Of a DNA stretch of 64,000 nt, positions 1 through 64,000 are shown piece by piece. This DNA is from Phenylobacterium sp. (lineage in GTDB: Bacteria > Pseudomonadota > Alphaproteobacteria > Caulobacterales > Caulobacteraceae): assembly GCA_017991675.1 (NCBI GenBank), contig JAGOQB010000006.1, positions 62,001 to 126,000 of the forward strand, in the 5' to 3' direction. Position 1 is the stretch's first letter. Each line of letters begins with the position of its first letter. Below the pieces are notes generated by a model. The model was not told the DNA's origin. It saw nothing but the letters and a program-made list of their open reading frames with translations, and did no database searches. Made by a program: the position numbers and the translations under genes.

Positions 1-305
1 TAGTCCTCGAGCAGCTCGTCGAGGAAGGCCAGGGCCGGATCGCCTGGGATCAGGCTGCGGCCCCCATGCTCGCGCTCCAGCCGGCGGATGATCGGGCTGG
101 AGTCGGTCACCGCCGCCAGCTCGCCGTTCTCGTCAGGCAGGTAGAAGGTCGGCAGCAGCGAGACCTTCGGCTGCGGCAGCCCGGCCAACGCCGGCCCCGA
201 CGCCGGCAGGAAGCGGTAGGGAATGCGGCGATAGCGCAGCACCGCCAGCATCTTGCGGGTATAGGGCGAGCCGGGCGCGCCCGAGAGCGCGATGGGGTCC
301 TTCAT
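1..305 (-). CDS. Glutathione S-transferase family protein, N-terminal part (runs off the left edge)
   Basis: Reading leftwards from an ATG at 305, the frame stays open to base 1, giving about 101 residues. It begins with a thioredoxin-fold start typical of GST N-terminal domains: a short beta strand, then GAPGSPYTRK, in which the Ser/Tyr lie where GSTs bind glutathione. Further on, DSSPIIRRLE matches the family's conserved ES/DS..I..YLE glutathione-contact segment. The all-helical C-terminal domain would lie outside the window, so substrate and completeness cannot be judged. The start lies 13 bases beyond the stop of the MBL-fold gene, which is on the same strand and transcribed towards it, so the two may be co-transcribed. 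Family call is fairly secure; any specific function is unknown. Confidence 0.75.
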   Translation of the reverse strand, partial: MKDPIALSGAPGSPYTRKMLAVLRYRRIPYRFLPASGPALAGLPQPKVSLLPTFYLPDENGELAAVTDSSPIIRRLEREHGGRSLIPGDPALAFLDELLED

Positions 306-317
306 CTCGAACGCCTC

Positions 318-1412
318 CTATCGGAAGATCGCCAGGCGATTAGTGTAGCCGATCTCATCGCTCCCGGCCGGCAGGGTGATCAGGTCGCCGTCGTGCCCGA
401 CCCGCAGCTGGCCGGAATAGAGCTTGCGGGAGTCGCCCAGGAACGGGCCCTCGAGCGCCCGGATCGGCAGCGGCGGAATGATGTGGGTCAGCAGCAGGTA
501 GCGGGCGCCTGCGCGCTCGGCGATCCGCGCCGCGTCCTCCGGAGCCGTGTGATACGACAGGATGTCGTGGGTGATGGCCGCCAGATTGGTGCGCCCGTGC
601 TCGGCGGCGGCTCGGTTCTGGATGGCGACCAGGTTGGGGGCCAGCGCCTCGTGCACCAAGACATCGGCGCCCGTGGCGGCCGCCTCGACCCGCGCCGAAA
701 CCGCGGTGTCGCCGCTGATCACCACGCTGCGCCCCTTGTAGACGAACTTGTAGCCGACCGCCGGCTCGACCGGCGCGTGCTCGACCGGGAAGGCGGTGAC
801 CTTGAGGTCCGGGGTCTCGATCAGCACCACATCGGGGCCGTTGCGCGGCGCCTCGAACGGATGGGCGCTCCCGCCGAACCCGCTCGGCGGCGTGACCTTC
901 TCGCCGTGGTGGGCGACGCGGAAGCCGCGGTCGATCAGATAGGCGTCCCGGAAGCCGGCCACGACCTTGTCGACCCCCAGCGGGCCGTAGACCGGGACCG
1001 GCGCCGTGCGTCCGCCGCCAGCCCAGCGCTGCAGCATCAGCTCGCCCAGGTCGTCGATGTGGTCGGAATGCAGGTGTGTCAGCAGCACCGCGTCGACCCC
1101 GCCCGGCGGCAGGTTCATCAGGGCGAGGTTCTTCGTGCCCCCCGCCCCCGCGTCGATGACGAACAGCTGGCGGCCGGCAAGCACCACCGTGCAGGGCCCG
1201 GCCCGCCCAGGATCGGGCATCGGCGAGCCCGAGCCGCACAGCCCGACGTGCAGGCCGTCCGGCAGGTCGGCGTAGAAATCAGGGGCCATCGCCTTGTCGA
1301 AGGTGCGCTCCATCGCCGCCACCGCGATCTGCCCCCGGAAGGCCCAGACGCCGGCCGCCGCGACCACGACCGCCGCCAACGCCGCCAGGCCGATCTTCCA
1401 TCCACGCGCCAT
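318..1412 (-). CDS. MBL-fold metallo-hydrolase, membrane-anchored or exported
   Basis: This 364-residue protein begins with a positively charged N-terminus and one hydrophobic segment (about residues 6-25), a signal peptide or membrane anchor, so the hydrolase domain should be outside the cytoplasm. The zinc-binding signature HLHSDHIDD is present, followed by later conserved motifs (a GDT segment, a VHEA segment and a terminal LLTHIIPP segment) expected for a binuclear metal site. The arrangement resembles RNase Z/arylsulfatase-like MBL hydrolases more than beta-lactamases. ATG at 1412 is preceded by GAGGGAAG. It is divergent from the haloalkane dehalogenase, and the inverted repeat at 1459-1481 lies between them. 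Substrate is unknown. Confidence 0.85.
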
Positions 1413-1458
1413 CGCTTCCCTCGCCTGCCTTGATCGCCCAGTTGACCGGGCCGGAATA

Positions 1459-1481
1459 TAATGACACGCATAGTGTCATTA
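1459..1481. promoter_or_regulatory. Perfect inverted repeat, candidate operator TGACAC-N5-GTGTCA
   Basis: Two perfect 9-base arms (TAATGACAC and GTGTCATTA) flank a 5-base spacer. The site sits between the divergent starts of the MBL hydrolase (1412) and the haloalkane dehalogenase (1514), where a repressor could control both. A near-copy with the same spacer occurs at 4979-4995 in front of the sulfatase. Size and symmetry suit a TetR- or MarR-type regulator, but none is encoded nearby. Confidence 0.6.
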
Positions 1482-1513
1482 GTTTCAACGACTGGCTAGC
1501 CCCCGAGGCCCCG

Positions 1514-2416
1514 ATGCAGATCCTGCGCACCCCGGACGAACGTTTCGCCGCCCTGCCCGACTGGCCCTATGCGCCGCGCTATCACGAGATCACGGATGCG
1601 GACGGCGCGGCCCTGCGACTGCACTATGTCGACGAGGGCCCGCGCGACGGCGCGCCCGTCCTGCTGCTGCACGGCGAGCCCTCCTGGGCCTATCTCTATC
1701 GTAAGGTGATCGCCGGCCTGGTGGCCCGGGGCTGCCGGGTGATCGCGCCGGACCTGATCGGCTTCGGCCGCTCCGACAAGCCGGCCGACCGCGCCGACTA
1801 CACCTACGAGCGGCACGTGGCCTGGATGAGCGCCTGGCTGAGCGACCTCGACCTGAAGGGGCTGACCCTGTTCTGCCAGGACTGGGGCGGACTGATCGGC
1901 CTGCGGCTGGTCGCAGCCTTCCCAGAGCGCTTCGCCGGGGTGGTCGTCGCCAATACCGGCCTGCCGGCTGGCGGCGGCATGACCGACGGCTTCAAGGCCT
2001 GGCTCACCTTCAGCCAGTCGGTCCCGCAGATGCCGATCGGCATGCTGATCAACGGCGGCACGGTCCGCGACCTGTCGCCGGAAGAGGTCGCCGCCTACGA
2101 CGCGCCCTATCCGGACGAGAGCTACAAGGAGGGCGCGCGCCAGTTCCCCGCCCTGGTCCCGGTGACGCCCGGGCACGCCTCGGTCGCCGAGAACCTCGAG
2201 GCCTGGAAGGTGCTGGAGCGCTTCGAGCGGCCGCTGGTCACCGCCTTCAGCGACGGCGACCCGATCACCAAGGGCGGCGAGGCCCCGTTCCAGGCCCGCG
2301 TGCCCGGCGCCCAGGGCCAGCCGCACGTCACCCTGCACGGCGGCCACTTCCTGCAGGAGGACAGCCCCGACGCCATCGTCGAGGTGATCGCCGGCCTTAT
2401 CTCACGTCGCGGCTAG
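1514..2416 (+). CDS. Haloalkane dehalogenase (HLD-I type alpha/beta hydrolase)
   Basis: The 300-residue product carries the full catalytic set of haloalkane dehalogenases, which hydrolyse carbon-halogen bonds to an alcohol and halide in the cytoplasm. HGEPSW at 53-58 gives the oxyanion segment, D123 followed by W124 in CQDWGG is the nucleophile with a halide-holding Trp, D249 is the acid in SDGDP, and H278 is the base in GGHF. These positions match the classic Xanthobacter enzyme (D124, W125, D260, H289), and the late position of the acid indicates subfamily HLD-I. A longer frame opens at a TTG at 1430, but the [11 protein letters not shown] start at 1514 is the family's usual N-terminus. The DUF1330 gene follows after 11 bases, so the two probably form an operon. 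Confidence 0.9.
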
Positions 2417-2427
2417 GGAGCCCGCCT

Positions 2428-2844
2428 ATGAACGTCGTCAACGCCGTCTACCCGCCCCACGAACAGGCGATGGAGTTCTTTGGAGGCGCCGAAGACGGCC
2501 CCTTCGTCATGGTCAACCTGCTGAAATTCAAGCCCAGGGCCGAGTACGCCGACGGCGCCGACGCTCATCTGACCGGCGCCGAGGCCTATGCCCGCTACGC
2601 CGAGGAGGTGCGCAAGCTAGTCGAGAGCCTCGGCGGCAAGGTCCGCTACGGCGGCCATGTCACCGGCTTGCTGATCGGCGAGGTCGAGGATCTCTGGGAC
2701 ATGGTCGCCCTGGCCGAATACCCTTCGCTCGCCGCCTTCCAGCAGATGGCGATGTCCCCGCAGATGCACGCCATCGAGCATCACCGCACCGCGGGCCTGG
2801 CCGGACAGCTGAACATCCGCACCAAGCCTGGCGCCGGCTTCTAG
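2428..2844 (+). CDS. DUF1330 domain protein
   Basis: This 138-residue protein has the ferredoxin-like dimeric alpha/beta-barrel pattern of DUF1330: an opening strand with FVMVNLLKF, a central YARYAEEV helix, and a second half with a GEVEDLWDMVALAEYPS stretch and a closing helix. Members are small cytoplasmic proteins, often in degradation operons, with no settled function. It begins 11 bases after the dehalogenase stop with AGGGAG before the ATG, and its last 4 bases overlap the convergent stop of the membrane-protein gene. The context suggests a helper in haloalkane catabolism, but this is inference. Confidence 0.8.
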   Translation: MNVVNAVYPPHEQAMEFFGGAEDGPFVMVNLLKFKPRAEYADGADAHLTGAEAYARYAEEVRKLVESLGGKVRYGGHVTGLLIGEVEDLWDMVALAEYPSLAAFQQMAMSPQMHAIEHHRTAGLAGQLNIRTKPGAGF

Positions 2845-3274
2845 GTCCGCGTTCGCAACGACAGCGCCAGGAAGACCAGGGCGAGCCCGGCGCCGACCAG
2901 GCTCGCATAGTGCTCAGGCGGATGGTGGCCGCTGGCCGAAGCCCGCAACCACCAACCCTGCAGCGCCATTAGTCCTCGTTCGACCAGCAGCAGGCACAGC
3001 ATGAGCGGCGTCAGGCTCCGGTAGCGGACGGCCGTCGCCAGCAGGGCCAGGCCAAAGGCGATCTGCGTGGCGCCCTGCCAGGCGAAGACGCCGACCACCA
3101 CGTCGCGGCGGTCTCCGAGGTCGAGGCCGGCGATCGAGACCGCCCCGCCGTCGGGCAGGAAGCTGTGGATCAGGCCGGGGCCGAGGGTCAGCATCGCCGC
3201 CAGGCCGAGCGCCCAGACCGAGACGCGGGCGCCGCGGTACTGAGCGTTGGTCGACGGCGGCAGCAGCGCCGTCA

Positions 3275-3275
<1 letters not shown>
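2841..3275 (-). CDS. Small four-helix membrane protein, unknown function
   Basis: The 144-residue product is highly hydrophobic, with about four membrane segments (near residues 18-40, 58-80, 88-108 and 122-141) and a short polar loop (PDGGAVSIAGLD) after the first. The layout resembles small DoxX- or DUF4345-like membrane proteins, but no diagnostic motif is visible. The ATG at 3275 shares one base with the stop of the sulfatase gene (TGATG), so translation is probably coupled and the two are co-expressed. A role in sulfatase export or handling of the released product is possible but speculative. The much longer frame running through to 4334 is only the shadow of the sulfatase. Confidence 0.7.
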
Positions 3276-7337
<4,062 letters not shown>

Positions 7338-7344
7338 GCCCTGA

Positions 7345-7374
7345 GCGCAGCCGGGCCGCCTCGCCCGGCTGCGC
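7345..7374 (+). terminator. Strong hairpin after katG
   Basis: A 12-base perfect stem (GCGCAGCCGGGC and its complement) with a 6-base loop begins 7 bases after the katG stop. It has no T-run, so it may act only as an RNA-stabilising hairpin or weak terminator. Confidence 0.45.
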
Positions 7375-7523
7375 GTCAGCTCGCCGCTGCTTATGGTTCA
7401 GCTTTGTGGCCGACCTGACGCAAACCCCACGCCGCATCGACACGCCTGCGCCTTAGTGCCGCCGCAGCCGATCCCTCGATTGGCGGCTGCGGGTCCGCCG
7501 GACCTGGTTTGCAAGGGTCTGCA

Positions 7524-8111
7524 GTGCGACACACCTTCAGCTTGCGCCCCGCCGCTGCGATCCTGCTGGCGTCCGCCCTCCATGGGCTGATCGCCGCCGG
7601 GCTGCTGCTGGCGCGGCAAGACCCGCTTCCAGACGACGATACGGTCATCGACGTCCTCCTGGCGCCGCCGTTGCGCCGCGCCCCGCCGCCTGGCCCCATG
7701 CGGACCAAGCCGACGCCCTCCCCCACCGCCTCGGCGCGCTCGATCCCCTCGCCGCCTGCAAGCCCGCAGACCGCGCCGCGGCGAGCCGCCGACCAGGGCG
7801 CCTGGCGCGTGCAGGAAGGTGACAGTGCCCCGAAGGAGGGGTTGCGCCGCACGCTGCGCGCGGGCGTCGGCTGCCGGTCGGCGGACTTCCTCGCGCTCAC
7901 CAAGGCTGAACAGGAGGCGTGCGAGCGAAAGCTGGCGGCCGGCGCCCAGGACGGCCCGACCTACGCCGTCGTCGGTCCCAAGCTGAAGAAGCAGTTCGAC
8001 GGCGTGTTCGAATGCCCCAAGGACGACGTCTGGTGCGAGTACCGCATTGGCAAGGGCCCCTATCCTGGCCTGTTCGCGCCGAGAAAGAAAAAGAATCCCG
8101 AATGGGACTGA
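7524..8111 (+). CDS. TonB-like N-terminally anchored, proline-rich protein of unknown function
   Basis: The product is 195 residues from a GTG at 7524 with AAGGG just upstream. A single membrane helix near the N-terminus (about 8-29) is followed by a proline/serine-rich periplasmic stretch (about 50-85), the usual plan of TonB- or TolA-type energy transducers. The C-terminal part (about 110-195) has four cysteines (including GVGCRSADF, EQEACERK and ECPKDDVWCEY) that could form disulfides, and an LTKAEQEACERKL segment. It is not a recognisable TonB C-terminal domain. It lies directly upstream of a TBDR gene on the same strand, so a role in energising or assembling that receptor is plausible but unproven. 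Confidence 0.6.
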   Translation: MRHTFSLRPAAAILLASALHGLIAAGLLLARQDPLPDDDTVIDVLLAPPLRRAPPPGPMRTKPTPSPTASARSIPSPPASPQTAPRRAADQGAWRVQEGDSAPKEGLRRTLRAGVGCRSADFLALTKAEQEACERKLAAGAQDGPTYAVVGPKLKKQFDGVFECPKDDVWCEYRIGKGPYPGLFAPRKKKNPEWD

Positions 8112-8200
8112 GGCCTCTCGCGGGCCTGCAGACGCGCACCCGGCGCCAGCTCCGAATTCGCTTTCAGATTGCCAACAGGAGGCGACCCAGCTAGGCGTCC

Positions 8201-8219
8201 TGCATATCATTCGCAATAT
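8201..8219. promoter_or_regulatory. Candidate Fur box
   Basis: TGCATATCATTCGCAATAT, read on the minus strand as ATTGCGAATGATATGCA, resembles the imperfect palindromes bound by alphaproteobacterial Fur. It lies 21 bases upstream of the GTG of a siderophore-type TBDR. The match is by eye only. Confidence 0.4.
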
Positions 8220-8239
8220 CAGCGATCCGGGGGCGTATC

Positions 8240-10474
8240 GTGAAAAAGTCTGTCTGGTTTGTCGGCGCGGCGATCGCGCCGCTGTGGGTCATCGCCGGCG
8301 GGGCCTCGGCCCAGACGGCGGACGCAGTCAATCCGCTGGATGAACTGGTCGTGGTCGGCGCGCGCACCCCGACCAAGGTCAGCGACATTCCCGCCGCCAC
8401 CGTCGTCCTGAGCGAGGCCCAGATCCAGCAGCAGGCGCGGGCCGGCGTCCCGCTGAAGGAACTGCTCGGAGCCCTGGTCCCCGGCCTCGACGTGGGCCCG
8501 CAGGGCCGCACCAACTACGGCCAGAACCTGCGCGGCCGCAGCGCCCAGGTGATGATCGACGGCGTCACGCTCAACCAGTCGCGCTCGCTGAGCCGCCAGT
8601 TCGACAGCATCGATCCGTTCAACATCGTCCGCGTCGAGGTGCTCTCGGGGGCGACGGCGGTCTATGGCGGCGGCGCCACCGGCGGCATCATCAACATCGT
8701 CACCAAGCGCGGCCAGGCGGGCCCGCCGCAGTTCGAGCTGGAGGCCGGCCTGCGCACCGGGTTCGAGGGCGGCGACCTCGACAAGCGGTTCGGCGCAGCG
8801 GTCTCCGGCGGCTCTGAGACGCTCAACGGCCGCCTGGCCCTGGCGGTGCAGAAGAACGGCCCAGCCTACGACGCCGACGGCGAGCGCATCAAACCGGACA
8901 TCACCCAGACCGACCTGCAGGAGAACCTCTCCACCGACATCCAGGGCGAGGTGAACTGGACCCCGGCCGAGGGTCACCAACTGCGCGTGTTCGGCCAGAT
9001 CTACGACAGCGCCTATGACGGCGACGACGCCCTCTACCTGGGCCCCAACCTCGCCGGGGCCCTCGCCGGCCGCACCGACCTGCTGGAGGTCCGCAGCGGC
9101 TTCTCGTCGGACCTGGAGCCTTCGACCAAGCGCAAGATGGGCTCCATCGACTACTCGGCGGCGGACGTGCTGGGGGGGCAGTCGCTGCTGCTCCAGGTCT
9201 ATGGCCGCACCGAAGAGTCGGCCTTCTATCCCTTCCCCGGGACCGCGAGCTTCACGGTCGGCGGGGTCCGGCGGAACCTCAACTATTACGGCGCATCCAA
9301 GCAGAACACCGATCTCTTCGGGGTGAAGTCGGCCCTGACCAAGTCGTTCGGCGACCTCTCGGTCACCTATGGCTTCGACTACGCCCAGGAGACGTTCGAC
9401 GCCCAGCAGGTGCTGTTCAACACTGCGACGGCCTTCGCCAGCGGCGGCATGAACCTGGTCCGCACCGCCGAGGTCGGGCGCTATCCCTCGTTCGAGGTCA
9501 AGACGCCGGCGCTCTACGCCCAGCTGGAATGGAAGCCCACCGCCAACCTGACCCTGGCCGGCGGCCTGCGGCACGAAAAGACCAAGGTGAAGGTCGACGA
9601 CTTCGTGGCCTTCGCACAGCAGGTTCTGGTCGCCAACGGCGTGGCCAGCGGCGCGGACGCCGTGCCCGGCGGCTCCAACGACTACGACGTGACGCTGGTC
9701 AATCTCGGCGCGGTCTACACCTTCGCCGAACGCGCCCAGGCCTGGGCGAACTACTCGGAAGGCTTCGACCTGCCCGATCCGGCCAAGTACTACGGGACCG
9801 GCATCTACACCCTCCCGGCGATCGGCGGCCGCTTCGCCCTGGTCAGCGGCGTCGACGTCGAGGGCCAGCCGCTCTCCGGCATCAAGACCAAGCAGATCGA
9901 AGGCGGGACCCGCTTCACGGTCGGATCGCTGAACGCCCAGGCGGCGCTCTTCTACGCCCTTTCGGACAAGACCATCCGGTTCACGGCCGCCACCCTGAAC
10001 ATCCTGATGGTCGACCAGGAGGTGCGCACCTACGGCCTGGAAGGCTTCGCCGACTACGGGCTCGGCGACGGCTGGTCGGTGGGCGTCAGCGGCCTGGCCG
10101 TCGCCTCGGAGCAGAAGACCGCCGGCTCCTGGAAGAAGCAGACCGTCACCCTGGCCAGTCCTTCGAAGCTCAACGCCTATGTCGCCAAGAGCTTCGAGAA
10201 CGGCTCGCTGCGCCTGCAGTCGAGCACGACCTTCGACCTCAAGGACGACGTCGGCGGCCGCCTGGAGGGCTACACCACGGTCGACCTGCTGGGCGAGGCC
10301 AAGGTCGGCCCCGGCCGGCTCAGCATCGGCGTGCAGAACCTGCTCAACGAAGACTACACGACCATCTGGGGCCAACGCGCGGTGCTGTTCTACTCCAGCC
10401 TGGTCAATCCGGCCGTCGTGACCTTCAAGGGCCGCGGGCGCACCTTCGGCCTCAGCTACGACGTCGCCTTCTAG
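8240..10474 (+). CDS. TonB-dependent receptor, siderophore type
   Basis: This 744-residue outer-membrane receptor has a signal peptide ending at GGASAQ (about residue 25), a TonB box (DELVVVGART), a plug domain with GRSAQVMIDGVTLNQ and VEVLSGATAVYGGGATGGIINIVTK, and a beta-barrel ending in the typical aromatic terminus YDVAF. The plug's VLSGATAVYGGGATGG wording and the DLPDPAKYYG barrel motif resemble aerobactin/IutA-type and related ferric siderophore receptors. The start is GTG at 8240. The PepSY membrane protein begins 3 bases after the stop, an arrangement typical of iron-siderophore operons, and a Fur-like box lies upstream. The iron-uptake role is well supported; the exact ligand is not. 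Confidence 0.88.
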   Translation: MKKSVWFVGAAIAPLWVIAGGASAQTADAVNPLDELVVVGARTPTKVSDIPAATVVLSEAQIQQQARAGVPLKELLGALVPGLDVGPQGRTNYGQNLRGRSAQVMIDGVTLNQSRSLSRQFDSIDPFNIVRVEVLSGATAVYGGGATGGIINIVTKRGQAGPPQFELEAGLRTGFEGGDLDKRFGAAVSGGSETLNGRLALAVQKNGPAYDADGERIKPDITQTDLQENLSTDIQGEVNWTPAEGHQLRVFGQIYDSAYDGDDALYLGPNLAGALAGRTDLLEVRSGFSSDLEPSTKRKMGSIDYSAADVLGGQSLLLQVYGRTEESAFYPFPGTASFTVGGVRRNLNYYGASKQNTDLFGVKSALTKSFGDLSVTYGFDYAQETFDAQQVLFNTATAFASGGMNLVRTAEVGRYPSFEVKTPALYAQLEWKPTANLTLAGGLRHEKTKVKVDDFVAFAQQVLVANGVASGADAVPGGSNDYDVTLVNLGAVYTFAERAQAWANYSEGFDLPDPAKYYGTGIYTLPAIGGRFALVSGVDVEGQPLSGIKTKQIEGGTRFTVGSLNAQAALFYALSDKTIRFTAATLNILMVDQEVRTYGLEGFADYGLGDGWSVGVSGLAVASEQKTAGSWKKQTVTLASPSKLNAYVAKSFENGSLRLQSSTTFDLKDDVGGRLEGYTTVDLLGEAKVGPGRLSIGVQNLLNEDYTTIWGQRAVLFYSSLVNPAVVTFKGRGRTFGLSYDVAF

Positions 10475-10477
10475 CCG

Positions 10478-11560
10478 ATGTCGGCCAAGAAGATCCTGAC
10501 CCTCGCCCACCGCTGGGTGGGACTGGCGCTCGCGGTGCTGGTCCTGCTCCAGGCGGGCACCGGCGTGCTGCTGGTCAACAAGGCCGCGCTCGAACCGCTC
10601 GTCCACCCGGAAGTCAGGGTCGAGGCCGGACCGGCCGCGCCGCTGGACCAGGTCATCGCCGCGATAGGTTCGGCCCACCCCGAGCTGCGGCTCGACCGCA
10701 TCTATACGCCCGAGCGTCCCGACCGCGCCCTGACCGCGCGGATGCTGGACGAACGCCGGGCCATGTCCATCGCACTGGTCGATCCGGTCAGCGCCAGGGT
10801 GCTGTCGAGCGGTCCGCTGACCAGCTACCCGCTGCAGTTGGCCGAGCGGCTGCACGTGTCGCTGCTGCAGGGCGCGGCGGGCCAGGTGGTCCTGCTCATC
10901 GAGGGGATCTGCCTGCTGTTCATGGCGGTCAGCGGCGTGATCGTCTGGTGGCCGAGGCTGAAGCTGCTCGGCCAGGCGCTGACCATCCACACCAGCGCCG
11001 GCTCACGCCGGCTGCTGCGCGACCTTCATCTCGTCCCGGGCGCGTTGGCGGCGGTGTTCATCGGCGTTTGCGCCCTGACCGGGGCGGGCATGATCGCCGA
11101 ACCCCTACTCAAGCCGGCGATCGCCGCCTTCGCCCCCGTCAGCCCCGACCTGGCCCTGCCCAAGCTTGAGCCGCTCCGCCCGGACCAGCGACTGCAGTCC
11201 GCGCAGTCGGCGATGGACCAGCTCAGGGCGCGGTTCCCCGACGGACGCCTGCGCCAGATCCGCTTCGTCGGCCCCGACGGGCGTCTGGTCGGGGTGGTGA
11301 TGGAGGCCCGCAACGTCCTCAATCCGCGCGCCCACCACCTGGCCGCCGTCGACCGCGCCGATGGCCGCATGACGGTCTGGGAAGACGGCGACCACCAGCT
11401 GAAGGGCGACGCCATCCTCGCCTGGCTGCTGCCGATCCACACCGGCGAAGTGCTGGGCTGGGCGCGGACCACGGCCATGAGCCTGATCGCCCTCACCCTG
11501 GCCCTGCTGACGATCACCGGCGTCTGGATGTGGGCGGTCAAGCCGCGACGCCGGCGCTAA
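10478..11560 (+). CDS. PepSY-associated transmembrane protein, probable ferric-siderophore reductase-like
   Basis: This 360-residue inner-membrane protein begins with the conserved LTLAHRWVGLALAVLVLLQAGTG helix, followed by a periplasmic PepSY-type domain, helices around 138-165 and 190-215, a second periplasmic domain (about 220-325), and a last helix with a WMW end. Conserved His residues in LAHRW, DLHLVPG and LPIHTGEVLG are placed to bind haem across the membrane, as in PepSY_TM proteins that reduce siderophore iron. The ATG lies 3 bases after the TBDR stop, so the two form a tight operon. It is convergent with the OmpA-family gene. Confidence 0.85.
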   Translation: MSAKKILTLAHRWVGLALAVLVLLQAGTGVLLVNKAALEPLVHPEVRVEAGPAAPLDQVIAAIGSAHPELRLDRIYTPERPDRALTARMLDERRAMSIALVDPVSARVLSSGPLTSYPLQLAERLHVSLLQGAAGQVVLLIEGICLLFMAVSGVIVWWPRLKLLGQALTIHTSAGSRRLLRDLHLVPGALAAVFIGVCALTGAGMIAEPLLKPAIAAFAPVSPDLALPKLEPLRPDQRLQSAQSAMDQLRARFPDGRLRQIRFVGPDGRLVGVVMEARNVLNPRAHHLAAVDRADGRMTVWEDGDHQLKGDAILAWLLPIHTGEVLGWARTTAMSLIALTLALLTITGVWMWAVKPRRRR

Positions 11561-11578
11561 GCGCGCGGTGCGAGCCGG

Positions 11579-12481
11579 TCACCCGGCGCGCACCAGCTCG
11601 ACGCGCCGGTTCTTGCTGCGACCGTCCTCGGTGTCGTTGGCGGCCACCGGCTGCTTGTCCCCGTGGCCGGCCGTCGAAAGGCGATCCTGCGAGATCCCAG
11701 CCGTGACCAGCCAGGTCTTCACCGCCGCCGCGCGCTGCTCGGACAGCGCCAGGTTGGCGGCGCTCGCGCCGACATTGTCAGTGTGTCCCTCGATCTTCAG
11801 CTTCAGCTCGGGATGGGCGCTCAGCATGTCGCGGACCTGGGTCAGGACCGGTTCGGAGACGGCGCTGACGACGGCCTTGGCGGTGTCGAAGTTGATGCCA
11901 TAGACCGCGATGCGGCCGTCGGCGGTGAGCCCGGCATAGAGCTTGGAGGCATCGACCGCATAGACCTGCTTCATCTGTTCGGGCTCGACCACCACCACGC
12001 GCGAGACCGGCTCGCCGACATTGGGATCGATCAGGATGTTCACATAGAGCGCCGGCTGACCGCCGCGCTCGAGGGTGAACGCGCCGAACAACGCCCCGTC
12101 CCGCGCGGTCTCCATCGACGGCAAGGCCGCGACCTTGCCGCTGACCACCACCGTGAAGCCCTCGGCCTTCAGCGCCGTCTCGTAGTTGCGCATCACCTGC
12201 AGGGCCGAGACCCCGCCCTGGTGGATGTAGAAGGTCTTGTAGACCCGGCCCTCCACCTCCTTGCGGACGATGGCCGGCTTGGGCGTCGCCTTGTAGCCGA
12301 CCACCAGGTCGGTGGCGTCGAACTCCTTCTCGTCGTGGCTGTCGATCAGGGCGCCGGGGTAGTGCTTCACCACCGGGTGTTCCTTGAACGAGGCCGGATC
12401 CATCTGGGCATAGGCCGGAGCGGCCGCCAGGCAGAGCGTCAGCGCCGAGGCCGCCGCGGCGAAGGGCTTGGAAAATCTCAT
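11579..12481 (-). CDS. OmpA-family protein with an N-terminal DUF4892-like domain
   Basis: The 300-residue protein has a signal peptide ending at AYAQ (about residue 26), a middle domain of about 150 residues, and a C-terminal OmpA/MotB peptidoglycan-binding domain. The latter shows IEGHTDNVG, the NLALSEQRAAAVKTWL helix, RLSTAGHGDKQPVAAN and the closing KNRRVEL, the complete family signature. The middle region (SHDEKEFDATDLVVGY to a VYAVDASKLYAGL segment) resembles the DUF4892 domain that precedes OmpA domains in other proteobacteria, though this is from memory. It would be periplasmic or outer-membrane, linking the envelope to the cell wall. ATG at 12481 is preferred over an upstream start because it begins the signal peptide. 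Confidence 0.85.
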   Translation of the reverse strand: MRFSKPFAAAASALTLCLAAAPAYAQMDPASFKEHPVVKHYPGALIDSHDEKEFDATDLVVGYKATPKPAIVRKEVEGRVYKTFYIHQGGVSALQVMRNYETALKAEGFTVVVSGKVAALPSMETARDGALFGAFTLERGGQPALYVNILIDPNVGEPVSRVVVVEPEQMKQVYAVDASKLYAGLTADGRIAVYGINFDTAKAVVSAVSEPVLTQVRDMLSAHPELKLKIEGHTDNVGASAANLALSEQRAAAVKTWLVTAGISQDRLSTAGHGDKQPVAANDTEDGRSKNRRVELVRAG

Positions 12482-12548
12482 GGGCTTGTCTTTCTGCTGA
12501 GCTGTCGGGCGCACGCGCACCAAGCGGCCGCCCGACGGGCGTTCCGGG

Positions 12549-13964
12549 TCAATCCGGCTTGGTGATGGGCGGGAGGTAGGCGTCGTCGCCCGGCCCCGGC
12601 TCCAGCGGCGCCAGCTCCATGTCTGGATCGAAATCCGCAGCCGGCGGTGGCGGCGGCGGGGGCGGCGGCGGAGCGGGCGCCGGCGGCTTGCGCCCCGGCT
12701 CCACCACCAACGGCGCGAGGAAGTCGTCCTCGGCCGGCTCCAGCGGCGCCAGATCCGCCCAGGGATCGGCGTTCTTCGGGGCCTTGCCCTGGGCGATGAG
12801 TTGGGCGTCCTCCCAAGTCACATAGCTCTTCGGATCACGCCGGAAGGTGAACTTGAACGGCCCGTGGCCGGAGAACCCGGGGAACTTCCCCTTGGCCGCC
12901 TGCGTGAACGGCTCGAGCGGATAGAAGACCTCGCGCTCCTCGCCGTCGCTGTCCACGATGCTATAGGCGATCTGGGCCGTGCCGTTGCTGGCGTAGAGAA
13001 CCTCGCCCGTGACGCTGAAGGTCGCCTCAGTGCTCGGGGGTTGGCCGGCGCCGCGGGTGTAGTAGGCGAGTCTGGCCTTCCGCAGGCCGCCGCGCCCGTC
13101 CTCGTCGAGGTCGAGCAGCACCTTGTCGACGACGATGTCCTCGCCGTTGGGGTCGACCCGCATCGGCATGTCGTTGGCCAGGTAGTGGCAGTTGAACACC
13201 GGGACCGGCCGGCCCGGCTGGGGCTTCGGGAAGCAGATTCCGCCCAGGCCGGCCTGCTGGCGCCAGACCACGCCGGTGATCCGGAAGATGGCGGCGTCGA
13301 TCTGCCGGTCGATGCCTGCAAGTTCGAGCAGGATCGAGCGCATCGCCAGCGAAGTGGGCTTGGTCTTCAGGTCGGACTGCAGTTCCTCGCGCCGCCGGGT
13401 CAGGTCTTCCAGTCTGGCGTGCGCCACGTCGATCGGATCGTTCTCGATGACTTCGCCCGGAGGGTCGATCACCACCAGCCGGCTCCAGCTCTCGATCGCC
13501 GCGGCGGTGCGCAGCTTGATCGCCACGCCGTTGGTCTTCGCATTGGCATAGGTCTCGACCTCGCCCCGCACGGTCGCGTCTTGAGCGAGGTTGTCGCGCT
13601 CCGCCTCCTCCATCCGCCGCAGGTGCTTCTCCACCAGGGGAGCAATCGCTTCGGGCGCGAGGGGCGGCGGCGTCACGCTCGCGTCGGTGGGTTCGGCGAC
13701 CGTCGACTTGACGGCTTCCAGGTAGTTCTGGATCGGCCGGCGGGCCGACATGCTTGTGCGCTCGGCCACGCCGCGGGCGACGGCCGCCCGGACGACCTGG
13801 TCCAACTCGATGTTCATGCGGTCGCTGGCCGTCTGCCGCGCAATCAGGCCGCCAAGCGAGTCCGCGCCAGCGACGCTGACCTGTGCTTGCGCGGCGGCTA
13901 GGTCCGGCGCAGCCATGGCGGCCGCCACGAGCGACCAGGCCGTCAGAAGGATCTTGGAGTTCAC
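12549..13964 (-). CDS. Exported protein of unknown function with a polyproline tract
   Basis: I do not recognise this 471-residue protein. The N-terminus (from a GTG at 13964) is a signal peptide cleaved near residue 26 (AAAQAQ). Residues about 30-220 look helical and contain charged coiled-coil-like stretches (ARLEDLTRRREELQ). A middle section has two cysteines (GGICFPKP, VFNCHY) and two acidic Asp/Gly segments (DLDEDGRGG, DSDGEERE) reminiscent of calcium sites. Near the C-terminus is an uninterrupted run of about ten prolines followed by an acidic tail with a repeated LAPLEP motif (three copies between about 390 and 455). It starts 4 bases after the stop of the next upstream gene, so both are probably one transcript. 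Confidence 0.7.
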   Translation of the reverse strand: MNSKILLTAWSLVAAAMAAPDLAAAQAQVSVAGADSLGGLIARQTASDRMNIELDQVVRAAVARGVAERTSMSARRPIQNYLEAVKSTVAEPTDASVTPPPLAPEAIAPLVEKHLRRMEEAERDNLAQDATVRGEVETYANAKTNGVAIKLRTAAAIESWSRLVVIDPPGEVIENDPIDVAHARLEDLTRRREELQSDLKTKPTSLAMRSILLELAGIDRQIDAAIFRITGVVWRQQAGLGGICFPKPQPGRPVPVFNCHYLANDMPMRVDPNGEDIVVDKVLLDLDEDGRGGLRKARLAYYTRGAGQPPSTEATFSVTGEVLYASNGTAQIAYSIVDSDGEEREVFYPLEPFTQAAKGKFPGFSGHGPFKFTFRRDPKSYVTWEDAQLIAQGKAPKNADPWADLAPLEPAEDDFLAPLVVEPGRKPPAPAPPPPPPPPPPAADFDPDMELAPLEPGPGDDAYLPPITKPD

Positions 13965-13968
13965 CTAA

Positions 13969-14370
13969 TCAGGCCTTCGGACAGCTCAGTTGCGCGGCCT
14001 GGGCTTGGACATCCTTGAGCCGGGCCTCGGCCTTTTCCGAATTGGCCGCCCGGCCGTCGCCGCGGACCTTGTCCAGGCCCGAGGACGCCTGCTGATGCAA
14101 GGCGCTCTCGGCCTCCTGGGCGGCGTACTGGCCGAGGCGGCCGCCGCCGACGTCGATCCCCGGAGCGTAGATCAGGGCCCGGCCCGCCATGCCGGCCAGC
14201 AGACCCGCCCCCTTCTTGGCGCGCGCCGCGCCGATCTGGTCGCGAAGGTCGGCGGCCTCGCGTCCCAGGTCCGCGCAGCGCTGGGCGTTCGCTGGGTCCA
14301 GGGCGGCCGGCGCGGCATGGGCGCCGACCGCGGCGAGCGCCGCCAGCGCGAAGACTGTGTGCTTGAGCAT
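13969..14370 (-). CDS. Small exported alanine-rich protein, unknown function
   Basis: The 133-residue product has a clear signal peptide (MLKHTVFALAALAAVGAHA) and a mature part rich in Ala, Gln and charged residues that is probably helical or coiled-coil. Two cysteines, one early (QRCADLG) and one at the end (LSCPKA), could form a disulfide joining the termini. A glycine-rich middle (GIDVGGGRLGQ) interrupts the helices. ATG at 14370 has AAAGGGGACC upstream. The following gene starts a few bases after its stop. No family recognised. Confidence 0.65.
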   Translation of the reverse strand: MLKHTVFALAALAAVGAHAAPAALDPANAQRCADLGREAADLRDQIGAARAKKGAGLLAGMAGRALIYAPGIDVGGGRLGQYAAQEAESALHQQASSGLDKVRGDGRAANSEKAEARLKDVQAQAAQLSCPKA

Positions 14371-14418
14371 GGATGGTCCCCTTTGCGGGACCTCATAGAA
14401 ATTCACCGCGCCGGAAAC

Positions 14419-14448
14419 TTCCCCCAGGTGGTGGAAGGCGCGCGGGGC
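14419..14448. repeat. 30-base intergenic repeat, copy 1
   Basis: This stretch matches 16535-16564 at 25 of 30 positions, with the last 19 bases differing at one position. It lies 49 bases upstream of the minus-strand gene starting at 14370. The other copy is 112 bases upstream of the minus-strand gene starting at 16423. It may be a dispersed intergenic element or a shared promoter part. Confidence 0.5.
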
Positions 14449-14464
14449 GGCCGCGACCTATCCA

Positions 14465-14494
14465 GGCGGCGGCGCCGATCGGGGCGCCGCCGCC
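14465..14494 (+). other. GC-rich hairpin just before a ribosome-binding site
   Basis: Perfect 12-base arms (GGCGGCGGCGCC and complement) around a 6-base loop end 3 bases before GAGG, the likely Shine-Dalgarno of the gene at 14509. In the mRNA leader this would be a very stable stem that could influence translation or be the terminus of another transcript. Confidence 0.5.
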
Positions 14495-14508
14495 TCCGAG
14501 GTCCTTGC

Positions 14509-15381
14509 ATGTCCCGTCTTATTTTCACCATCGCCGCCCCCCTGCTGGCGGGTCTGGCGTCCGCCGCGGCGGCCGCGCCGCTGGAGGCGCCCCTGACCCG
14601 CCAGTCGGCGGTGCTCCACTATGAGATTGAGGTCACCGGGACGCCCGGCGGCAAGCCGCTGCGCCAACGGCTGATGGTCGAGACGCCGGTCTTCGCCCGC
14701 GAGGCGGACGCCATGAACCCGCTCGCCCGCGATTTCACGGAGAGCCAGAAACAGGAAATCGCCGAGATGTCCGCTGCGGTGAGCAGCGCGGGCGACGGGA
14801 CCGCCGATATGCTGGAGGCCAACCGGCTGGTGGAAGCGATGATGGGCGCCTGCAACGGCGGCGAAGGTCCGGCCTGCGTCACCGCCAGGGCGCGCTATCA
14901 GGCGCACGAACAGCGCATGGCCGAGCACGGCGCCCAGGCCGCCGCAGCCCAGAGCGCCGTCGTCCGCCGCGACGAGGACAACCACCGATTCCTGACCTTC
15001 GCGGCGGGTGAGAACGGCAGCGGCTGCGGCGTGGTCAGCTATGAGCACCAGCTCGGCGAGCGACGCATGGCCGGGGTCTATCCCGATCCGAACTCGCCCG
15101 AGGCCGGACTGGTCGCCTGCCAGACCATGGCCGTGCTCGACCGCCGCGACGGCGCGATCGCCCTGCAGATGTCGCCGGCGACGCTCAATCTCGACGGGGC
15201 CCGGATCGTCGACCTGCAGCGCCTGCAGGGCGTGGGCGACCTGGAGCTCGGCGCGCTTCGCATGTCGATCCGGATGCCGCCCCAGCCGACCGCAGGGCCC
15301 GACAAGGACTATGCCGGCGCCAGGACCTACCAGGTCGGCGGCTTCAGCTACACGATCCGCTGGCGCCTGAAGCGCGGCTGA
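14509..15381 (+). CDS. Exported protein of unknown function
   Basis: The 290-residue product has a signal peptide ending near AAAAAPLEA (about residue 23). The mature protein starts with a beta-rich segment (QSAVLHYEIEVTG), then a helical part with two cysteines (GACNGGEGPACVTAR), a segment with another pair (GSGCGVVSYE, LVACQTMAV), and a beta-rich end finishing FSYTIRWRLKRG. Even numbers of cysteines suggest disulfides in the periplasm. No family recognised. The ATG at 14509 with GAGG upstream begins the signal peptide; the frame is open much further upstream but that part is a shadow. It is convergent with the next gene. Confidence 0.7.
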   Translation: MSRLIFTIAAPLLAGLASAAAAAPLEAPLTRQSAVLHYEIEVTGTPGGKPLRQRLMVETPVFAREADAMNPLARDFTESQKQEIAEMSAAVSSAGDGTADMLEANRLVEAMMGACNGGEGPACVTARARYQAHEQRMAEHGAQAAAAQSAVVRRDEDNHRFLTFAAGENGSGCGVVSYEHQLGERRMAGVYPDPNSPEAGLVACQTMAVLDRRDGAIALQMSPATLNLDGARIVDLQRLQGVGDLELGALRMSIRMPPQPTAGPDKDYAGARTYQVGGFSYTIRWRLKRG

Positions 15382-15408
15382 GCCGTCCAGGCCCAGCCGC
15401 CGGCCGCC

Positions 15409-15909
15409 TCAGTACTTGAGCAGCCGCCCCGTATCGATGCTGCTGGCCAGGCCCACAATCTGCTCGGGCGTGACCTCGCCCCCGACAATGCCGACCAGCA
15501 CCCGGCCGACCCTGACCTGCAACACGCCGCCGCGGCCGGGCGCGTCATAGATCAGGTAGGCGTCCAGTCCGTTGACCTTGACCAGCGAGGTCACGAACTG
15601 CGGGGCGAAGGGGTTGGGCCCCAGCGGCCGCGGGTGCTGGAAGCGGCTTGGCATGTCGTGCGGGCTAGGATGCGTGAAGGTGATCGACATCCCCCCCGGC
15701 GCGCCGGGCGTCGCCGGACCGTAGCCCTGGCTCACCATCGGCTCCATGCCGTTCTCGTCGTCGGTCTCGTTGGGCGGCATGGCCGAGGCCCAGCCGCTCG
15801 GCGGCGGCGGCACGAACGGGGTCATGCCGGACTGGGCCGCGCTCGCCTGACCCGCGCCGGCCAGCAGCAGGGCCGACGCCAGGGCGGCCCGCAACAGGTA
15901 TCGCTTCAT
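15409..15909 (-). CDS. Small exported proline-rich protein, unknown function
   Basis: The 166-residue product has a signal peptide (to about residue 24, QASAAQ), a proline/glycine/methionine-rich disordered section (about 28-100), and a short conserved-looking C-terminal domain (about 105-166, NGLDAYLIYDAPGRGGVLQVRVGRVLVG split by a turn) that looks beta-rich. The ATG at 15909 has an excellent AGGAGGAT upstream. It follows the DUF3617-like lipoprotein gene by 16 bases on the same strand, so they are probably co-transcribed. No known family. Confidence 0.7.
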   Translation of the reverse strand: MKRYLLRAALASALLLAGAGQASAAQSGMTPFVPPPPSGWASAMPPNETDDENGMEPMVSQGYGPATPGAPGGMSITFTHPSPHDMPSRFQHPRPLGPNPFAPQFVTSLVKVNGLDAYLIYDAPGRGGVLQVRVGRVLVGIVGGEVTPEQIVGLASSIDTGRLLKY

Positions 15910-15925
15910 CTCAGATCCTCCTGGT

Positions 15926-16423
15926 TCAGCCGACGCCCTGCTGGACGAAGTCGCCCGGCTTCATCCCGGCCGGACACGGCCCGGCGAAGGTGCTCTCGAC
16001 CACCACGGTGGCCGCGGGCGCGGCCTCCTTGCCGTCGGGTCCGAACATCCGGGTCGTGGAGGTCGCCGTGGTGCGACGCGCCGCACGCCGGACCTCGCCC
16101 GAAACGACGCTGCGCACGCCGTCCTGCTCGCAAACCAGTTCGTAGCTGTAGCCGCCGGCTTTCGCCTGGCGGCTGGTGGTGGTGCAGCCGGCGGCGGCCG
16201 CCTCGCCCTCGGGCGCGCCGGCCTCGGGCGCGTCCGCAGCCATGCAGGTCTGGTTCTCGCCGAGCGCCTTGCGGCCGTTGACCGTGGTGGTGGTCTTCCA
16301 GAGCCCGGCCAGCGGCGCCTCTCCGGCGGCGGCGGCATCGACAGCGTCGGCGCCTTGGGCCGGCGGGTTCTGTGAACATGCGGCCAGGGCCAGGGGAACG
16401 AGGAACGGAAGCAGTCTTCGCAT
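15926..16423 (-). CDS. DUF3617-like lipoprotein
   Basis: The 165-residue product starts with a lipoprotein signal peptide and lipobox (LALAAC, lipidated C16), so it should be attached to the inner or outer membrane on the periplasmic side. The mature part opens with GLWKTTTTVNG and has cysteines in QTCMAAD, GCTTTSR and LVCEQDG, and ends with CPAGMKPGDF. This pattern of 'G.W..t......' and conserved cysteines fits the DUF3617 family of small periplasmic proteins with no established role. It is the first gene of a probable two-gene unit with the proline-rich exported protein. Confidence 0.75.
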   Translation of the reverse strand: MRRLLPFLVPLALAACSQNPPAQGADAVDAAAAGEAPLAGLWKTTTTVNGRKALGENQTCMAADAPEAGAPEGEAAAAGCTTTSRQAKAGGYSYELVCEQDGVRSVVSGEVRRAARRTTATSTTRMFGPDGKEAAPAATVVVESTFAGPCPAGMKPGDFVQQGVG

Positions 16424-16531
16424 GGGGGCTCACCAGATGTCGTTGAAGGGCGGCGGGATTTCTCGCCGCGAAGCGGCGCTCGCAACGAGCCGCCCCGCCT
16501 GACCCGGGCATAGGCCATCGGGGCCGCGCCC

Positions 16532-16598
16532 GGCTTCCCCCCAAGGGTGGAAGGCCCGCGGGGCTTTTTAGCGCCCCCTCCCCCCTTGGGGGGAAGCC
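16532..16598. repeat. 15-bp perfect inverted repeat, containing copy 2 of the 30-base repeat
   Basis: GGCTTCCCCCCAAGG at 16532-16546 is the exact reverse complement of 16584-16598, with 37 bases between. The left side overlaps the second copy (16535-16564) of the repeat at 14419-14448. The element stands immediately before the point where a PEP-CTERM gene remnant begins. The spacer contains GGGGCTTTTTAGCGCCCC, which can itself pair. Confidence 0.65.
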
Positions 16599-16618
16599 CT
16601 CGCCGGCCGGGCTCGACT

Positions 16619-16879
16619 AACGCCGATCTCTGGAACACCGCCGACACCGCCTGGCCCAAGCATGGGCATGCGAGCGTCAACTCCAGCTACCGGGACGGGC
16701 TGATCCTGCGCTGGGGCCCGGACGGCTATGACGTCGGCCTCGACAACGTCCGCTTCGATGTCCGGCCGGCTTCGTCGGCGGTGCCCGAACCTGGGACCTG
16801 GGCGATGATGATCCTCGGGACGGGCTGCGTCGGCGCAGCGCTACGCCGCCGCCGGGCCCTGCGCCCCTTGACCGCCTAG
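16619..16879 (+). pseudogene. C-terminal remnant of a PEP-CTERM sorted exoprotein
   Basis: The frame ends with VPEPGTWAMMILGTGCVGA followed by four arginines, the exact plan of an alphaproteobacterial PEP-CTERM sorting signal (PEP motif, hydrophobic helix, basic tail). About 50 residues of secreted-protein-like sequence precede it (WPKHGHASVNSS, LDNVRFDV). No signal peptide, start codon with a ribosome-binding site, or N-terminal domain is present: going upstream the frame enters the GC-rich inverted repeat at 16532-16598. Typical family members are 180-300 residues, so only the end remains. It is most simply a truncated gene. Confidence 0.75.
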
Positions 16880-17035
16880 CTCGGTCCGGCGTCGGGCGGA
16901 GGTCCCTACCGGCGCCGACGGCCCGCGGCGCCGATTCCACGGTTTTTTCACGCTGAACGGTACGCCCGGCGGGACGGCGATGACCGAGACCGGCCGGCGT
17001 CGCGCCGCTTGGGGCGCAGCCGCAGGAGCATCAAC

Positions 17036-17695
17036 GTGTACAGCGCGTGTTCAACCAAGGACCGGCCCGTCGCCCCGTCCGAGGGGCTCGTCGAGGTCAT
17101 CTGCCAGGCCATGGATACCATCGGCGTCGCCCTGGTCGTCACCGACCGTCAGGCGCGGGTCAGAACGCTCAACACCGTCGCCCGGCGGCTGGTTGGCGGC
17201 TCCCTACTTCGAATGGACGATCTGCGCCTGCTGGGCCACGTGCGGACCGACACCTTGCGCCTCCACTCGGCGGTCGAGGCCGTCACCCTGGCCGATGACG
17301 ACACGCCCAGGTCCATCCTGCTGCAGGGCCTGGACAGCCAGGGCGCCCACCCGGCCAGCATCGCGCCCGTTTCGATCGAGACCGCCGGCGAGCGCGAGCG
17401 CCTGGCCCTGATCGCCATCGCCGCCCCGCGCGCGGCGATCGAGCAGGATCGGTTGCGCCAGACCTTCAACCTCACCCCGGCCGAGACGCGGCTGCTCTCG
17501 GCCCTGGTGAGCGGCGAGCGGTTGGCCGAGTACGCGCAGCGCACAGGGGTCAAACGCTCGACCGCCAAGACCCACCTGCGCGGCCTGTTCCACAAGGTGG
17601 GCGAGGCCCGGCAGGCCGACCTGATCCGGCGGGTGATGGGCGACGCTCAACTGCAAGCTCCGAACGAGCGCCACCGCATGCGGTCCGCGGCCTAG
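17036..17695 (+). CDS. LuxR-type helix-turn-helix transcriptional regulator
   Basis: The 219-residue protein has an N-terminal PAS-like sensor region (about 20-130; AMDTIGVALVVTDRQARVRTLN is split over a typical PAS beta-hairpin) and a C-terminal LuxR/GerE DNA-binding domain (about 140-205). The latter shows NLTPAETRLLSALVSG, the recognition helix GVKRSTAKTHLRGLFHKVG and the closing RQADLIRRVM. I place the start at the GTG at 17036 because AGGAG lies 8 bases upstream; a TTG at 17009 is also in frame. It lies upstream of, and points towards, the TBDR at 17962, which it may control. Confidence 0.85.
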   Translation: MYSACSTKDRPVAPSEGLVEVICQAMDTIGVALVVTDRQARVRTLNTVARRLVGGSLLRMDDLRLLGHVRTDTLRLHSAVEAVTLADDDTPRSILLQGLDSQGAHPASIAPVSIETAGERERLALIAIAAPRAAIEQDRLRQTFNLTPAETRLLSALVSGERLAEYAQRTGVKRSTAKTHLRGLFHKVGEARQADLIRRVMGDAQLQAPNERHRMRSAA

Positions 17696-17961
17696 GCTCC
17701 CGCCGGCTCGGCAGCGTCGCTCGCGCCGGCCGAGTTATTTTTGAGTCGGGCGCCGCCATGGAGTCGGCTACCGCGGCTATCGATTTTTGGCGCCGGTATG
17801 CAAAATCGCCGCGCCGGAGCGAGCCATAACGTGTCCTTCGCGCCACAGACGGCGACGACCACCGCACGTAGAGCACTTAACCGTCTTTCGGGGTTTTCAA
17901 ATCGGATTCGAGTCGCCGTGGTCCGCCGCAACCAAAAACAGTAACCGTTTCGGAGGACCTC

Positions 17962-20547
17962 ATGACCACTCACCTTGGCGGCGCGCGCCGCACGTTTAAG
18001 GCAGGATCGCGCTGGCGCGCCCTGCTGGTGGCCGGGGCCTCTGCGACCGCTCTGAGCGCCGCGCCGCAGGCGCTGGCCCAAACGGCCGACGCGGATTCCG
18101 GTTCGCTGGTCGAAGAGATCGTCGTCACCGCCGAAAAGCGCGACGCCAGCCTGCAGGACGTTCCGGTCGCGATCTCGGCCTACACCAGCGAAAAGCGCGA
18201 CGTGATGGGCGTCAACACGGTCGAAGACCTCGCCCGTATGACCCCGAGCCTGAGCTACACCAGCAACGACCGCATGTCGGTCCGCGGCATCGGCCGCCTG
18301 ACCAACGCCATCGGCACCGACCCCTCGGTGGCGCTGTACTCCGACGGCATCTTCTCCAACTCGATGGCCGACGCCTCGACGCCGTCGCTGTTCATCGAGC
18401 GCACGGAAGTGCTGCGCGGCCCGCAAGGCACGCTCTACGGCCGCAACTCGATCGGCGGCGCGATGAACATCATCGCCAAGCGTCCGACCGAGGACTTCAA
18501 CGGCGAAGTCCGCGCCATGGTCGGCAACTACGAATCCTACCGTTTCGACGCGATGGTGCGCGGCCCCGTGGCCGACAACCTGCGCTTCCTGGTGGGCGCC
18601 TCGATGGAACGGCGCGAACGCGGCTTCCTCAACAACGCCGGCTCGGCTGAAGGCGGCGCGACGGCCAAGCGCTACACCCTTGAAGCGCAGGTCGAGGCCG
18701 ATCTCGGCGACAACACCACCGCCCGGCTGCGCTACACCAAGTTCGACTGGGACGACGGCTACGGCATCGGCAACACCTTCACCAACAACCTGTCGCCCTA
18801 CGACACGACGTCCTTCACGGGCGCCGGCACCAGCGCGCTGTACTACAACACCAACTATGGCCTGACCCAGACCAACCCCGGGCTCAAGGATGCGTACACC
18901 CAGAACGTCAATTCGCGGAACTACGGCTCGCTCGATGACCACCACCGCCTGCATCTGGACGTCACGACCGACCTCGGCTGGGCGACCCTGAAGTATCTCG
19001 GCGGTTATCAGCGCTACAACTACAACACCTCGACCGACTCCGACGGCGCGTCCCGCACGGCGGCGCAGGACATCCTCGTCGATCTCGACGGCCCGGGCCC
19101 GCTGGCCGCCTTCACCGCCCGCGGCGTCTCGACCGACGCGCGCACCTTCTACGAAGAGCGCCAGAGCTGGCTGTCGAACGAGATCAACCTGGCGTCCAAC
19201 GGCGAAGGTCCGCTGAACTGGATCGTCGGCGTCTATCAGTACGCCCAGACCTACGATCAGCCGCAGGGCATCCAGGTGATGGGCGACCCGGCGATGTTCC
19301 AGCCGCTGAGCCTGCAGGGAACCCCGTCGGCGCGCAACGACCGCGGCGCCTTCCTCTATGTCGACGGCCACCTGGAGACCAAGTCCTACGCGGCCTTCGG
19401 CCAGATCGACTGGGAGTTCGCCGAAAACTGGACCCTGACCGCCGGTCTTCGCTACACCTATGACGAGAAGGACGGCTACGACATCGCCCGCTATGTCGCC
19501 CGGATCCCGACCCTGGCGCTGGCCTTCGGCGCCGCCGTGCCGCCGGCCGTGGCTCAAGGCTTCGCGGTGGACGTCACCACCCAGCAGGTCTGCGGCGGCA
19601 CGACGCTCGCGTCCTGCGCGGCCAACCCGCTGACGGCGGACCTGAAGGCGAATGCGACCGGCGGCCTGCGGCGTGAGCTGTCGGGCGACTGGGACGCCTT
19701 CACCGGCACCCTCGGCCTGCAGTGGGAGCCGAACTCCGACACCAACGTCTATCTGCGCTACTCGCGCGGCTACAAGGCCGGCGGCTGGCTGGGCTCCAAC
19801 GGCCTCTCGCCCGATCCGTACGCCGATCCGGAGTACGTCAACTCCTTCGAGCTGGGCGCCAAGCAGAACATCGGCCGCAGCCTGCAGGTCAATTCGGCCC
19901 TGTTTTACACCGACTACAAGGGCTTCCAGGCTCCGCTGACCGTGCCGCTGGGGACCATCACCGCGACGCAGTTCCTGAACCTGGACGCGGCCATCTGGGG
20001 CCTGGAACTGGAAACCCAGTGGGCGCCCGTCCGCGAACTGCAGTTCATCGCCAACTACGCCTATCTCAACACCGAGATCAAAGAAGGCTGCTGCTTCGTC
20101 GACACGGTGGACCCGCTGGCCGCCGCGTCGGGCGCGCGGCCCGTCGGCCCGGCCGTCAACGGCCGCGTGCTGCAGTCGCTGGTCGGCAACGACCTGCCGC
20201 TCTCGCCGCACCACAAGCTGACCCTGGGCGCCACCTACACCATGGACTTCACGCCCGGCTCGCTGATCTTCAACGGCACGGCGACCTATGTCGACGACCA
20301 GCAATCGGCGCTGTTCAACAACCCGATCTACACCGCCTCGTCGTTCACGACCGGCGACGTGCGGGTGCTCTGGCGTGACGCCGATCGCCGCTACACGGTG
20401 ATCGGGTTCGTCAAGAACGTGACCGATGAAGTCGGCTTCGGCAGCTCGCTGCCCAGCCCGTCGGCGCCCACCGCCGTCGGCGCCCGCCGCCAGGTGAGCC
20501 TGATCTATCCGCGCACCTACGGCCTGGAGCTGCAGTACCGCTTCTAA
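17962..20547 (+). CDS. TonB-dependent receptor
   Basis: The 861-residue outer-membrane receptor has a long signal peptide ending at ALAQTAD (about residue 40), the TonB box EEIVVTAEKR, a plug domain with VRGIGRLTN, TEVLRGPQGTLYGRNSIGG and AMNIIAKRP, and a barrel ending YGLELQYRF. This 'EIVVTAEKR...LRGPQGTLYGRN' type is the abundant sphingomonad/Caulobacter class that imports diverse organic compounds rather than only iron. ATG at 17962 follows CGGAGGACC. A LuxR-type regulator is upstream and a TetR gene is convergent downstream. A terminator hairpin follows the stop. Substrate unknown. Confidence 0.92.
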   Translation: MTTHLGGARRTFKAGSRWRALLVAGASATALSAAPQALAQTADADSGSLVEEIVVTAEKRDASLQDVPVAISAYTSEKRDVMGVNTVEDLARMTPSLSYTSNDRMSVRGIGRLTNAIGTDPSVALYSDGIFSNSMADASTPSLFIERTEVLRGPQGTLYGRNSIGGAMNIIAKRPTEDFNGEVRAMVGNYESYRFDAMVRGPVADNLRFLVGASMERRERGFLNNAGSAEGGATAKRYTLEAQVEADLGDNTTARLRYTKFDWDDGYGIGNTFTNNLSPYDTTSFTGAGTSALYYNTNYGLTQTNPGLKDAYTQNVNSRNYGSLDDHHRLHLDVTTDLGWATLKYLGGYQRYNYNTSTDSDGASRTAAQDILVDLDGPGPLAAFTARGVSTDARTFYEERQSWLSNEINLASNGEGPLNWIVGVYQYAQTYDQPQGIQVMGDPAMFQPLSLQGTPSARNDRGAFLYVDGHLETKSYAAFGQIDWEFAENWTLTAGLRYTYDEKDGYDIARYVARIPTLALAFGAAVPPAVAQGFAVDVTTQQVCGGTTLASCAANPLTADLKANATGGLRRELSGDWDAFTGTLGLQWEPNSDTNVYLRYSRGYKAGGWLGSNGLSPDPYADPEYVNSFELGAKQNIGRSLQVNSALFYTDYKGFQAPLTVPLGTITATQFLNLDAAIWGLELETQWAPVRELQFIANYAYLNTEIKEGCCFVDTVDPLAAASGARPVGPAVNGRVLQSLVGNDLPLSPHHKLTLGATYTMDFTPGSLIFNGTATYVDDQQSALFNNPIYTASSFTTGDVRVLWRDADRRYTVIGFVKNVTDEVGFGSSLPSPSAPTAVGARRQVSLIYPRTYGLELQYRF

Positions 20548-20555
20548 GGCTCAAC

Positions 20556-20585
20556 GGGGCCGCCGGACCGGCGGCCCCGCATTTT
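20556..20585 (+). terminator. Intrinsic terminator of the TBDR gene
   Basis: An 11-base GC stem (GGGGCCGCCGG and complement) followed by GCATTTT, starting 8 bases after the stop. Confidence 0.75.
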
Positions 20586-20679
20586 CGGCGGCCTTACGAC
20601 CCGTTCCGCGCGCGCCTCGGCGCACGTGACCGGTACAGCGCACGGCGCCCTTCCCTGTCGCGCGCTTTTCCTGCGACTT

Positions 20680-20712
20680 GGCGAGCAGCCTGGCTGCTCG
20701 CCGTTTTTTTTT
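20680..20712 (+). terminator. Strong intrinsic terminator, plus strand
   Basis: GGCGAGCAGCC, one base, GGCTGCTCGCC, then G and nine T. It lies about 130 bases after the TBDR stop, behind a first terminator, so it either backs that up or ends a short unannotated transcript from the 20586-20679 gap. It has no T-run for minus-strand transcription. Confidence 0.8.
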
Positions 20713-20737
20713 GGCTGCGCCGTCGCGCTTCAGGGCT

Positions 20738-21400
20738 CTACGAATGGTCCTGCGGCGTCTGGAGCAGGAAGGACGCCCCGGCCAGCAGGTCGACGAAGAT
20801 CTCGCGAGGAATACGGCGGTCCGGATAGGATGCGGCGGTGCTGGCGATCCCACGGCCCAGCACCCACACCGCTCGTGCGGCGCTTCGCCGGTACTGACGC
20901 GGGAAGCGCTCATCGGCCTCCACCGCGGCGCAATAGGCCTCGAGCGTCGCCTGCTCGGCTTGCCGCAGATCGTCCGACCGGGCCATCAGCCGTTCGCTGA
21001 ACATCAGCGACAAAAGTTCGGGCTGTTCCTCGGCGAACACCAGGAAAGCGTTGGTCGCAGCGCCCATCGGGGTCGCGAAGCCCGGCACCTGCCTGAAGTG
21101 GATCATGTCGCGCCGCAGATCCTCGAACCCTTGGATCGCCAGGCTGGTCAGCAATTCGTCCTTGCTCGCGAAGTAGTGGTAGATCGAGGCGATGCCGACC
21201 TTTGCGTGGTCAGCGATGTGCTTCAGGCTTAGCCGGTCATGACCGATGGCCGCCAGAACCTCGGCGGCGGAGGCCAGGGTCTTGCTGCGGAGCGTGTCGA
21301 TCCGGTGCTGACGCCGCCGCTGAGTCCCAGCGCGCTCGACCCCGTGAACGAAATCCGGGACATACATGCCGATCGCGCTTGGTAGGGTCTGCGTAGACAC
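20738..21400 (-). CDS. TetR-family transcriptional regulator
   Basis: The 220-residue protein carries the TetR N-terminal DNA-binding domain at about residues 35-85: a helix ASAAEVLAAIG, then the HTH LSLKHIADHAKVGIASIYHYF and FASKDELL. The C-terminal helical region would bind a ligand and form the dimer. About 30 extra N-terminal residues before the domain are somewhat longer than usual. The start is a GTG at 21400 with AGGAGGAAA 5 bases upstream. It lies between two TBDR genes, convergent with one and in the same direction as the other, so either could be its target. Confidence 0.9.
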   Translation of the reverse strand: MSTQTLPSAIGMYVPDFVHGVERAGTQRRRQHRIDTLRSKTLASAAEVLAAIGHDRLSLKHIADHAKVGIASIYHYFASKDELLTSLAIQGFEDLRRDMIHFRQVPGFATPMGAATNAFLVFAEEQPELLSLMFSERLMARSDDLRQAEQATLEAYCAAVEADERFPRQYRRSAARAVWVLGRGIASTAASYPDRRIPREIFVDLLAGASFLLQTPQDHS

Positions 21401-21589
21401 CAGCTTTCCTCCTTGGCCTGCTTCTTTTTTCGCCGGGAAGCGCAGGCCTTGCCGCGCCCAGGCTCGGGATTCGCCCGGGTCGCTTGCGCGGCATCAATCG
21501 GCATTCGGCGGCTGTTCGGCAAGACCCGTGCGCGCTCGCCGCCACGATCGTGACTTGATCGCCGACGCCTAGGGCGGCCGGGCGCCCCC

Positions 21590-21680
21590 GAAAAGCAAAA
21601 GGACCGCCGAGGCCCTCGCGAGGACCGCCGTGTCGAGCTCACGACGATCCATGCGATCTACTGAGGCCTCGGCGGTTGAA
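21590..21680 (-). terminator. Candidate terminator after the minus-strand TBDR
   Basis: ACCGCCGAGGCC at 21603-21614 and its complement at 21665-21676 can pair across 50 bases. The minus strand then reads CCTTTTGCTTTT. The long loop makes this weaker than a classical terminator, although a nested CCTCGCGAGG palindrome may fold within it. Confidence 0.4.
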
Positions 21681-21723
21681 CCGCCCTGGGGAGACAATGG
21701 CGGCTCAGAACTCGGCGCCGCGA

Positions 21724-24546
21724 TCAGTATTCCAGCCGGATTCCGACCCGGAAGGTCCGGCCATTGGTGTCGTAGAGGCTGCGGTTGGTCTGCGGATAGC
21801 CGGGGGTGTTCTCGGCCCCCAGGACAGCCGGGCTGCCGACCAGAACCGGGTCGGTGTCGAACAGGTTCTTGATCGAGATGAACCCCTCGCCCTTCACGCT
21901 CGACACTTCGAAGTCGTAGCTGGCCGAGACGTCCCAGTAGAGCGCGCCTTCAACGCTGTTGTCGTTGATCGTGTAGTACGGCGCGACGCTGGCCGGGCAG
22001 TTCGACAGGCATTCGGTGTAGGCGTTGCTGACCTTGCCGTCGCTGATCCCGCGGGCCGTGACGTTGAACGACCAGGGCTCCAGGTCGTAGTTGGCCGACA
22101 ATCGGTAGATCCAGTCCGGCGTCGCGCCGGTGTTGGCTCCGGCCTGGTCGATGGCCGTCACCCCGTCGTCGGTGACGTTCTCGATGTAGTGGGTGAACAT
22201 GGCCCGCAGCACGAGGTCGCCGGCGCCCCAGGACGCCAGGTCGGCGAGGCTGGTGCGGTAGGACGCCTCGATGTCGAGGCCCTTGGCCGTCATGCTGTTG
22301 AGGTTGTCGTAGTAGAGGTTGATCGTCTGCAGCACGCCGGCGCTGTTGAACACCAGCTGGTTGCAGTACGAGGCCACCTTCTGGATGTAGCAGTAGTCGG
22401 CGACCTGCTGGGCGGTGACGAAGCTGATCACCCCGTCGACCTTGATGTCGTAATAGTCGATCGAGGCTTGCAGGCCCGGGATCCAGCGCGGCGAGACGAC
22501 CATGCCCACGCCGTATCCGTCCGCGACCTCGGGCTTCGCGTCCGGATTGCCCTGCAGGTTCTGCACGAACGGGGTCGAGACGCCGCCGATGTTCACCGAG
22601 TTGGAGCGCGCAGTGCCGGCGTCGTAGAGCTCGCTCATATTGGCGGCCCGGATGTCGCGCGAGGCCGAGGCCCGGAAGTGGATGTCCTCGATCGGCGCGT
22701 AGGTCAGGCCGGCCTTCCAGGTCTTCACGGTGCCGGAGGTCGAGTAGTCGGTGAGCCGGAAGGCGCCGTTGAAGTCCATGCCCTCGAACAGCGGCACCAC
22801 GGTCTCGATATAGGCTTCCTTGACGTCGTACTTCCCGCTGGTGACGCGGAAGTTGCCGTACTTCCAGCCCGACATGTACTGGGCCTCGACGAAGCCGCCC
22901 ATCTCCTCACGGCGGAACTCCGCCCCAGTGGCCAGCGAGATTGGGCCGGCCCAACCCTCGATGCTGTTGGTCGAGAAGTTGAACGCCGCGACGTCCTGGG
23001 TGAACTCCTGGTCCCGATAGGGCGTGCCCAGCACGTAGGCCAGGGCCGCCTGGCTGGCCACGCCCTGCCCGAAGCGGTTGAGCGGCACGCAGCCGTTGGT
23101 CGGGTTGGTCAGGGTCGAGCGGCAGACGATCTGACCGTCGGCCGGGTTGACCACCGCATCGGTGGCCAGCGCCAGGCGGGCGTTGTTCCAGGTCGGGGTC
23201 AGTTGCTCGTGGGTCGTGGTCTTGCCGTGCTGGTAATAGGCGTCCCAGTCGACATCGAGGCCGAATGCTTCGAAATCGCCATTGGCGCCGACCACATAGC
23301 GCTCGGTCTCCCGCGACATCTGGCTGCCGGAGGCCGGCATGTCGACATTGCTGGTGCCCATCTGGAACGAGGTGATGCCGAGCGCGGTCATCTGGTTGCG
23401 CACGGCGGCGGGCAGGTAGGCGTTGTCGCGCTGGATCACGATCCCGGTCTGGGTCGGCTTGATATAGTAGCTGAGACCTTCGTACTTGGCCCACGACGCC
23501 TGGGCGAAGACCGAGATGTTCGGCGCGACCTCATAGCTGACGCGGCCGAAGTAGCTGCTGCGGTCCTCCTCGGGGATGAGGGTGTTGGACCCCAGCATGT
23601 CCGAGATCGAATAGGCCCAGTCGCCGCCGATCATCCACTGGCCGGTGGTGGCCCCGTAGGCCAGCTGGTTCACCGCGCCGTTGACGCCGAAATAGGCGCC
23701 GCGCAGCGCCGTGTTCGTGATCAGGCCGCCGGGCGTGTAGATGCCGATGCCGACATTCTTGGATGTGATGTAGTAGGGCGCGCCCGCCGACAGGTCGGTG
23801 TTGCGCACGGCGAAGTAGCCGCTCTTGTTCCAGTCACGGTCGATGGTCTGCACGCCGCTCTGGCCGACCCACTCGGCGCTGAACAGGGCATGGCCCTTGC
23901 CCCCCGCGAACGGCGCGCCGGCGGTGATGTTGTACTTCCAGTTTTCGCCGTCCCCGTAGGTGGTCTCGCCGTATTCGAGCGATGACTTGAGGCCGGTGTA
24001 GTCCTTATCCAGGATGAAGTTGACCACCCCGCCGACGGCGTCCGAGCCGTAGGCGGATGACGCGCCGCCGGTCACGACCTCGACGCGCTCGATCAGCGAC
24101 TGCGGGAAGGTGTTGGTGTCGACCTGCCCGGTCGAGGCCGAAACCACCGAGCGTTGCCCGTCGAACAGAACCAGCGTCCGGCCGGTTCCCAGCGCCCGCA
24201 GGTTGAGCGCGCTGATCCCGGCGGCGCCGTTGCTGAGCGAGCCCGACGAGTTGGCCGCCGTAATCGAGCCGGCCACGGACGGCAGCGTGTTGACGAAATC
24301 GGCGATGTTGGCCGGGGCCGATGCGGCGATTTCCTGCGCCCCCAGGACGTTAACCGGCGTTGGGGTGTCGAAGCCGTCGCGGGCGATCCGCGAACCGGTC
24401 ACCACCACCTCTTCGAGATCAGATCCAGCGGCGGCCTCGTCAGCCAGGGCCGCGGACGCGCAGCTCAGGAGCGCCACGACGCTGACCGTGGCCAACGCAC
24501 AACGGCGCGCATTCGACGTCAACTGGATGCTTTTCGAAAACTTCAT
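21724..24546 (-). CDS. TonB-dependent receptor (large, VVVTGSRI type)
   Basis: The 940-residue receptor has a signal peptide ending at AALADEA (about residue 36), the TonB box LEEVVVTGSRIARDGF, a plug domain with SLSNGAAGISALNLRALGTG split by the usual loop and VEVVTGGASSAYGSDAVGG, and a barrel that ends TFRVGIRLEY. In Caulobacter and Xanthomonas relatives this TGSRI/RGLG-R-TLVL class is often near peptidases and is thought to import peptides or amino-acid conjugates. Here an Lrp/AsnC regulator is divergent from it and an M20 hydrolase follows, which fits. I choose ATG at 24546, third codon of a GTG-GTG-ATG run, because GAGGGGG lies 6 bases upstream. Confidence 0.92.
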   Translation of the reverse strand: MKFSKSIQLTSNARRCALATVSVVALLSCASAALADEAAAGSDLEEVVVTGSRIARDGFDTPTPVNVLGAQEIAASAPANIADFVNTLPSVAGSITAANSSGSLSNGAAGISALNLRALGTGRTLVLFDGQRSVVSASTGQVDTNTFPQSLIERVEVVTGGASSAYGSDAVGGVVNFILDKDYTGLKSSLEYGETTYGDGENWKYNITAGAPFAGGKGHALFSAEWVGQSGVQTIDRDWNKSGYFAVRNTDLSAGAPYYITSKNVGIGIYTPGGLITNTALRGAYFGVNGAVNQLAYGATTGQWMIGGDWAYSISDMLGSNTLIPEEDRSSYFGRVSYEVAPNISVFAQASWAKYEGLSYYIKPTQTGIVIQRDNAYLPAAVRNQMTALGITSFQMGTSNVDMPASGSQMSRETERYVVGANGDFEAFGLDVDWDAYYQHGKTTTHEQLTPTWNNARLALATDAVVNPADGQIVCRSTLTNPTNGCVPLNRFGQGVASQAALAYVLGTPYRDQEFTQDVAAFNFSTNSIEGWAGPISLATGAEFRREEMGGFVEAQYMSGWKYGNFRVTSGKYDVKEAYIETVVPLFEGMDFNGAFRLTDYSTSGTVKTWKAGLTYAPIEDIHFRASASRDIRAANMSELYDAGTARSNSVNIGGVSTPFVQNLQGNPDAKPEVADGYGVGMVVSPRWIPGLQASIDYYDIKVDGVISFVTAQQVADYCYIQKVASYCNQLVFNSAGVLQTINLYYDNLNSMTAKGLDIEASYRTSLADLASWGAGDLVLRAMFTHYIENVTDDGVTAIDQAGANTGATPDWIYRLSANYDLEPWSFNVTARGISDGKVSNAYTECLSNCPASVAPYYTINDNSVEGALYWDVSASYDFEVSSVKGEGFISIKNLFDTDPVLVGSPAVLGAENTPGYPQTNRSLYDTNGRTFRVGIRLEY

Positions 24547-24969
24547 CACCACCCCCTCGGTTAGAATTTGATCAGTAATTCCGCAGCAAATATCGGCTTG
24601 TTGCTTTCGCCGATTTGGTCAACTTCGGGCAAAAAGGCCCACGCTCCGCCAATACTGTCGGCGGACTGATACGCTCCAGTTTGGATGCCTGCGCCCCTTG
24701 CCGCGCTCGCTTGGGGCGTTCACCCCAACGATGCGGCCACGCAACGCCTCGCCTTGCTGATCTCCCCAGCGCCGTCCAAGATACCGCCCAGTAACGGCGG
24801 TGCGCGGTTGGCGCTTCTGGCCGGCGACGCCCTCTCCCTAGGCTTGCCGTTCCCTTGCCCGTCGCACGAACTAGATTATCGTGGGACGTGGAATTATCCG
24901 CAGCGAGATGGATTATCTGCGCAAGAAATCCATGTTTGCTGTCGAATTACGCACAGGGATGCACTCTCG
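24547..24969. promoter_or_regulatory. 423-base divergent regulatory region with phased ATTATC repeats
   Basis: No gene is visible. Between the TBDR and the Lrp gene, ATTATC occurs at 24875-24880, 24893-24898 and 24912-24917, starts spaced 18 and 19 bases apart. A weaker ATTAC half lies at 24946-24950. Two copies are longer relatives (GAATTATCCGCAGC and GGATTATCTGCGCA), and AATTCCGCAGC appears again at 24577-24587 in front of the TBDR. Evenly phased sites are typical for Lrp-family octamers. Confidence 0.45.
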
Positions 24970-25464
24970 ATGTCGAAATCCGAACAGCTTGATCTTGATG
25001 ACGTGGATTATCGGATTTTGAAGGAGCTTTGCGACGACGGCCGGGCCTCGGACGTCTGGCTGGGCGAGCAGATCAACCTCTCCAGCACCGCGGTAGCGCG
25101 ACGCCGACGAAACCTGGAAGAGCGCCAGGCGGTGCTCAACTATTCGGCCAATCTCAACATGCCGATGCTCGGCTACAGCGTCGTCGTCTTCGTGGCCATC
25201 GAGCTCAGCTCCCAGGCGGAGAAGGCGCTGAACGAGTTCGAGCGCGAAGTGGTGAAATGCCCTTCGGTTTCCTATTGCGGCTTCGTCTCCGGCGACACCG
25301 ACTTCCTGATCATGCTGAACGTGGCGTCGTTCGAGGACTACGACCGGGTCTATCGCCGGGAACTCTCAATCCTCCCCCACGTGGCCAAGATCCGATCGAG
25401 CTTCGTCATGCGGGAGGTCGCGCGGCGCGGCACCCCGCCGATCGTCTTCAAGGACAAGGTCTAG
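24970..25464 (+). CDS. Lrp/AsnC-family transcriptional regulator
   Basis: The 164-residue protein has the standard layout: an N-terminal HTH (LDLDDVDYRILKELCDDG, then a recognition helix LSSTAVARRRRNLEE) and a C-terminal RAM/AsnC effector-binding domain with the GYSVVVFVAIEL strand and the YCGFVSGDTDFLIM turn, where amino acids bind in relatives. Such proteins form octamers that wrap DNA and sense amino acids. ATG at 24970 is the family start; a longer frame to 24685 is non-homologous. The divergent TBDR and the downstream M20 hydrolase are its likely targets, matching a peptide or amino-acid-conjugate uptake role. Confidence 0.9.
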   Translation: MSKSEQLDLDDVDYRILKELCDDGRASDVWLGEQINLSSTAVARRRRNLEERQAVLNYSANLNMPMLGYSVVVFVAIELSSQAEKALNEFEREVVKCPSVSYCGFVSGDTDFLIMLNVASFEDYDRVYRRELSILPHVAKIRSSFVMREVARRGTPPIVFKDKV

Positions 25465-25466
25465 AA

Positions 25467-25502
25467 CAGAAAAACGGGGAGACGCTCGTCGCGCCTCCCC
25501 GT
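25467..25502 (-). terminator. Intrinsic terminator of the M20 gene
   Basis: On the minus strand, ACGGGGAG, 13 bases, CTCCCCGT followed by TTTTCTG. The same hairpin can serve the convergent Lrp gene but lacks a T-run in that direction. Confidence 0.7.
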
Positions 25503-25534
25503 CTGCCCCCTACTCGGCGGGACCGGGCCGTGGA

Positions 25535-27133
25535 CTATTTCGCCGGCGCCACCGCGGCGGCGGGGTACTTGATGCCGAGCTGATCCAGATAGGTCTTATA
25601 TTTCTTGGGGTTGTAGTAGTAAGGCTCCAGCTTCGGCCGCATCTGGTTCATGATTTCGGCGTTCAGGTGGATCGCAGGCATGTCGGTGGGCGCCAGGACC
25701 GGATCGTACTTCTGATCCTTCAGCTGAACGTTGTTGAAGTAGTCCTTCGCGTCCGCGACCAGCTTCGGCGTCGTCACTAGGTCGAGGATGGTCAGCGCGA
25801 CCGCCTTGGAGCCCACCTCCACGCCCTTGTGGGCGATCGGGGTCGCCATCGCCATGGCGGAGGTCACGTTGTGGCCGATCACATTGGGGATGTTGGACGG
25901 ATAGCGGATGGTGATCGTGGGCGCCGTCCACATGATGTCGCCGATGTCGTCTGACCCGCCGCCCATCGAGGGACCGCGCGATTCCGGGGTGGTCAGCGGC
26001 GAAATTTCAGTCGCCAGCGGCTCGAGCTTGAAGCCCTGCGTCATCTGCACCGCCTTGGCGAAGGCCTGGTCGTCGGCGGACCACTTCGGCATCCCCACCG
26101 CCTTGATGTTGGCGTAGGCGGCTTCGGCCAGCGGCTTGTTGCCGTAGTTCGGCGCGGCGTAGCCGAGCACCTTGCGCTCGACCGTCGTGCCGGTGCCCAT
26201 CGCAGCGGCTTCCGAGATGGTGTTGCCCAGCTCGTAGAGTTCGCGGATCGACTGGAATGAGTTTTCGCGGAAGTAATACCAGACCGAGGCCACGCCCGGC
26301 ACGATGTTGGGCTGACCGCCGCCGTCGGTGATGACGTAGTGCGAGCGCTGGGTCAGCGGCAGGTGCTCGCGGCGCATGTTCCAGGCGGTGTTCATCAGCT
26401 CGACGCCGTCCAAGGCGCTGCGCCCGGACCAGGGCTGGCCGGCGGCGTGGGCCGTCTTGCCGTGGAAGGTGTATTCCACCGAGACCATGCCGTTGTTGCC
26501 GGCCGGCCCCCACTGGGTCGAGAAATCCCGGCTGACGTGGGTGAAGATCGAGGCGTCGACGTCCTTGAACAGTCCCGCACGCACATAGAAGGCCTTGGTC
26601 GCCAACAGCTCCTCGGCGACGCCCGGCCAGACCATCAGCTGGCCCGGGATCTTGTTCTTCTCCATCACATCCTTGGCCGCGAGTGCGGCCACGATGATCA
26701 GCGGCAGGCCGGAGTTGTGCCCCTCGCCGTGCCCGGGCGCGCCCTCGACCATCGGCTTGATGCTCGGATCGCCCGGGTACTGGGACAGCCCCAGCAGGCC
26801 GTCGATGTCGCTGCCCAGCGCGATCTTCGGACCGCCCGTCCCCCAGGTCGCCGTCCACGCGGTGGGGATGCCGGCGACGCCGCGGGTGATCTTGAAGCCG
26901 TTCTTCTCGAGAATGCCCGTCAGGTACTCGCTGGTCTTTACTTCCTGGAACCCCGGCTCAGCGAAGCTGAACACCGAATCCACCATCTCCTGACTCAGTT
27001 TGGCGCGCGCCTCGACGCCGGCCAGCACCGCGCTCTTCATCTCCGGCGTCGGCTCCGCATTGGCGGGAACCGCCGGCAGAGCTATCGCGCTCGCCAGCAG
27101 GATCGCCGTCAGCGACTTCGCAGTGTTCTTCAT
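25535..27133 (-). CDS. M20-family amidohydrolase/metallopeptidase, exported
   Basis: The 532-residue enzyme has a signal peptide (to about residue 26, PANAEP) and an M20 catalytic domain with two-metal ligands: GSDIDGLLG (Asp), GHGEGHNSGLP (His), GVAEELLATK (Glu-Glu, the first being the catalytic base), and a late GGGSDDIGDIMW segment. The inserted dimerisation domain begins with YTFHGKTAHAAGQPWSGRSALDG split as in AbgB/amidohydrolase members, where the His completes the active site. It resembles p-aminobenzoyl-glutamate or N-acyl-amino-acid hydrolases and would act in the periplasm. ATG at 27133. It is convergent with the Lrp gene. Substrate is not determined; an amide-linked amino acid is likely. 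Confidence 0.88.
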   Translation of the reverse strand: MKNTAKSLTAILLASAIALPAVPANAEPTPEMKSAVLAGVEARAKLSQEMVDSVFSFAEPGFQEVKTSEYLTGILEKNGFKITRGVAGIPTAWTATWGTGGPKIALGSDIDGLLGLSQYPGDPSIKPMVEGAPGHGEGHNSGLPLIIVAALAAKDVMEKNKIPGQLMVWPGVAEELLATKAFYVRAGLFKDVDASIFTHVSRDFSTQWGPAGNNGMVSVEYTFHGKTAHAAGQPWSGRSALDGVELMNTAWNMRREHLPLTQRSHYVITDGGGQPNIVPGVASVWYYFRENSFQSIRELYELGNTISEAAAMGTGTTVERKVLGYAAPNYGNKPLAEAAYANIKAVGMPKWSADDQAFAKAVQMTQGFKLEPLATEISPLTTPESRGPSMGGGSDDIGDIMWTAPTITIRYPSNIPNVIGHNVTSAMAMATPIAHKGVEVGSKAVALTILDLVTTPKLVADAKDYFNNVQLKDQKYDPVLAPTDMPAIHLNAEIMNQMRPKLEPYYYNPKKYKTYLDQLGIKYPAAAVAPAK

Positions 27134-27558
27134 TCTACGCCCCCACGGGTTGTTGAAATTCGCCAGATCGCTCCGACGAGCCTTGGGACTGGGTGACGAC
27201 CGCGACCAACGCCTACGATCGCCACCTCTCAGGCCGCCCCTCGACGCCACCGAAACTCAAATCGCAATTCGAGCGCCGCTTTTCATCAACAACTGAGGAT
27301 TTCTTATCGAAAAGCCGCGCACACTCAGACGATCACCACAGCAATCATCCGCACCAAGCAAAACGGCGCGAAAAACGCGCGCCGCCCAGGAAGTGATCGA
27401 TCTGATGGCGATTGAGGCAGAGGACGGAAGCAGGCCTGCCGCTTTGCTGGTCGCATGGGCTGCAGCGATCGCCCACTTCGAGAGGGCCGGCGAAAGACCA
27501 AAACGCCAGACTGGGGCGCCCACGCCCATATACCGGCGGGCAACGTGATCTTGGCCGG
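27134..27558. other. 425-base gap, mostly without recognisable content
   Basis: The region has lower GC than its surroundings near 27280-27370. No RNA gene or strong operator is seen. The only candidate is the short frame at 27405-27548 listed separately. Confidence 0.5.
27405..27548 (+). CDS. Possible small protein, 47 residues (doubtful)
   Basis: An open frame runs from ATG 27405 (or GTG 27393) to a TGA ending at 27548, with AGGAAG about 10 bases before the ATG. The middle, AALLVAWAAAIAHFERAG, could be a helix. It is antisense to nothing and lies in a gap between minus-strand genes. It has no recognised relatives and could be chance in GC-rich DNA. Confidence 0.25.
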   Translation: MAIEAEDGSRPAALLVAWAAAIAHFERAGERPKRQTGAPTPIYRRAT

Positions 27559-28272
27559 CTAGTCCAAGGCCTCCATGCGCCGCACCTCGTCGAGGGACTC
27601 CAGCACCATGCGCCGGCCTTCGGCCTCGGCTGCTTCAGGATCGCCGGCGGCGATGGCGCGCGCAATCCTGCGCCAGCCGCCGGCCGAGCGCCGGCGTCGC
27701 GCGGCCGAATTCATGGGCGCCCACAGGATCGCCACTTCGCGCTCAAGCTCCTGGGAAAGTTCGGAGACGTAGGGCGCGGCGGCCAGGGTCGCGATCAGGT
27801 CGGTCAGCCGCCGGCGGGCGCGGATGTAGTCGCCGACCTGGGCGCTTTCGTCGGCGGCCACCTCGGCGAGCACCTCGGCGCCTTCAAGGATTGCAGCGAC
27901 CAGAGCCGGCGGACGCTGCACGCGCTCGGCGGCCAGGCGCACGAAAAGCGCGCCGACCTCCGCGCGCAGTCGAAAGTGCGCCTCCAGGGCCTGGGCGTTC
28001 ATCTGGGCGACGGTGGCGCCGGTTCGCGGCGTGATCACGACGAGCTTTTCACGCTCCAGGCGGCGCAAGGCCTCGCGTACGGGGCCGCGGCTGCACCCGA
28101 AGGCCACGGCCAGCGGTGCGGCCTTCAAGGCGTCTCCCGGCTTGAATTCGCCGGCCTGGATCCGCTCGCGCAGCGCGCTGGCGATCTGGCCCGGCAGCCC
28201 CTCCGGCATGCTTTCCGCCAGCGCCGCCAGGGGCGCGGTCGAGGTCAGGAATGAGTCCAGCCGCGTCGGCAT
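27559..28272 (-). CDS. GntR-family regulator with FCD domain
   Basis: The 237-residue protein has a winged HTH at about residues 25-90 (LPGQIASALRERIQAGEFKPG, CSRGPVREALRRLEREKLVV, ITPRTGATVAQ) and an all-helical C-terminal domain of the FCD type (LRAEVGALFVRLAAERV, then helices with ARRRLTDLIATLA and the closing GDPEAAEAEGRRMVLESL). FCD domains usually bind a metal and a small carboxylate; the metal ligands are not obvious here. It begins 1 base after the stop of the preceding GntR-like gene, so the M28-like, GntR-like and GntR genes form one operon. It is the best candidate to bind the TGTC-N7-GACA sites at 30133 and 31130. Confidence 0.88.
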   Translation of the reverse strand: MPTRLDSFLTSTAPLAALAESMPEGLPGQIASALRERIQAGEFKPGDALKAAPLAVAFGCSRGPVREALRRLEREKLVVITPRTGATVAQMNAQALEAHFRLRAEVGALFVRLAAERVQRPPALVAAILEGAEVLAEVAADESAQVGDYIRARRRLTDLIATLAAAPYVSELSQELEREVAILWAPMNSAARRRRSAGGWRRIARAIAAGDPEAAEAEGRRMVLESLDEVRRMEALD

Positions 28273-28273
28273 T

Positions 28274-28774
28274 CTAGGCCAGCCCCAGAATGGCTCGCTG
28301 GAGCGAGACGCGCCGGAGCAGGTCGGTCAACCGATCTCCCGCCGCCGGTCTGGCGGCCTCGAGAGCCGCCTGCTCCTGGTTCAGGCGCTCCCAGGACGCG
28401 CGCCCTTCCGTCGCCGGCAGCGCGCCGGCCGACGCCTCCAGCAAGGGCGACAGTTGACGCCAGACCCGGTCGACCTCGCTCAGCGGCGCCTCGCGGCTGG
28501 AAATCACGCTCGCCCCACGCCGCTCGGGCGCGACCACGGCCCCAAGCGACTGCAGGCGACCGATCGCCTCGCGCGCGGCCGAATGGGTGCAGCCGCAGGC
28601 CTCGACGACCCATCTTTCCGGCAATCGCTCGCCAGGACGCAGCACGCCCGCGAGCACCGCCCGCAGGACCGCCTCGACCATCGGATCGAACGTCCCGCTG
28701 GCCGCGGGACCGTCATGCGCGCCGCCGGACAAGACGCCTCCTTCAAGCGGCCTAGAGCGGCCATGCGCGATCAT
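28274..28774 (-). CDS. Short GntR-like regulator with truncated effector domain
   Basis: The 166-residue product has a GntR-type winged helix (VEAVLRAVLAGVLRPGERLPE, then CGCTHSAAREAIGRLQSLGAVV and APERRGASVI), but the C-terminal part is only about 75 residues, roughly half a FCD domain. It lacks the later helices and metal ligands. It may be a degenerate partner of the full GntR protein one base downstream, forming heterodimers or acting as a modulator. ATG at 28774 is used because the upstream frame overlaps the M28-like gene and looks like a shadow; the gap to that gene's stop is 26 bases. Confidence 0.7.
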   Translation of the reverse strand: MIAHGRSRPLEGGVLSGGAHDGPAASGTFDPMVEAVLRAVLAGVLRPGERLPERWVVEACGCTHSAAREAIGRLQSLGAVVAPERRGASVISSREAPLSEVDRVWRQLSPLLEASAGALPATEGRASWERLNQEQAALEAARPAAGDRLTDLLRRVSLQRAILGLA

Positions 28775-28800
28775 CGCCGATTCTTCACCGCCACGCCGCC

Positions 28801-30087
28801 TCAGGCCAGCAGCGCCTGCACGGCGGTCAGCAGGGCCCGGCCGGTCGTGGCCACTTGCTCGGCGTCGACGCACCGCATGTCATCATTTGGCGAATGATGG
28901 AAGCGGTGCGCGCCAAGGACTCCGAACGCGCGAGGATAGCCCGCGGCAAGGATCTCGCCCAATTCGCCGCCCGCCCCGGCCTCGTCGCCATAGACCGCCT
29001 CGAGCCCCGGCTGGCCGGCGAAAGCGGTCCGCAGCGGCGCGACCAACTGCGGCCGCGCGACCAGGAAGCGCTGCGGGTCAACACTGGGCAGGGGCGCCAG
29101 CCGCCCCTCCGTCTCGTGCCAGTCCCGCGCCGCGAACGCCGCGCCGAGATGTACCCAGAGCGCCGTGACGTCCGGACGCGGCGTCAAGGCGCTGCGGAGG
29201 AACACCTCGCCGCCGTGATTTTCATACTCGTGCCCCGAGGTCGTCACGAACGTCAGGTCCAGCGGGCAGGCTCGGGCCGCCCATCGCGCCAGGCCCAGCC
29301 ATGCGGCCAGCCCCCCGCCGCGCTCGCCCATGCAGCCGAACCACCCTGACCGGGGCGTCGAAACCACCAGTTCGCGCCCCGCTCCGCGGTCCAGGCGGCC
29401 GACCAGGTTGAAGGCTGACCGGCGCCCGCCCTCGCCCTCGATCCGCAAAGTCGCCCGCTCGCCCCTGGCGGCTGCGGCCGCCAGCAAGTCGCCTTCGCGC
29501 GATCCGACCGCCAGGATCGGAAACCGCTCGGCGGCGTCGGGCGCCGCATTCAATGCCAAGGCCTCGCCCGTCGGCCCCTCGGTGACCAGGACAAGGGCCC
29601 CGACGCCCTGGTCGGCGGCCGCTCTCACGACCTTGCCGACGGTCCCGGCATGCCGCGTCGACCACCGCCCGTAGGGCAGGCGCGCGACGGCGATCGCGCC
29701 GGTCGCAGCCCCCGCCCCGCGCCCGCTCTCCAGCCGGACAAGGCGTGCCGACAGCCCGCCGGCCGGCGTCCGCGTCACGGGCGCCTGGGCGAGCGGGGCC
29801 ACCACGGTGTCGCCCAGCGCCAGACTGACCTGCCGCGCCTCGAAATACGGAACCTCGATGGCCTGACGAGCGACGTCAAAGCCCAGCCCTTGCAATTCGC
29901 CGGCGAGCCAGGCGCCCGACGCTTCGTCGCCCGCCCCACCTGAAGCCTTCAGGCCAAATCCCTCGTAGCGAGCCAGATCGACTTGGACCTGGCGGTTCGC
30001 AAACACATCGCCGGCGCCGGCCATAGCGCCCTCCAGGCTCATGGCGCCGATCCCCGCGCCCAGGATGACGTTGCGGCGGGTAGCCAT
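28801..30087 (-). CDS. M28-like peptidase with altered metal site, exported
   Basis: The 428-residue protein starts with a Tat-like TRRNVILGAG signal, so it is probably exported folded. Residues about 100-225 form a PA-like insert. The M28 core follows, but usual zinc ligands are changed: where M28 enzymes have H-x-D the sequence reads STPRSGWFGCMGERGGG, and the Glu-Glu motif position reads SGHEYENHGGEVFL. A late RFHHSPNDDM resembles the last His ligand. It may be a non-canonical hydrolase or a binding protein. ATG at 30087 has AGAGGAG upstream. It is divergent from the serine hydrolase across the 30133 operator candidate and leads an operon with two GntR-type regulators. Confidence 0.75.
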   Translation of the reverse strand: MATRRNVILGAGIGAMSLEGAMAGAGDVFANRQVQVDLARYEGFGLKASGGAGDEASGAWLAGELQGLGFDVARQAIEVPYFEARQVSLALGDTVVAPLAQAPVTRTPAGGLSARLVRLESGRGAGAATGAIAVARLPYGRWSTRHAGTVGKVVRAAADQGVGALVLVTEGPTGEALALNAAPDAAERFPILAVGSREGDLLAAAAARGERATLRIEGEGGRRSAFNLVGRLDRGAGRELVVSTPRSGWFGCMGERGGGLAAWLGLARWAARACPLDLTFVTTSGHEYENHGGEVFLRSALTPRPDVTALWVHLGAAFAARDWHETEGRLAPLPSVDPQRFLVARPQLVAPLRTAFAGQPGLEAVYGDEAGAGGELGEILAAGYPRAFGVLGAHRFHHSPNDDMRCVDAEQVATTGRALLTAVQALLA

Positions 30088-30123
30088 GGCGAACTCCTCT
30101 GTCGCCGCGACCTAGGCGCAGCC

Positions 30124-30159
30124 TCTCAATAATGTCAATAATCGACAATCCTATTGAGA
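30124..30159. promoter_or_regulatory. Nested inverted repeat, operator candidate TGTC-N7-GACA (copy 1)
   Basis: The core TGTCAATAATCGACA (30133-30147) is flanked by an outer pair, TCTCAAT at 30124-30130 and ATTGAGA at 30153-30159. It lies between the divergent M28-like and serine-hydrolase genes, 11 bases before the ribosome-binding site of the latter. The same 15-mer recurs at 31130-31144 in reverse orientation. Confidence 0.65.
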
Positions 30160-30169
30160 AAGGTTCCGA

Positions 30170-31129
30170 ATGCGCACGCAGCTGATCGCCCTCGCCGCCC
30201 TATTCTCGGCCGCCGCCCCGGCCCTGGCCGCGCCCCCCGACTGCAAGGCGCTCAGCGCCTATTCGGAGGCCCGTGACGGCCTGAGCCTGCTGGTCCTGAT
30301 CGACGGCCGACTGGTGTGCGAGGCTTACGCGCAAGGCACGAGCGCGACGACGCCGCTGCCGCTCTATTCCGGGACCAAGAGCCTCGTCGCGTTGATGGCC
30401 GCCGCGGCCGTCGACGACGGGCTCTTGGCGCTGGATGAACCGGCGGCCGACACGCTGGACGAATGGCGACAGGACCCGGACAAGTCGCGCGTCACGCTGC
30501 GCCAGCTGCTGGCCATGTCATCGGGCCTGCCCAGCCGGATCGGCGAAGTCCCAACCTATGCCGCGGCGGTCGCAGCGCCGTTCAACGCCGCCCCCGGCCA
30601 GCGCTTCCAGTACGGGCCTGCGCCGTATCAGGCGTTCGGTGAGATCATGCGCCGCAAGCTGGCGGCCAGCGGCCAGGCCTCCGATCCCCTCGCCTATCTG
30701 GAGCGCCGGGTCCTGCAGCCGGCCGGCGCGGTCGCAGCGGCCTGGAGGCGGGGCGCCGACGGCCAGGCCATGATGCCCCAGGGCGCGGCGATGACCGCGC
30801 GCGACTGGGCCAAGATCGGCGAACAGGTGCGCGCCCGACGGGCGGCCTATGGCGAACTCTTCGTACCGTCGGAGACCAACCGCGCCTACGGCGTGGGCTG
30901 GTGGCTGCCCAATCGCGGGCCCGGCGCCGTCACGGCGAGTTCGGACCTTGGGGAAGGCGGCGAGGCCATCCCCCGCGACCTGGTGATGGCGGCCGGAGCC
31001 GGCGATCAGCGGCTCTACGTCATCGCCTCGCACAAGCTCGTCGTCGTCCGCCAAGCCCGTCTGCGCGCAGGGAGCCGCTGGTCGGACGCGGAGTTCATCC
31101 GCCTCGTCCTCAAGACGCCAGCCTCATAG
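30170..31129 (+). CDS. Serine hydrolase, beta-lactamase/PBP-like fold, exported
   Basis: The 319-residue protein has a signal peptide (to about residue 21). The nucleophile motif SGTK (S67, K70) lies in LYSGTKSLVALM, followed by the usual DEPAADTLDEW and LRQLLAMSSGLPS segments of the class-C-like hydrolases (PF00144). Where the second catalytic motif YxN is expected, the sequence is FQYGPAPYQ, without the Asn, and no clear KTG/HTG is visible. Activity may be as an esterase or amidase rather than beta-lactamase. ATG at 30170 with AGAAAGG upstream. The TBDR operator copy at 31130 starts immediately after its stop codon. Confidence 0.82.
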   Translation: MRTQLIALAALFSAAAPALAAPPDCKALSAYSEARDGLSLLVLIDGRLVCEAYAQGTSATTPLPLYSGTKSLVALMAAAAVDDGLLALDEPAADTLDEWRQDPDKSRVTLRQLLAMSSGLPSRIGEVPTYAAAVAAPFNAAPGQRFQYGPAPYQAFGEIMRRKLAASGQASDPLAYLERRVLQPAGAVAAAWRRGADGQAMMPQGAAMTARDWAKIGEQVRARRAAYGELFVPSETNRAYGVGWWLPNRGPGAVTASSDLGEGGEAIPRDLVMAAGAGDQRLYVIASHKLVVVRQARLRAGSRWSDAEFIRLVLKTPAS

Positions 31130-31144
31130 TGTCGATTATTGACA
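31130..31144. promoter_or_regulatory. Operator candidate TGTC-N7-GACA (copy 2)
   Basis: TGTCGATTATTGACA is the exact reverse complement of 30133-30147; with one more base on each side the arms become AGTGTC and GACACT. It lies 64 bases before the TBDR start. An identical 15-mer twice within 1 kb in front of functionally linked genes is unlikely by chance. Confidence 0.65.
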
Positions 31145-31207
31145 CTTTACGATCAGGCGCATACACGCCTTCCAGTCGCCCGAGAGCGACCCAGGACAAT
31201 TTGGGGG

Positions 31208-33436
31208 ATGACGTCGATGATCAGCTACAAAGCGGCCGCCCTGGCCTGCGTCAGTGCCGTTTCGCTGCTCGCGGGAGAAGCGGCCGCCCAGGCCGAGCGG
31301 CAGGAGCCGGCGGAACTGGGCGAAGTGGTGGTCACCGCCCGCCGCCGCGAAGAGCGCCTGATCGATGTTCCGGTGGCCGCCTCGGTCGTATCGGCCGCGA
31401 CCCTGGTCGACCGCGGCGGCGCGGGCTCCACGGGCGAACTGCTGGCCGGCCAGCCCAGCGTGCGCTTCAACAACCTGACCTCGTCGATCACCTCCGAGGT
31501 CTCGATGCGCGCCTCGTCCACCGCCCGGGCGACCAACGGCGATCCCAGCGTCGGCCTCTATCGCAACGGCGCCTACATCGGCGGCGGCGGCATCGGCGGG
31601 CGCAACTTCGCGCGGCTGGACACCTTTGACATTGGCCGCGTCGAGGTGCTGCGCGGCACACAAGGCGCCCTCTATGGGCGAAACGCCGTCGGCGGGGCCG
31701 TCAACATCGTCTCGGCCCGCCCGGAATTCAGCGACGGCGGGTTCATCGACGCCAAGTACGGGTTTGAAACCCAGCGCGCCCAGGTGCAGGCGGCCCTCAA
31801 CCTGGCCGCCAGCGACGAACTGGCCTTCCGGTTCGGCGCCGACTACGTGAACCAGAACGACGGTTTCTTCTACAACCCCGTCAACGACGTCCACTTCGAC
31901 CAGGAAGAAGGCCTGGGGCTGCGCGCCCAGGCGCGCCTGGCCAAGGGGCCGGCCGACATCACCCTGCTGGTCGAGAACCAGCAGCTCACCACCCCGACCA
32001 TCACCTACCAGATCGCCATTCCGGCCGGCTCGCCGGGTTTTCCCGGCGGCTACATCCAGGACCAGTTCAGCTATCCCTGGAACACCGCCCCGCTGGCCAA
32101 GCAGAACATCAGCGCCGCCATGCTGTCGGCGGAGATCGATCTCGGCTGGGCCCAGCTCAGTTCCACCAGCGCCTTCCGGGTTCGCGAGTCGATGTATGCG
32201 CTCGACAGCGACGGGGTGAATCCGCAGGAGCTCGCCCGCGCCCGCGCCGCGGGCCAGGTCGGCCCCGCCACCCCCATCGATCCCAATGGCGCGGCGGTCA
32301 CCGCCGACCGCACCAAGACGCTCAGCCAGGATCTGCGGCTCTCCGGCCAGGCGCTGGACGGCCGACTCGACTGGCTGGCCGGAGCCGAGGCCATGACCCA
32401 GGAGAGCCGCTACTCGGTCACCCTGGCTCGTACGCCCACGGCCGCCGCGCCCTCGACCGGCACGGTGGAATCGGCGGTCCAGAATTACGATTCCTGGGCC
32501 GCCTACGGCGCACTCACCTATGACCTGACCAGCGACCTCAGCCTGACGGGCGAACTGCGCTACACCTCCGACGACAAGAGCCTGACCTCGCGCCTTCGCG
32601 ACCGGATCACCAACCAGCTGACCGGAGGCCCGGCCCGGATCATCGACGGGACCAGCTCACCAGAGAACCTCTCCTACAACGCCACGGCGTCCTACCGCCT
32701 GCCGATGAACCTGCTGGCCTACGCCAAGGTCGGCACGAGCTATCGGGCCGGCGGCTTCAACCGTAACCTCGGCGACCTGCGCCAGCCGGTCACCATCCCG
32801 GTCGCCTACGACGACGAGACCTCGCGCAGCTACGAGCTCGGCCTCAAGGGCGCGCCCCTGCCGAACCTCTACGTCGCCGTGGCCGGCTACCGCACCGACC
32901 TGACCGACATGATCGCCCAGCTCGACAACGGCTGCCGGGTGACCAATCCGGTCTGCCCGGTGGCCGCGACCGCCTTCCTCACCAATGCCGGCGACGCCCG
33001 CTCGTGGGGCCTCGAAGCCGAGCTGACCACCCGCTACGACCTCGGCGACGGACAACTGCGGCTTTCACTGAACGGCTCGCGCCAGGGCGGCGAGGTGACC
33101 TCGGGTCGCTACACCAGCCTGTCGCTTCCGCAAACGCCGGACTGGCTCGCCTCGGCCGAAGCCAACTATCGCGTTCCGGTCGCCGGCTTCGAGGCGTTCG
33201 GCAACCTCGCCTACAACGCCCAGTGGGGCGGGGTCCAAGAACTCAGCGTCACCACCCCGAAGCTCTCGGACTTCCAGGTGGTCAACGCCCGGCTCGGCGT
33301 CGACTTCGGCAAGGTGCAGCTCGCGGCCTATGTCGACAACCTCTTCGACAGCGTCTTCATCGTCGCCCAGGACCCGACGATCCGCCGCTACAGCCGCCCG
33401 CGCGTCAGCGGCCTGCAGTTGCGCTACAGCTGGTGA
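31208..33436 (+). CDS. TonB-dependent receptor
   Basis: The 742-residue receptor has a signal peptide ending at GEAAAQAE (about residue 28), TonB box LGEVVVTARRREE, plug motifs VEVLRGTQGALYGRNAVGG and AVNIVSARP, and a barrel ending VSGLQLRYSW. It belongs to the broad organic-substrate class. ATG at 31208 is given; ATG at 31217 with GGGGG 5 bases closer to ideal spacing is an equally likely start, and the sequence upstream of both is the operator. Its stop overlaps the start of the DUF1254 gene. Peptidase-like and hydrolase genes upstream share its operator, so it probably imports their substrate or product. Confidence 0.9.
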   Translation: MTSMISYKAAALACVSAVSLLAGEAAAQAERQEPAELGEVVVTARRREERLIDVPVAASVVSAATLVDRGGAGSTGELLAGQPSVRFNNLTSSITSEVSMRASSTARATNGDPSVGLYRNGAYIGGGGIGGRNFARLDTFDIGRVEVLRGTQGALYGRNAVGGAVNIVSARPEFSDGGFIDAKYGFETQRAQVQAALNLAASDELAFRFGADYVNQNDGFFYNPVNDVHFDQEEGLGLRAQARLAKGPADITLLVENQQLTTPTITYQIAIPAGSPGFPGGYIQDQFSYPWNTAPLAKQNISAAMLSAEIDLGWAQLSSTSAFRVRESMYALDSDGVNPQELARARAAGQVGPATPIDPNGAAVTADRTKTLSQDLRLSGQALDGRLDWLAGAEAMTQESRYSVTLARTPTAAAPSTGTVESAVQNYDSWAAYGALTYDLTSDLSLTGELRYTSDDKSLTSRLRDRITNQLTGGPARIIDGTSSPENLSYNATASYRLPMNLLAYAKVGTSYRAGGFNRNLGDLRQPVTIPVAYDDETSRSYELGLKGAPLPNLYVAVAGYRTDLTDMIAQLDNGCRVTNPVCPVAATAFLTNAGDARSWGLEAELTTRYDLGDGQLRLSLNGSRQGGEVTSGRYTSLSLPQTPDWLASAEANYRVPVAGFEAFGNLAYNAQWGGVQELSVTTPKLSDFQVVNARLGVDFGKVQLAAYVDNLFDSVFIVAQDPTIRRYSRPRVSGLQLRYSW

Positions 33437-34737
33437 GGGCAGATCGGCGTCGTTTCCTGGCGCGGGCGGGGGCGGCCTGGGCGGCGCCCCCGTCAGCGTC
33501 CTGGGCTGAGCCCTCCAGCCTGCGCACGGCCGCTCGGGAGCTCGCGCTTTATGGCCTGCCGCTCATCGAAATGGCCGGCACGCGCGGGCGGGCTTTTCGC
33601 AACGGCCTGGTCGCCAACCGCTTCCGCCACGTCCGCAAGCTGACCGACGCCCGGAGCCAGACGGTCACCCAACCGAACAACGACACGCTCTACTCCTCGG
33701 CCTGGCTGGACCTGTCGGCCGGTCCGGTTCGGATCACCCTGCCCGACGCCGGCGAACGATACGTCTCGCTGGCGCTGATGGACATGTTCACCAACAACTT
33801 CGCCGTGCTCCACGCTGGGACGGCGCATGAGGTCATCGTCATCGGACCGCACGCGCCAGGCCGACCCGGCGCCATCCGCGCGCCGACCAACTGGGTCTGG
33901 GCGCTCGGCCGGACGCTTGTCGCCGGCCCCGCAGACCTGCCCGCCGCTCATCTCGTCCAGGACGGCCTCGTCGCCGAAGGCGCGTCTGACCGCCGCGTCG
34001 TCGGCGCGCCGCTTCGCACAGCCCCGTGGCCGGAGTACTTCGCAGGCGTTCAGGCGCTGCTGGCCGACACGCCCCCGCCGAGCATCGACGGGCCTTTGAC
34101 AGCCGCGCGCGCCGCCGGGTTGACCGCGGCCGGCGCCTTCGACCCACGGCGCTTTTCGCCCGAGCAAGGCGCGCAAATCGCGGCCGGCCTCGCCGATGCT
34201 CTAGAGATCGCCGGCCGCGGCGACGAGGCCGGCGAGCGGCGCGGCGGCTGGCTCTACCCCAAGCCGAACCTGGGACGCTTTGGCGACGACCATCGATACC
34301 GCGCCCAGATCGCGCTGAGCGGCCTGGCCGCGCTGCCCGTCAATGAGGCGCTCTACCTGCGCGCGCTTTCGCCTGACGGCCGCGGGGAAATCGACAGTCG
34401 ACGTCCCTGGAAGCTGACGCTCCGCAAGGGGGCGCTGCCGCCCGTCGACGGCTTCTGGTCGCTGACCATCTACGAGGTCACCCCGCAAGGGCAGGCCTTC
34501 CTGATCGACAATCCCCTGCAGCGCTATGCGATCGGCGACCGCTCGCCCGAACTCGCCGGCGCCAAGGGGGACGTCGACATCCTCATTTCTCCCGACGCCC
34601 CCGCCGGCGGGTCGGAGCAGATCTGGCTCCCCGCCCCGAGATCGGGCCGCCCGTTCCTGTTGAGCTTCCGCGCCTACCGGCCCAAGCCGGCGATGCTCCA
34701 TATGGACTTTCGCCTGCCCGAACTCAGGCCGGCCTAG
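33433..34737 (+). CDS. DUF1254/DUF1214 domain protein with Tat signal
   Basis: The 434-residue protein begins at a GTG that overlaps the TBDR stop by 4 bases (GTGA), indicating translational coupling. The N-terminus DRRRFLARAGAAWA is a Tat signal, so it is exported folded. The DUF1254 part contains TQPNNDTLYSSAWLDLSAGP and the YVSLALMDMFTNNFAV strand; the DUF1214 part contains LPPVDGFWSLTIYE, QRYAIGDRSP and the closing FLLSFRAYRP. Such proteins are widespread, with no agreed reaction. Coupling to a receptor suggests it acts on the imported compound in the periplasm. Confidence 0.85.
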   Translation: MRADRRRFLARAGAAWAAPPSASWAEPSSLRTAARELALYGLPLIEMAGTRGRAFRNGLVANRFRHVRKLTDARSQTVTQPNNDTLYSSAWLDLSAGPVRITLPDAGERYVSLALMDMFTNNFAVLHAGTAHEVIVIGPHAPGRPGAIRAPTNWVWALGRTLVAGPADLPAAHLVQDGLVAEGASDRRVVGAPLRTAPWPEYFAGVQALLADTPPPSIDGPLTAARAAGLTAAGAFDPRRFSPEQGAQIAAGLADALEIAGRGDEAGERRGGWLYPKPNLGRFGDDHRYRAQIALSGLAALPVNEALYLRALSPDGRGEIDSRRPWKLTLRKGALPPVDGFWSLTIYEVTPQGQAFLIDNPLQRYAIGDRSPELAGAKGDVDILISPDAPAGGSEQIWLPAPRSGRPFLLSFRAYRPKPAMLHMDFRLPELRPA

Positions 34738-34817
34738 AGGCGGCGGCATCGCCACACGCCCGACCACGCAGCGCAGGTCGCAGGTTGTCCCGCCGAGGCC
34801 GGCGACACGATCGATCG

Positions 34818-37800
34818 TCAATCAGCCTCGAACAAATAGCGCCCGGATCTGAGCTCGAATATCCAGTGATCGTCTTCCCTTCCGATCGACCTGGCACGGG
34901 CGAACACGGACGCTCCGATTTCCCGAGCGACCGCTCCGGACTTCACGGGCATGCAAAGCCGGGCGGACACGTTCGGCGGAATGGTCACGCCAAGCGATAG
35001 ACGCCCGTCTGGCCGTTGGCGCCAGTCAGTCGAAATTCTTCCGCGGACGCTGTCATAGTATCCCCCGCCCCGCCGCACGCGCGGGTCGATCAGCGGACAA
35101 ATCCGCACGCGGCGGAAACCGGGTTCCAGGGGCGCGATCCCGGCGACGCGCCGAAAGAGAAAGCCGCCGACAGAGGCCAGTGCATAGTGATTGCGCGATG
35201 AGCTTCGCGGGCGGTTGTCGCTGTTCCAGGCTTCCCAGATCGCGGTGGCTCCTTGAGCCGCCATATAGCCCCAGGATGGATAGTCCTTGCGCAGGAGAAG
35301 GCTGTAGGCCTGCTCGGCGTAACCGGTATCGGCCAGCACCTCGAGGCTTTGGCTGGTTCCCATCACGCCGGTCGACAACGCTCCGCCACGGCGCACGATA
35401 TCATCGGCCAGATTCCTGGCGGCCGCCGCGCGCAGCTCATCGGGGATGAGCTGATGGAACAGAGACAGGACATATCCCGTCTGGCTGCCGTTGCCGATCA
35501 CGCCGTTGTCCTGGACGAAATTCCGACGGAACGCCGCGACGATTTCGGAGCGCAGATCGCGGTAATGCGCCGCCTCGGCCTCTCGCCCCGTCGCGTCCGC
35601 CATCTCGCCCATGCGCCCGGCGGCGGCGGCCCACAATGCGGTGGCGACGAGGTCCTTTGGCGTCGTCGGCTTGCCCGGATTGTCGTTGTCGGAATCGACC
35701 GACAGCCAGTCTCCGAGATCGCGCCCGCGGCCGTTTCGCCAGACGAAATCGGAATTGTCTCGCCCGATCGCCTCGCAGAAGCGCGCCATCGCAGTCCAGT
35801 TGGCCTCGATCACCCCGGTGTCGCCGTAGTGCCGCCATGCGACCCAGGGCAGCGTCACCCCGCCATCACCCCAGCCGGGGGTGGATGACTGAGCCCCGTT
35901 TCCCGTCTCCGCGCGCCCCGCGCTTGCCGGCGCGGAAGGAGGCAGCCGCGCGGCCGGCGCGAAGTCTGGAAAGGCGCCGCCGGCCGCCTGCCCGTCACGA
36001 ATGTCGGTCATGAAACGCCGGGTAAAGGCGGCGACATCCATATTGAACGCCGCCGTGTCCCAAAACATGTTGGCGTCGCCTAGCCAGCCCAGCCGCTCCG
36101 AGCGCTGCGGGCAATCGGTGGGGATGCCCATGAAATTGGAGCGCTGCGTCCACAGGATGCTCCGCTGGAGCCGTTCTATGTCAGGCTGCTCGATGGCAAG
36201 GCCGCCCGTGAAAGCCAGATCGCTGTGGACGACGACGCCCTCCAGGTCTCGCAGGTCGGGCGTCCCCGGGAACCCGGTGACCTGGACGTAGCGAAAGCCG
36301 TGATAGGTGAAGTGCGGCTCGAACACCTCCTCGCCGCCGTCGCCCCGCAGGATGTAGGTGTCGGTCGCCTTGGCCACGCGAAGGCTCGAGCGATCGACAA
36401 GGCCGTCAGGCCCCAGCAGTTCGGCGAACGCGAGTTCAACCTTTTCGCCCCGTGCGCCGTTCACGCGAAGGCGGCACCAGCCAGCGAAATTCTGCCCGAA
36501 ATCGAAGACGTGGACGCCTGGCTCCGGCCGGGAGACCACACGCGGCGACAGGACTTGCCGGCGCCGGATGGGCGGGCTGACCTGCGCGCTGAGCGCTATG
36601 CCCGGCGACGGCGTTTCCGCGATCCGCCACCAGTGCGCATCGTCGAACCCGGGAGTCGACCAGCCGGGCTGAGCCAGCCGCGCGTCATAGGTTTCACCGT
36701 CGTAGATTTCCGAAGCGATGATCGGCGATCGGGCGCCGCGCCATTCCCCGTCCGAAGCGACAACTTCCCGCGATCCGTCGGCATAGGTGAGATCCAGCTG
36801 CAGGATCAGGCTGCGGGGATGCGCCGCCCACGGATAGCGCCCGGCGAATACGGAATAGCTGGCGTACCAGCCGTCCCCGACCATCGCACCGATGACATTG
36901 TCGCCCTCGCGGATGCGGTCGGTGACGTCGATCACCCTGTAGTTGGCTCGTTTTCGGAAGTCGGTGCTCTCCGGAGCGAGCACGGCGTCGTCGGCCGGCT
37001 TCCCATTGAGGTACGGCTCGTAGGCGCCAAGCGCCGTCACATAGAGGCGGGCTCGCGCGACCCGGCTCCTGGCCCTAAAGCGGCGACGCATAAGGATCGC
37101 CGGCTGCGGCGGCCAGGGGTGCGAACGCGGCGCGGCCACCGGCGCTGCAGGCGACCAGCGCCGGTCGTCATGCTCGGGCATGTTCCAGTCGGCCGCCGCC
37201 TCGGCCGAGGATTTCCATTGGGCCTGGCCAAGGCGCATCACGCCGCCATCGGCCAGCCTCACCTTGATGAAGCAGGCGAGCGCGGAGGCTTCCGCTCCAA
37301 GGAGCTTGGCCATGAAGGGCGCCGGCGTACCGACCGCGACCGCGATGACATGGCTGCCCGCCGACAGCGCCACGACCAGCTTCGCTGCGGGCCTGGGTCC
37401 ATTGGCGCCGGCCGAGGTCGGAACCGGAACCGGCGCGCCGTCGACCCAGCATTGCGCGTCGGCATATGTCGCCAGCAAGATCGTCGCCTCGCCCGGCTGG
37501 TCCAGCGACAATCGCATCCGATACCTGGCCGGCGCGCCCTCGGACGTCGGCGCGCCCGTCACCCAATCGAAACCGGCCAGACGATCGTCGCGCAGCTCCG
37601 CGTCTTCCGCCGCCAGCCAGCGCGCCGCGCCCCAGTCGCCCGCGTCGAGAAGGCCCATCTCCCAGCAGCTTCCGGCGCTGTAGGGGATCACGGCGCCGGC
37701 TTCGTCCCATATCCGGACCCGCCAATGGCATGCGTCACGCGAGGCGAGCGGCGAGCCGCCATAGGCGATGGCCACCGACTCCGCCGACGACACCCGGCCG

Positions 37801-38108
37801 CTGTCCCACAAATCGGCGACCCCGGCCTCGAGCGCGTTCGAACTGCTGGCGACCTGAATTTGGTAGGCCGACTGCGCGGCGCCCCGGCGGCTCGACTCCA
37901 GCCGCCACGACAACAGCGGCTGGGCCGTTTCCACACCCAGCGGCCGTTCGACATAGTCGGTGCGCAACCCGACGATGCGGATCTCCGACCGGTCACGCGC
38001 CGTCGCCGCAAGGGGCGCCGACGCCGCGGCGGTGGCCCCGACCGCACCGAGAAGCTTCCGGCGGCTGATGTCGAGCGTCACCGCGCTGGGCTCACGGATG
38101 CGGGTCAT
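34818..38108 (-). CDS. GH78 alpha-L-rhamnosidase, exported
   Basis: The 1096-residue protein releases terminal alpha-L-rhamnose from glycans or glycosides. A Tat signal (SRRKLLGAVGATAAASA, residues 14-30) is followed by an N-terminal domain opening IVGLRTDYVERPLGVE, a Bac_rhamnosid_N region (ARLYVTALGAYEPYLNGK), a central beta domain, the (alpha/alpha)6 catalytic barrel from about residue 650 with DCPQRSERLGWLGDANMF (the Asp/Glu cluster holding the general acid and water-binding residues), and a C-terminal beta domain ending ELRSGRYLFEAD. Length is normal for GH78. ATG at 38108 overlaps the upstream TBDR stop by 4 bases (ATGA), so receptor and enzyme are made together. It is the only glycoside hydrolase seen in the window. 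Confidence 0.92.
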   Translation of the reverse strand: MTRIREPSAVTLDISRRKLLGAVGATAAASAPLAATARDRSEIRIVGLRTDYVERPLGVETAQPLLSWRLESSRRGAAQSAYQIQVASSSNALEAGVADLWDSGRVSSAESVAIAYGGSPLASRDACHWRVRIWDEAGAVIPYSAGSCWEMGLLDAGDWGAARWLAAEDAELRDDRLAGFDWVTGAPTSEGAPARYRMRLSLDQPGEATILLATYADAQCWVDGAPVPVPTSAGANGPRPAAKLVVALSAGSHVIAVAVGTPAPFMAKLLGAEASALACFIKVRLADGGVMRLGQAQWKSSAEAAADWNMPEHDDRRWSPAAPVAAPRSHPWPPQPAILMRRRFRARSRVARARLYVTALGAYEPYLNGKPADDAVLAPESTDFRKRANYRVIDVTDRIREGDNVIGAMVGDGWYASYSVFAGRYPWAAHPRSLILQLDLTYADGSREVVASDGEWRGARSPIIASEIYDGETYDARLAQPGWSTPGFDDAHWWRIAETPSPGIALSAQVSPPIRRRQVLSPRVVSRPEPGVHVFDFGQNFAGWCRLRVNGARGEKVELAFAELLGPDGLVDRSSLRVAKATDTYILRGDGGEEVFEPHFTYHGFRYVQVTGFPGTPDLRDLEGVVVHSDLAFTGGLAIEQPDIERLQRSILWTQRSNFMGIPTDCPQRSERLGWLGDANMFWDTAAFNMDVAAFTRRFMTDIRDGQAAGGAFPDFAPAARLPPSAPASAGRAETGNGAQSSTPGWGDGGVTLPWVAWRHYGDTGVIEANWTAMARFCEAIGRDNSDFVWRNGRGRDLGDWLSVDSDNDNPGKPTTPKDLVATALWAAAAGRMGEMADATGREAEAAHYRDLRSEIVAAFRRNFVQDNGVIGNGSQTGYVLSLFHQLIPDELRAAAARNLADDIVRRGGALSTGVMGTSQSLEVLADTGYAEQAYSLLLRKDYPSWGYMAAQGATAIWEAWNSDNRPRSSSRNHYALASVGGFLFRRVAGIAPLEPGFRRVRICPLIDPRVRRGGGYYDSVRGRISTDWRQRPDGRLSLGVTIPPNVSARLCMPVKSGAVAREIGASVFARARSIGREDDHWIFELRSGRYLFEAD

Positions 38109-40465
38109 TGGCCGAAGCTGTACCTCAGCCGGACGCCGACCATCCGCGGCTCTCCGTAGTTGACCGTCGTGAACCCCTGGGTCGAATAGAGCACCTGACC
38201 GCCGTTGGTGTAGACCTTGTTCGCGGCGTTGGTGACGTAGATCGACGCGCCCAGCGCCGAGCCGCCGATATCGTTCCAGTCCAGCGTGAAGTTCAGGAGC
38301 CCGTAGCTGGGTTGAAACGCCATCGCCGCCGGGACCAGGTTCGCCGGTGTTCCGACCATCGTCCGCGAGGTCTCGCTTTGCCAGTCCCAGCGGCCGGAAA
38401 GCGAGATCGTCCCCATGCCCGCGGCCAGCGGCGCCTCGTAGTGCGCGTTGATCCCGTAGGTGAATTCCGGACGGGTGTAGAGAACCGTCCGCCGAAGCGC
38501 CGCGCCATCGACGCCTGCCTCGAAGGACGTGTAGTCGAAGTTCAGCCATGCGGCGTAGGCGCCGATCGACAGGTTCTCGGTCGGACGGATCGCACCCTCG
38601 AACTCGGCCCCCCAAACCCGCGCGCCCGCGGAATTATTGGTGATCGCATAGGCCGTCGGCTGGCCCGGCGCGCCGGCCACCGACTGCGAGCCCTGAATGC
38701 TGCTGTAGTCCTGATGATAGATCGCCGCGTTCGCCCTGACCGGTAGGTCGCCGGCGCGGAAGTCGGACTTGAGGCCCAGTTCGACGTCGGTGACGTATTC
38801 CGGCCCGTAGTTCAGCAACGCCGGCGTCGGCGCCTGGTTGTTGAAGCCGCCGGTTTTGAACCCGCGCCGCGAGGCGAGATACACCATCGAGCTTCTGCCG
38901 AAGCTGTAGTCCAGCCCCAACGTCCAGGTCGGCGCACGGAACGTGGCCTCGCGCACCGTCACCGTGCAGGGGCTAGTGGTGCACGTCCCATTGCCGTCGA
39001 CCGCCTGCGTCTCCTGATGCGGCCGGTCCCAGGTATAGCGGCCGCCGGCCGTCACCTTCAGCCCGTCGAGGACTGACGAGAGATCATAGGTCGCCTGGGC
39101 GTAGACCGCCGTGCTCTTGTCGCGCGTCTTGACGCTGACGGCGCCGGCCTTGCCGTAGGAGACGGTCTGGAACGTCGCGAACGGCGTCGGATTGTTCGAA
39201 TGATACAGGCCGCCGACCCAGGTCAGCCGATCGCCCAGCGAGTTCCCCTGCAACTGCGGCTCGAAGGTGTAGAGCTTCTGCTTGCTGGGGTCGATGACCG
39301 CAGTGAAGCGGTTGTAGATCGGAAACTGATTTCCGTCGTAGTCGACCGTCCGATCCGATGCCGCATCAGTAAAATTGAAGATGTTTCGGAAGGTTACGTC
39401 GTCGGACAGGTCGATCGAGGTGATGTTCGTCAGGCTCGTGAGGCGGGATCTCGTGAACGTGTCGATATCAATGGGGATCTGACGGCGGATGCCGAGCTTC
39501 TGCTGCGCCTCGAACTGAGCCACCAGCTGCGGATAGGCCTTTGCAGCGCGCCCCGATGGATCGAGGGCGAGCAGCAGCGCGGACGAACCGTTGTTGCGCG
39601 ACTTGTAGTGGCTGACGATCAGTTCGTTCCTGAAGCCGTCGGTCGGTTTGAAGGTCAGGCTCCCGCGCACCGCCCAGAAGTTTCGGTCGTCGAGGTCGAG
39701 GCCGTCCGGGTGGCTGGGCGTGGCCATGGTTTGCGTGTAGCCGTCGCGCGCCTGTGCGTTCACCGCGATGCGGGCGAGCAATTTGTCCTCGACCAGCGGA
39801 AGGTTGAGCGCGCCGCTGATCTCACGATTGTTGAAGCTGCCGTAGCCGAGCGACAGATCCCCGCCGAACTCGTTCCCCGGACGTTTCGATTGAAACAGGA
39901 TGGCGCCGCCGGTGGTGTTGCGCCCGAACAACGTCCCTTGCGGCCCCTTGAGAACCTGGATGTTCTCCAGGTCGTAGAACAATCCCGGACCGCCGACGGT
40001 CGAACCCGTGCCGGAGCCGGCGTTGTAGGGGATCAGCGCTTCGTCGAAATAGATGTTCACCGATCGCTGCCCCCGGATGCCGAGGATCAGGTAGTCCTGG
40101 AACAGGCCCATCATGCTGAGCGAGGGCGTGATCGCCTGGAGCGCGCGGAAATCCTGGACGTTGGCGCGCCGGATCTGCTCTGCGGAAAATACCGTGACCG
40201 ACAAGGGAACGCGCTGAGCGCTCTCCTCCCGCCGACGCGCCGTGACGACGACCTCGCCGAGGTCGGCGGAAGGGTCGCCCTCCGCGCTGGCCGCCTCGCC
40301 GGCGGCTTCAGGCCGCGTGTCGCTGACGATCGGCGCAGCGCCGGCCGCTCCATGCGGAGCATCCGCCTCAATGGCGCCGTCGCCAGGTGTCGCGGCATAG
40401 GCATATGCGGGCGATAGGATGGAAACAGCCGCCGCGGCGGCCATGAAAGCTTGTTTGGACGTCAC
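38105..40465 (-). CDS. TonB-dependent receptor coupled to the rhamnosidase
   Basis: The 786-residue receptor has a signal peptide ending near YAYAATPG (residue 25), a longer than usual Ala/Glu-rich linker before the TonB box DLGEVVVTARRREE, plug motifs IRGQRSVNIYFDE and IQVLKGPQGTLFGRNTTGG, and a barrel ending VGVRLRYSFGQ. The start is a GTG at 40465 with GAGGGG upstream. Because it is translationally coupled to GH78, it probably imports rhamnose-containing oligosaccharides or glycosides. A divergent GntR-family gene and a palindrome at 40527 lie upstream. Confidence 0.9.
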   Translation of the reverse strand: MTSKQAFMAAAAAVSILSPAYAYAATPGDGAIEADAPHGAAGAAPIVSDTRPEAAGEAASAEGDPSADLGEVVVTARRREESAQRVPLSVTVFSAEQIRRANVQDFRALQAITPSLSMMGLFQDYLILGIRGQRSVNIYFDEALIPYNAGSGTGSTVGGPGLFYDLENIQVLKGPQGTLFGRNTTGGAILFQSKRPGNEFGGDLSLGYGSFNNREISGALNLPLVEDKLLARIAVNAQARDGYTQTMATPSHPDGLDLDDRNFWAVRGSLTFKPTDGFRNELIVSHYKSRNNGSSALLLALDPSGRAAKAYPQLVAQFEAQQKLGIRRQIPIDIDTFTRSRLTSLTNITSIDLSDDVTFRNIFNFTDAASDRTVDYDGNQFPIYNRFTAVIDPSKQKLYTFEPQLQGNSLGDRLTWVGGLYHSNNPTPFATFQTVSYGKAGAVSVKTRDKSTAVYAQATYDLSSVLDGLKVTAGGRYTWDRPHQETQAVDGNGTCTTSPCTVTVREATFRAPTWTLGLDYSFGRSSMVYLASRRGFKTGGFNNQAPTPALLNYGPEYVTDVELGLKSDFRAGDLPVRANAAIYHQDYSSIQGSQSVAGAPGQPTAYAITNNSAGARVWGAEFEGAIRPTENLSIGAYAAWLNFDYTSFEAGVDGAALRRTVLYTRPEFTYGINAHYEAPLAAGMGTISLSGRWDWQSETSRTMVGTPANLVPAAMAFQPSYGLLNFTLDWNDIGGSALGASIYVTNAANKVYTNGGQVLYSTQGFTTVNYGEPRMVGVRLRYSFGQ

Positions 40466-40796
40466 TGGGGTGCCCCTCTTGCTGAGCCCCCTGTTAGCGC
40501 GCCATCCTAACGCTTATATGACATCGGTTATCCTACAACCGGATAACTGAGGAGATGTCCGCCGCCAACCGCGCGCCGACGCTTGGAGATCGTGCCCGAA
40601 TTGCATTGCAGGACGACAATATGTAGGGCCCTGAGGCGGCGTCAGACGGCGCTGCTGCGCCGAACGGCCGCGACAGCGGACTCCCTGCGTTGCTGACCTC
40701 CCGCCGCCTGGCCGCCCGTCGGCCCCGACGCCGAAACGACGACGCTTGCGTCAGCGCGACAGAGTTGAAAGCCTCGCCCGAGGACAGGACGACGAC
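40466..40796. promoter_or_regulatory. 331-base divergent regulatory region with palindrome GTTATCC-N7-GGATAAC
   Basis: The only clear structure is the perfect inverted repeat at 40527-40547, arms GTTATCC and GGATAAC with 7 bases between, 62 bases upstream of the TBDR start. It is a good candidate binding site for the divergent GntR regulator. The rest (40550-40790) shows no gene or RNA signal. Confidence 0.5.
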
Positions 40797-41513
40797 ATGA
40801 AATTCAGCGTGCCCGAACGATCGCCGCGCCTCCCCGCCCAGGTCGCCAACGCGATCATGGAGGAAATCCGGGAGGGGCGGATCAAGCCCGGCGACAGGCT
40901 GCCGACCGAGCAGTTTCTGGTCCAGCACATGGGCGTAAGCCGAAACGTCGTGCGGGAGGCCATGGCCCAGCTTCGCGCCGTCGGCGCGGTGTACTCACGA
41001 CAGGGGATCGGCACCATCGTCGCCGATCCCTCGGCCTCCGCAGGACCGTCGCTTCAAATCCCGCAACTGGATTCCCAGGCGCTTAATCAGGCCTACGAGA
41101 TCAGGGCGATCCTGGAGACGAAGGCCGCCGGCTTGGCCGCCTTGCGGGCGAGCCCCGAGCAGATCGCCGAGATATCCGACACGCTGCACCGCATGGACGA
41201 CGAGCGCTGGGAAGCGTCCGGCGTCGACGCCGATATCGACTTTCACCTCGCCATCGCCCGCGCATCGGGGAACGTCTTCATCGCCGACACGATCAAGTCC
41301 CTCGTCGTGCCGATGCGGCAAACCGTGGTCACCACGCTGCGGCGTTCAGGGACCCTGGTCGGCGAGATCAAATCGATCACGGTCAGGGAGCATACCGCGA
41401 TCCGCGACGCGATAGCCTCCGGCTCGGCCGAAACCGCGCGGCGCGCGATGGCGCACCACATCTGCAACGCCGCGGCGCGTCTTGGTTACGACCTGTCGAT
41501 GCTCGATCACTGA
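40797..41513 (+). CDS. GntR-family regulator with FCD domain
   Basis: The 238-residue protein has a GntR winged HTH (LPAQVANAIMEEIREGRIKPG, GVSRNVVREAMAQLRAVGAVYS, RQGIGTIVA) and an FCD domain with metal-site residues: an Asp-x-x-x-His pattern in DADIDFHLAIARASGN and later His residues in REHTAIRDAI and AMAHHICNAA. The complete set suggests binding of a metal and a sugar acid, as in UxuR/ExuR-like regulators of hexuronate use. ATG at 40797 with AGGACAGGA upstream. Divergent from the TBDR-rhamnosidase operon, which it probably controls. Confidence 0.88.
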   Translation: MKFSVPERSPRLPAQVANAIMEEIREGRIKPGDRLPTEQFLVQHMGVSRNVVREAMAQLRAVGAVYSRQGIGTIVADPSASAGPSLQIPQLDSQALNQAYEIRAILETKAAGLAALRASPEQIAEISDTLHRMDDERWEASGVDADIDFHLAIARASGNVFIADTIKSLVVPMRQTVVTTLRRSGTLVGEIKSITVREHTAIRDAIASGSAETARRAMAHHICNAAARLGYDLSMLDH

Positions 41514-41872
41514 CGGTCGTGGCGCTCGGCCAGGTTCGCGCTGGAGCCGTGGCGCTCCAGCGGAACCCGTTCCAGAATCTCCAGGCCCATCGGCCGGATG
41601 GGCTCCACGTCCATCTCAGTGCGCCTGATCGACCGGCCGGCCTTGCCCTCATGGGCGTCCCAGGCGCTGTTGACGATGTAGGCGTAGAGCGCCTCGGCGT
41701 TGGCGTCCGGCATGTCCTCGGCGTGGTGCTGCATCTGCGCGCCATTGCCGAGCAAGGCCCAGTCGGTGTTCCGCGGCGCCCGCTCCGAGCATCCCGCGAT
41801 CGTCAGGCCCAAGGCCGCAACGACGCCGACCGCCGAGACGCCGGGCCGTGCTCTTGAGCTTTCGATACCCAA
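41507..41872 (-). CDS. Small putative lipoprotein, unknown function
   Basis: The frame gives 121 residues from a TTG at 41872, with a hydrophobic segment and lipobox-like LTIAGC (C28). The mature part (about 93 residues) has DWALLGNGAQMQHHAEDMPDANAEALYAYIV, with paired histidines, then MDVEPIRPMGLEILERVPLERH. No family recognised. It begins 28 bases after the stop of the sulfatase gene and is likely the last gene of that transcript. The start is uncertain: no ATG/GTG with a good ribosome-binding site is in frame. The end overlaps the convergent GntR gene by 7 bases. Confidence 0.55.
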   Translation of the reverse strand: MGIESSRARPGVSAVGVVAALGLTIAGCSERAPRNTDWALLGNGAQMQHHAEDMPDANAEALYAYIVNSAWDAHEGKAGRSIRRTEMDVEPIRPMGLEILERVPLERHGSSANLAERHDRQ

Positions 41873-41899
41873 GGAGCAGCGAGCAGGCCCCGCTTCACG

Positions 41900-43537
41900 T
41901 CACCGCCCCGGATTCCACAGGTAGGGACGTCCCGCCTTGTCGGCGGCCGCTTTGGCGGGGCTGTCGGGAAAGGCGCCGTTCAGCCGATCCGGACGGTCCG
42001 GGGCGACCTGCCACTGCTGCGGGAACTCGGCGGCCTTCGGGCCGTCCTTGTCGCGCCAGACGACGCCGGCGCTGTAGCGGTAGCTGTAGGGGATCACATG
42101 CTCGGCCTTGTCGTTGGCCAGCCGAGCGAACAGCCGCCCGCGCAGGTCGATCTTGGCCTGCAAGTACTCCGGATCGTCGATGAGATTGGTCATCTCCTCC
42201 GGGTCCTTGGAGAGGTCGTAGAGTTCCTCCAGGTCCCAGATCCCGTGGTACTGGATGTACTTCAGCTTGCCGTGCTCGATCGCGAAGGTGGTCGGGGTCT
42301 GCGGGAAGGTCCATTCCCAGTAGTACTCGTAGACGAAATCGTCCTCGACCCAATCCTTGGCCGCGACCTGGCCGGTGGCGACCGGCAGGATGCTGCGCCC
42401 CTCGAACTGCGGCGGGGCCTTGGCGCCCGCGACGTCCAGCAGGGTCGGAGCGACATCCAGGTTGCGCACCCGCGCCTCATTGACCGCGCCCTTCGGCAGC
42501 AGCCCCGGCGCATAGGCGACCATCGGCACCTTTACGGACGGCTCATAGGCGTTGCGTTTGTCGATCAGCCCGTGCTCGCCCATCAGGAAGCCGTTGTCGC
42601 TCATGAAGACTATGAGCGTGTTCTTCTCCAGGCGGTGCTTGCGCAGGTAGTCGAGCGTGCGTCCGACGCTGTCGTCCACGGCGCTGAGCGTGCGGTAGTA
42701 GTCGCGGAAGTAGTCGGCGACGTCGCGGCTGGAATGATAGGCGAAGTCGACGCCGTGCCAGCTGTTGCGTTGGTTCTGCACCCACATCGGCTTGCCCGCC
42801 CGGTTCTCGGGCGTGTCGACGGCGCTGGCCGGCAGCTTGATGTCGAGGTCCTTGTACTGGCCTGCATGGCGCGGGGCCGGCTTGGCGTCGGAATGCACCG
42901 CCTTGTGGGACATGTAGATGAAGAACGGCTTGGATTTGTCGCGGCCGTGATCGAGCCATTCCAGCTGGTAGTCGGTCAGCTCGTCGGTGATGTAGCCCTT
43001 CTGCGGCACGGCCTTCCCATCGACGTTCAGGGTCTGGGTCTGGCCGGCGGCGACCTGCTGGGGCGACAGGCCGTCGGTCGGGAAGTAGGTCCCCTGCCCC
43101 TTGAAGCTGACCCACTTGTCGAAGCCCGCTCGCGGGCCGTCGGTGGACGAGCCCATGTGCCACTTGCCGAAGAAGGCGGTCTGGTAGCCGGCCTCCTGCA
43201 GGTACTTCGGGAAGTAGGTCAGCCCGGCTTCGGACGAATTGTTGTTGTCGACGATGCGGTGATTGCGGGTCGTCTGGCCGGTCAGGATCGTCGCGCGACT
43301 GGGAGAGCACAGCGACGACGTCACCACCGCGTTCGGGAAGTAGACGCCGTTCCTGGCCAGGTAGTCGATGTTCGGCGTCTTCAGCTCCGGGGTCTTGAAG
43401 CCCATGGCGTCGAACCGCAGGTCGTCCACCAGGATGAAGACGATGTTGTAGGGCGCCGGCGTCGCGGCCTGGGCCGCCAGCGGAATCGAAGCGGCGGCCA
43501 GAGCCGCGGCTCCCACACGGGCGAAGGTGGAGATCAT
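41900..43537 (-). CDS. Sulfatase, exported
   Basis: The 545-residue enzyme has a signal peptide (to about residue 24, AAQAAT). NIVFILVDDLRFDAM (31-45) gives metal ligands, and C77 in CSPSRATILTG is the cysteine converted to formylglycine. FGKWHMGSS, the MSHKAVHSD segment and MSDNGFLMGEHG follow in family order. The pattern resembles the N-acetylglucosamine-6-sulfatase-like and related glycan exo-sulfatases common in polysaccharide loci. ATG at 43537 has AGGACA upstream. Divergent from the LacI gene across the palindrome at 43586, and followed by a small lipoprotein gene. Confidence 0.93.
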   Translation of the reverse strand: MISTFARVGAAALAAASIPLAAQAATPAPYNIVFILVDDLRFDAMGFKTPELKTPNIDYLARNGVYFPNAVVTSSLCSPSRATILTGQTTRNHRIVDNNNSSEAGLTYFPKYLQEAGYQTAFFGKWHMGSSTDGPRAGFDKWVSFKGQGTYFPTDGLSPQQVAAGQTQTLNVDGKAVPQKGYITDELTDYQLEWLDHGRDKSKPFFIYMSHKAVHSDAKPAPRHAGQYKDLDIKLPASAVDTPENRAGKPMWVQNQRNSWHGVDFAYHSSRDVADYFRDYYRTLSAVDDSVGRTLDYLRKHRLEKNTLIVFMSDNGFLMGEHGLIDKRNAYEPSVKVPMVAYAPGLLPKGAVNEARVRNLDVAPTLLDVAGAKAPPQFEGRSILPVATGQVAAKDWVEDDFVYEYYWEWTFPQTPTTFAIEHGKLKYIQYHGIWDLEELYDLSKDPEEMTNLIDDPEYLQAKIDLRGRLFARLANDKAEHVIPYSYRYSAGVVWRDKDGPKAAEFPQQWQVAPDRPDRLNGAFPDSPAKAAADKAGRPYLWNPGR

Positions 43538-43585
43538 GCGCGATTGTCCTGACTAGCTGGTGAACCTTCGGTATGCCGCCCCGGA

Positions 43586-43597
43586 GACAACGTTGTC
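43586..43597. promoter_or_regulatory. Palindrome GACAACGTTGTC, LacI operator candidate (copy 1)
   Basis: A perfect 12-base palindrome with the central CG typical of LacI/GalR operators, 49 bases upstream of the sulfatase ATG and 117 bases before the LacI start. A further TTGTTGTCG half site follows at 43601-43609. An identical palindrome is at 48182-48193. Confidence 0.75.
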
Positions 43598-43713
43598 AAT
43601 TTGTTGTCGACTTGGACTCTATGTCAGCGGCGACCGCCCACGCGACCGCGCATTGCCTTGCATTGCCCGAAAGCTCGAATACTCAGGACCTGAAGGCAGC
43701 CGACAAGAGACTC

Positions 43714-44736
43714 ATGAGCCAGACCTCGCCGCCCGCCCGCAGGCCAACGATCAAGGAGGTCGCCAAGCTGGCCGGGGTCTCGTTCAAGACCGTGGCCCGC
43801 GTCGTCAACAACGAGCCCAGCGTCACGGCCGAGCGCCGCGAGGCGGTTCACAAGGCGATGACCATGCTCAACTACGCGCCGAACGTTTCGGCGCGGCAGC
43901 TCGCCAGCAAGCGCTCCTATCTGTTGGCCCTGGTGTTCGGTGGCGGCGGCCTCGACAACTTCGCCAGGGCGCAGACCGGGGCCATCCGCCGTTGCCGCGA
44001 GGCCGGCTACCAGCTGATCGTTGAAGAGGTCGTGCCCGGCTCCGAGACCGAGGTCGCCACACGACTGCACAGCGCCCGCGTCGATGGCGTCATCGTGCTC
44101 CCGCCGCTCTCCTTCCACCCTCCCCTCCTGGAGGCGCTTCGCGAGCGCGCCCTCCGCTACGCGCTGATCTCGCCGGACGGCGGCGATCCCATCGCCTCAA
44201 GCGTCGGCCTCGACGACAAGCTGGCCGCCGAGCAGATGACCTCGCGGCTCATCGCGCTCGGACACCGGGACATCGGATTCATCTCCGGCGGCGATCGGCG
44301 CGCCTCGACCTATCGCCAGATCGGCTATCGCGCGGCGCTCGAGACGGCGGGCATTCCGCTGCGCCCTGACCTGGAGGCCGAGGGCGACTTCAGCTTCAAG
44401 AGCGGCGAAGCCGCCGCGCGCCAGCTCCTCGGCGGCCCCGTGCGGCCAAGCGCGATATTCGCGGCTAACGACGGCATGGCGCTCGGCGTCATGGTCGCGG
44501 CGGCGCGCCTCGGACTTCGGGTGCCCGAGGATCTCTCGGTGGCCGGCTTCGACGACATGCCCTACGCCAAGCTGGTCTGGCCGGAACTGACGACCGTTCG
44601 CCGTCCCTTGCGCGAAATGGCCAGCACCGCCGTCGATCTGCTGCTGGAGCCCGAGGACGGCCGAGCGCCGCACCACGTCGTCCTGGACTTCGAGCTGATC
44701 GAGCGCGGCTCGACCATGCAACGGACCGCGCCATGA
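43714..44736 (+). CDS. LacI-family transcriptional repressor
   Basis: The 340-residue protein has the LacI N-terminal HTH (RPTIKEVAKLAGVSFKTVARVVN, with hinge helix NYAPNVSARQLASK) and a periplasmic-binding-protein-like sugar-binding domain (LLALVFGGGG, LISPDGGDPI, ALGHRDIGFISG, AIFAANDGMALGVM, VAGFDDMPYAKLVWPELTTVRRP). I start at ATG 43714 rather than further upstream because this places the HTH at the usual position and leaves the operator outside the gene. It overlaps the formylglycine enzyme gene by 4 bases. The operator copies at 43586 and 48182 make it the likely local regulator of both sulfatase promoters and a TBDR. Confidence 0.93.
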   Translation: MSQTSPPARRPTIKEVAKLAGVSFKTVARVVNNEPSVTAERREAVHKAMTMLNYAPNVSARQLASKRSYLLALVFGGGGLDNFARAQTGAIRRCREAGYQLIVEEVVPGSETEVATRLHSARVDGVIVLPPLSFHPPLLEALRERALRYALISPDGGDPIASSVGLDDKLAAEQMTSRLIALGHRDIGFISGGDRRASTYRQIGYRAALETAGIPLRPDLEAEGDFSFKSGEAAARQLLGGPVRPSAIFAANDGMALGVMVAAARLGLRVPEDLSVAGFDDMPYAKLVWPELTTVRRPLREMASTAVDLLLEPEDGRAPHHVVLDFELIERGSTMQRTAP

Positions 44737-45647
44737 GCGCCCCGCGCGGCATGCGCCGCCTGGACGGGGGTGAGTTCGTGATGGGTTCGGAGCGGTTCTA
44801 CCCCGAGGAGCGCCCGCTGCGGCCGGTCCGCGTCGACCCGTTCTGGATCGACGAGACCCCGGTCACCAACCGGCAGTTCGCCGCCTTCGTCCGCGCCACA
44901 GGCCACCGAACCCTGGCCGAGATCCCGCCCGATCCGAAGGATTATCCGGGCATGCCGCCCGAGATGGCGCGCGCCGGCTCGCTCGTCTTCCAGCCGACCG
45001 CCGGGCCGGTCTGGACGGGGGATCCGAGCCAATGGTGGGAGTTCAAGTTCGGGGCCTTCTGGCGCCGGCCGCTGGGGCGGCCAGGCCCGATGGCGCTCGA
45101 CGATCACCCCGTGGTTCACCTCGCCTACGAAGACGCCGCCGCCTACGCCGAATGGGCCGGCAAATCGCTGCCCACGGAAGCCGAATGGGAGTTCGCCGCC
45201 CGCGGCGGCCAGACCTCCGAGTTCGCCTGGGGCGACGAACTGGCGCCCGGCGGGGCTATGCTCGCCAACTACTGGCAGGGCGAGTTCCCCTGGCGCAATT
45301 CCAAGCTCGACGGCTGGGAGCGGACCTCCCCGGTCGGCAGCTTCCCGCCCAACGGCTACGGGCTGTCCGACATGATCGGCAATGTCTGGGAGTGGACCTG
45401 CGACTGGTACGCCGACGCTGGCGACCTTGTCCCGGCAAGCCCGTGCTGCGCCCCGAAGGGCGGGATCATGGAGGCGAGCCACGATCCGGCCACGCCCCAG
45501 GTCATGATCCCCCGAAGGGTCATCAAGGGCGGCTCCCACCTGTGCGCCGAATCCTACTGCCAGCGCTATCGGCCGGCCGCCCGCCACCCGCAGGCGATCG
45601 ACTCGTCCACCAGCCACATCGGCTTTCGCTGCGTGGTCCGGGACTGA
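44733..45647 (+). CDS. Formylglycine-generating enzyme (sulfatase-modifying factor)
   Basis: The 304-residue protein converts the signature cysteine of sulfatases to formylglycine using oxygen and copper. FGE-sulfatase fold motifs appear in order: GGEFVMGSE, PVTNRQFAAFV, SLPTEAEWEFAARGG, FPPNGYGLSDMIGNVWEWTCDWY, and the terminal RVIKGGSHLCAESYCQRYR to HIGFRC. C271 and C276 in CAESYC are the copper-binding pair, nearly the same numbering as the Streptomyces enzyme (C272, C277), so this is a true FGE rather than a general SUMF1-like protein. No signal peptide: modification occurs before export. ATG overlaps the LacI stop (ATGA), so regulator and maturase are co-expressed and the maturase serves the local sulfatases. 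Confidence 0.93.
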   Translation: MSAPRGMRRLDGGEFVMGSERFYPEERPLRPVRVDPFWIDETPVTNRQFAAFVRATGHRTLAEIPPDPKDYPGMPPEMARAGSLVFQPTAGPVWTGDPSQWWEFKFGAFWRRPLGRPGPMALDDHPVVHLAYEDAAAYAEWAGKSLPTEAEWEFAARGGQTSEFAWGDELAPGGAMLANYWQGEFPWRNSKLDGWERTSPVGSFPPNGYGLSDMIGNVWEWTCDWYADAGDLVPASPCCAPKGGIMEASHDPATPQVMIPRRVIKGGSHLCAESYCQRYRPAARHPQAIDSSTSHIGFRCVVRD

Positions 45648-45680
45648 GAAAAATGGCGGGCGCTCCGGAAAGCGCCCGCC
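45648..45680 (-). terminator. Intrinsic terminator of the minus-strand TBDR
   Basis: On the minus strand, a 10-base stem (GGCGGGCGCT and complement, loop 6) followed by ATTTTTCTC. It lies between convergent genes and may also help the FGE transcript. Confidence 0.75.
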
Positions 45681-45693
45681 AGGTGGGGAAACC

Positions 45694-48120
45694 CTAGAAC
45701 TTCATGCCCAACGTCACGCCGTAGAGCCGCTCGGCGTCGCGCGGGATGTAGGCGCCCACCTCATTCGGAAACTGCGGACTGGCCAGGGTCGTGTTGTGGC
45801 CCATGCCGACGTAGTAGGTCTCGTCCAGCAGGTTGCGCACGAACAGGGTGGCGCTCAGCCCGCGAACCACGTCACGCACCCCAAAGCTCAGATTGACCAT
45901 GGTGTAGGCGTCTTGCCGCAGCAGCGGATCCTGCTCGACCGCGAATTGCTGCTCGGTCTGGTAGGTGACGTCCGCCTGCACGAAACCCGACCAGTCGCTC
46001 CCGGCGAACTCCCGTTCGTACCTCGGCGACAGGCTCAATCGCCATTCGGGCGTGCTGGGCAGGCGCCCGTCCCGGATGTCCTGCCTCGGCGCCCCGGTCA
46101 CCAGGACGCCGGCGGCGTTCGGCAGGCGCGCGCGATAGCAGGTGTTGGTCGGGAAATCGCCCGTCAGCACCGGCGCATTGAGCTGGAACTGCAGCGGACA
46201 GTTCAGGCCGTCCACCTCGATCACGGCCTTGGTATAGGTCAGTGATCCCGACAGCGAGAAGTTCTGGCTCGGCCGCCAGTCCCCTTCCAGTTCGAAGCCC
46301 TTGGTCGTCGTCGACCCCGCGTTGGTCTGGACGTACTGGATCACCCCCGTCGTCGGATCGGAACGGTTCGCCTGGATCTGCAGGTCCGTGTACTTGGCGT
46401 AGTAGACCGCCAGGCTGAACGTCAGACCCGCTTCCGGCAGCCGCCCCTTCAAGCCCGCCTCGTAGGCGTCGACATGCTCGGGCATCACCGGCGGGTCGTT
46501 GACGAAGTCCTCGGTCATCTCGGTGCCCAGGCCCAGGCCCTTGTAGCCCCGGGCATAGGTCGCATAGGCCTGCATGTCGGGGCTCAACCGATACTGCAGG
46601 CCGATCTTGCCGGTCGCCGCCGTATCGTCTGCGGTCCGGGTCCCGATCGAACGGGTTCCGGTCGGCCCCTGTAGAGGCAGGTCGCCAGGGTTCAGCTGCA
46701 AGCCCGGCCGATTGCCGATCACCGTCACTTCCTCGCGCTGCACGCGCGCGCCGGCGATGAGCTTCAGGTTCTCGACCAGCTCGAACTCGGCCTGGCCAAA
46801 GGCGGAGATGTGGTCGCTCTTGAGCTTGGCGCTGTGATAGCCCGAGCGCGTGACATAGGTCGCGCAGGGCTGGCCGAGGACCAGGCCCGTTCCCGTGCAG
46901 GTGTCGATCGCGCGCTTGAAGTCGCGATGGATCAGCACGTCCGAGTAGTAGAGGCCGGCGACGTACGACAGCCGCTGGCCGGGATTGTTGGCGATCCGCA
47001 GCTCCTGGCTAAAGTTGCCGATGTCGACCGGGCCGTCGTTGACGCTGAAGCGCGAATTGCCGTTGCTCGGCTGCGACCCGAGATAGATCGGCCGCGGCGT
47101 GTAGAGGCCATCGACATCGATCTGGCCGTGCTCCTTGTACTGCTGATATGCGCTGAGCGAGGTCAGCGTGCCCCAGCCCAGATCGTAGTTCGCCTCGAGG
47201 GAGACCATCGCCTGGTTGGTCTTCGAAAGCGTCTGGACGTCCGAGCTGATCGAGCGATTGCTGGGCGATGCGACGATCGGCGCGATGAGCTGGGCCACGA
47301 CCGGGTTCGGGGTCGAGACCAGCACCGGCCGCCCGATGGTGCCGACGAACATCCGATAGTCGCCGGTCAGCAACAGGCTCAGATCCTCGGTCGGCTCCCA
47401 TTCCAGCTTGCCGCGAACTCCGAAGCTCTCGAACCCGCCCTCGTCCGCGCCGGTGCGGACATTGCTGATGTAGCCGCCGACGTCGTTGTAATAGGCCGAA
47501 ATCCGCCCCGCGAGCGTGTCGGAGATCGGACCGGTCACGCTGGCCTTGATGCGGTATTCGTCGTGAGTGGCGATCGTCGCCTCGGCATTGCCGCCGAACT
47601 CATGCTTCGGCCGCGCGGTCACCAGTTGCACGACGCCGGCGGTCGCGTTCTTGCCGAACAGCGTGCCCTGGGGTCCGCGGAGCACCTCGACCCGCTCGAG
47701 GTCGGCGAAATCGGTGAGGCTTTGGGCCGGACGAGCCATCACGACGCTGTCGATCACCAACGAAACGGAGGACTCGACCCCCTGGCCGAACAACGAGGTG
47801 CCGATCCCGCGAATCCGGAACGAGCTGTTGGCCGGCGTACTGCCCGCCTGGAAGGTCAGCGACGGCGCCGCCCGCACCAGTGACGCCGTATCGGTGATGT
47901 TCTTGGCCGCCAGCGTCTCGCCGCTGACCGCCGTCACCGCCACCGGCACGTCCAGCAAGCGCTCTGTGCGCTTCTGCGCCGTCACCAGCACTTCCTCGAC
48001 TTCCACGCCGCCGTCGACCGGCTGCGCCGATGCGGCGCCCGCCAGGGCGCAGAGCGCCGCCCCGGCCATCCATGCGGCCGTCCGGCCACGAGCAAACTGG
48101 TGTGTGAGATCCTTCGCCAC
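45694..48120 (-). CDS. TonB-dependent receptor of the sulfatase locus
   Basis: The 808-residue receptor has a signal peptide ending at GAASAQPV (about residue 30), TonB box VEEVLVTAQKRTE, plug motifs FRIRGIGTSLFGQG, VEVLRGPQGTLFGKNATAG and VQLVTARP, and a barrel ending YGVTLGMKF. I place the start at GTG 48120, because GGAGGGG is 7 bases upstream; a TTG at 48135 is also in frame. The LacI operator candidate is 62 bases upstream, shared with the divergent sulfatase. It probably imports sulfated or desulfated oligosaccharides. Confidence 0.9.
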   Translation of the reverse strand: MAKDLTHQFARGRTAAWMAGAALCALAGAASAQPVDGGVEVEEVLVTAQKRTERLLDVPVAVTAVSGETLAAKNITDTASLVRAAPSLTFQAGSTPANSSFRIRGIGTSLFGQGVESSVSLVIDSVVMARPAQSLTDFADLERVEVLRGPQGTLFGKNATAGVVQLVTARPKHEFGGNAEATIATHDEYRIKASVTGPISDTLAGRISAYYNDVGGYISNVRTGADEGGFESFGVRGKLEWEPTEDLSLLLTGDYRMFVGTIGRPVLVSTPNPVVAQLIAPIVASPSNRSISSDVQTLSKTNQAMVSLEANYDLGWGTLTSLSAYQQYKEHGQIDVDGLYTPRPIYLGSQPSNGNSRFSVNDGPVDIGNFSQELRIANNPGQRLSYVAGLYYSDVLIHRDFKRAIDTCTGTGLVLGQPCATYVTRSGYHSAKLKSDHISAFGQAEFELVENLKLIAGARVQREEVTVIGNRPGLQLNPGDLPLQGPTGTRSIGTRTADDTAATGKIGLQYRLSPDMQAYATYARGYKGLGLGTEMTEDFVNDPPVMPEHVDAYEAGLKGRLPEAGLTFSLAVYYAKYTDLQIQANRSDPTTGVIQYVQTNAGSTTTKGFELEGDWRPSQNFSLSGSLTYTKAVIEVDGLNCPLQFQLNAPVLTGDFPTNTCYRARLPNAAGVLVTGAPRQDIRDGRLPSTPEWRLSLSPRYEREFAGSDWSGFVQADVTYQTEQQFAVEQDPLLRQDAYTMVNLSFGVRDVVRGLSATLFVRNLLDETYYVGMGHNTTLASPQFPNEVGAYIPRDAERLYGVTLGMKF

Positions 48121-48181
48121 GCGCTTCCCCTCCAAGGCTGCAATGCGCCCACTGACCGTTCAGACGGCTGCAGTCGTTCTT

Positions 48182-48221
48182 GACAACGTTGTCTTTTTGA
48201 CAATCATGTAATCGTTGTCAA
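48182..48221. promoter_or_regulatory. LacI operator candidate (copy 2) plus adjacent spaced inverted repeat
   Basis: GACAACGTTGTC at 48182-48193 is identical to the copy at 43586. Immediately after, TTGACAA (48197-48203) and TTGTCAA (48215-48221) form a second inverted repeat with an 11-base spacer built from the same half site. The pair lies between the divergent TBDR and sulfatase starts, so one repressor could shut both. Confidence 0.72.
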
Positions 48222-48261
48222 GCCACTTGGATTTCGCCGCCGCGGCGGGCTAGGGAGTCAC

Positions 48262-49803
48262 ATGCCGTCCGTAATTCGCCTTGCTCAGACCTCGCTGCTC
48301 GCCCTCAGCGCGGGCCTGTCGCTCGCTATCGCCCTGCCCGTCGCGGCGGCCCCGGCGCCGGCTGCGACATCAGCCGCCCCCGTCGCCCAGCGGCCGATGA
48401 ACGTGCTGCTGATCATGAGCGACGACCTCGGCGCGCGGTTCGGCGGCTACGGCTTTCCAGAGGTGAAGACGCCCAATCTCGACCGGCTGGCGCGCGAAGG
48501 CGTGCTGTTCGAGCGCGCCTACACCCAGTTCCCGCAATGCGCCCAGAGCCGCTCGTCGTTCCTGACCGGCCGCCGCCCCAACGCCACGCGGGTATTCGAC
48601 CTCAAGACCGATTTCCGCGCCGCCCTGCCCGACGTGGTCACGCTGCCGCAGTATTTCCGCCAGCAGGGCTACTATGCCGGTCGGGTCGGGAAGATCTTTC
48701 ACCAGGGCGTGCCCACCCACATCGGAACCAGCGGTCCCGACGACGCGCCGTCCTGGACCGAGGTCGTCAATCCGCGCGGCCGCGACAAGGACGCCGAAAT
48801 CGCCGGCCGGCTCAAGAACCTGACCCCTGGCATCCCCTACGGCGCGGCCTGGGCCTATCTGGACGACGAGGGCAAGGACGCCGAGCAGACCGACGGCAAG
48901 ATCGCCGACGAAACGGTCAAGATGCTCGAAAGGGCCAAGGATGGGCCGTTCTTCATCGCCGCCGGCTTCTATCGCCCGCATGTCCCCGACGTCGCGCCCA
49001 AGGCCTATTTCGACCTCTACCCGCCCGAGAAGATCCGGATCGAGGACGCCCCGCCCGAACATGCCGCGGTCCGCCCGCTGGTGACCTCGAATATGTGGCC
49101 GGCCAATTACGACGCGCTCGAGGCCGAGCGGCGCAGGATGATGCAGGCCTACTACGCCTCGACCACCTTCATGGACGCCCAGGTGGGTCAGGTGCTCGAC
49201 GCGCTCGACCGGCTGGGCCTGAAGGACAACACCATCGTCGTCTTCATGAGCGACCACGGCTACATGCTGGGCGAGCATGGGCAGTGGCAGAAGAACGCCC
49301 TCTGGGAGGCCTCGCTGCGCACGCCGCTGATCATCCGCTCGCCCGGCGCCCGCGGAAATGGCGCAGCCTCGCCCAAGCCGGTCGAACTGCTGGACATCTA
49401 TCCGACCCTGGTCGAACTGGCCGGGCTGCCGGCCAAGAGCGGCCTGGAGGGCGCCAGTCTCACGCCCCTGCTGGCCGCGCCGCGCAAGGCCAGCTGGGAC
49501 CGCCCCGCCTATTCCCAGGTCCAGGGCGGGCGCAGCGTGCGGACCGCTCGCTGGCGCTACACCGAATGGGAAGGCGGCCGCCTCGGCGCCTCGCTCTACG
49601 ACATGGTCGCCGATCCCAGGGAGCTGCGGAACCTCGCCGGCGAACCGAAATACGCCGCCACCGTCAGGAAGCTGCAGGCTCTGCTGCCAAACGAGACGGT
49701 AGAGCCTCGCGGGCCGGCCATGATCCTCTACGATCGCGCCGCAGGCCTGGCCCGGTTCGAGACCTATGCCGACGCCCTGGCCAAGGACGGGGAAAAGAAG
49801 TGA
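48262..49803 (+). CDS. Sulfatase, iduronate-2-sulfatase-like, exported
   Basis: The 513-residue enzyme has a signal peptide to about residue 30. NVLLIMSDDLGARFGGYG (47-64) and KTPNLDRLA match iduronate-2-sulfatase-like sulfatases. The active-site segment is CAQSRSSFLTGRRPNATRVFDL, where C93 should become formylglycine; human iduronate-2-sulfatase has CAPSR at this place, so the usual Pro/Ala/Ser is Gln here. Later motifs GFYRPHVPD and MSDHGYMLGEHGQW are intact and typical of this subgroup. ATG at 48262 with GGGAG upstream. The next sulfatase overlaps its stop by 4 bases. It probably removes a 2-O-sulfate from a uronic acid or similar sugar; this is inferred from the subgroup. Confidence 0.88.
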   Translation: MPSVIRLAQTSLLALSAGLSLAIALPVAAAPAPAATSAAPVAQRPMNVLLIMSDDLGARFGGYGFPEVKTPNLDRLAREGVLFERAYTQFPQCAQSRSSFLTGRRPNATRVFDLKTDFRAALPDVVTLPQYFRQQGYYAGRVGKIFHQGVPTHIGTSGPDDAPSWTEVVNPRGRDKDAEIAGRLKNLTPGIPYGAAWAYLDDEGKDAEQTDGKIADETVKMLERAKDGPFFIAAGFYRPHVPDVAPKAYFDLYPPEKIRIEDAPPEHAAVRPLVTSNMWPANYDALEAERRRMMQAYYASTTFMDAQVGQVLDALDRLGLKDNTIVVFMSDHGYMLGEHGQWQKNALWEASLRTPLIIRSPGARGNGAASPKPVELLDIYPTLVELAGLPAKSGLEGASLTPLLAAPRKASWDRPAYSQVQGGRSVRTARWRYTEWEGGRLGASLYDMVADPRELRNLAGEPKYAATVRKLQALLPNETVEPRGPAMILYDRAAGLARFETYADALAKDGEKK

Positions 49804-51671
49804 CGAACCGGCTCACCAGACGAACCGCGCTTGCGACAGCGGCCGCCGCGGCGGCCGGCCCGGCGATGGCGTCGCCCGCGGCACGCCCGAACATCCTTTG
49901 GCTGGTCAGCGAGGACAACAATCCGCTGATCGGCGCCTATGGCGACCCGCTGGCCCGCACGCCGACCATCGACGCCTTGGCCGCCAAGGGCCTGCTCTAC
50001 CGCAACGCCTACTCCAACGCCCCGGTCTGCGCGCCCTCGCGCTTCGGCATCCTGACCGGCCTCTATCCGGAATCCTGCGCCCCGGCCGACCACATGCGGG
50101 CCAAGGCGTCGCTGCCCCGTGACCTGAAGACCTATCCGGAACTGCTGCGCGCCGCCGGCTACTACTGCGCCAACAACGCCAAGACCGACTACAACAGCGA
50201 CGTCGACCCCGCGGCGATCTGGGACGCCTCGGGCGCCAAGGCCCACTGGCGCGGCCGCCCGGCCGGCAAGCCGTTCATGGCGGTGTTCAACTACGAGACC
50301 ACGCACGAGTCGCGCCTGTTCCTGAAGCCGACCGAGGGGGCGGTGAAGCCCGCGCAGGTGCGTGTCCCGGCCTACCTGCCCGACACCCCGGCGATCCGCA
50401 GCGATTTCGCCAGCTACTACAATCTCATGGAGCGGATGGACGGCCAGTTGGCTGAGCGTCTGGCGGAGCTGGAGGCTGACGGCCTCGCGGACGACACCAT
50501 CGTCTTCTACTATTCCGACAACGGCGGCTCGCTGCCGCGCAGCAAGCGCTACTGCTACGACGAGGGCCTGCGCTGCGCGCTGGTCGTCTACCTGCCGCCG
50601 AAGTGGGCGCACCTCGGCCGGCGCCCGCCCGGTTCGACGGTGGAGGAGCCGGTCAGCTTCATCGACCTCGCCCCGACCCTGCTGTCCCTGGCCGGGATCG
50701 AGCCGCCGCGAGCGATGCAGGGCTCGGCCTTCCTCGGCCGCCGGGCCCGGCCGGCCAAGCCCTACGCCTTCGGCATGCGCGGGCGGATGGACGAGCGCTA
50801 CGACTTCGTGCGCACGGTCACCGACGGCCGCTGGCGCTACATCCGCAACTACATGCCTCACCGCCCCTGGGGCATGCACGGCGCCTTCGAATGGTTGGCC
50901 AAGGGCTATCAGGACTGGGAGCGCGCCTACCGCGCCGGATCGCTGAACGCCGACCAGAGCCGCTTCTTCCAGACCAAGCCGTTCGAGGAGCTCTACGACC
51001 TCTCGAGCGACCGCGATCAGGTCCGCAATCTCGCCGCCGATCCGGCCGCCCAGGGCCAGCTCGCCGCCCTGCGTAACGCCCTCGACAGCCACATGCTGGC
51101 CATCGTCGACAATGGCTTCATTCCTGAGGGCATGGCGCCGGAAGGCTATGAGGCCAGCCGCAGCGCCGCCTATCCGCTGGCCAAGGTCATGGCGCTGGCC
51201 GGCCTGGCGGCGCACAGGCGGCCGGAAAACCTGCCACTGCTGCGCAAGACGCTCGCCGATCCAAACCCGGTGATGCGCTACTGGGCCGCGACCGGCCTGC
51301 TGATCCTGGGCGGCGCGGCTGCGGAGGCCCGCGCGCCGCTCGCCGCGGCCATGCGCGAGGAGCCGATCGCCCAGGTTCGCGTGGTCGCCGCCGAGGCCGC
51401 GGCCGGCCTGGGCGAGGCCGAAGCGGTGAGCATCCTCGCCGCCCTCGCCGGCGAGCCGCAGCCCTGGCAGGTCCAACTGCAGGCGCTGAACGCCCTCACC
51501 GCGCTCGGCGAAACGGCCCGTTCGGCCCTGCCCGCCCTTGAGCGCGCCGCTCAGAGCCAGCAAGAATATGTGCGCAACGCCGGCCGCTACATGTCGACAG
51601 TGCTGAAGGGCGAGTATCGCCCGGACTATCCGATCTTCGATCTTACGCGCATGACAGGCCGCGCCGGCTAG
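49800..51671 (+). CDS. Sulfatase of the heparan-N-sulfatase-like group with C-terminal HEAT-type repeats
   Basis: The 623-residue protein starts at a GTG overlapping the previous stop (GTGA) with GGGGAAAAG upstream. The N-terminus LTRRTALATAAAAAAG is a Tat-like signal. NILWLVSEDNNPLIGAYGD (31-49) and C77 in CAPSRFGILTG define a sulfatase; the SEDN wording is characteristic of sulfamidase-like members. FYYSDNGGSLPRSKRYCYDEGLR carries the later metal site. From about residue 475 the sequence becomes helical Ala/Leu-rich repeats (LRKTLADPNPVMRYWAATGLL, and two or three more), looking like HEAT repeats, possibly for substrate or partner binding. It belongs to the same LacI-controlled operon as the upstream sulfatase. 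Confidence 0.88.
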   Translation: MTNRLTRRTALATAAAAAAGPAMASPAARPNILWLVSEDNNPLIGAYGDPLARTPTIDALAAKGLLYRNAYSNAPVCAPSRFGILTGLYPESCAPADHMRAKASLPRDLKTYPELLRAAGYYCANNAKTDYNSDVDPAAIWDASGAKAHWRGRPAGKPFMAVFNYETTHESRLFLKPTEGAVKPAQVRVPAYLPDTPAIRSDFASYYNLMERMDGQLAERLAELEADGLADDTIVFYYSDNGGSLPRSKRYCYDEGLRCALVVYLPPKWAHLGRRPPGSTVEEPVSFIDLAPTLLSLAGIEPPRAMQGSAFLGRRARPAKPYAFGMRGRMDERYDFVRTVTDGRWRYIRNYMPHRPWGMHGAFEWLAKGYQDWERAYRAGSLNADQSRFFQTKPFEELYDLSSDRDQVRNLAADPAAQGQLAALRNALDSHMLAIVDNGFIPEGMAPEGYEASRSAAYPLAKVMALAGLAAHRRPENLPLLRKTLADPNPVMRYWAATGLLILGGAAAEARAPLAAAMREEPIAQVRVVAAEAAAGLGEAEAVSILAALAGEPQPWQVQLQALNALTALGETARSALPALERAAQSQQEYVRNAGRYMSTVLKGEYRPDYPIFDLTRMTGRAG

Positions 51672-51732
51672 TCCTGGCCGCAAGCGGCCCGACACTGCGC
51701 CTCATCAGCGTCGCCCGACATTCGCAAATCGC

Positions 51733-51808
51733 TGGTGGGCCCGGTAGGACTCGAACCTACAACCAGACCGTTATGAGCGGTCGGCTCTAACCATTGAGCT
51801 ACAGGCCC
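51733..51808 (-). tRNA. tRNA with anticodon CAU, probably tRNA-Ile2 (lysidine type)
   Basis: A complete 76-base cloverleaf including an encoded CCA. The acceptor stem GGGCCTG pairs with CGGGCCC, the anticodon loop is CTCATAA (anticodon at 51773-51775) closed by GACCG/CGGTC, and the T arm is GTAGG-TTCGAGT-CCTAC. CAU can be Met or Ile2. The acceptor pairs C4-G69 and C5-G68 are those recognised by the lysidine synthetase TilS, and the short D loop also fits Ile2, so I favour the AUA-reading tRNA-Ile2. It would not be initiator tRNA, because the anticodon stem lacks the three G-C pairs. Confidence 0.9.
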
Positions 51809-51960
51809 CTGCAGCGACGCAGAGCTGCGGGTTACCACGACCTGCACGCGCCTTAAAGCTGCCGTTCAGCTTGGCTTTGTCAGAACTGCAACCTCCACCG
51901 TCATTCGGCGTTTGGAGACCTCGATCCCGCCCTACCCCCGGGGCGTTTGTGGAGATTTCG

Positions 51961-52701
51961 ATGAAGACCCTCGTCCGCGCCGGCGCCATGGCCCTGCTGC
52001 TCGCCACCGCCGCCGCGCCCGCCGCCTTCGCTCAGACCGCCCAACCTTCGGCAGGCTCGATGTTCCAGACCACTACGCTCAACCTCTCGGCGTACGGCGA
52101 AACCCGCATCGCGCCGGACAAGGCGACCATCAACCTCGGCGTCGTCACCGAAGCGCCGACCGCCGCCGGCGCCCTGGCCGCCAACAACGAAAAGATGAAC
52201 TCGGTGATCGCCGCCCTGCGCAAGGCCGGCATCGCCGAGAAGGACATCCAGACCTCGGGCCTGAACCTCAACGCCCAATACGACTACGTGCAGAACGAGC
52301 CGCCGAAGCTGCGCGGCTACCAGGCCTCAAACCAGGTGACGATCACCGTCAACGAGCTGGCCAAGCTGGGCGCGGCGGTCGACGCCACCGTCAAGGCCGG
52401 CGCCAACCAGGTGAACGGCATCTCCTTCGGCCTGAAGGACCCGAGCGCGGCCGAGAACGCCGCCCGCCAGGAAGCGGTCAAGGCGCTGGCCGCCAAGGCC
52501 GACCTCTACGCCAAGGCCACCGGCCACCGCGTCAGCCGGCTGGTGAACCTGAGCGAAGGCGGCGGCTACATGCCCTCTCCGCCGCCCGTGCCGATGATGG
52601 CCTACGCCCGCATGGAAAAGGCCGACGGCGGCGCGCCGATCGCCGCGGGCGAGCTGAACGTCCGGGTGGACATCACCGGTCTCTACGAACTGTCGCGTTG
52701 A
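51961..52701 (+). CDS. SIMPL (DUF541) domain protein, exported
   Basis: The 246-residue protein has a signal peptide (to about residue 25, AAFAQTA) and one SIMPL domain with LNLSAYGETRIAPDKATINLGV, IQTSGLNLNAQYDY, GYQASNQVTITVNEL and the end VRVDITGLYEL. SIMPL proteins form periplasmic or outer-membrane oligomers and are linked to oxidative stress resistance, with the mechanism unclear. ATG at 51961 with GGAG upstream; sequence upstream in the frame does not belong. A UUCG-loop terminator follows. Confidence 0.9.
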   Translation: MKTLVRAGAMALLLATAAAPAAFAQTAQPSAGSMFQTTTLNLSAYGETRIAPDKATINLGVVTEAPTAAGALAANNEKMNSVIAALRKAGIAEKDIQTSGLNLNAQYDYVQNEPPKLRGYQASNQVTITVNELAKLGAAVDATVKAGANQVNGISFGLKDPSAAENAARQEAVKALAAKADLYAKATGHRVSRLVNLSEGGGYMPSPPPVPMMAYARMEKADGGAPIAAGELNVRVDITGLYELSR

Positions 52702-52708
52702 GCGAGCG

Positions 52709-52736
52709 GCCCTCCCCTTCGGGGGAGGGCTTATTT
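52709..52736 (+). terminator. Intrinsic terminator with TTCG tetraloop
   Basis: GCCCTCCCC, TTCG, GGGGAGGGC, TTATTT, 7 bases after the SIMPL gene stop. The T-rich tail overlaps the stop codon of the convergent lipoprotein gene. Confidence 0.85.
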
Positions 52737-53186
52737 CGGGCCGAGGCCGGCCCGCGCGAAGGCCGCCGTCAGCTTGTCGGCGATGACGATGCCAGGCGGA
52801 GCTTCGCTAGCCTCCATGACTGCGGCGTAGGTCATGCCGGAGCGGCCCTCGACCGGCCCGCTGGCCCAGGCGACGATGCGGGTGCCTTCGGGATTGCTGC
52901 GGCAGCTGGCGGTCTTGCGCTCGGCGCCGGCGGCGTTCAGCAGCTGCTCAAGCGTCTGCGTTCCCTGCTCTACGCAGGTCGGCAGCGAGCGGCCGCACAC
53001 CATGTGGGTTCCGTACTGGTAGACGGTCTTGCCGCCCTCAGCGATCAGCACGCAGGTGCCCGGGTCGCCGACGGCGCGGGACACGGCTTCGTCGAGGACG
53101 GCCTTGTCCACGCCCCCCGGCGCAGTCGGCGAGCAGGCGGCCAGGACCGCGGCGGACAAACCCAGCGCGGCGGCCAGGGCCCGCAT
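52731..53186 (-). CDS. Small lipoprotein of unknown function, coupled to panD
   Basis: The 151-residue product starts with a lipoprotein signal and lipobox LAAC (C18). The mature part has four further cysteines (GTCVLIAEG, MVCGRSL, PTCVEQG, ASCRSNP), suggesting disulfides, and a short segment VAWASGPVEGRSGMTYAAVM. No family recognised. The ATG at 53186 shares a base with the panD stop (TGATG), so it is translated together with panD, although a lipoprotein has no obvious part in pantothenate synthesis. Confidence 0.65.
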   Translation of the reverse strand: MRALAAALGLSAAVLAACSPTAPGGVDKAVLDEAVSRAVGDPGTCVLIAEGGKTVYQYGTHMVCGRSLPTCVEQGTQTLEQLLNAAGAERKTASCRSNPEGTRIVAWASGPVEGRSGMTYAAVMEASEAPPGIVIADKLTAAFARAGLGPK

Positions 53187-53542
53187 CAGGCGGCCTGCTT
53201 GATCTCGTTGCCGTCGTCGAGCAGCACGACGCTCGGCGAATAGTTGCGGGCTTCCTCGGCCGGCAGCATGCCGTAGGTGACCACGATCACCTTGTCGCCC
53301 TTCTGGACCAGGCGCGCGGCCGCGCCGTTGACGCCGATCACCTTGGATCCGCGCGGGGCCTCGATGGCGTAGGTGGTGAACCGCGCGCCCGTGGTGATGT
53401 TCAGAACGTCGACTTGCTCGTGAGGGAGGATGCCCGAGGCGTCCAGCAGATCGCGGTCGATCGCGATCGAGCCTTCGTACTCGAGATCGGCCTGGGTCAC
53501 CGTGGCGCGGTGAAGCTTGGCCTTCATCAGGGTCACCAGCAT
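53186..53542 (-). CDS. panD: Aspartate 1-decarboxylase
   Basis: The 118-residue proenzyme makes beta-alanine from aspartate for pantothenate and coenzyme A. The self-cleavage site G24-S25 in EYEGS is present, with the new pyruvoyl group forming from S25. K9, R54 and Y58 (in GARFTTY), which bind substrate and act in catalysis, are at the standard numbers, and [22 protein letters not shown] is the family's core. ATG at 53542 has GGAAGGACC upstream; a longer frame to 53623 adds unrelated sequence. Cytoplasmic tetramer. No other pan gene is adjacent. Confidence 0.97.
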
Positions 53543-53571
53543 GGGCGGTCCTTCCAACTGCGGCGCACAAA

Positions 53572-53602
53572 CCTTCGAAAACGAAGGGCCGCCGGATATA
53601 GC
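53572..53602 (-). promoter_or_regulatory. Candidate panD -10 element and leader hairpin
   Basis: On the minus strand GCTATA (53602-53597) is a good alphaproteobacterial -10 box, though no clear -35 is at proper spacing. A perfect 6-base stem with a TTTT loop (53587-53572) follows in the leader, 30 bases before the panD ATG. Confidence 0.35.
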
Positions 53603-53773
53603 GTCGATTGGGGATGACCACAATTGCGGCGGCGCAGCAAGGTTGACCTAACGGCAATATGTCGCGGGCGAACAACGCTCCGCGAACGCATATATCTCGC
53701 TCTAATTCAGATACTTGCGATCAATACATGCACGGCCAGATCATGGCGCGCCTGTGGTGACAAACCCGTGAGC

Positions 53774-54649
53774 TCACGGAGCGTGAGCGACCTGATCCAT
53801 GAACGCGGCGACGTCGTCCAGCACGCTCGCCCGGTCGCGAAACGGGCGCGACATCGCCGCCATGATTTCATTGTGGCCGACGCCGGGATAGCTGCGGCTC
53901 TCGACCCGCGCCCCGGCCGCGCGCAGGGCCGCGTCCAGCGAGGCCGTCTCCCGCGGATCGACGATCGCGTCCGCCGACCCGGTGACCAGCAGCATCGGCG
54001 GCGCGTCGGCGCGCGCCTGCCGCACAGGCTGAGTGGCGGCCGGATCGCCGGTCCCGAACACGTCGGCCATGTGCCCTTTCAGGGGGAGGAAGTCATAGGG
54101 CCCGGCGATGCCGACCACGCCGGCGATGCGGGCCGGATCGACGCCGGCCTGCCGCAGATAGCTCGGCTCCAGCCCCAGCATCACCGCATTGTAGGCGCCG
54201 GCCGAGTGCCCCAGCAGCACGATGCGTGAGGGATCGCCCCCATAGGCGGCGGCGTGATCGACGGCCCAGCGCACGGCCTGGGCGCTGTCGTTCAAGAACT
54301 CAGGAAACCGCACCTGCGGATAGAGCCGGTAGTCCGGCAGCACCACCACATAGCCGCGCGCGGCCAGGGCCTGAGCGACCCAGCCATAGTCCCACTTGCG
54401 CCCGCGCTCCCAACCGCCGCCATAGAGGAACACCGCCACCGGCCGGGCCGCATCCATCCGCCGCGGCGCATAGACGTCGAGGTTCTGGCGCCCGCCCGGG
54501 CCGTAGGTCTGGTCATGCGCGGTCAGGATCGCCGGATCGCGCGGCGTGAAGGTCGCGAACACCCCAAGCGGCGTGCAGGCCGCGCAGGCGCCCGCCAGCA
54601 GGGCGATGACGGCAAGGCGAACCGAAGCGGATACGCGACGCAGGATCAT
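53774..54649 (-). CDS. Alpha/beta-hydrolase esterase, lipoprotein
   Basis: The 291-residue protein has a lipoprotein signal with the lipobox region LLAGACAAC (two possible cysteines), so the enzyme is membrane-attached in the periplasm or outer membrane. The hydrolase domain shows AVFLYGGGWERG (oxyanion-hole HGGG-type motif with Tyr replacing His), the nucleophile GHSAGAYNAV, an acid in VTGSADAIVDP, and a His in YPGVGHNEIM. It resembles the hormone-sensitive-lipase/BD-FAE carboxylesterases. ATG at 54649 is chosen as start of the lipoprotein signal. A 14-base palindrome, CCGTGAGCTCACGG, spans its stop codon. Confidence 0.85.
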   Translation of the reverse strand: MILRRVSASVRLAVIALLAGACAACTPLGVFATFTPRDPAILTAHDQTYGPGGRQNLDVYAPRRMDAARPVAVFLYGGGWERGRKWDYGWVAQALAARGYVVVLPDYRLYPQVRFPEFLNDSAQAVRWAVDHAAAYGGDPSRIVLLGHSAGAYNAVMLGLEPSYLRQAGVDPARIAGVVGIAGPYDFLPLKGHMADVFGTGDPAATQPVRQARADAPPMLLVTGSADAIVDPRETASLDAALRAAGARVESRSYPGVGHNEIMAAMSRPFRDRASVLDDVAAFMDQVAHAP

Positions 54650-54749
54650 GCACCACCGGCTAGGGCCTTTTCCGGATCGCCGCAACCAAGCCGTGAACGG
54701 CGCGCTACCGCCTTGGGAAGAGAACTTGGGGGAGAAATGGAGCAGCCCG

Positions 54750-55295
54750 ATGCCCACGCCCGCCCATTCCGGCGAAACCATCACCATCTTCAAGGTCGAG
54801 CCCCGAGACCCCGGCGGCCTGGTCGTGATGTCCCCGTCCCAGGATCCGGACGGACGGCTGGCCGACCGCCACTCGGCCTATCACGAGAACCTCTCCCCGC
54901 CCCTGACCTGGACCGAGGTCGCAGGCGCGGCGAGCTACGCGCTGATCGTCGAGGATCCCGACGCCCCGATGGAGAAGCCCTACGTCCACTGGATGATCTG
55001 GAACATTCCGGCCGAGGCCGGCGGCCTGCCCGAGGGCGTGCCCCAGGCCCAGTACATCGACCCGCCGCATCCGATCATCCAGGGTCGCAACGACGCCGGC
55101 GACTATGGCTGGTTCGGGCCCCGGCCGCCGGTGGGCCATGGCGTGCACCGCTACTACTTCCAGGTCTTCGCCCTGGACCAGCGGCTGGAGGTCGGCCCCG
55201 ACACCCCGCTGCACGAACTGCTGAACATCCTGAAGGGCCACACCATCGCCCAGGGCGAGATGATGGCCACCTACGAAGCGCCGGCCCGCCAATAG
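54750..55295 (+). CDS. YbhB/YbcL family (PEBP-like) protein
   Basis: The 181-residue protein has the PEBP fold signature: LSPPLTWTEVAGAASYALIVEDPDAP (split over the DPDAP motif), YVHWMIWNIPAEAGGLPEG, and GDYGWFGPRPPVGHGVHRYYFQVFALD, ending with the LKGHTIAQGEMMATYE helix. Bacterial members are cytoplasmic ligand-binding proteins with no firm role. ATG at 54750 has GGAG 9 bases upstream; the long upstream frame is mostly the shadow of the divergent esterase. Confidence 0.9.
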   Translation: MPTPAHSGETITIFKVEPRDPGGLVVMSPSQDPDGRLADRHSAYHENLSPPLTWTEVAGAASYALIVEDPDAPMEKPYVHWMIWNIPAEAGGLPEGVPQAQYIDPPHPIIQGRNDAGDYGWFGPRPPVGHGVHRYYFQVFALDQRLEVGPDTPLHELLNILKGHTIAQGEMMATYEAPARQ

Positions 55296-55393
55296 TTCGA
55301 ACAAAAAGTATGTTGACGGGCTCCACGTCAGCCAGGGCATAGCTGGGAAAACGCCCTGGCATGGGACCTCGGCGGATCATCTGGCGAGGCGAC

Positions 55394-56650
55394 ATGGACG
55401 GCGATCTGGCTCTGGGCGGCTTTTCTTCCAACGGTCTGGCGGCGATCCCCGCCTCCCTGCAGCCGATCGTCGACGCCGGCGACCTGTCGGGTTTCGTGAC
55501 CCTGCTCTGGCGCAAGGGCGAAGTCGCCCAGGTCAACACGCTCGGCTACCGCGACGTGGCCGGCAAGGCCCCGATGACCCGCGACACCCTGTTCCGCATC
55601 GCCTCGATGACCAAGCCGATCACCTCGATCGCCACCCTGATGCTGATGGAGGAAGGCAAGCTTCGGCTCGACGACCCGATCACCAAATGGATGCCGGAAT
55701 TCAAGGACATGCGGGTCCTGAAGTCGGCGACCGGCCCGGTCGACGACACCGTGCCGGCCGCGCGCGAGATCACCGTCGACGACCTGATGACCCACCGCTC
55801 GGGCCTGGCCTACGCCTTCACCTCGATGGGGCCGATCGCCCAGGCCCACGAGAAGGCGCTGGGCTCGCCGCTGGGCGGCCACCTCAGCCCGGACCAATGG
55901 CTGAAGGCGCTCGGCGAACTTCCCCTCTCCTATCAGCCCGGCGATCGCTTTCACTACAGCCACGCCACCGACGTGCTCGGCTTCCTGGTCGGCCGCGTGG
56001 CGGGCCAGGGCTACCGCGAGTTCATCATGGAGCGGATCCTGAAGCCGCTCGGCATGCACGACACCGACTTCTGGTGCCCGCCGGAGAAGCGCGAGCGGAT
56101 GGCCAAGCTCTACCGCATCAGTCCGAAGACCGATGCGATGGAGGACATCTCCTTCCCGCACCTGCCGGGCCCGCCGGAATTCTGCGCCGGCGGCGGCGGC
56201 CTGATCTCGACCGCCGACGACTACCTGCGCTTCGCCCGCATGATGCTGAACGGCGGCGAGTTGGACGGCGTGCGCTACGTCAAGGCCGAGACGCTCGAGG
56301 CGATGCGCGAGAACCGCCTGACGCCGGCCCAGCGCGAAGTGCCGTTCATGGGCATCCCGTTCTGGCTGGGTCAGGGCTTCGGGCTCGGCGTCTCGGTGAT
56401 CACCGACCCGGAAAAGCAGGCCTGGATGGGCGCGGGCTCTGAGGGCTCGTTCGGCTGGCCCGGCGCGTTCGGCACCTGGTGGCAGGCCGACCCGGTCGAG
56501 GACATGGTGATGATCTACCTGATCCAGAACTCGATCCCGCTGGAGCCGGAGGCCGCCTCGCAGCTGGCCACCGGGCAGCGGATGGGCGGGCGCGCCGCCC
56601 TGCCCGTATTCCAGAAGCTGACCTACGCCGCGCTCGGCAAGCCGCTTTAG
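55394..56650 (+). CDS. Serine hydrolase of the class C beta-lactamase/EstB esterase group
   Basis: The 418-residue enzyme has the SxxK motif SMTK (S71, K74) in FRIASMTKPITSIATLMLMEEGKL, the second motif as HYSHATDVLGFLV (Tyr retained), and the late GAGSEGSFGWPGAFGTWWQ segment, which matches EstB-like esterases rather than true beta-lactamases. No signal peptide, so probably cytoplasmic. ATG at 55394 is preferred, with GAGGCGAC upstream; ATG 55361 would add 11 residues. Likely hydrolyses short esters or lactones; substrate unknown. Convergent with the next gene. Confidence 0.88.
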   Translation: MDGDLALGGFSSNGLAAIPASLQPIVDAGDLSGFVTLLWRKGEVAQVNTLGYRDVAGKAPMTRDTLFRIASMTKPITSIATLMLMEEGKLRLDDPITKWMPEFKDMRVLKSATGPVDDTVPAAREITVDDLMTHRSGLAYAFTSMGPIAQAHEKALGSPLGGHLSPDQWLKALGELPLSYQPGDRFHYSHATDVLGFLVGRVAGQGYREFIMERILKPLGMHDTDFWCPPEKRERMAKLYRISPKTDAMEDISFPHLPGPPEFCAGGGGLISTADDYLRFARMMLNGGELDGVRYVKAETLEAMRENRLTPAQREVPFMGIPFWLGQGFGLGVSVITDPEKQAWMGAGSEGSFGWPGAFGTWWQADPVEDMVMIYLIQNSIPLEPEAASQLATGQRMGGRAALPVFQKLTYAALGKPL

Positions 56651-56659
56651 AAGGCCGCT

Positions 56660-57019
56660 CTAGTAGGTGTTGCGGCCGGTGACGCACATCGGCCGCCCCT
56701 CATAGGTCGCGCCAAGCAGGCTGCCGTTCTTGACGGCGGCCTTGCGGGCCTTCTCGTAGGCGCGGTTCTCGGCCGGCGGTTTCACGCCGTCCGGGCAGAT
56801 CGCGATGTCGACCTGCGTGCCGGTGCGGCAGGTGCAGAAGTCCTCGCGCTTGTCGAGACGGCGGGCCGGGACCTTGCACGAGACCGGCAGGGTCTGGCCG
56901 TTCACGTCCAGGCAGATGATGGTCTGGGTCGGCAGGTTCTGCGACAGCGGGGCCTGGGCGGAGGCCGCGCCTGCGGCGGCGACAAACGCCGCGGCGGCGA
57001 TCAGGGCGGTGCGGATCAT
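56660..57019 (-). CDS. Small exported cysteine-rich protein, unknown function
   Basis: The 119-residue product has a signal peptide (to about residue 22, AASAQAP) and a mature part with six cysteines: IICLDVNG, VSCKVPAR, DFCTCRTG, IAICPDG and PMCVTGR. This density suggests a disulfide-stabilised periplasmic protein. A C-terminal helix (YEKARKAAVKNGSLLG) is followed by YEGRPMCVTGRNTY. ATG at 57019 has GGAGG upstream. No family recognised. Confidence 0.7.
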   Translation of the reverse strand: MIRTALIAAAAFVAAAGAASAQAPLSQNLPTQTIICLDVNGQTLPVSCKVPARRLDKREDFCTCRTGTQVDIAICPDGVKPPAENRAYEKARKAAVKNGSLLGATYEGRPMCVTGRNTY

Positions 57020-57165
57020 CGGACTAACCTCCAGTTCGACTTGACCATAACACGCGCCGGGCATGGCAGGTTTCAGGCGCCGCATGGTGAGCGGCCTCTT
57101 CATCATGTCGCTGCGCGAAGGCTTAACCGCCCCAGGCGCACGATCCACGGTGGAAGGGGCTCCCC

Positions 57166-57387
57166 ATGGATCCGATCGCCACCGCTCAGTACGGCATGCT
57201 GGCCGCCAGCCGCCGGTTCGACGCCTCGGCCAGCCGCACGGCCCGCATGGGCGTCGAAGGCGAAGCCGTCGACCTGCCGGCCGAAATCGTCGAGCAGATC
57301 ACCGCCAAGACCGCCTTCGCCGCCAACGCCGCGGTGATCCGCAGCGCCCAGGACATGACCGGCAAACTGCTGGACGTTCTCGCCTAG
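57166..57387 (+). CDS. Orphan flagellar basal-body-rod C-terminal-like small protein
   Basis: The 73-residue product begins like the short N-terminus of rod proteins (MDPIATAQYGMLAASRRFDASA) and ends with the rod/hook C-terminal motif (LPAEIVEQITAKTAFAANAAVIRSA then DMTGKLLDVLA), with almost nothing between. Rod proteins of the FlgB/FlgC/FlgG class have the same termini joined by a central domain. Related tiny proteins occur in other alphaproteobacteria outside flagellar operons. It may pack with rod proteins or be a relic; no flagellar gene is nearby. ATG at 57166 with GGAAGGGG upstream. Confidence 0.72.
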   Translation: MDPIATAQYGMLAASRRFDASASRTARMGVEGEAVDLPAEIVEQITAKTAFAANAAVIRSAQDMTGKLLDVLA

Positions 57388-57424
57388 CTTTGACATCCGG
57401 CGCGCGGGGCATTAGCGCCGGGCC

Positions 57425-58045
57425 ATGAGCCTGCGCCCCCTCTTCGTCACCCAGGTCTATGAAGCCAGCCTCGCCGGCGAGCGCGGTTTCGCTGACTTCA
57501 ACGCCGAACTCGAAGACGCCTGCCGGATGCTGGCCGACGAGGACCTGGCCGGCCAGGCCTGGTGCCGCGAGCACGGCTACGGGGGCTACACCTCCTACGC
57601 CTCGCTCGATGACCTGCCGATGCGCGCCAGCATCTTCGAGGACCTCAAGCGCAAGCTCGACAAGCACGCGAGCGCCTACGCCAAGGCGCTGCACCTCGAC
57701 CTTGGCCGCCGGCGGCTGAAGCTGGACAGCCTGTGGGTCAACATCCTCAGGCCCGGCGCCGCCCATTCGGGCCATATCCATCCGCACAGCGTGCTGTCGG
57801 GCACCGTCTATGTCGCGATCCCCAAGGGGGCGAGCGCGCTCAAGCTGGAAGATCCGCGCCTGCCGCTGATGATGGCCGCGCCGCCGCGCGAAGCCGACGC
57901 CCCTGAGGACGCCCGCAGCTTCGTCTACCTCCAGCCCGAGCCCGGTACGGTGCTGATGTGGGAAAGCTGGCTGCGCCACGAGGTGCCGGCCAACGCTGCG
58001 CGCAAGGAACGGATCTCGGTCAGCTTCAACTACGCCTGGCGCTAG
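57425..58045 (+). CDS. TIGR02466-family putative 2OG-Fe(II) oxygenase
   Basis: The 206-residue protein shows the TIGR02466 pattern: an opening LRPLFVTQVYEA, a helical middle, LKLDSLWVNILRPGAAHSGHIHPHSVLSGTVYV with the metal-binding His cluster, and a closing WLRHEVPANAARKERISVSFNYAWR holding the distal His and the oxoglutarate-binding Arg. These are predicted iron-dependent dioxygenases of unknown substrate. The ATG at 57425 has only a weak GGG ahead. Its stop overlaps the convergent gene by 4 bases. Confidence 0.82.
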   Translation: MSLRPLFVTQVYEASLAGERGFADFNAELEDACRMLADEDLAGQAWCREHGYGGYTSYASLDDLPMRASIFEDLKRKLDKHASAYAKALHLDLGRRRLKLDSLWVNILRPGAAHSGHIHPHSVLSGTVYVAIPKGASALKLEDPRLPLMMAAPPREADAPEDARSFVYLQPEPGTVLMWESWLRHEVPANAARKERISVSFNYAWR

Positions 58046-58935
58046 CGCCGCGCGCAGGCGCCGGGCTGTTCTTCCTGCTGCCGGTGATTGGCGTAGGCCT
58101 TGCCGTTGAAGCGGACCACCGGGAAGCAGAAGCCCGGACCGCCCAGCACGATGTCCGGCCAGCCGCCGGCGCCCTTGGTCGGAAGGAACTCCGGAACGCC
58201 CTGCGACTGGAACAGCGTGCGCCAGCCGCCGCCGGCCCGTTCCATGACGTAGAATCCCTGGCCGGTATTGCCGTAGCAGAAGGTCCCGGTCTCGGTGATG
58301 ACGATCTCCTGGCGGCCGTCGCCGTTCAGGTCGCGGATGTCGGCGGGCTCGATCGCCGCCTCGCAATTGCCCTCGCCGCCGAGCCAGCGCCCGCCCCTTG
58401 AGACGAACCCAGCCGCCCGCATGGCGGCCGTGCGGTCGGCGGCGGTGACGCCGGTCGAGGCTTCGGTCTTGGCGAACGAAGCCGGGGCGCAGGCGGCCGG
58501 GCGCTGATAGCCGTCGCCGGCGTACTTCCAGGTTCTCACGCAGTCGCCGGTGACGCGCAGGTCCAGCCAGCCGTTCGTTCGTGAGGTTTCGAAGCCCAGG
58601 GCTCCACTATCCCGCGCGATAGCGCGCCAACGCCCGTCCTTGCCCCTGGCGAGGATCGTGAACCACAGCCCCTGGCCGCCGTAGCAGACGGGGTTCTTGT
58701 CGACGACCGCGGACTCCAGCGCCCCGTCGCCGTTCAGGTCCATGAACACGAACTTTGGCTGGGAAGCCGTGCCGCAGACGTTGATCGCCGAGCCGTCGCC
58801 GACCTTGAACCCGCCGGCTTCGAACAGTTGCACGCCCTCGGCCTGGCTCATCTTCGGCGGCGGAACCACCGTCTGCGCCTGCGCGCCCGCCGCCAGCGCC
58901 AGCGCTGTCGCGAGCCCTAGGATCGTTCTGTGCAT
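58042..58935 (-). CDS. Exported protein with two DLNGDG (FG-GAP/EF-hand-like) calcium motifs
   Basis: The 297-residue protein has a signal peptide (to about residue 21, AGAQAQ). It contains two similar halves, each with a DLNGDG motif (FMDLNGDGALESAVV and IRDLNGDGRQEIVI), followed by CYGG/CYGN and a GW/GGW stretch, consistent with duplicated calcium-binding FG-GAP-like units. Eight or so cysteines sit at similar places in both halves, suggesting disulfides. Function unknown; periplasmic or surface. ATG at 58935 is preferred over the GTG at 58944 because GAGGTG is at better distance. Confidence 0.78.
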   Translation of the reverse strand: MHRTILGLATALALAAGAQAQTVVPPPKMSQAEGVQLFEAGGFKVGDGSAINVCGTASQPKFVFMDLNGDGALESAVVDKNPVCYGGQGLWFTILARGKDGRWRAIARDSGALGFETSRTNGWLDLRVTGDCVRTWKYAGDGYQRPAACAPASFAKTEASTGVTAADRTAAMRAAGFVSRGGRWLGGEGNCEAAIEPADIRDLNGDGRQEIVITETGTFCYGNTGQGFYVMERAGGGWRTLFQSQGVPEFLPTKGAGGWPDIVLGGPGFCFPVVRFNGKAYANHRQQEEQPGACARR

Positions 58936-59104
58936 GTCGCCCACCTCATCCTGATGAGCCGAGCCTGCTCGCCTATCGGCGTTCTGTCACGGTCTGGCGA
59001 ACAGCGTCCCGAACAAGTCGCCGCTATTCCCGGTCGGACAGAACGGCGACATGAGCCTTGATGTGCTCGGGCGCACCGGCGATCAGCCGCGCCAGCAAAG
59101 ACTC

Positions 59105-59140
59105 ACGAAAACGCCCCCGACCGCTTCCGGTCGGGGGCGT
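59105..59140 (-). terminator. Intrinsic terminator of rpoD
   Basis: On the minus strand a 12-base stem (ACGCCCCCGACC and complement, 6-base loop) followed by TTTC, 27 bases after the rpoD stop. Confidence 0.75.
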
Positions 59141-59166
59141 CAGGGCGCTGCCAGCGCCGAATAGTC

Positions 59167-61110
<1,944 letters not shown>

Positions 61111-61189
61111 CTAGGTCTCCGGATTTCGGCTGCGCCATGCAAGGCGCGGGCCGAAGATGCTCCAATAGCGATAAGACGGTCGTACTCCC

Positions 61190-63091
61190 TTACGACCCTT
61201 CTCCCGCCCAAATCGTTCCCGTTCTGATCGCGCGTTTCAGCGTGTCGCGCTCGCCTTTCAGACGCTCGAGAGCTTCCATATCGGAACGACCGCTAAGGTT
61301 TCCCTTTGCGGACGCAATAGCCTCGTCGAGCGCCGCGAGCCGTGAAAGGCCCGCGAAAGCTTGCGACCACTGGGATCTAGCGACGTCGAGGGAGACATCC
61401 GGTTTCAGGATGGGCGCGCCCGATTTCGCAGCGGCCCGGTCGATGTCTGTCAGCAGCGCATTAAACCCGCAAGACGCCAGATGGCGTGCGAGAGTCGCGG
61501 TGTCAAGATGATCGGCTTCCAATCTGAAACCAATGATCTCGCCCGTCAGCTTCGCTAGAGCTTCCACACCGAAGCCTTTGGCGAGGAACGAGTTCTCCAG
61601 ATGTTCGTCCAGGACGCCCGGATCGGCGATCGCATACTTGGCGAGGGCGGCGGCCACCGGGTCGATCGACACGGCCAACCGGCGCGCCGCCTCGCGCCCG
61701 GCCTCGGTCGGCGCCGGGTCGATCCATTCGCGCCCGCCGCCGCGCCAACCTCTTGAACCGCCTGCATTTCCACGTTGCGGCCGCGCGCCGTGCTCGGGGG
61801 CCGCACGCGCCTTCGGGCCGGTCGCGTCGAACCGATCCATCAACGCTTCGCGATAGGCCTGCTGCAGGTCCTTGTCGGCGATCAGCGCCGCGGCGTTGCG
61901 CAGGCGGTTCTTGAAACCGGCCCGCCGCTCGGGCGTGTCCAGCGGTTCGAGATCGTGTTCGCGGGTGAACAGCGCATCGACGAACGCCGTGGTCTGCGAC
62001 AACTGGGCGCGGAGCGCCGGCGCGCCCTGCTCGCGCAGCACCTCGTCGGGGTCCTTGCCGCCCTCGACGATCGCAAACTTGAAGCTCTTGCCCGGCTTGA
62101 GCAGCGGCAGCGCCCGGTCGATGGAGCGCGAGGCCGCCTGTCGCCCGGCCCGGTCGCCGTCGAACGAGAGGGTCGGCTCGCCATGCAGCCGCCAGAGCAT
62201 CTCCATCTGCTCTTCGGTGAGCGCGGTGCCCAGCGGGGCCACCGCGGCGATCCCGGCCCGCTGGCAGGCGATCGCGTCCATATAGCCTTCGACCACGACC
62301 AGCGACGGGTTCTCGCCGCTGGGGGCTGCGCCGAGGATCTTGCGGGCCTCGCCGATGCCGTAGAGCGTGCGACCCTTATGAAACAGCGGACTTTCCGGAC
62401 CGTTCAGGTACTTGGCGCGGGCCTGCGGATCCATGGCCCGGCCGCCGAACGACAGGATCCGGCCGCGATGGTCGGAGATCGGAAAGATGATCCGATCGCG
62501 GAAGCGGTCGTAGGGCGCCCCGCCCTCCTCCGGCGCGATCAGCAGGCCGGCCTCGACCAGTTCCCCCGGCCGCGCGCCCTTGGTGACCAGGTAGTCCTTT
62601 AGCGCCGTCCGGCCCGGCGGCGAAAAACCGAGGCGAAATCGCGCCCACTCTGAATCCGGCAAGCCGCGGCGTTCCAGATAGGCGCGGGCTTCCTTGCCCT
62701 CGGGCCGGCGCAGCGCGCCCTCGAACCATTGGGCGGCCGCCTCCATCCAGTCGGACAGGCCCTGGCGCTGGCGCTCCTGCTCGGCCGAGCGGGGATCGGC
62801 CTCGGGCATCGACAGGCCGGCCTCGGCCGCCAGCCGCTCGACCGCCTCCATGAAGGTCAGGCGCTCGGTTTCCTGCAGGAAGGTGATCAGGTCGCCGTTC
62901 TTGCCCGACGAAAAATCGAAGAACTGGCCCTTCTCGTCGTTCACGTAGAACGACGGCGTCTTTTCCTTGTTGAACGGCGACAGGCCGACATATTCGCGCC
63001 CCTGCTTGCGCAGCTTCACCGTCCGCCCGATCACATCCGACGGGCGAAGGCGCGATTTGATCTCATCCAGGAAATGTTCGTCGACCCGCAC
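61190..63091 (-). CDS. dnaG: DNA primase, lacking the usual zinc-binding residues
   Basis: The 633-residue primase makes RNA primers for replication. The TOPRIM core is intact: LVVVEGYMDAIA (catalytic Glu), SFDGDRAGRQA (DxD) and KDPDEVL. The C-terminal helicase-binding domain is present (to AGEGS). In the N-terminal zinc domain, E. coli C40, H43, C61 and C64 align with S38, N41, D59 and S62 (GLSPFNKEKTPSF, FFDFSSGKNG), so zinc cannot bind in the usual way. The frame and surrounding motifs are undisturbed, so this is evolved change, not decay. Start is GTG at 63091 with a weak upstream site. Confidence 0.96.
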   Translation of the reverse strand: MRVDEHFLDEIKSRLRPSDVIGRTVKLRKQGREYVGLSPFNKEKTPSFYVNDEKGQFFDFSSGKNGDLITFLQETERLTFMEAVERLAAEAGLSMPEADPRSAEQERQRQGLSDWMEAAAQWFEGALRRPEGKEARAYLERRGLPDSEWARFRLGFSPPGRTALKDYLVTKGARPGELVEAGLLIAPEEGGAPYDRFRDRIIFPISDHRGRILSFGGRAMDPQARAKYLNGPESPLFHKGRTLYGIGEARKILGAAPSGENPSLVVVEGYMDAIACQRAGIAAVAPLGTALTEEQMEMLWRLHGEPTLSFDGDRAGRQAASRSIDRALPLLKPGKSFKFAIVEGGKDPDEVLREQGAPALRAQLSQTTAFVDALFTREHDLEPLDTPERRAGFKNRLRNAAALIADKDLQQAYREALMDRFDATGPKARAAPEHGARPQRGNAGGSRGWRGGGREWIDPAPTEAGREAARRLAVSIDPVAAALAKYAIADPGVLDEHLENSFLAKGFGVEALAKLTGEIIGFRLEADHLDTATLARHLASCGFNALLTDIDRAAAKSGAPILKPDVSLDVARSQWSQAFAGLSRLAALDEAIASAKGNLSGRSDMEALERLKGERDTLKRAIRTGTIWAGEGS

Positions 63092-63135
63092 GGCGGCGAT
63101 GATACAGCGCGCGAGGCTTCGGCGTAGCCCCTAGC

Positions 63136-64000
63136 TCACTGATCGAGCAATCCGTGCACAGGCGCTTCGATGTCGACCTCGACGCCCTCTGCCCCATAGC
63201 GCCGCTCCACCGAGCCGTCCGGCGTGAGCCCCAGGTCGATCAGCCGCGCGCCGAAGCCGGTATGGGCGGGCGCCTGGACCAGCGGCCCGCCGTGCTCGCG
63301 CCAGCGCAGACGGAAGGTCCCGGCCCGCACGCTCCACTCCAGGTCGACGCGGCCTTGCGGCGTCGACAGCGCCCCGTATTTCGCGGCGTTGGTGGCCAGT
63401 TCGTGCAGCACCAGCGACAGCGCTATTGTGGTCCGCACGCCGATCTGGACGTCGCGCCCCTTCAAATGGATCTGTCCGAGACCATCGAGCGGCGCCAACG
63501 TAGCCTCCATCAACCGCCGCAGCGGCACCGCCTGCCAGTTCTGGCGGAACAGCACGTCATGCGCATTGCCGAGGGTGACGATCCGGTCGAGGAACTCCTC
63601 GACCACGCTGCGTTCGACCACCTCCTTCAGCGACTGCGCCGCCAGCGCCTGGACCGTGGCCATGGTGTTCTTCAACCGGTGGCTCATCTCCTGGGCCAGG
63701 AGGCCCACATCGGCATGCGCCCGGACGGTAGCGGTGGTCTCGACCACCGTGTCGACCACCCCGCAGATGTCGCCGCTCGCCAGCCGCAAGGGGCTGTAGC
63801 AGAAGGTGAACCAGGCCTGCTCGGGCAGCTCGGAACGGCTCACGACCAACGGAAAGTCCTTGATGAACGTCGCCTCCCCCGCAAAGGCGCGATCCAGGAT
63901 CGGTCCGATCTCCTCCCAGACCTCGGCCCAGACCTCGGCGAAGGAACGCCCGAGCGCCTCGGGCTTGTCGCCGAGGATCGGCAGGAACGCGTCATTGTAG
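63136..64000 (-). CDS. HWE-family sensor histidine kinase, C-terminal part (runs off the right edge)
   Basis: The frame is open from base 64000 to a TGA at 63136, giving 287 residues of a longer protein. The first part is a PAS domain (YNDAFLPILGDKPEALGRSF, then FTFCYSPLR). The kinase part has the phosphorylated His in MSHRLKNTMATVQALAAQS, the N-box LSLVLHELATNAAKYGALS, and the HWE hallmark Trp-x-Glu in RWREHGG, ending GFGARLIDLGL. These autophosphorylate and pass phosphate to a response regulator, often in light or stress sensing. The N-terminus and any partner lie outside. It ends 44 bases upstream of dnaG, on the same strand. Confidence 0.9.
   Translation of the reverse strand, partial: YNDAFLPILGDKPEALGRSFAEVWAEVWEEIGPILDRAFAGEATFIKDFPLVVSRSELPEQAWFTFCYSPLRLASGDICGVVDTVVETTATVRAHADVGLLAQEMSHRLKNTMATVQALAAQSLKEVVERSVVEEFLDRIVTLGNAHDVLFRQNWQAVPLRRLMEATLAPLDGLGQIHLKGRDVQIGVRTTIALSLVLHELATNAAKYGALSTPQGRVDLEWSVRAGTFRLRWREHGGPLVQAPAHTGFGARLIDLGLTPDGSVERRYGAEGVEVDIEAPVHGLLDQ

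Follow-up and report, generated by a model that had tools for sequence, protein, structure and literature searches.

Related systems

CUT loci of the Caulobacter/Xanthomonas type bring together a TonB-dependent receptor (TBDR), carbohydrate enzymes and a local repressor, and do so without SusD. Sulfated glycans have their own described systems, and the ulvan pathway of Formosa agariphila, in the sections of the reports consulted, employs sulfatases of classes S1_7, S1_8 and S1_25 together with GH78 (PMC9096561, PMC8360166).

Here we describe a locus in a window of 64,000 nucleotides from Phenylobacterium sp. (GCA_017991675.1, contig JAGOQB010000006.1, positions 62,001 to 126,000), in which positions 34818 to 51671 had been read in an earlier note as one candidate system for a sulfated rhamnose-rich glycan. 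Taken as a whole, the model that we consider probable is that of two outer-membrane uptake regulons lying side by side, each with a switch of its own (regulon 1, 34818-41513; regulon 2, 41900-51671).

Gene content of the locus

All genes named earlier (GH78, two TBDRs, GntR/FCD, three sulfatases, LacI and a true formylglycine-generating enzyme, FGE) are confirmed by Pfam, with the domains GH78, TBDR, GntR/FCD, Sulfatase+SGSH_C, LacI, FGE-sulfatase, TBDR, Sulfatase+SGSH_C and Sulfatase+HEAT. A boundary is corrected, in that it is the HEAT-repeat sulfatase that ends at 51671, the second TBDR occupying 45694-48135. The features are as follows.

34818..38108, minus strand: GH78 alpha-L-rhamnosidase (Pfam; nearest structure 3w5m)
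38105..40465, minus strand: TBDR1, TonB-dependent receptor with Plug domain (Pfam)
40526..40547, no strand: inverted repeat GGTTATCC-N6-CGGATAAC, candidate FCD operator, between TBDR1 and FCD
40797..41513, plus strand: GntR/FCD regulator (Pfam; start by codon score; longest ORF from 40746)
41900..43537, minus strand: S1 sulfatase, CSPSR, S1_11-like, marker of the sulfatase module (Pfam, structures, orthologs)
43584..43599, no strand: predicted LacI-type operator GAGACAACGTTGTCAA (palindrome, also in relatives)
43663..44736, plus strand: LacI-family repressor (Pfam, codon score; longest ORF from 43573)
44733..45647, plus strand: FGE (Pfam, nearest structures, cysteine pair)
45654..45681, minus strand: terminator-like hairpin of 12 pairs in the FGE/TBDR2 gap
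45694..48135, minus strand: TBDR2, co-inherited with the sulfatase module (Pfam; relatives)
48180..48195, no strand: predicted LacI-type operator TTGACAACGTTGTCTT in the TBDR2/S1_7 gap (palindrome, also in relatives)
48262..49803, plus strand: S1_7-type sulfatase, CAQSR (Pfam; nearest structure)
49800..51671, plus strand: S1_8-type sulfatase, CAPSR, with C-terminal HEAT repeats (Pfam; nearest structure)

In the left half, the GH78 gene (Bac_rhamnosid6H, E 2e-103) begins at ATG 38108, not 38615, and its start overlaps the TBDR1 stop by 4 nt. The protein has both the domains and the catalytic Glu pair of an alpha-L-rhamnosidase, both Glu columns being kept when the residues that we take to be catalytic are mapped onto the alignment with 3w5m; the column that presumably holds the ligand Asn of CBM67 has Ala, and a twin-arginine-like signal was read by eye. 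The best plasmid relatives of TBDR1 are sphingomonad TBDRs at 34% identity. The FCD regulator scores below every NCBIfam cut-off listed and has a putative metal site, also read by eye.

In the right half, the FGE belongs to the FGE family (FGE-sulfatase, E 8e-77), has annotated FGEs as nearest structures and keeps the active-site cysteine pair (LCAxxYC), and is hence a true FGE, as had been proposed. A Pfam scan of 45 window ORFs revealed no SusD, and TBDR2 reaches 67 bits with the SusC/RagA model (cut-off 368), so that no Bacteroidota-type SusC/SusD pair was found there. The same 45 ORFs yielded no recognisable lyase, including PL24/25/28/40 as far as these families are modelled, and both absences agree with the earlier description. 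A scan of 8 kb gave 6 terminator-like sites, against 3.5 expected, the hairpin at 45654..45681 among them. An esterase of the BD-FAE type is found close to the module in the window (53774) and again in the relative G317 (28% identity), and the sulfatase unit may therefore extend further right.

Operators and the proposed regulons

The window has two copies of the LacI-type operator TTGACAACGTTGTCAA (0.02 expected), both of them in the right half. Its consensus was drawn from congeners and not from the window, and the window sites are therefore an independent test. In G317, G009 and G002, too, the module carries this palindrome between its genes. One window site (43584..43599) sits upstream of the lacI start at 43663 and the other (48180..48195) overlaps a promoter-like first hexamer; the palindrome thus stands at what are predicted to be the regulated promoters and accompanies the regulator in relatives, as in a LacI regulon. 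At 3 mismatches, the window genome has 11 matches against 7 for the reversed control, a count so little above control that the case for the operator rests on position. A second cluster (G000:C6:407-418 kb) belongs to another LacI pair, 43-44% identical to that of the window, with a variant operator and with genes that by eye are glucokinase-, MFS- and TBDR-like. The separate repeat before TBDR1 and the FCD gene has its only copy within the window at this point and differs from the LacI operator; it is our candidate for the FCD operator.

The genes, their motifs, the operator sites and the presence of regulon 2 at loci lacking regulon 1 are observed; transport, induction, substrates and periplasmic location are what we infer. 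In regulon 1, under the control of the divergent FCD regulator, a rhamnose-capped compound would be imported through TBDR1, and the coupled GH78 would free L-rhamnose from it, presumably in the periplasm. In regulon 2, LacI would keep two divergent promoter regions shut until a sugar signal arrives; a sulfated oligosaccharide would then enter through TBDR2, and the FGE, whose gene overlaps lacI by 4 nt, would mature three Cys-type sulfatases (S1_11-like, S1_7 and S1_8 with HEAT repeats) that strip sulfate from it. Glycosidases encoded elsewhere would complete the breakdown of the desulfated sugar.

The module in relatives

The right half is found without the left. Three congeners (G317, G009, G002) have the module with neither GH78 nor the FCD gene, and in G317 the identities are 84% for the sulfatase, 79% for LacI, 88% for FGE, 80-85% for TBDR2, 83% for S1_7 and 66% for S1_8. 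Within the genus the module is rare (2 of 59 congeners, plus G317), and GH78 is nearly absent, 58 of the 59 congeners searched giving nothing and one a weak fragment. Across the class, the window genome stood alone among 385 when the 41900 sulfatase was searched at E 1e-100; sphingomonad plasmids outside this draw do carry a sulfatase of this type.

We compared 14 loci with a 41900-type sulfatase (at least 61% identity, window included), which hold FGE in 10 cases, LacI in nine and GH3 in five. GH78 lies nearby in only two, the window and G190, while 12 have none, two of them lying on contigs that are short or run out. Relatives at about 46-56% identity were kept out as another clade; seven of their neighbourhoods (G041, G032, G012, G051, G204, G248 and Sphingobium yanoikuyae) have no GH78, and G282 and G345, of the same clade, fell outside that search. 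Seen from the other side, a sulfatase resembling those of the window was found in one of the 12 GH78 neighbourhoods fetched. The five annotated GH78 neighbours are GH2 (twice), GH28, a beta-helix protein and a peptidase; in C. rhizosphaerae, the GH78 neighbourhood holds rhamnonate dehydratase, tannase and GH1. The rhamnonate dehydratase of sister genus g20 matches that of Caulobacter rhizosphaerae at 95-96% identity, which points to Caulobacteraceae. Scanning contigs with the GH78 query gave a single locus (L016, 37%, Bacillota MAG).

A single functional locus, in which a rhamnose-containing sulfated glycan (not necessarily ulvan) is first desulfated and then trimmed by GH78, appears unlikely to us. 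It draws on the adjacency of both halves and above all on G190, a relative from outside the genus and apparently a Caulobacter, where the order is GH51-GH3-GH78-GH29-TBDR-two sulfatases-FGE (GH78 43% identity, orthologous sulfatase 71%). Sulfatases also surround rhamnosidases in marine Verrucomicrobiota, according to the part of that report consulted (PMC8857213). In addition, GH78 and the 41900-type sulfatase co-occur in 4 of 398 genomes of the order (0.47 expected, p 0.0006), or in 3 with the own genome dropped (p 0.005). In two of these genomes (G249, G415), however, the sole GH78 is a distant one (32-34%) and sits on a different contig; with GH78 at 40% identity or more the co-occurrence falls to 2 (0.30 expected, p 0.03), and to 1 without the own genome (p 0.23). 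All these p values ignore kinship among the genomes. The separate operators of the two halves also speak against it, as do G317 (99% complete) and G002 (96%), which have the module and in which no RhaM, GH88/105 or GH78 was found, although one inducer could serve both halves without a common operator. Of the single sulfated-rhamnose system proposed earlier, what stands is the TBDR-coupled rhamnosidase, the several sulfatases with their repressor and the precedent of G190; its unity is what the LacI operators and the loci without GH78 put in doubt.

Sulfatase classes and possible substrates

Sulfatase subfamilies were assigned by nearest solved structure rather than by SulfAtlas, and on this basis the three differ in subgroup, as had been claimed. 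The 41900 protein is closer to S1_11-type structures (228-254 bits) than to the S1_25 structure 6HR5 (193 bits). All 10 aligned sequences keep the DKR of S1_11; at the His position of RHxGIR, eight of the 10 have Phe, and G032 and G012 have His. For the sulfatase at 48262-49803 the nearest structure is 6hhm, followed by human iduronate-2-sulfatase, in keeping with its earlier labelling as iduronate-2-sulfatase-like; its FGly motif is CAQSR instead of CxPxR, for which no match with a sulfatase appeared in the literature searched. The HEAT-repeat sulfatase (nearest structure S1_8C 9bba, 292 bits) begins at GTG 49800, overlapping the S1_7 stop, whereas the codon score prefers 49866; a twin-arginine-like signal was read by eye.

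Use of ulvan or its oligomers in particular is most improbable. The S1_7, S1_8 and GH78 classes of the Formosa pathway are present (class by nearest structure), and 6HHM is itself an ulvan enzyme (P18_S1_7); yet neither GH88/GH105 nor RhaM was found in the window genome (71% complete, so that the count is not final) or in near-complete G317, the 41900 sulfatase leans away from S1_25, and the structure nearest to the S1_8 enzyme is that of a lambda-carrageenan sulfatase. Among relatives, GH88/GH105 is also absent from G002 and G415 and present in G009, G190 and G249.

That the locus scavenges a glycan of the heparan-sulfate type, or another sulfated amino-sugar glycan, is very improbable as well. 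Pedobacter heparinus employs S1_8, S1_9 and S1_11. According to the portions consulted of PMC5066984 and PMC10154612, S1_7 (IDS), S1_8 (SGSH) and S1_11 (GlcNAc6S) include heparin/heparan enzymes. Against this, no GH88 was found in the 71%-complete genome, the 41900 protein keeps DKR but not the C-terminal His residues of S1_11 structures, and the S1_7 and S1_8 proteins have their nearest structures among algal-glycan enzymes.

Sulfate might instead be freed from small sulfated sugars for assimilation, with carbon secondary. No GH or PL gene lies between the module genes of G317, G009 and G002, or among the annotated part of their flanking genes, which would suit such sulfur scavenging, but we think it very unlikely given a sugar-type LacI rather than a sulfur-starvation regulator, and given GH3 next to the module in five of the 14 loci. 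That GH3 association suggests a beta-linked sugar rather than rhamnan; the one GH3 partner compared with solved structures is nearest to a beta-glucosidase.

Within the two-regulon model, the right half may represent a glycosidase-free 'desulfation cassette', in which one LacI switch calls up, when needed, a transporter together with three sulfatases that differ in regioselectivity and the maturase that serves them, and which has passed between Caulobacteraceae and the megaplasmids of sphingomonads. The only full-length FGE of G317, and that of G009, lies within the module, and there the maturation of all the cell's Cys-type sulfatases would be set by a single sugar signal. We regard this extension as speculative and rather doubtful; were its sole-FGE part true, one would have to ask whether the substrate switches the maturation of sulfatases. 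More generally, two functions merged by adjacency are now separated, and the named operator sequences make the split testable. The 41900-type sulfatase offers a marker of sulfated-sugar use in alphaproteobacteria without SusD, some marker loci being carried by large plasmids of isolates from algal phycospheres and lakes.

Comparison with known systems

With the ulvan PUL of Formosa agariphila, as described in the sections consulted (PMC8360166, PMC9096561), the window has S1_7, S1_8 and GH78 in common; unlike it, the window has no SusC/D and no lyase among the scanned ORFs, no sulfatase assigned to S1_25 and two regulators, and its genome (71% complete) yielded no GH88/105. The lambda-carrageenan locus of Pseudoalteromonas, in the part of the report consulted (PMC12549532), contains the S1_8C enzyme, the closest match to the HEAT-repeat sulfatase among solved structures; unlike that locus, the window has no S1_15 assigned and no galactosidase recognised among the scanned ORFs.

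Closer in sequence are plasmid loci of Novosphingobium pentaromativorans US6-1 (pLA3), Sphingobium sp. RAC03 and Sphingobium sp. V4, with a 41900-type sulfatase at 68-69% identity. US6-1 shares S1_7 (62%) and S1_8 (60%) with the window; RAC03 and V4 share LacI (40%) and a TBDR2-type receptor (49%), and RAC03 also FGE (67%). Unlike the window, the plasmid loci have GH3, with no GH78 in the stretches read, and US6-1 has LysR and no LacI at the locus. No operator-like palindrome was found upstream of the plasmid genes in V4, THN1 or the US6-1 sulfatase/LysR; RAC03 and TomTYG65 have other palindromes in place of an operator match. TomTYG65 also carries genes annotated as beta-xylosidase and beta-galactosidase within 12 kb.

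With CUT loci, finally, the window shares the TBDR, the carbohydrate enzymes, the local repressor and the lack of SusD. Unlike them, one of its regulons has sulfatases as its only enzymes and places the maturase FGE in the repressor operon, and this co-inherited regulon of maturase, sulfatases and TBDR is a modest novelty.

Gene content of the locus

All genes listed in the earlier note, which took the locus for one TonB-dependent system acting on a sulfated rhamnose-rich glycan, are present in the window, the GH78 gene starting at 38108, where it overlaps the stop of the first TonB-dependent receptor gene (TBDR1).

Sulfatases of the locus and their signatures
41900-43537: S1_11-like sulfatase, CSPSR
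48262-49803: S1_7 sulfatase, CAQSR
49800-51671: third sulfatase, CAPSR

To the left, 31139-34737 (+) encodes another TBDR and then a DUF1254/DUF1214 protein, a pair that as far as seen belongs to neither of the regulons described below. A BD-FAE-type esterase lies close to the sulfatase module both in the window (53774-54793, -) and in the congener G317 (L096:14691-15557; 28% identity), and may be part of it. The protein encoded at 55361-56650 (+) has a serine beta-lactamase fold (Pfam Beta-lactamase, E 1e-72), and its homologs (36-37%) adjoin sulfatase relatives of about 52% in G032, G012 and G051. A further sulfatase gene, 3275-5068 (-), is found near the window's left end, 30 kb off the locus, and the 3.0 Mb draft as a whole has 20 sulfatase-domain matches that pass the Pfam threshold; because some of these are split, they come to about 18 genes.

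Operators and regulation

A putative operator consensus, TTGACAACGTTGTCAA, was built from intergenic palindromes in the sulfatase module of three congeners (G317, G009 and G002), with the window excluded. At up to 3 mismatches it occurs in the window only at 43584-43599, flanked by the sulfatase gene and the LacI gene, and at 48180-48195, between TBDR2 and the S1_7 gene (0.02 expected). A weight-matrix scan also ranks these two sites top (23.4 and 26.6), the next score being 15.2, beside the second site, and no site scored above 15.3 in 198 kb of other stretches of the same genome. Lone matches at 3 mismatches mean little, since genome-wide counts only slightly exceed the reversed control (own genome 11/7, G317 12/6, G009 11/3, G002 9/5). 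At 2 mismatches the own genome has four matches, two at the locus and two in a locus of paralogous LacI genes on contig C6. The latter (L126, G000:C6:399000-418999) is conserved in G317 (L128), with two paralogous LacI genes, TBDRs and, by eye, glucokinase-like and MFS-like genes; its operators are variants such as TGATAACGTTGTCA. The inverted repeat before TBDR1 and the FCD regulator gene, GGTTATCC-N6-CGGATAAC, differs from the LacI operator and is the sole copy in the window. We therefore read the locus as two regulons that are probably switched separately.

Distribution of the sulfatase module

The sulfatase module is rare: the 41900 sulfatase is found in 11 of 398 genomes of the order (E 1e-100), with a close ortholog in 2 of the 59 congeners searched (G009, G002), G317 being added from the order-wide search. 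All six module genes are present in G317.

Genes accompanying the 41900 sulfatase (at least 61% identity) at 14 loci: own, G317, G009, G002, G190, G249, G415, G420, G368 and plasmids of strains US6-1, RAC03, V4, TomTYG65 and THN1 (15-40 kb covered at each; the contigs of G420 and G368 are short or end nearby)
GH78: 2/14 (own, G190)
FGE: 10/14 (G415 partial; G368 at 51%)
LacI: 9/14 (37-39% in five)
TBDR2, at least 48%: 6/14
S1_7, at least 61%: 4/14
S1_8, at least 59%: 5/14
GH3: 5/14

The plasmid orthologs (L151-L155) are on large sphingomonad plasmids, whose host strains include one isolated from an algal phycosphere and one from Lake Taihu. A limited literature search (titles and abstract openings) found no earlier description of a LacI/FGE/sulfatase/TBDR cassette.

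Full-length FGE matches (at least 59%) number two in the own genome and one each in G317, G009, G002, G022, G190 and G249, and the cysteine pair is retained in all eight copies. The sole full-length copy sits in the sulfatase locus in G317, G009, G190 and G249, and on a different contig from the module in G002; the second own copy (G000:C23:4978-5880, L139; 60%) is outside the window. All seven genomes also carry shorter FGE-like fragments, those of G002:C240 summing to most of a domain.

Sulfatase classes and specificity

The 41900-43537 sulfatase, whose nearest solved structures are 7p24, 9s8y, 7ebp, 5g2v, 9s03 and 7lha, is called S1_11-like, the label resting on 7lha, 7p24 and 5g2v among these six. 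We take 7p24 and 5g2v to be S1_11-type structures; 7lha is by name an exo-L-galactose-6-sulfatase, which, read with PMC9096561, puts it in the same type. DKR is present in this protein and nine relatives; the S1_11-type C-terminal His residues are absent from the group, with a YYWEW/FPQTPTT stretch there instead (YFWEY or YYWER at the YYWEW position in three more distant relatives), and the RHxGIR His column is Phe in 8 of the 10 aligned sequences and His in G032 and G012. An extract of a review (PMC10154612) gives the S1_11 recognition triad as His plus Asp/Arg.

Nearest to the 48262-49803 sulfatase is the ulvan S1_7 structure 6hhm (P18_S1_7 in passages of PMC9096561), followed by human iduronate-2-sulfatase; nearest to 49800-51671 is the lambda-carrageenan S1_8C structure 9bba. 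The PMC9096561 passages place xylose-2-sulfatases in S1_7/S1_8 and rhamnose-3-sulfatase in S1_25, part of PMC8360166 reverses the endo/exo roles of S1_7 and S1_8, and part of PMC12549532 assigns galactose-2-sulfatase to S1_8C. The FGly motif of the S1_7 gene (48538-48552) is CAQSR in place of CxPxR, as in its orthologs in G317 and G002; the relative carried by plasmid pLA3 of N. pentaromativorans (62%) has CAPSR and one in G012 (39%) CGPSR.

Candidate substrates

Ulvan, proposed in the earlier note, is disfavoured: neither GH88/GH105 nor RhaM was found in the own genome (weak evidence by itself, this draft being 71% complete) or in G317 (99% complete), G002 or G415; both are present in G009, G190 and G249.

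GH78 was found in the own genome and, as a weak match, in G009 only among 100 genomes (own, 59 congeners and 40 of the order), and in 17 of 398 across the order. Both catalytic Glu columns of 3w5m, which we take to be SaRha78A with E636/E895, are retained, and the CBM67 ligand Asn column (presumably N180) is Ala. By tblastn over 14 stretches of 20 kb from 12 genomes, plus C. rhizosphaerae, window-like sulfatases lie near GH78 only in G190, a relative outside the genus. Five annotated GH78 neighbours are two GH2, a GH28, a beta-helix protein and a peptidase, and the C. rhizosphaerae neighbourhood holds rhamnonate dehydratase, tannase/feruloyl esterase and GH1. For the GH78 half, plant-type rhamnosides seem a better fit than seaweed.

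A single system for a rhamnose- and fucose-containing sulfated glycan, closer to the earlier note, draws on G190 (genus g20, apparently Caulobacter), where one row joins GH51, GH3, GH78 (43%), GH29, two ECF/FecR-like genes (by eye), a TBDR, a CarboxypepD_reg sulfatase, the 41900 ortholog (71%) and FGE. Over the order, GH78 and the 41900 sulfatase occur together in 4 genomes against 0.47 expected (p 0.0006), or 3 against 0.40 (p 0.005) without the own genome, G249 and G415 being counted through distant GH78s (32-34%) on other contigs; but with GH78 at 40% or more this falls to 2 against 0.30 (p 0.03), and to 1 against 0.25 (p 0.23) once the own genome is removed. Verrucomicrobiota MAGs offer a precedent, with sulfatases around rhamnosidases according to passages of PMC8857213. 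Together, the G190 locus, these counts and this precedent make such a glycan a plausible candidate for G190 and a less likely one here, beside the two regulons that we favour.
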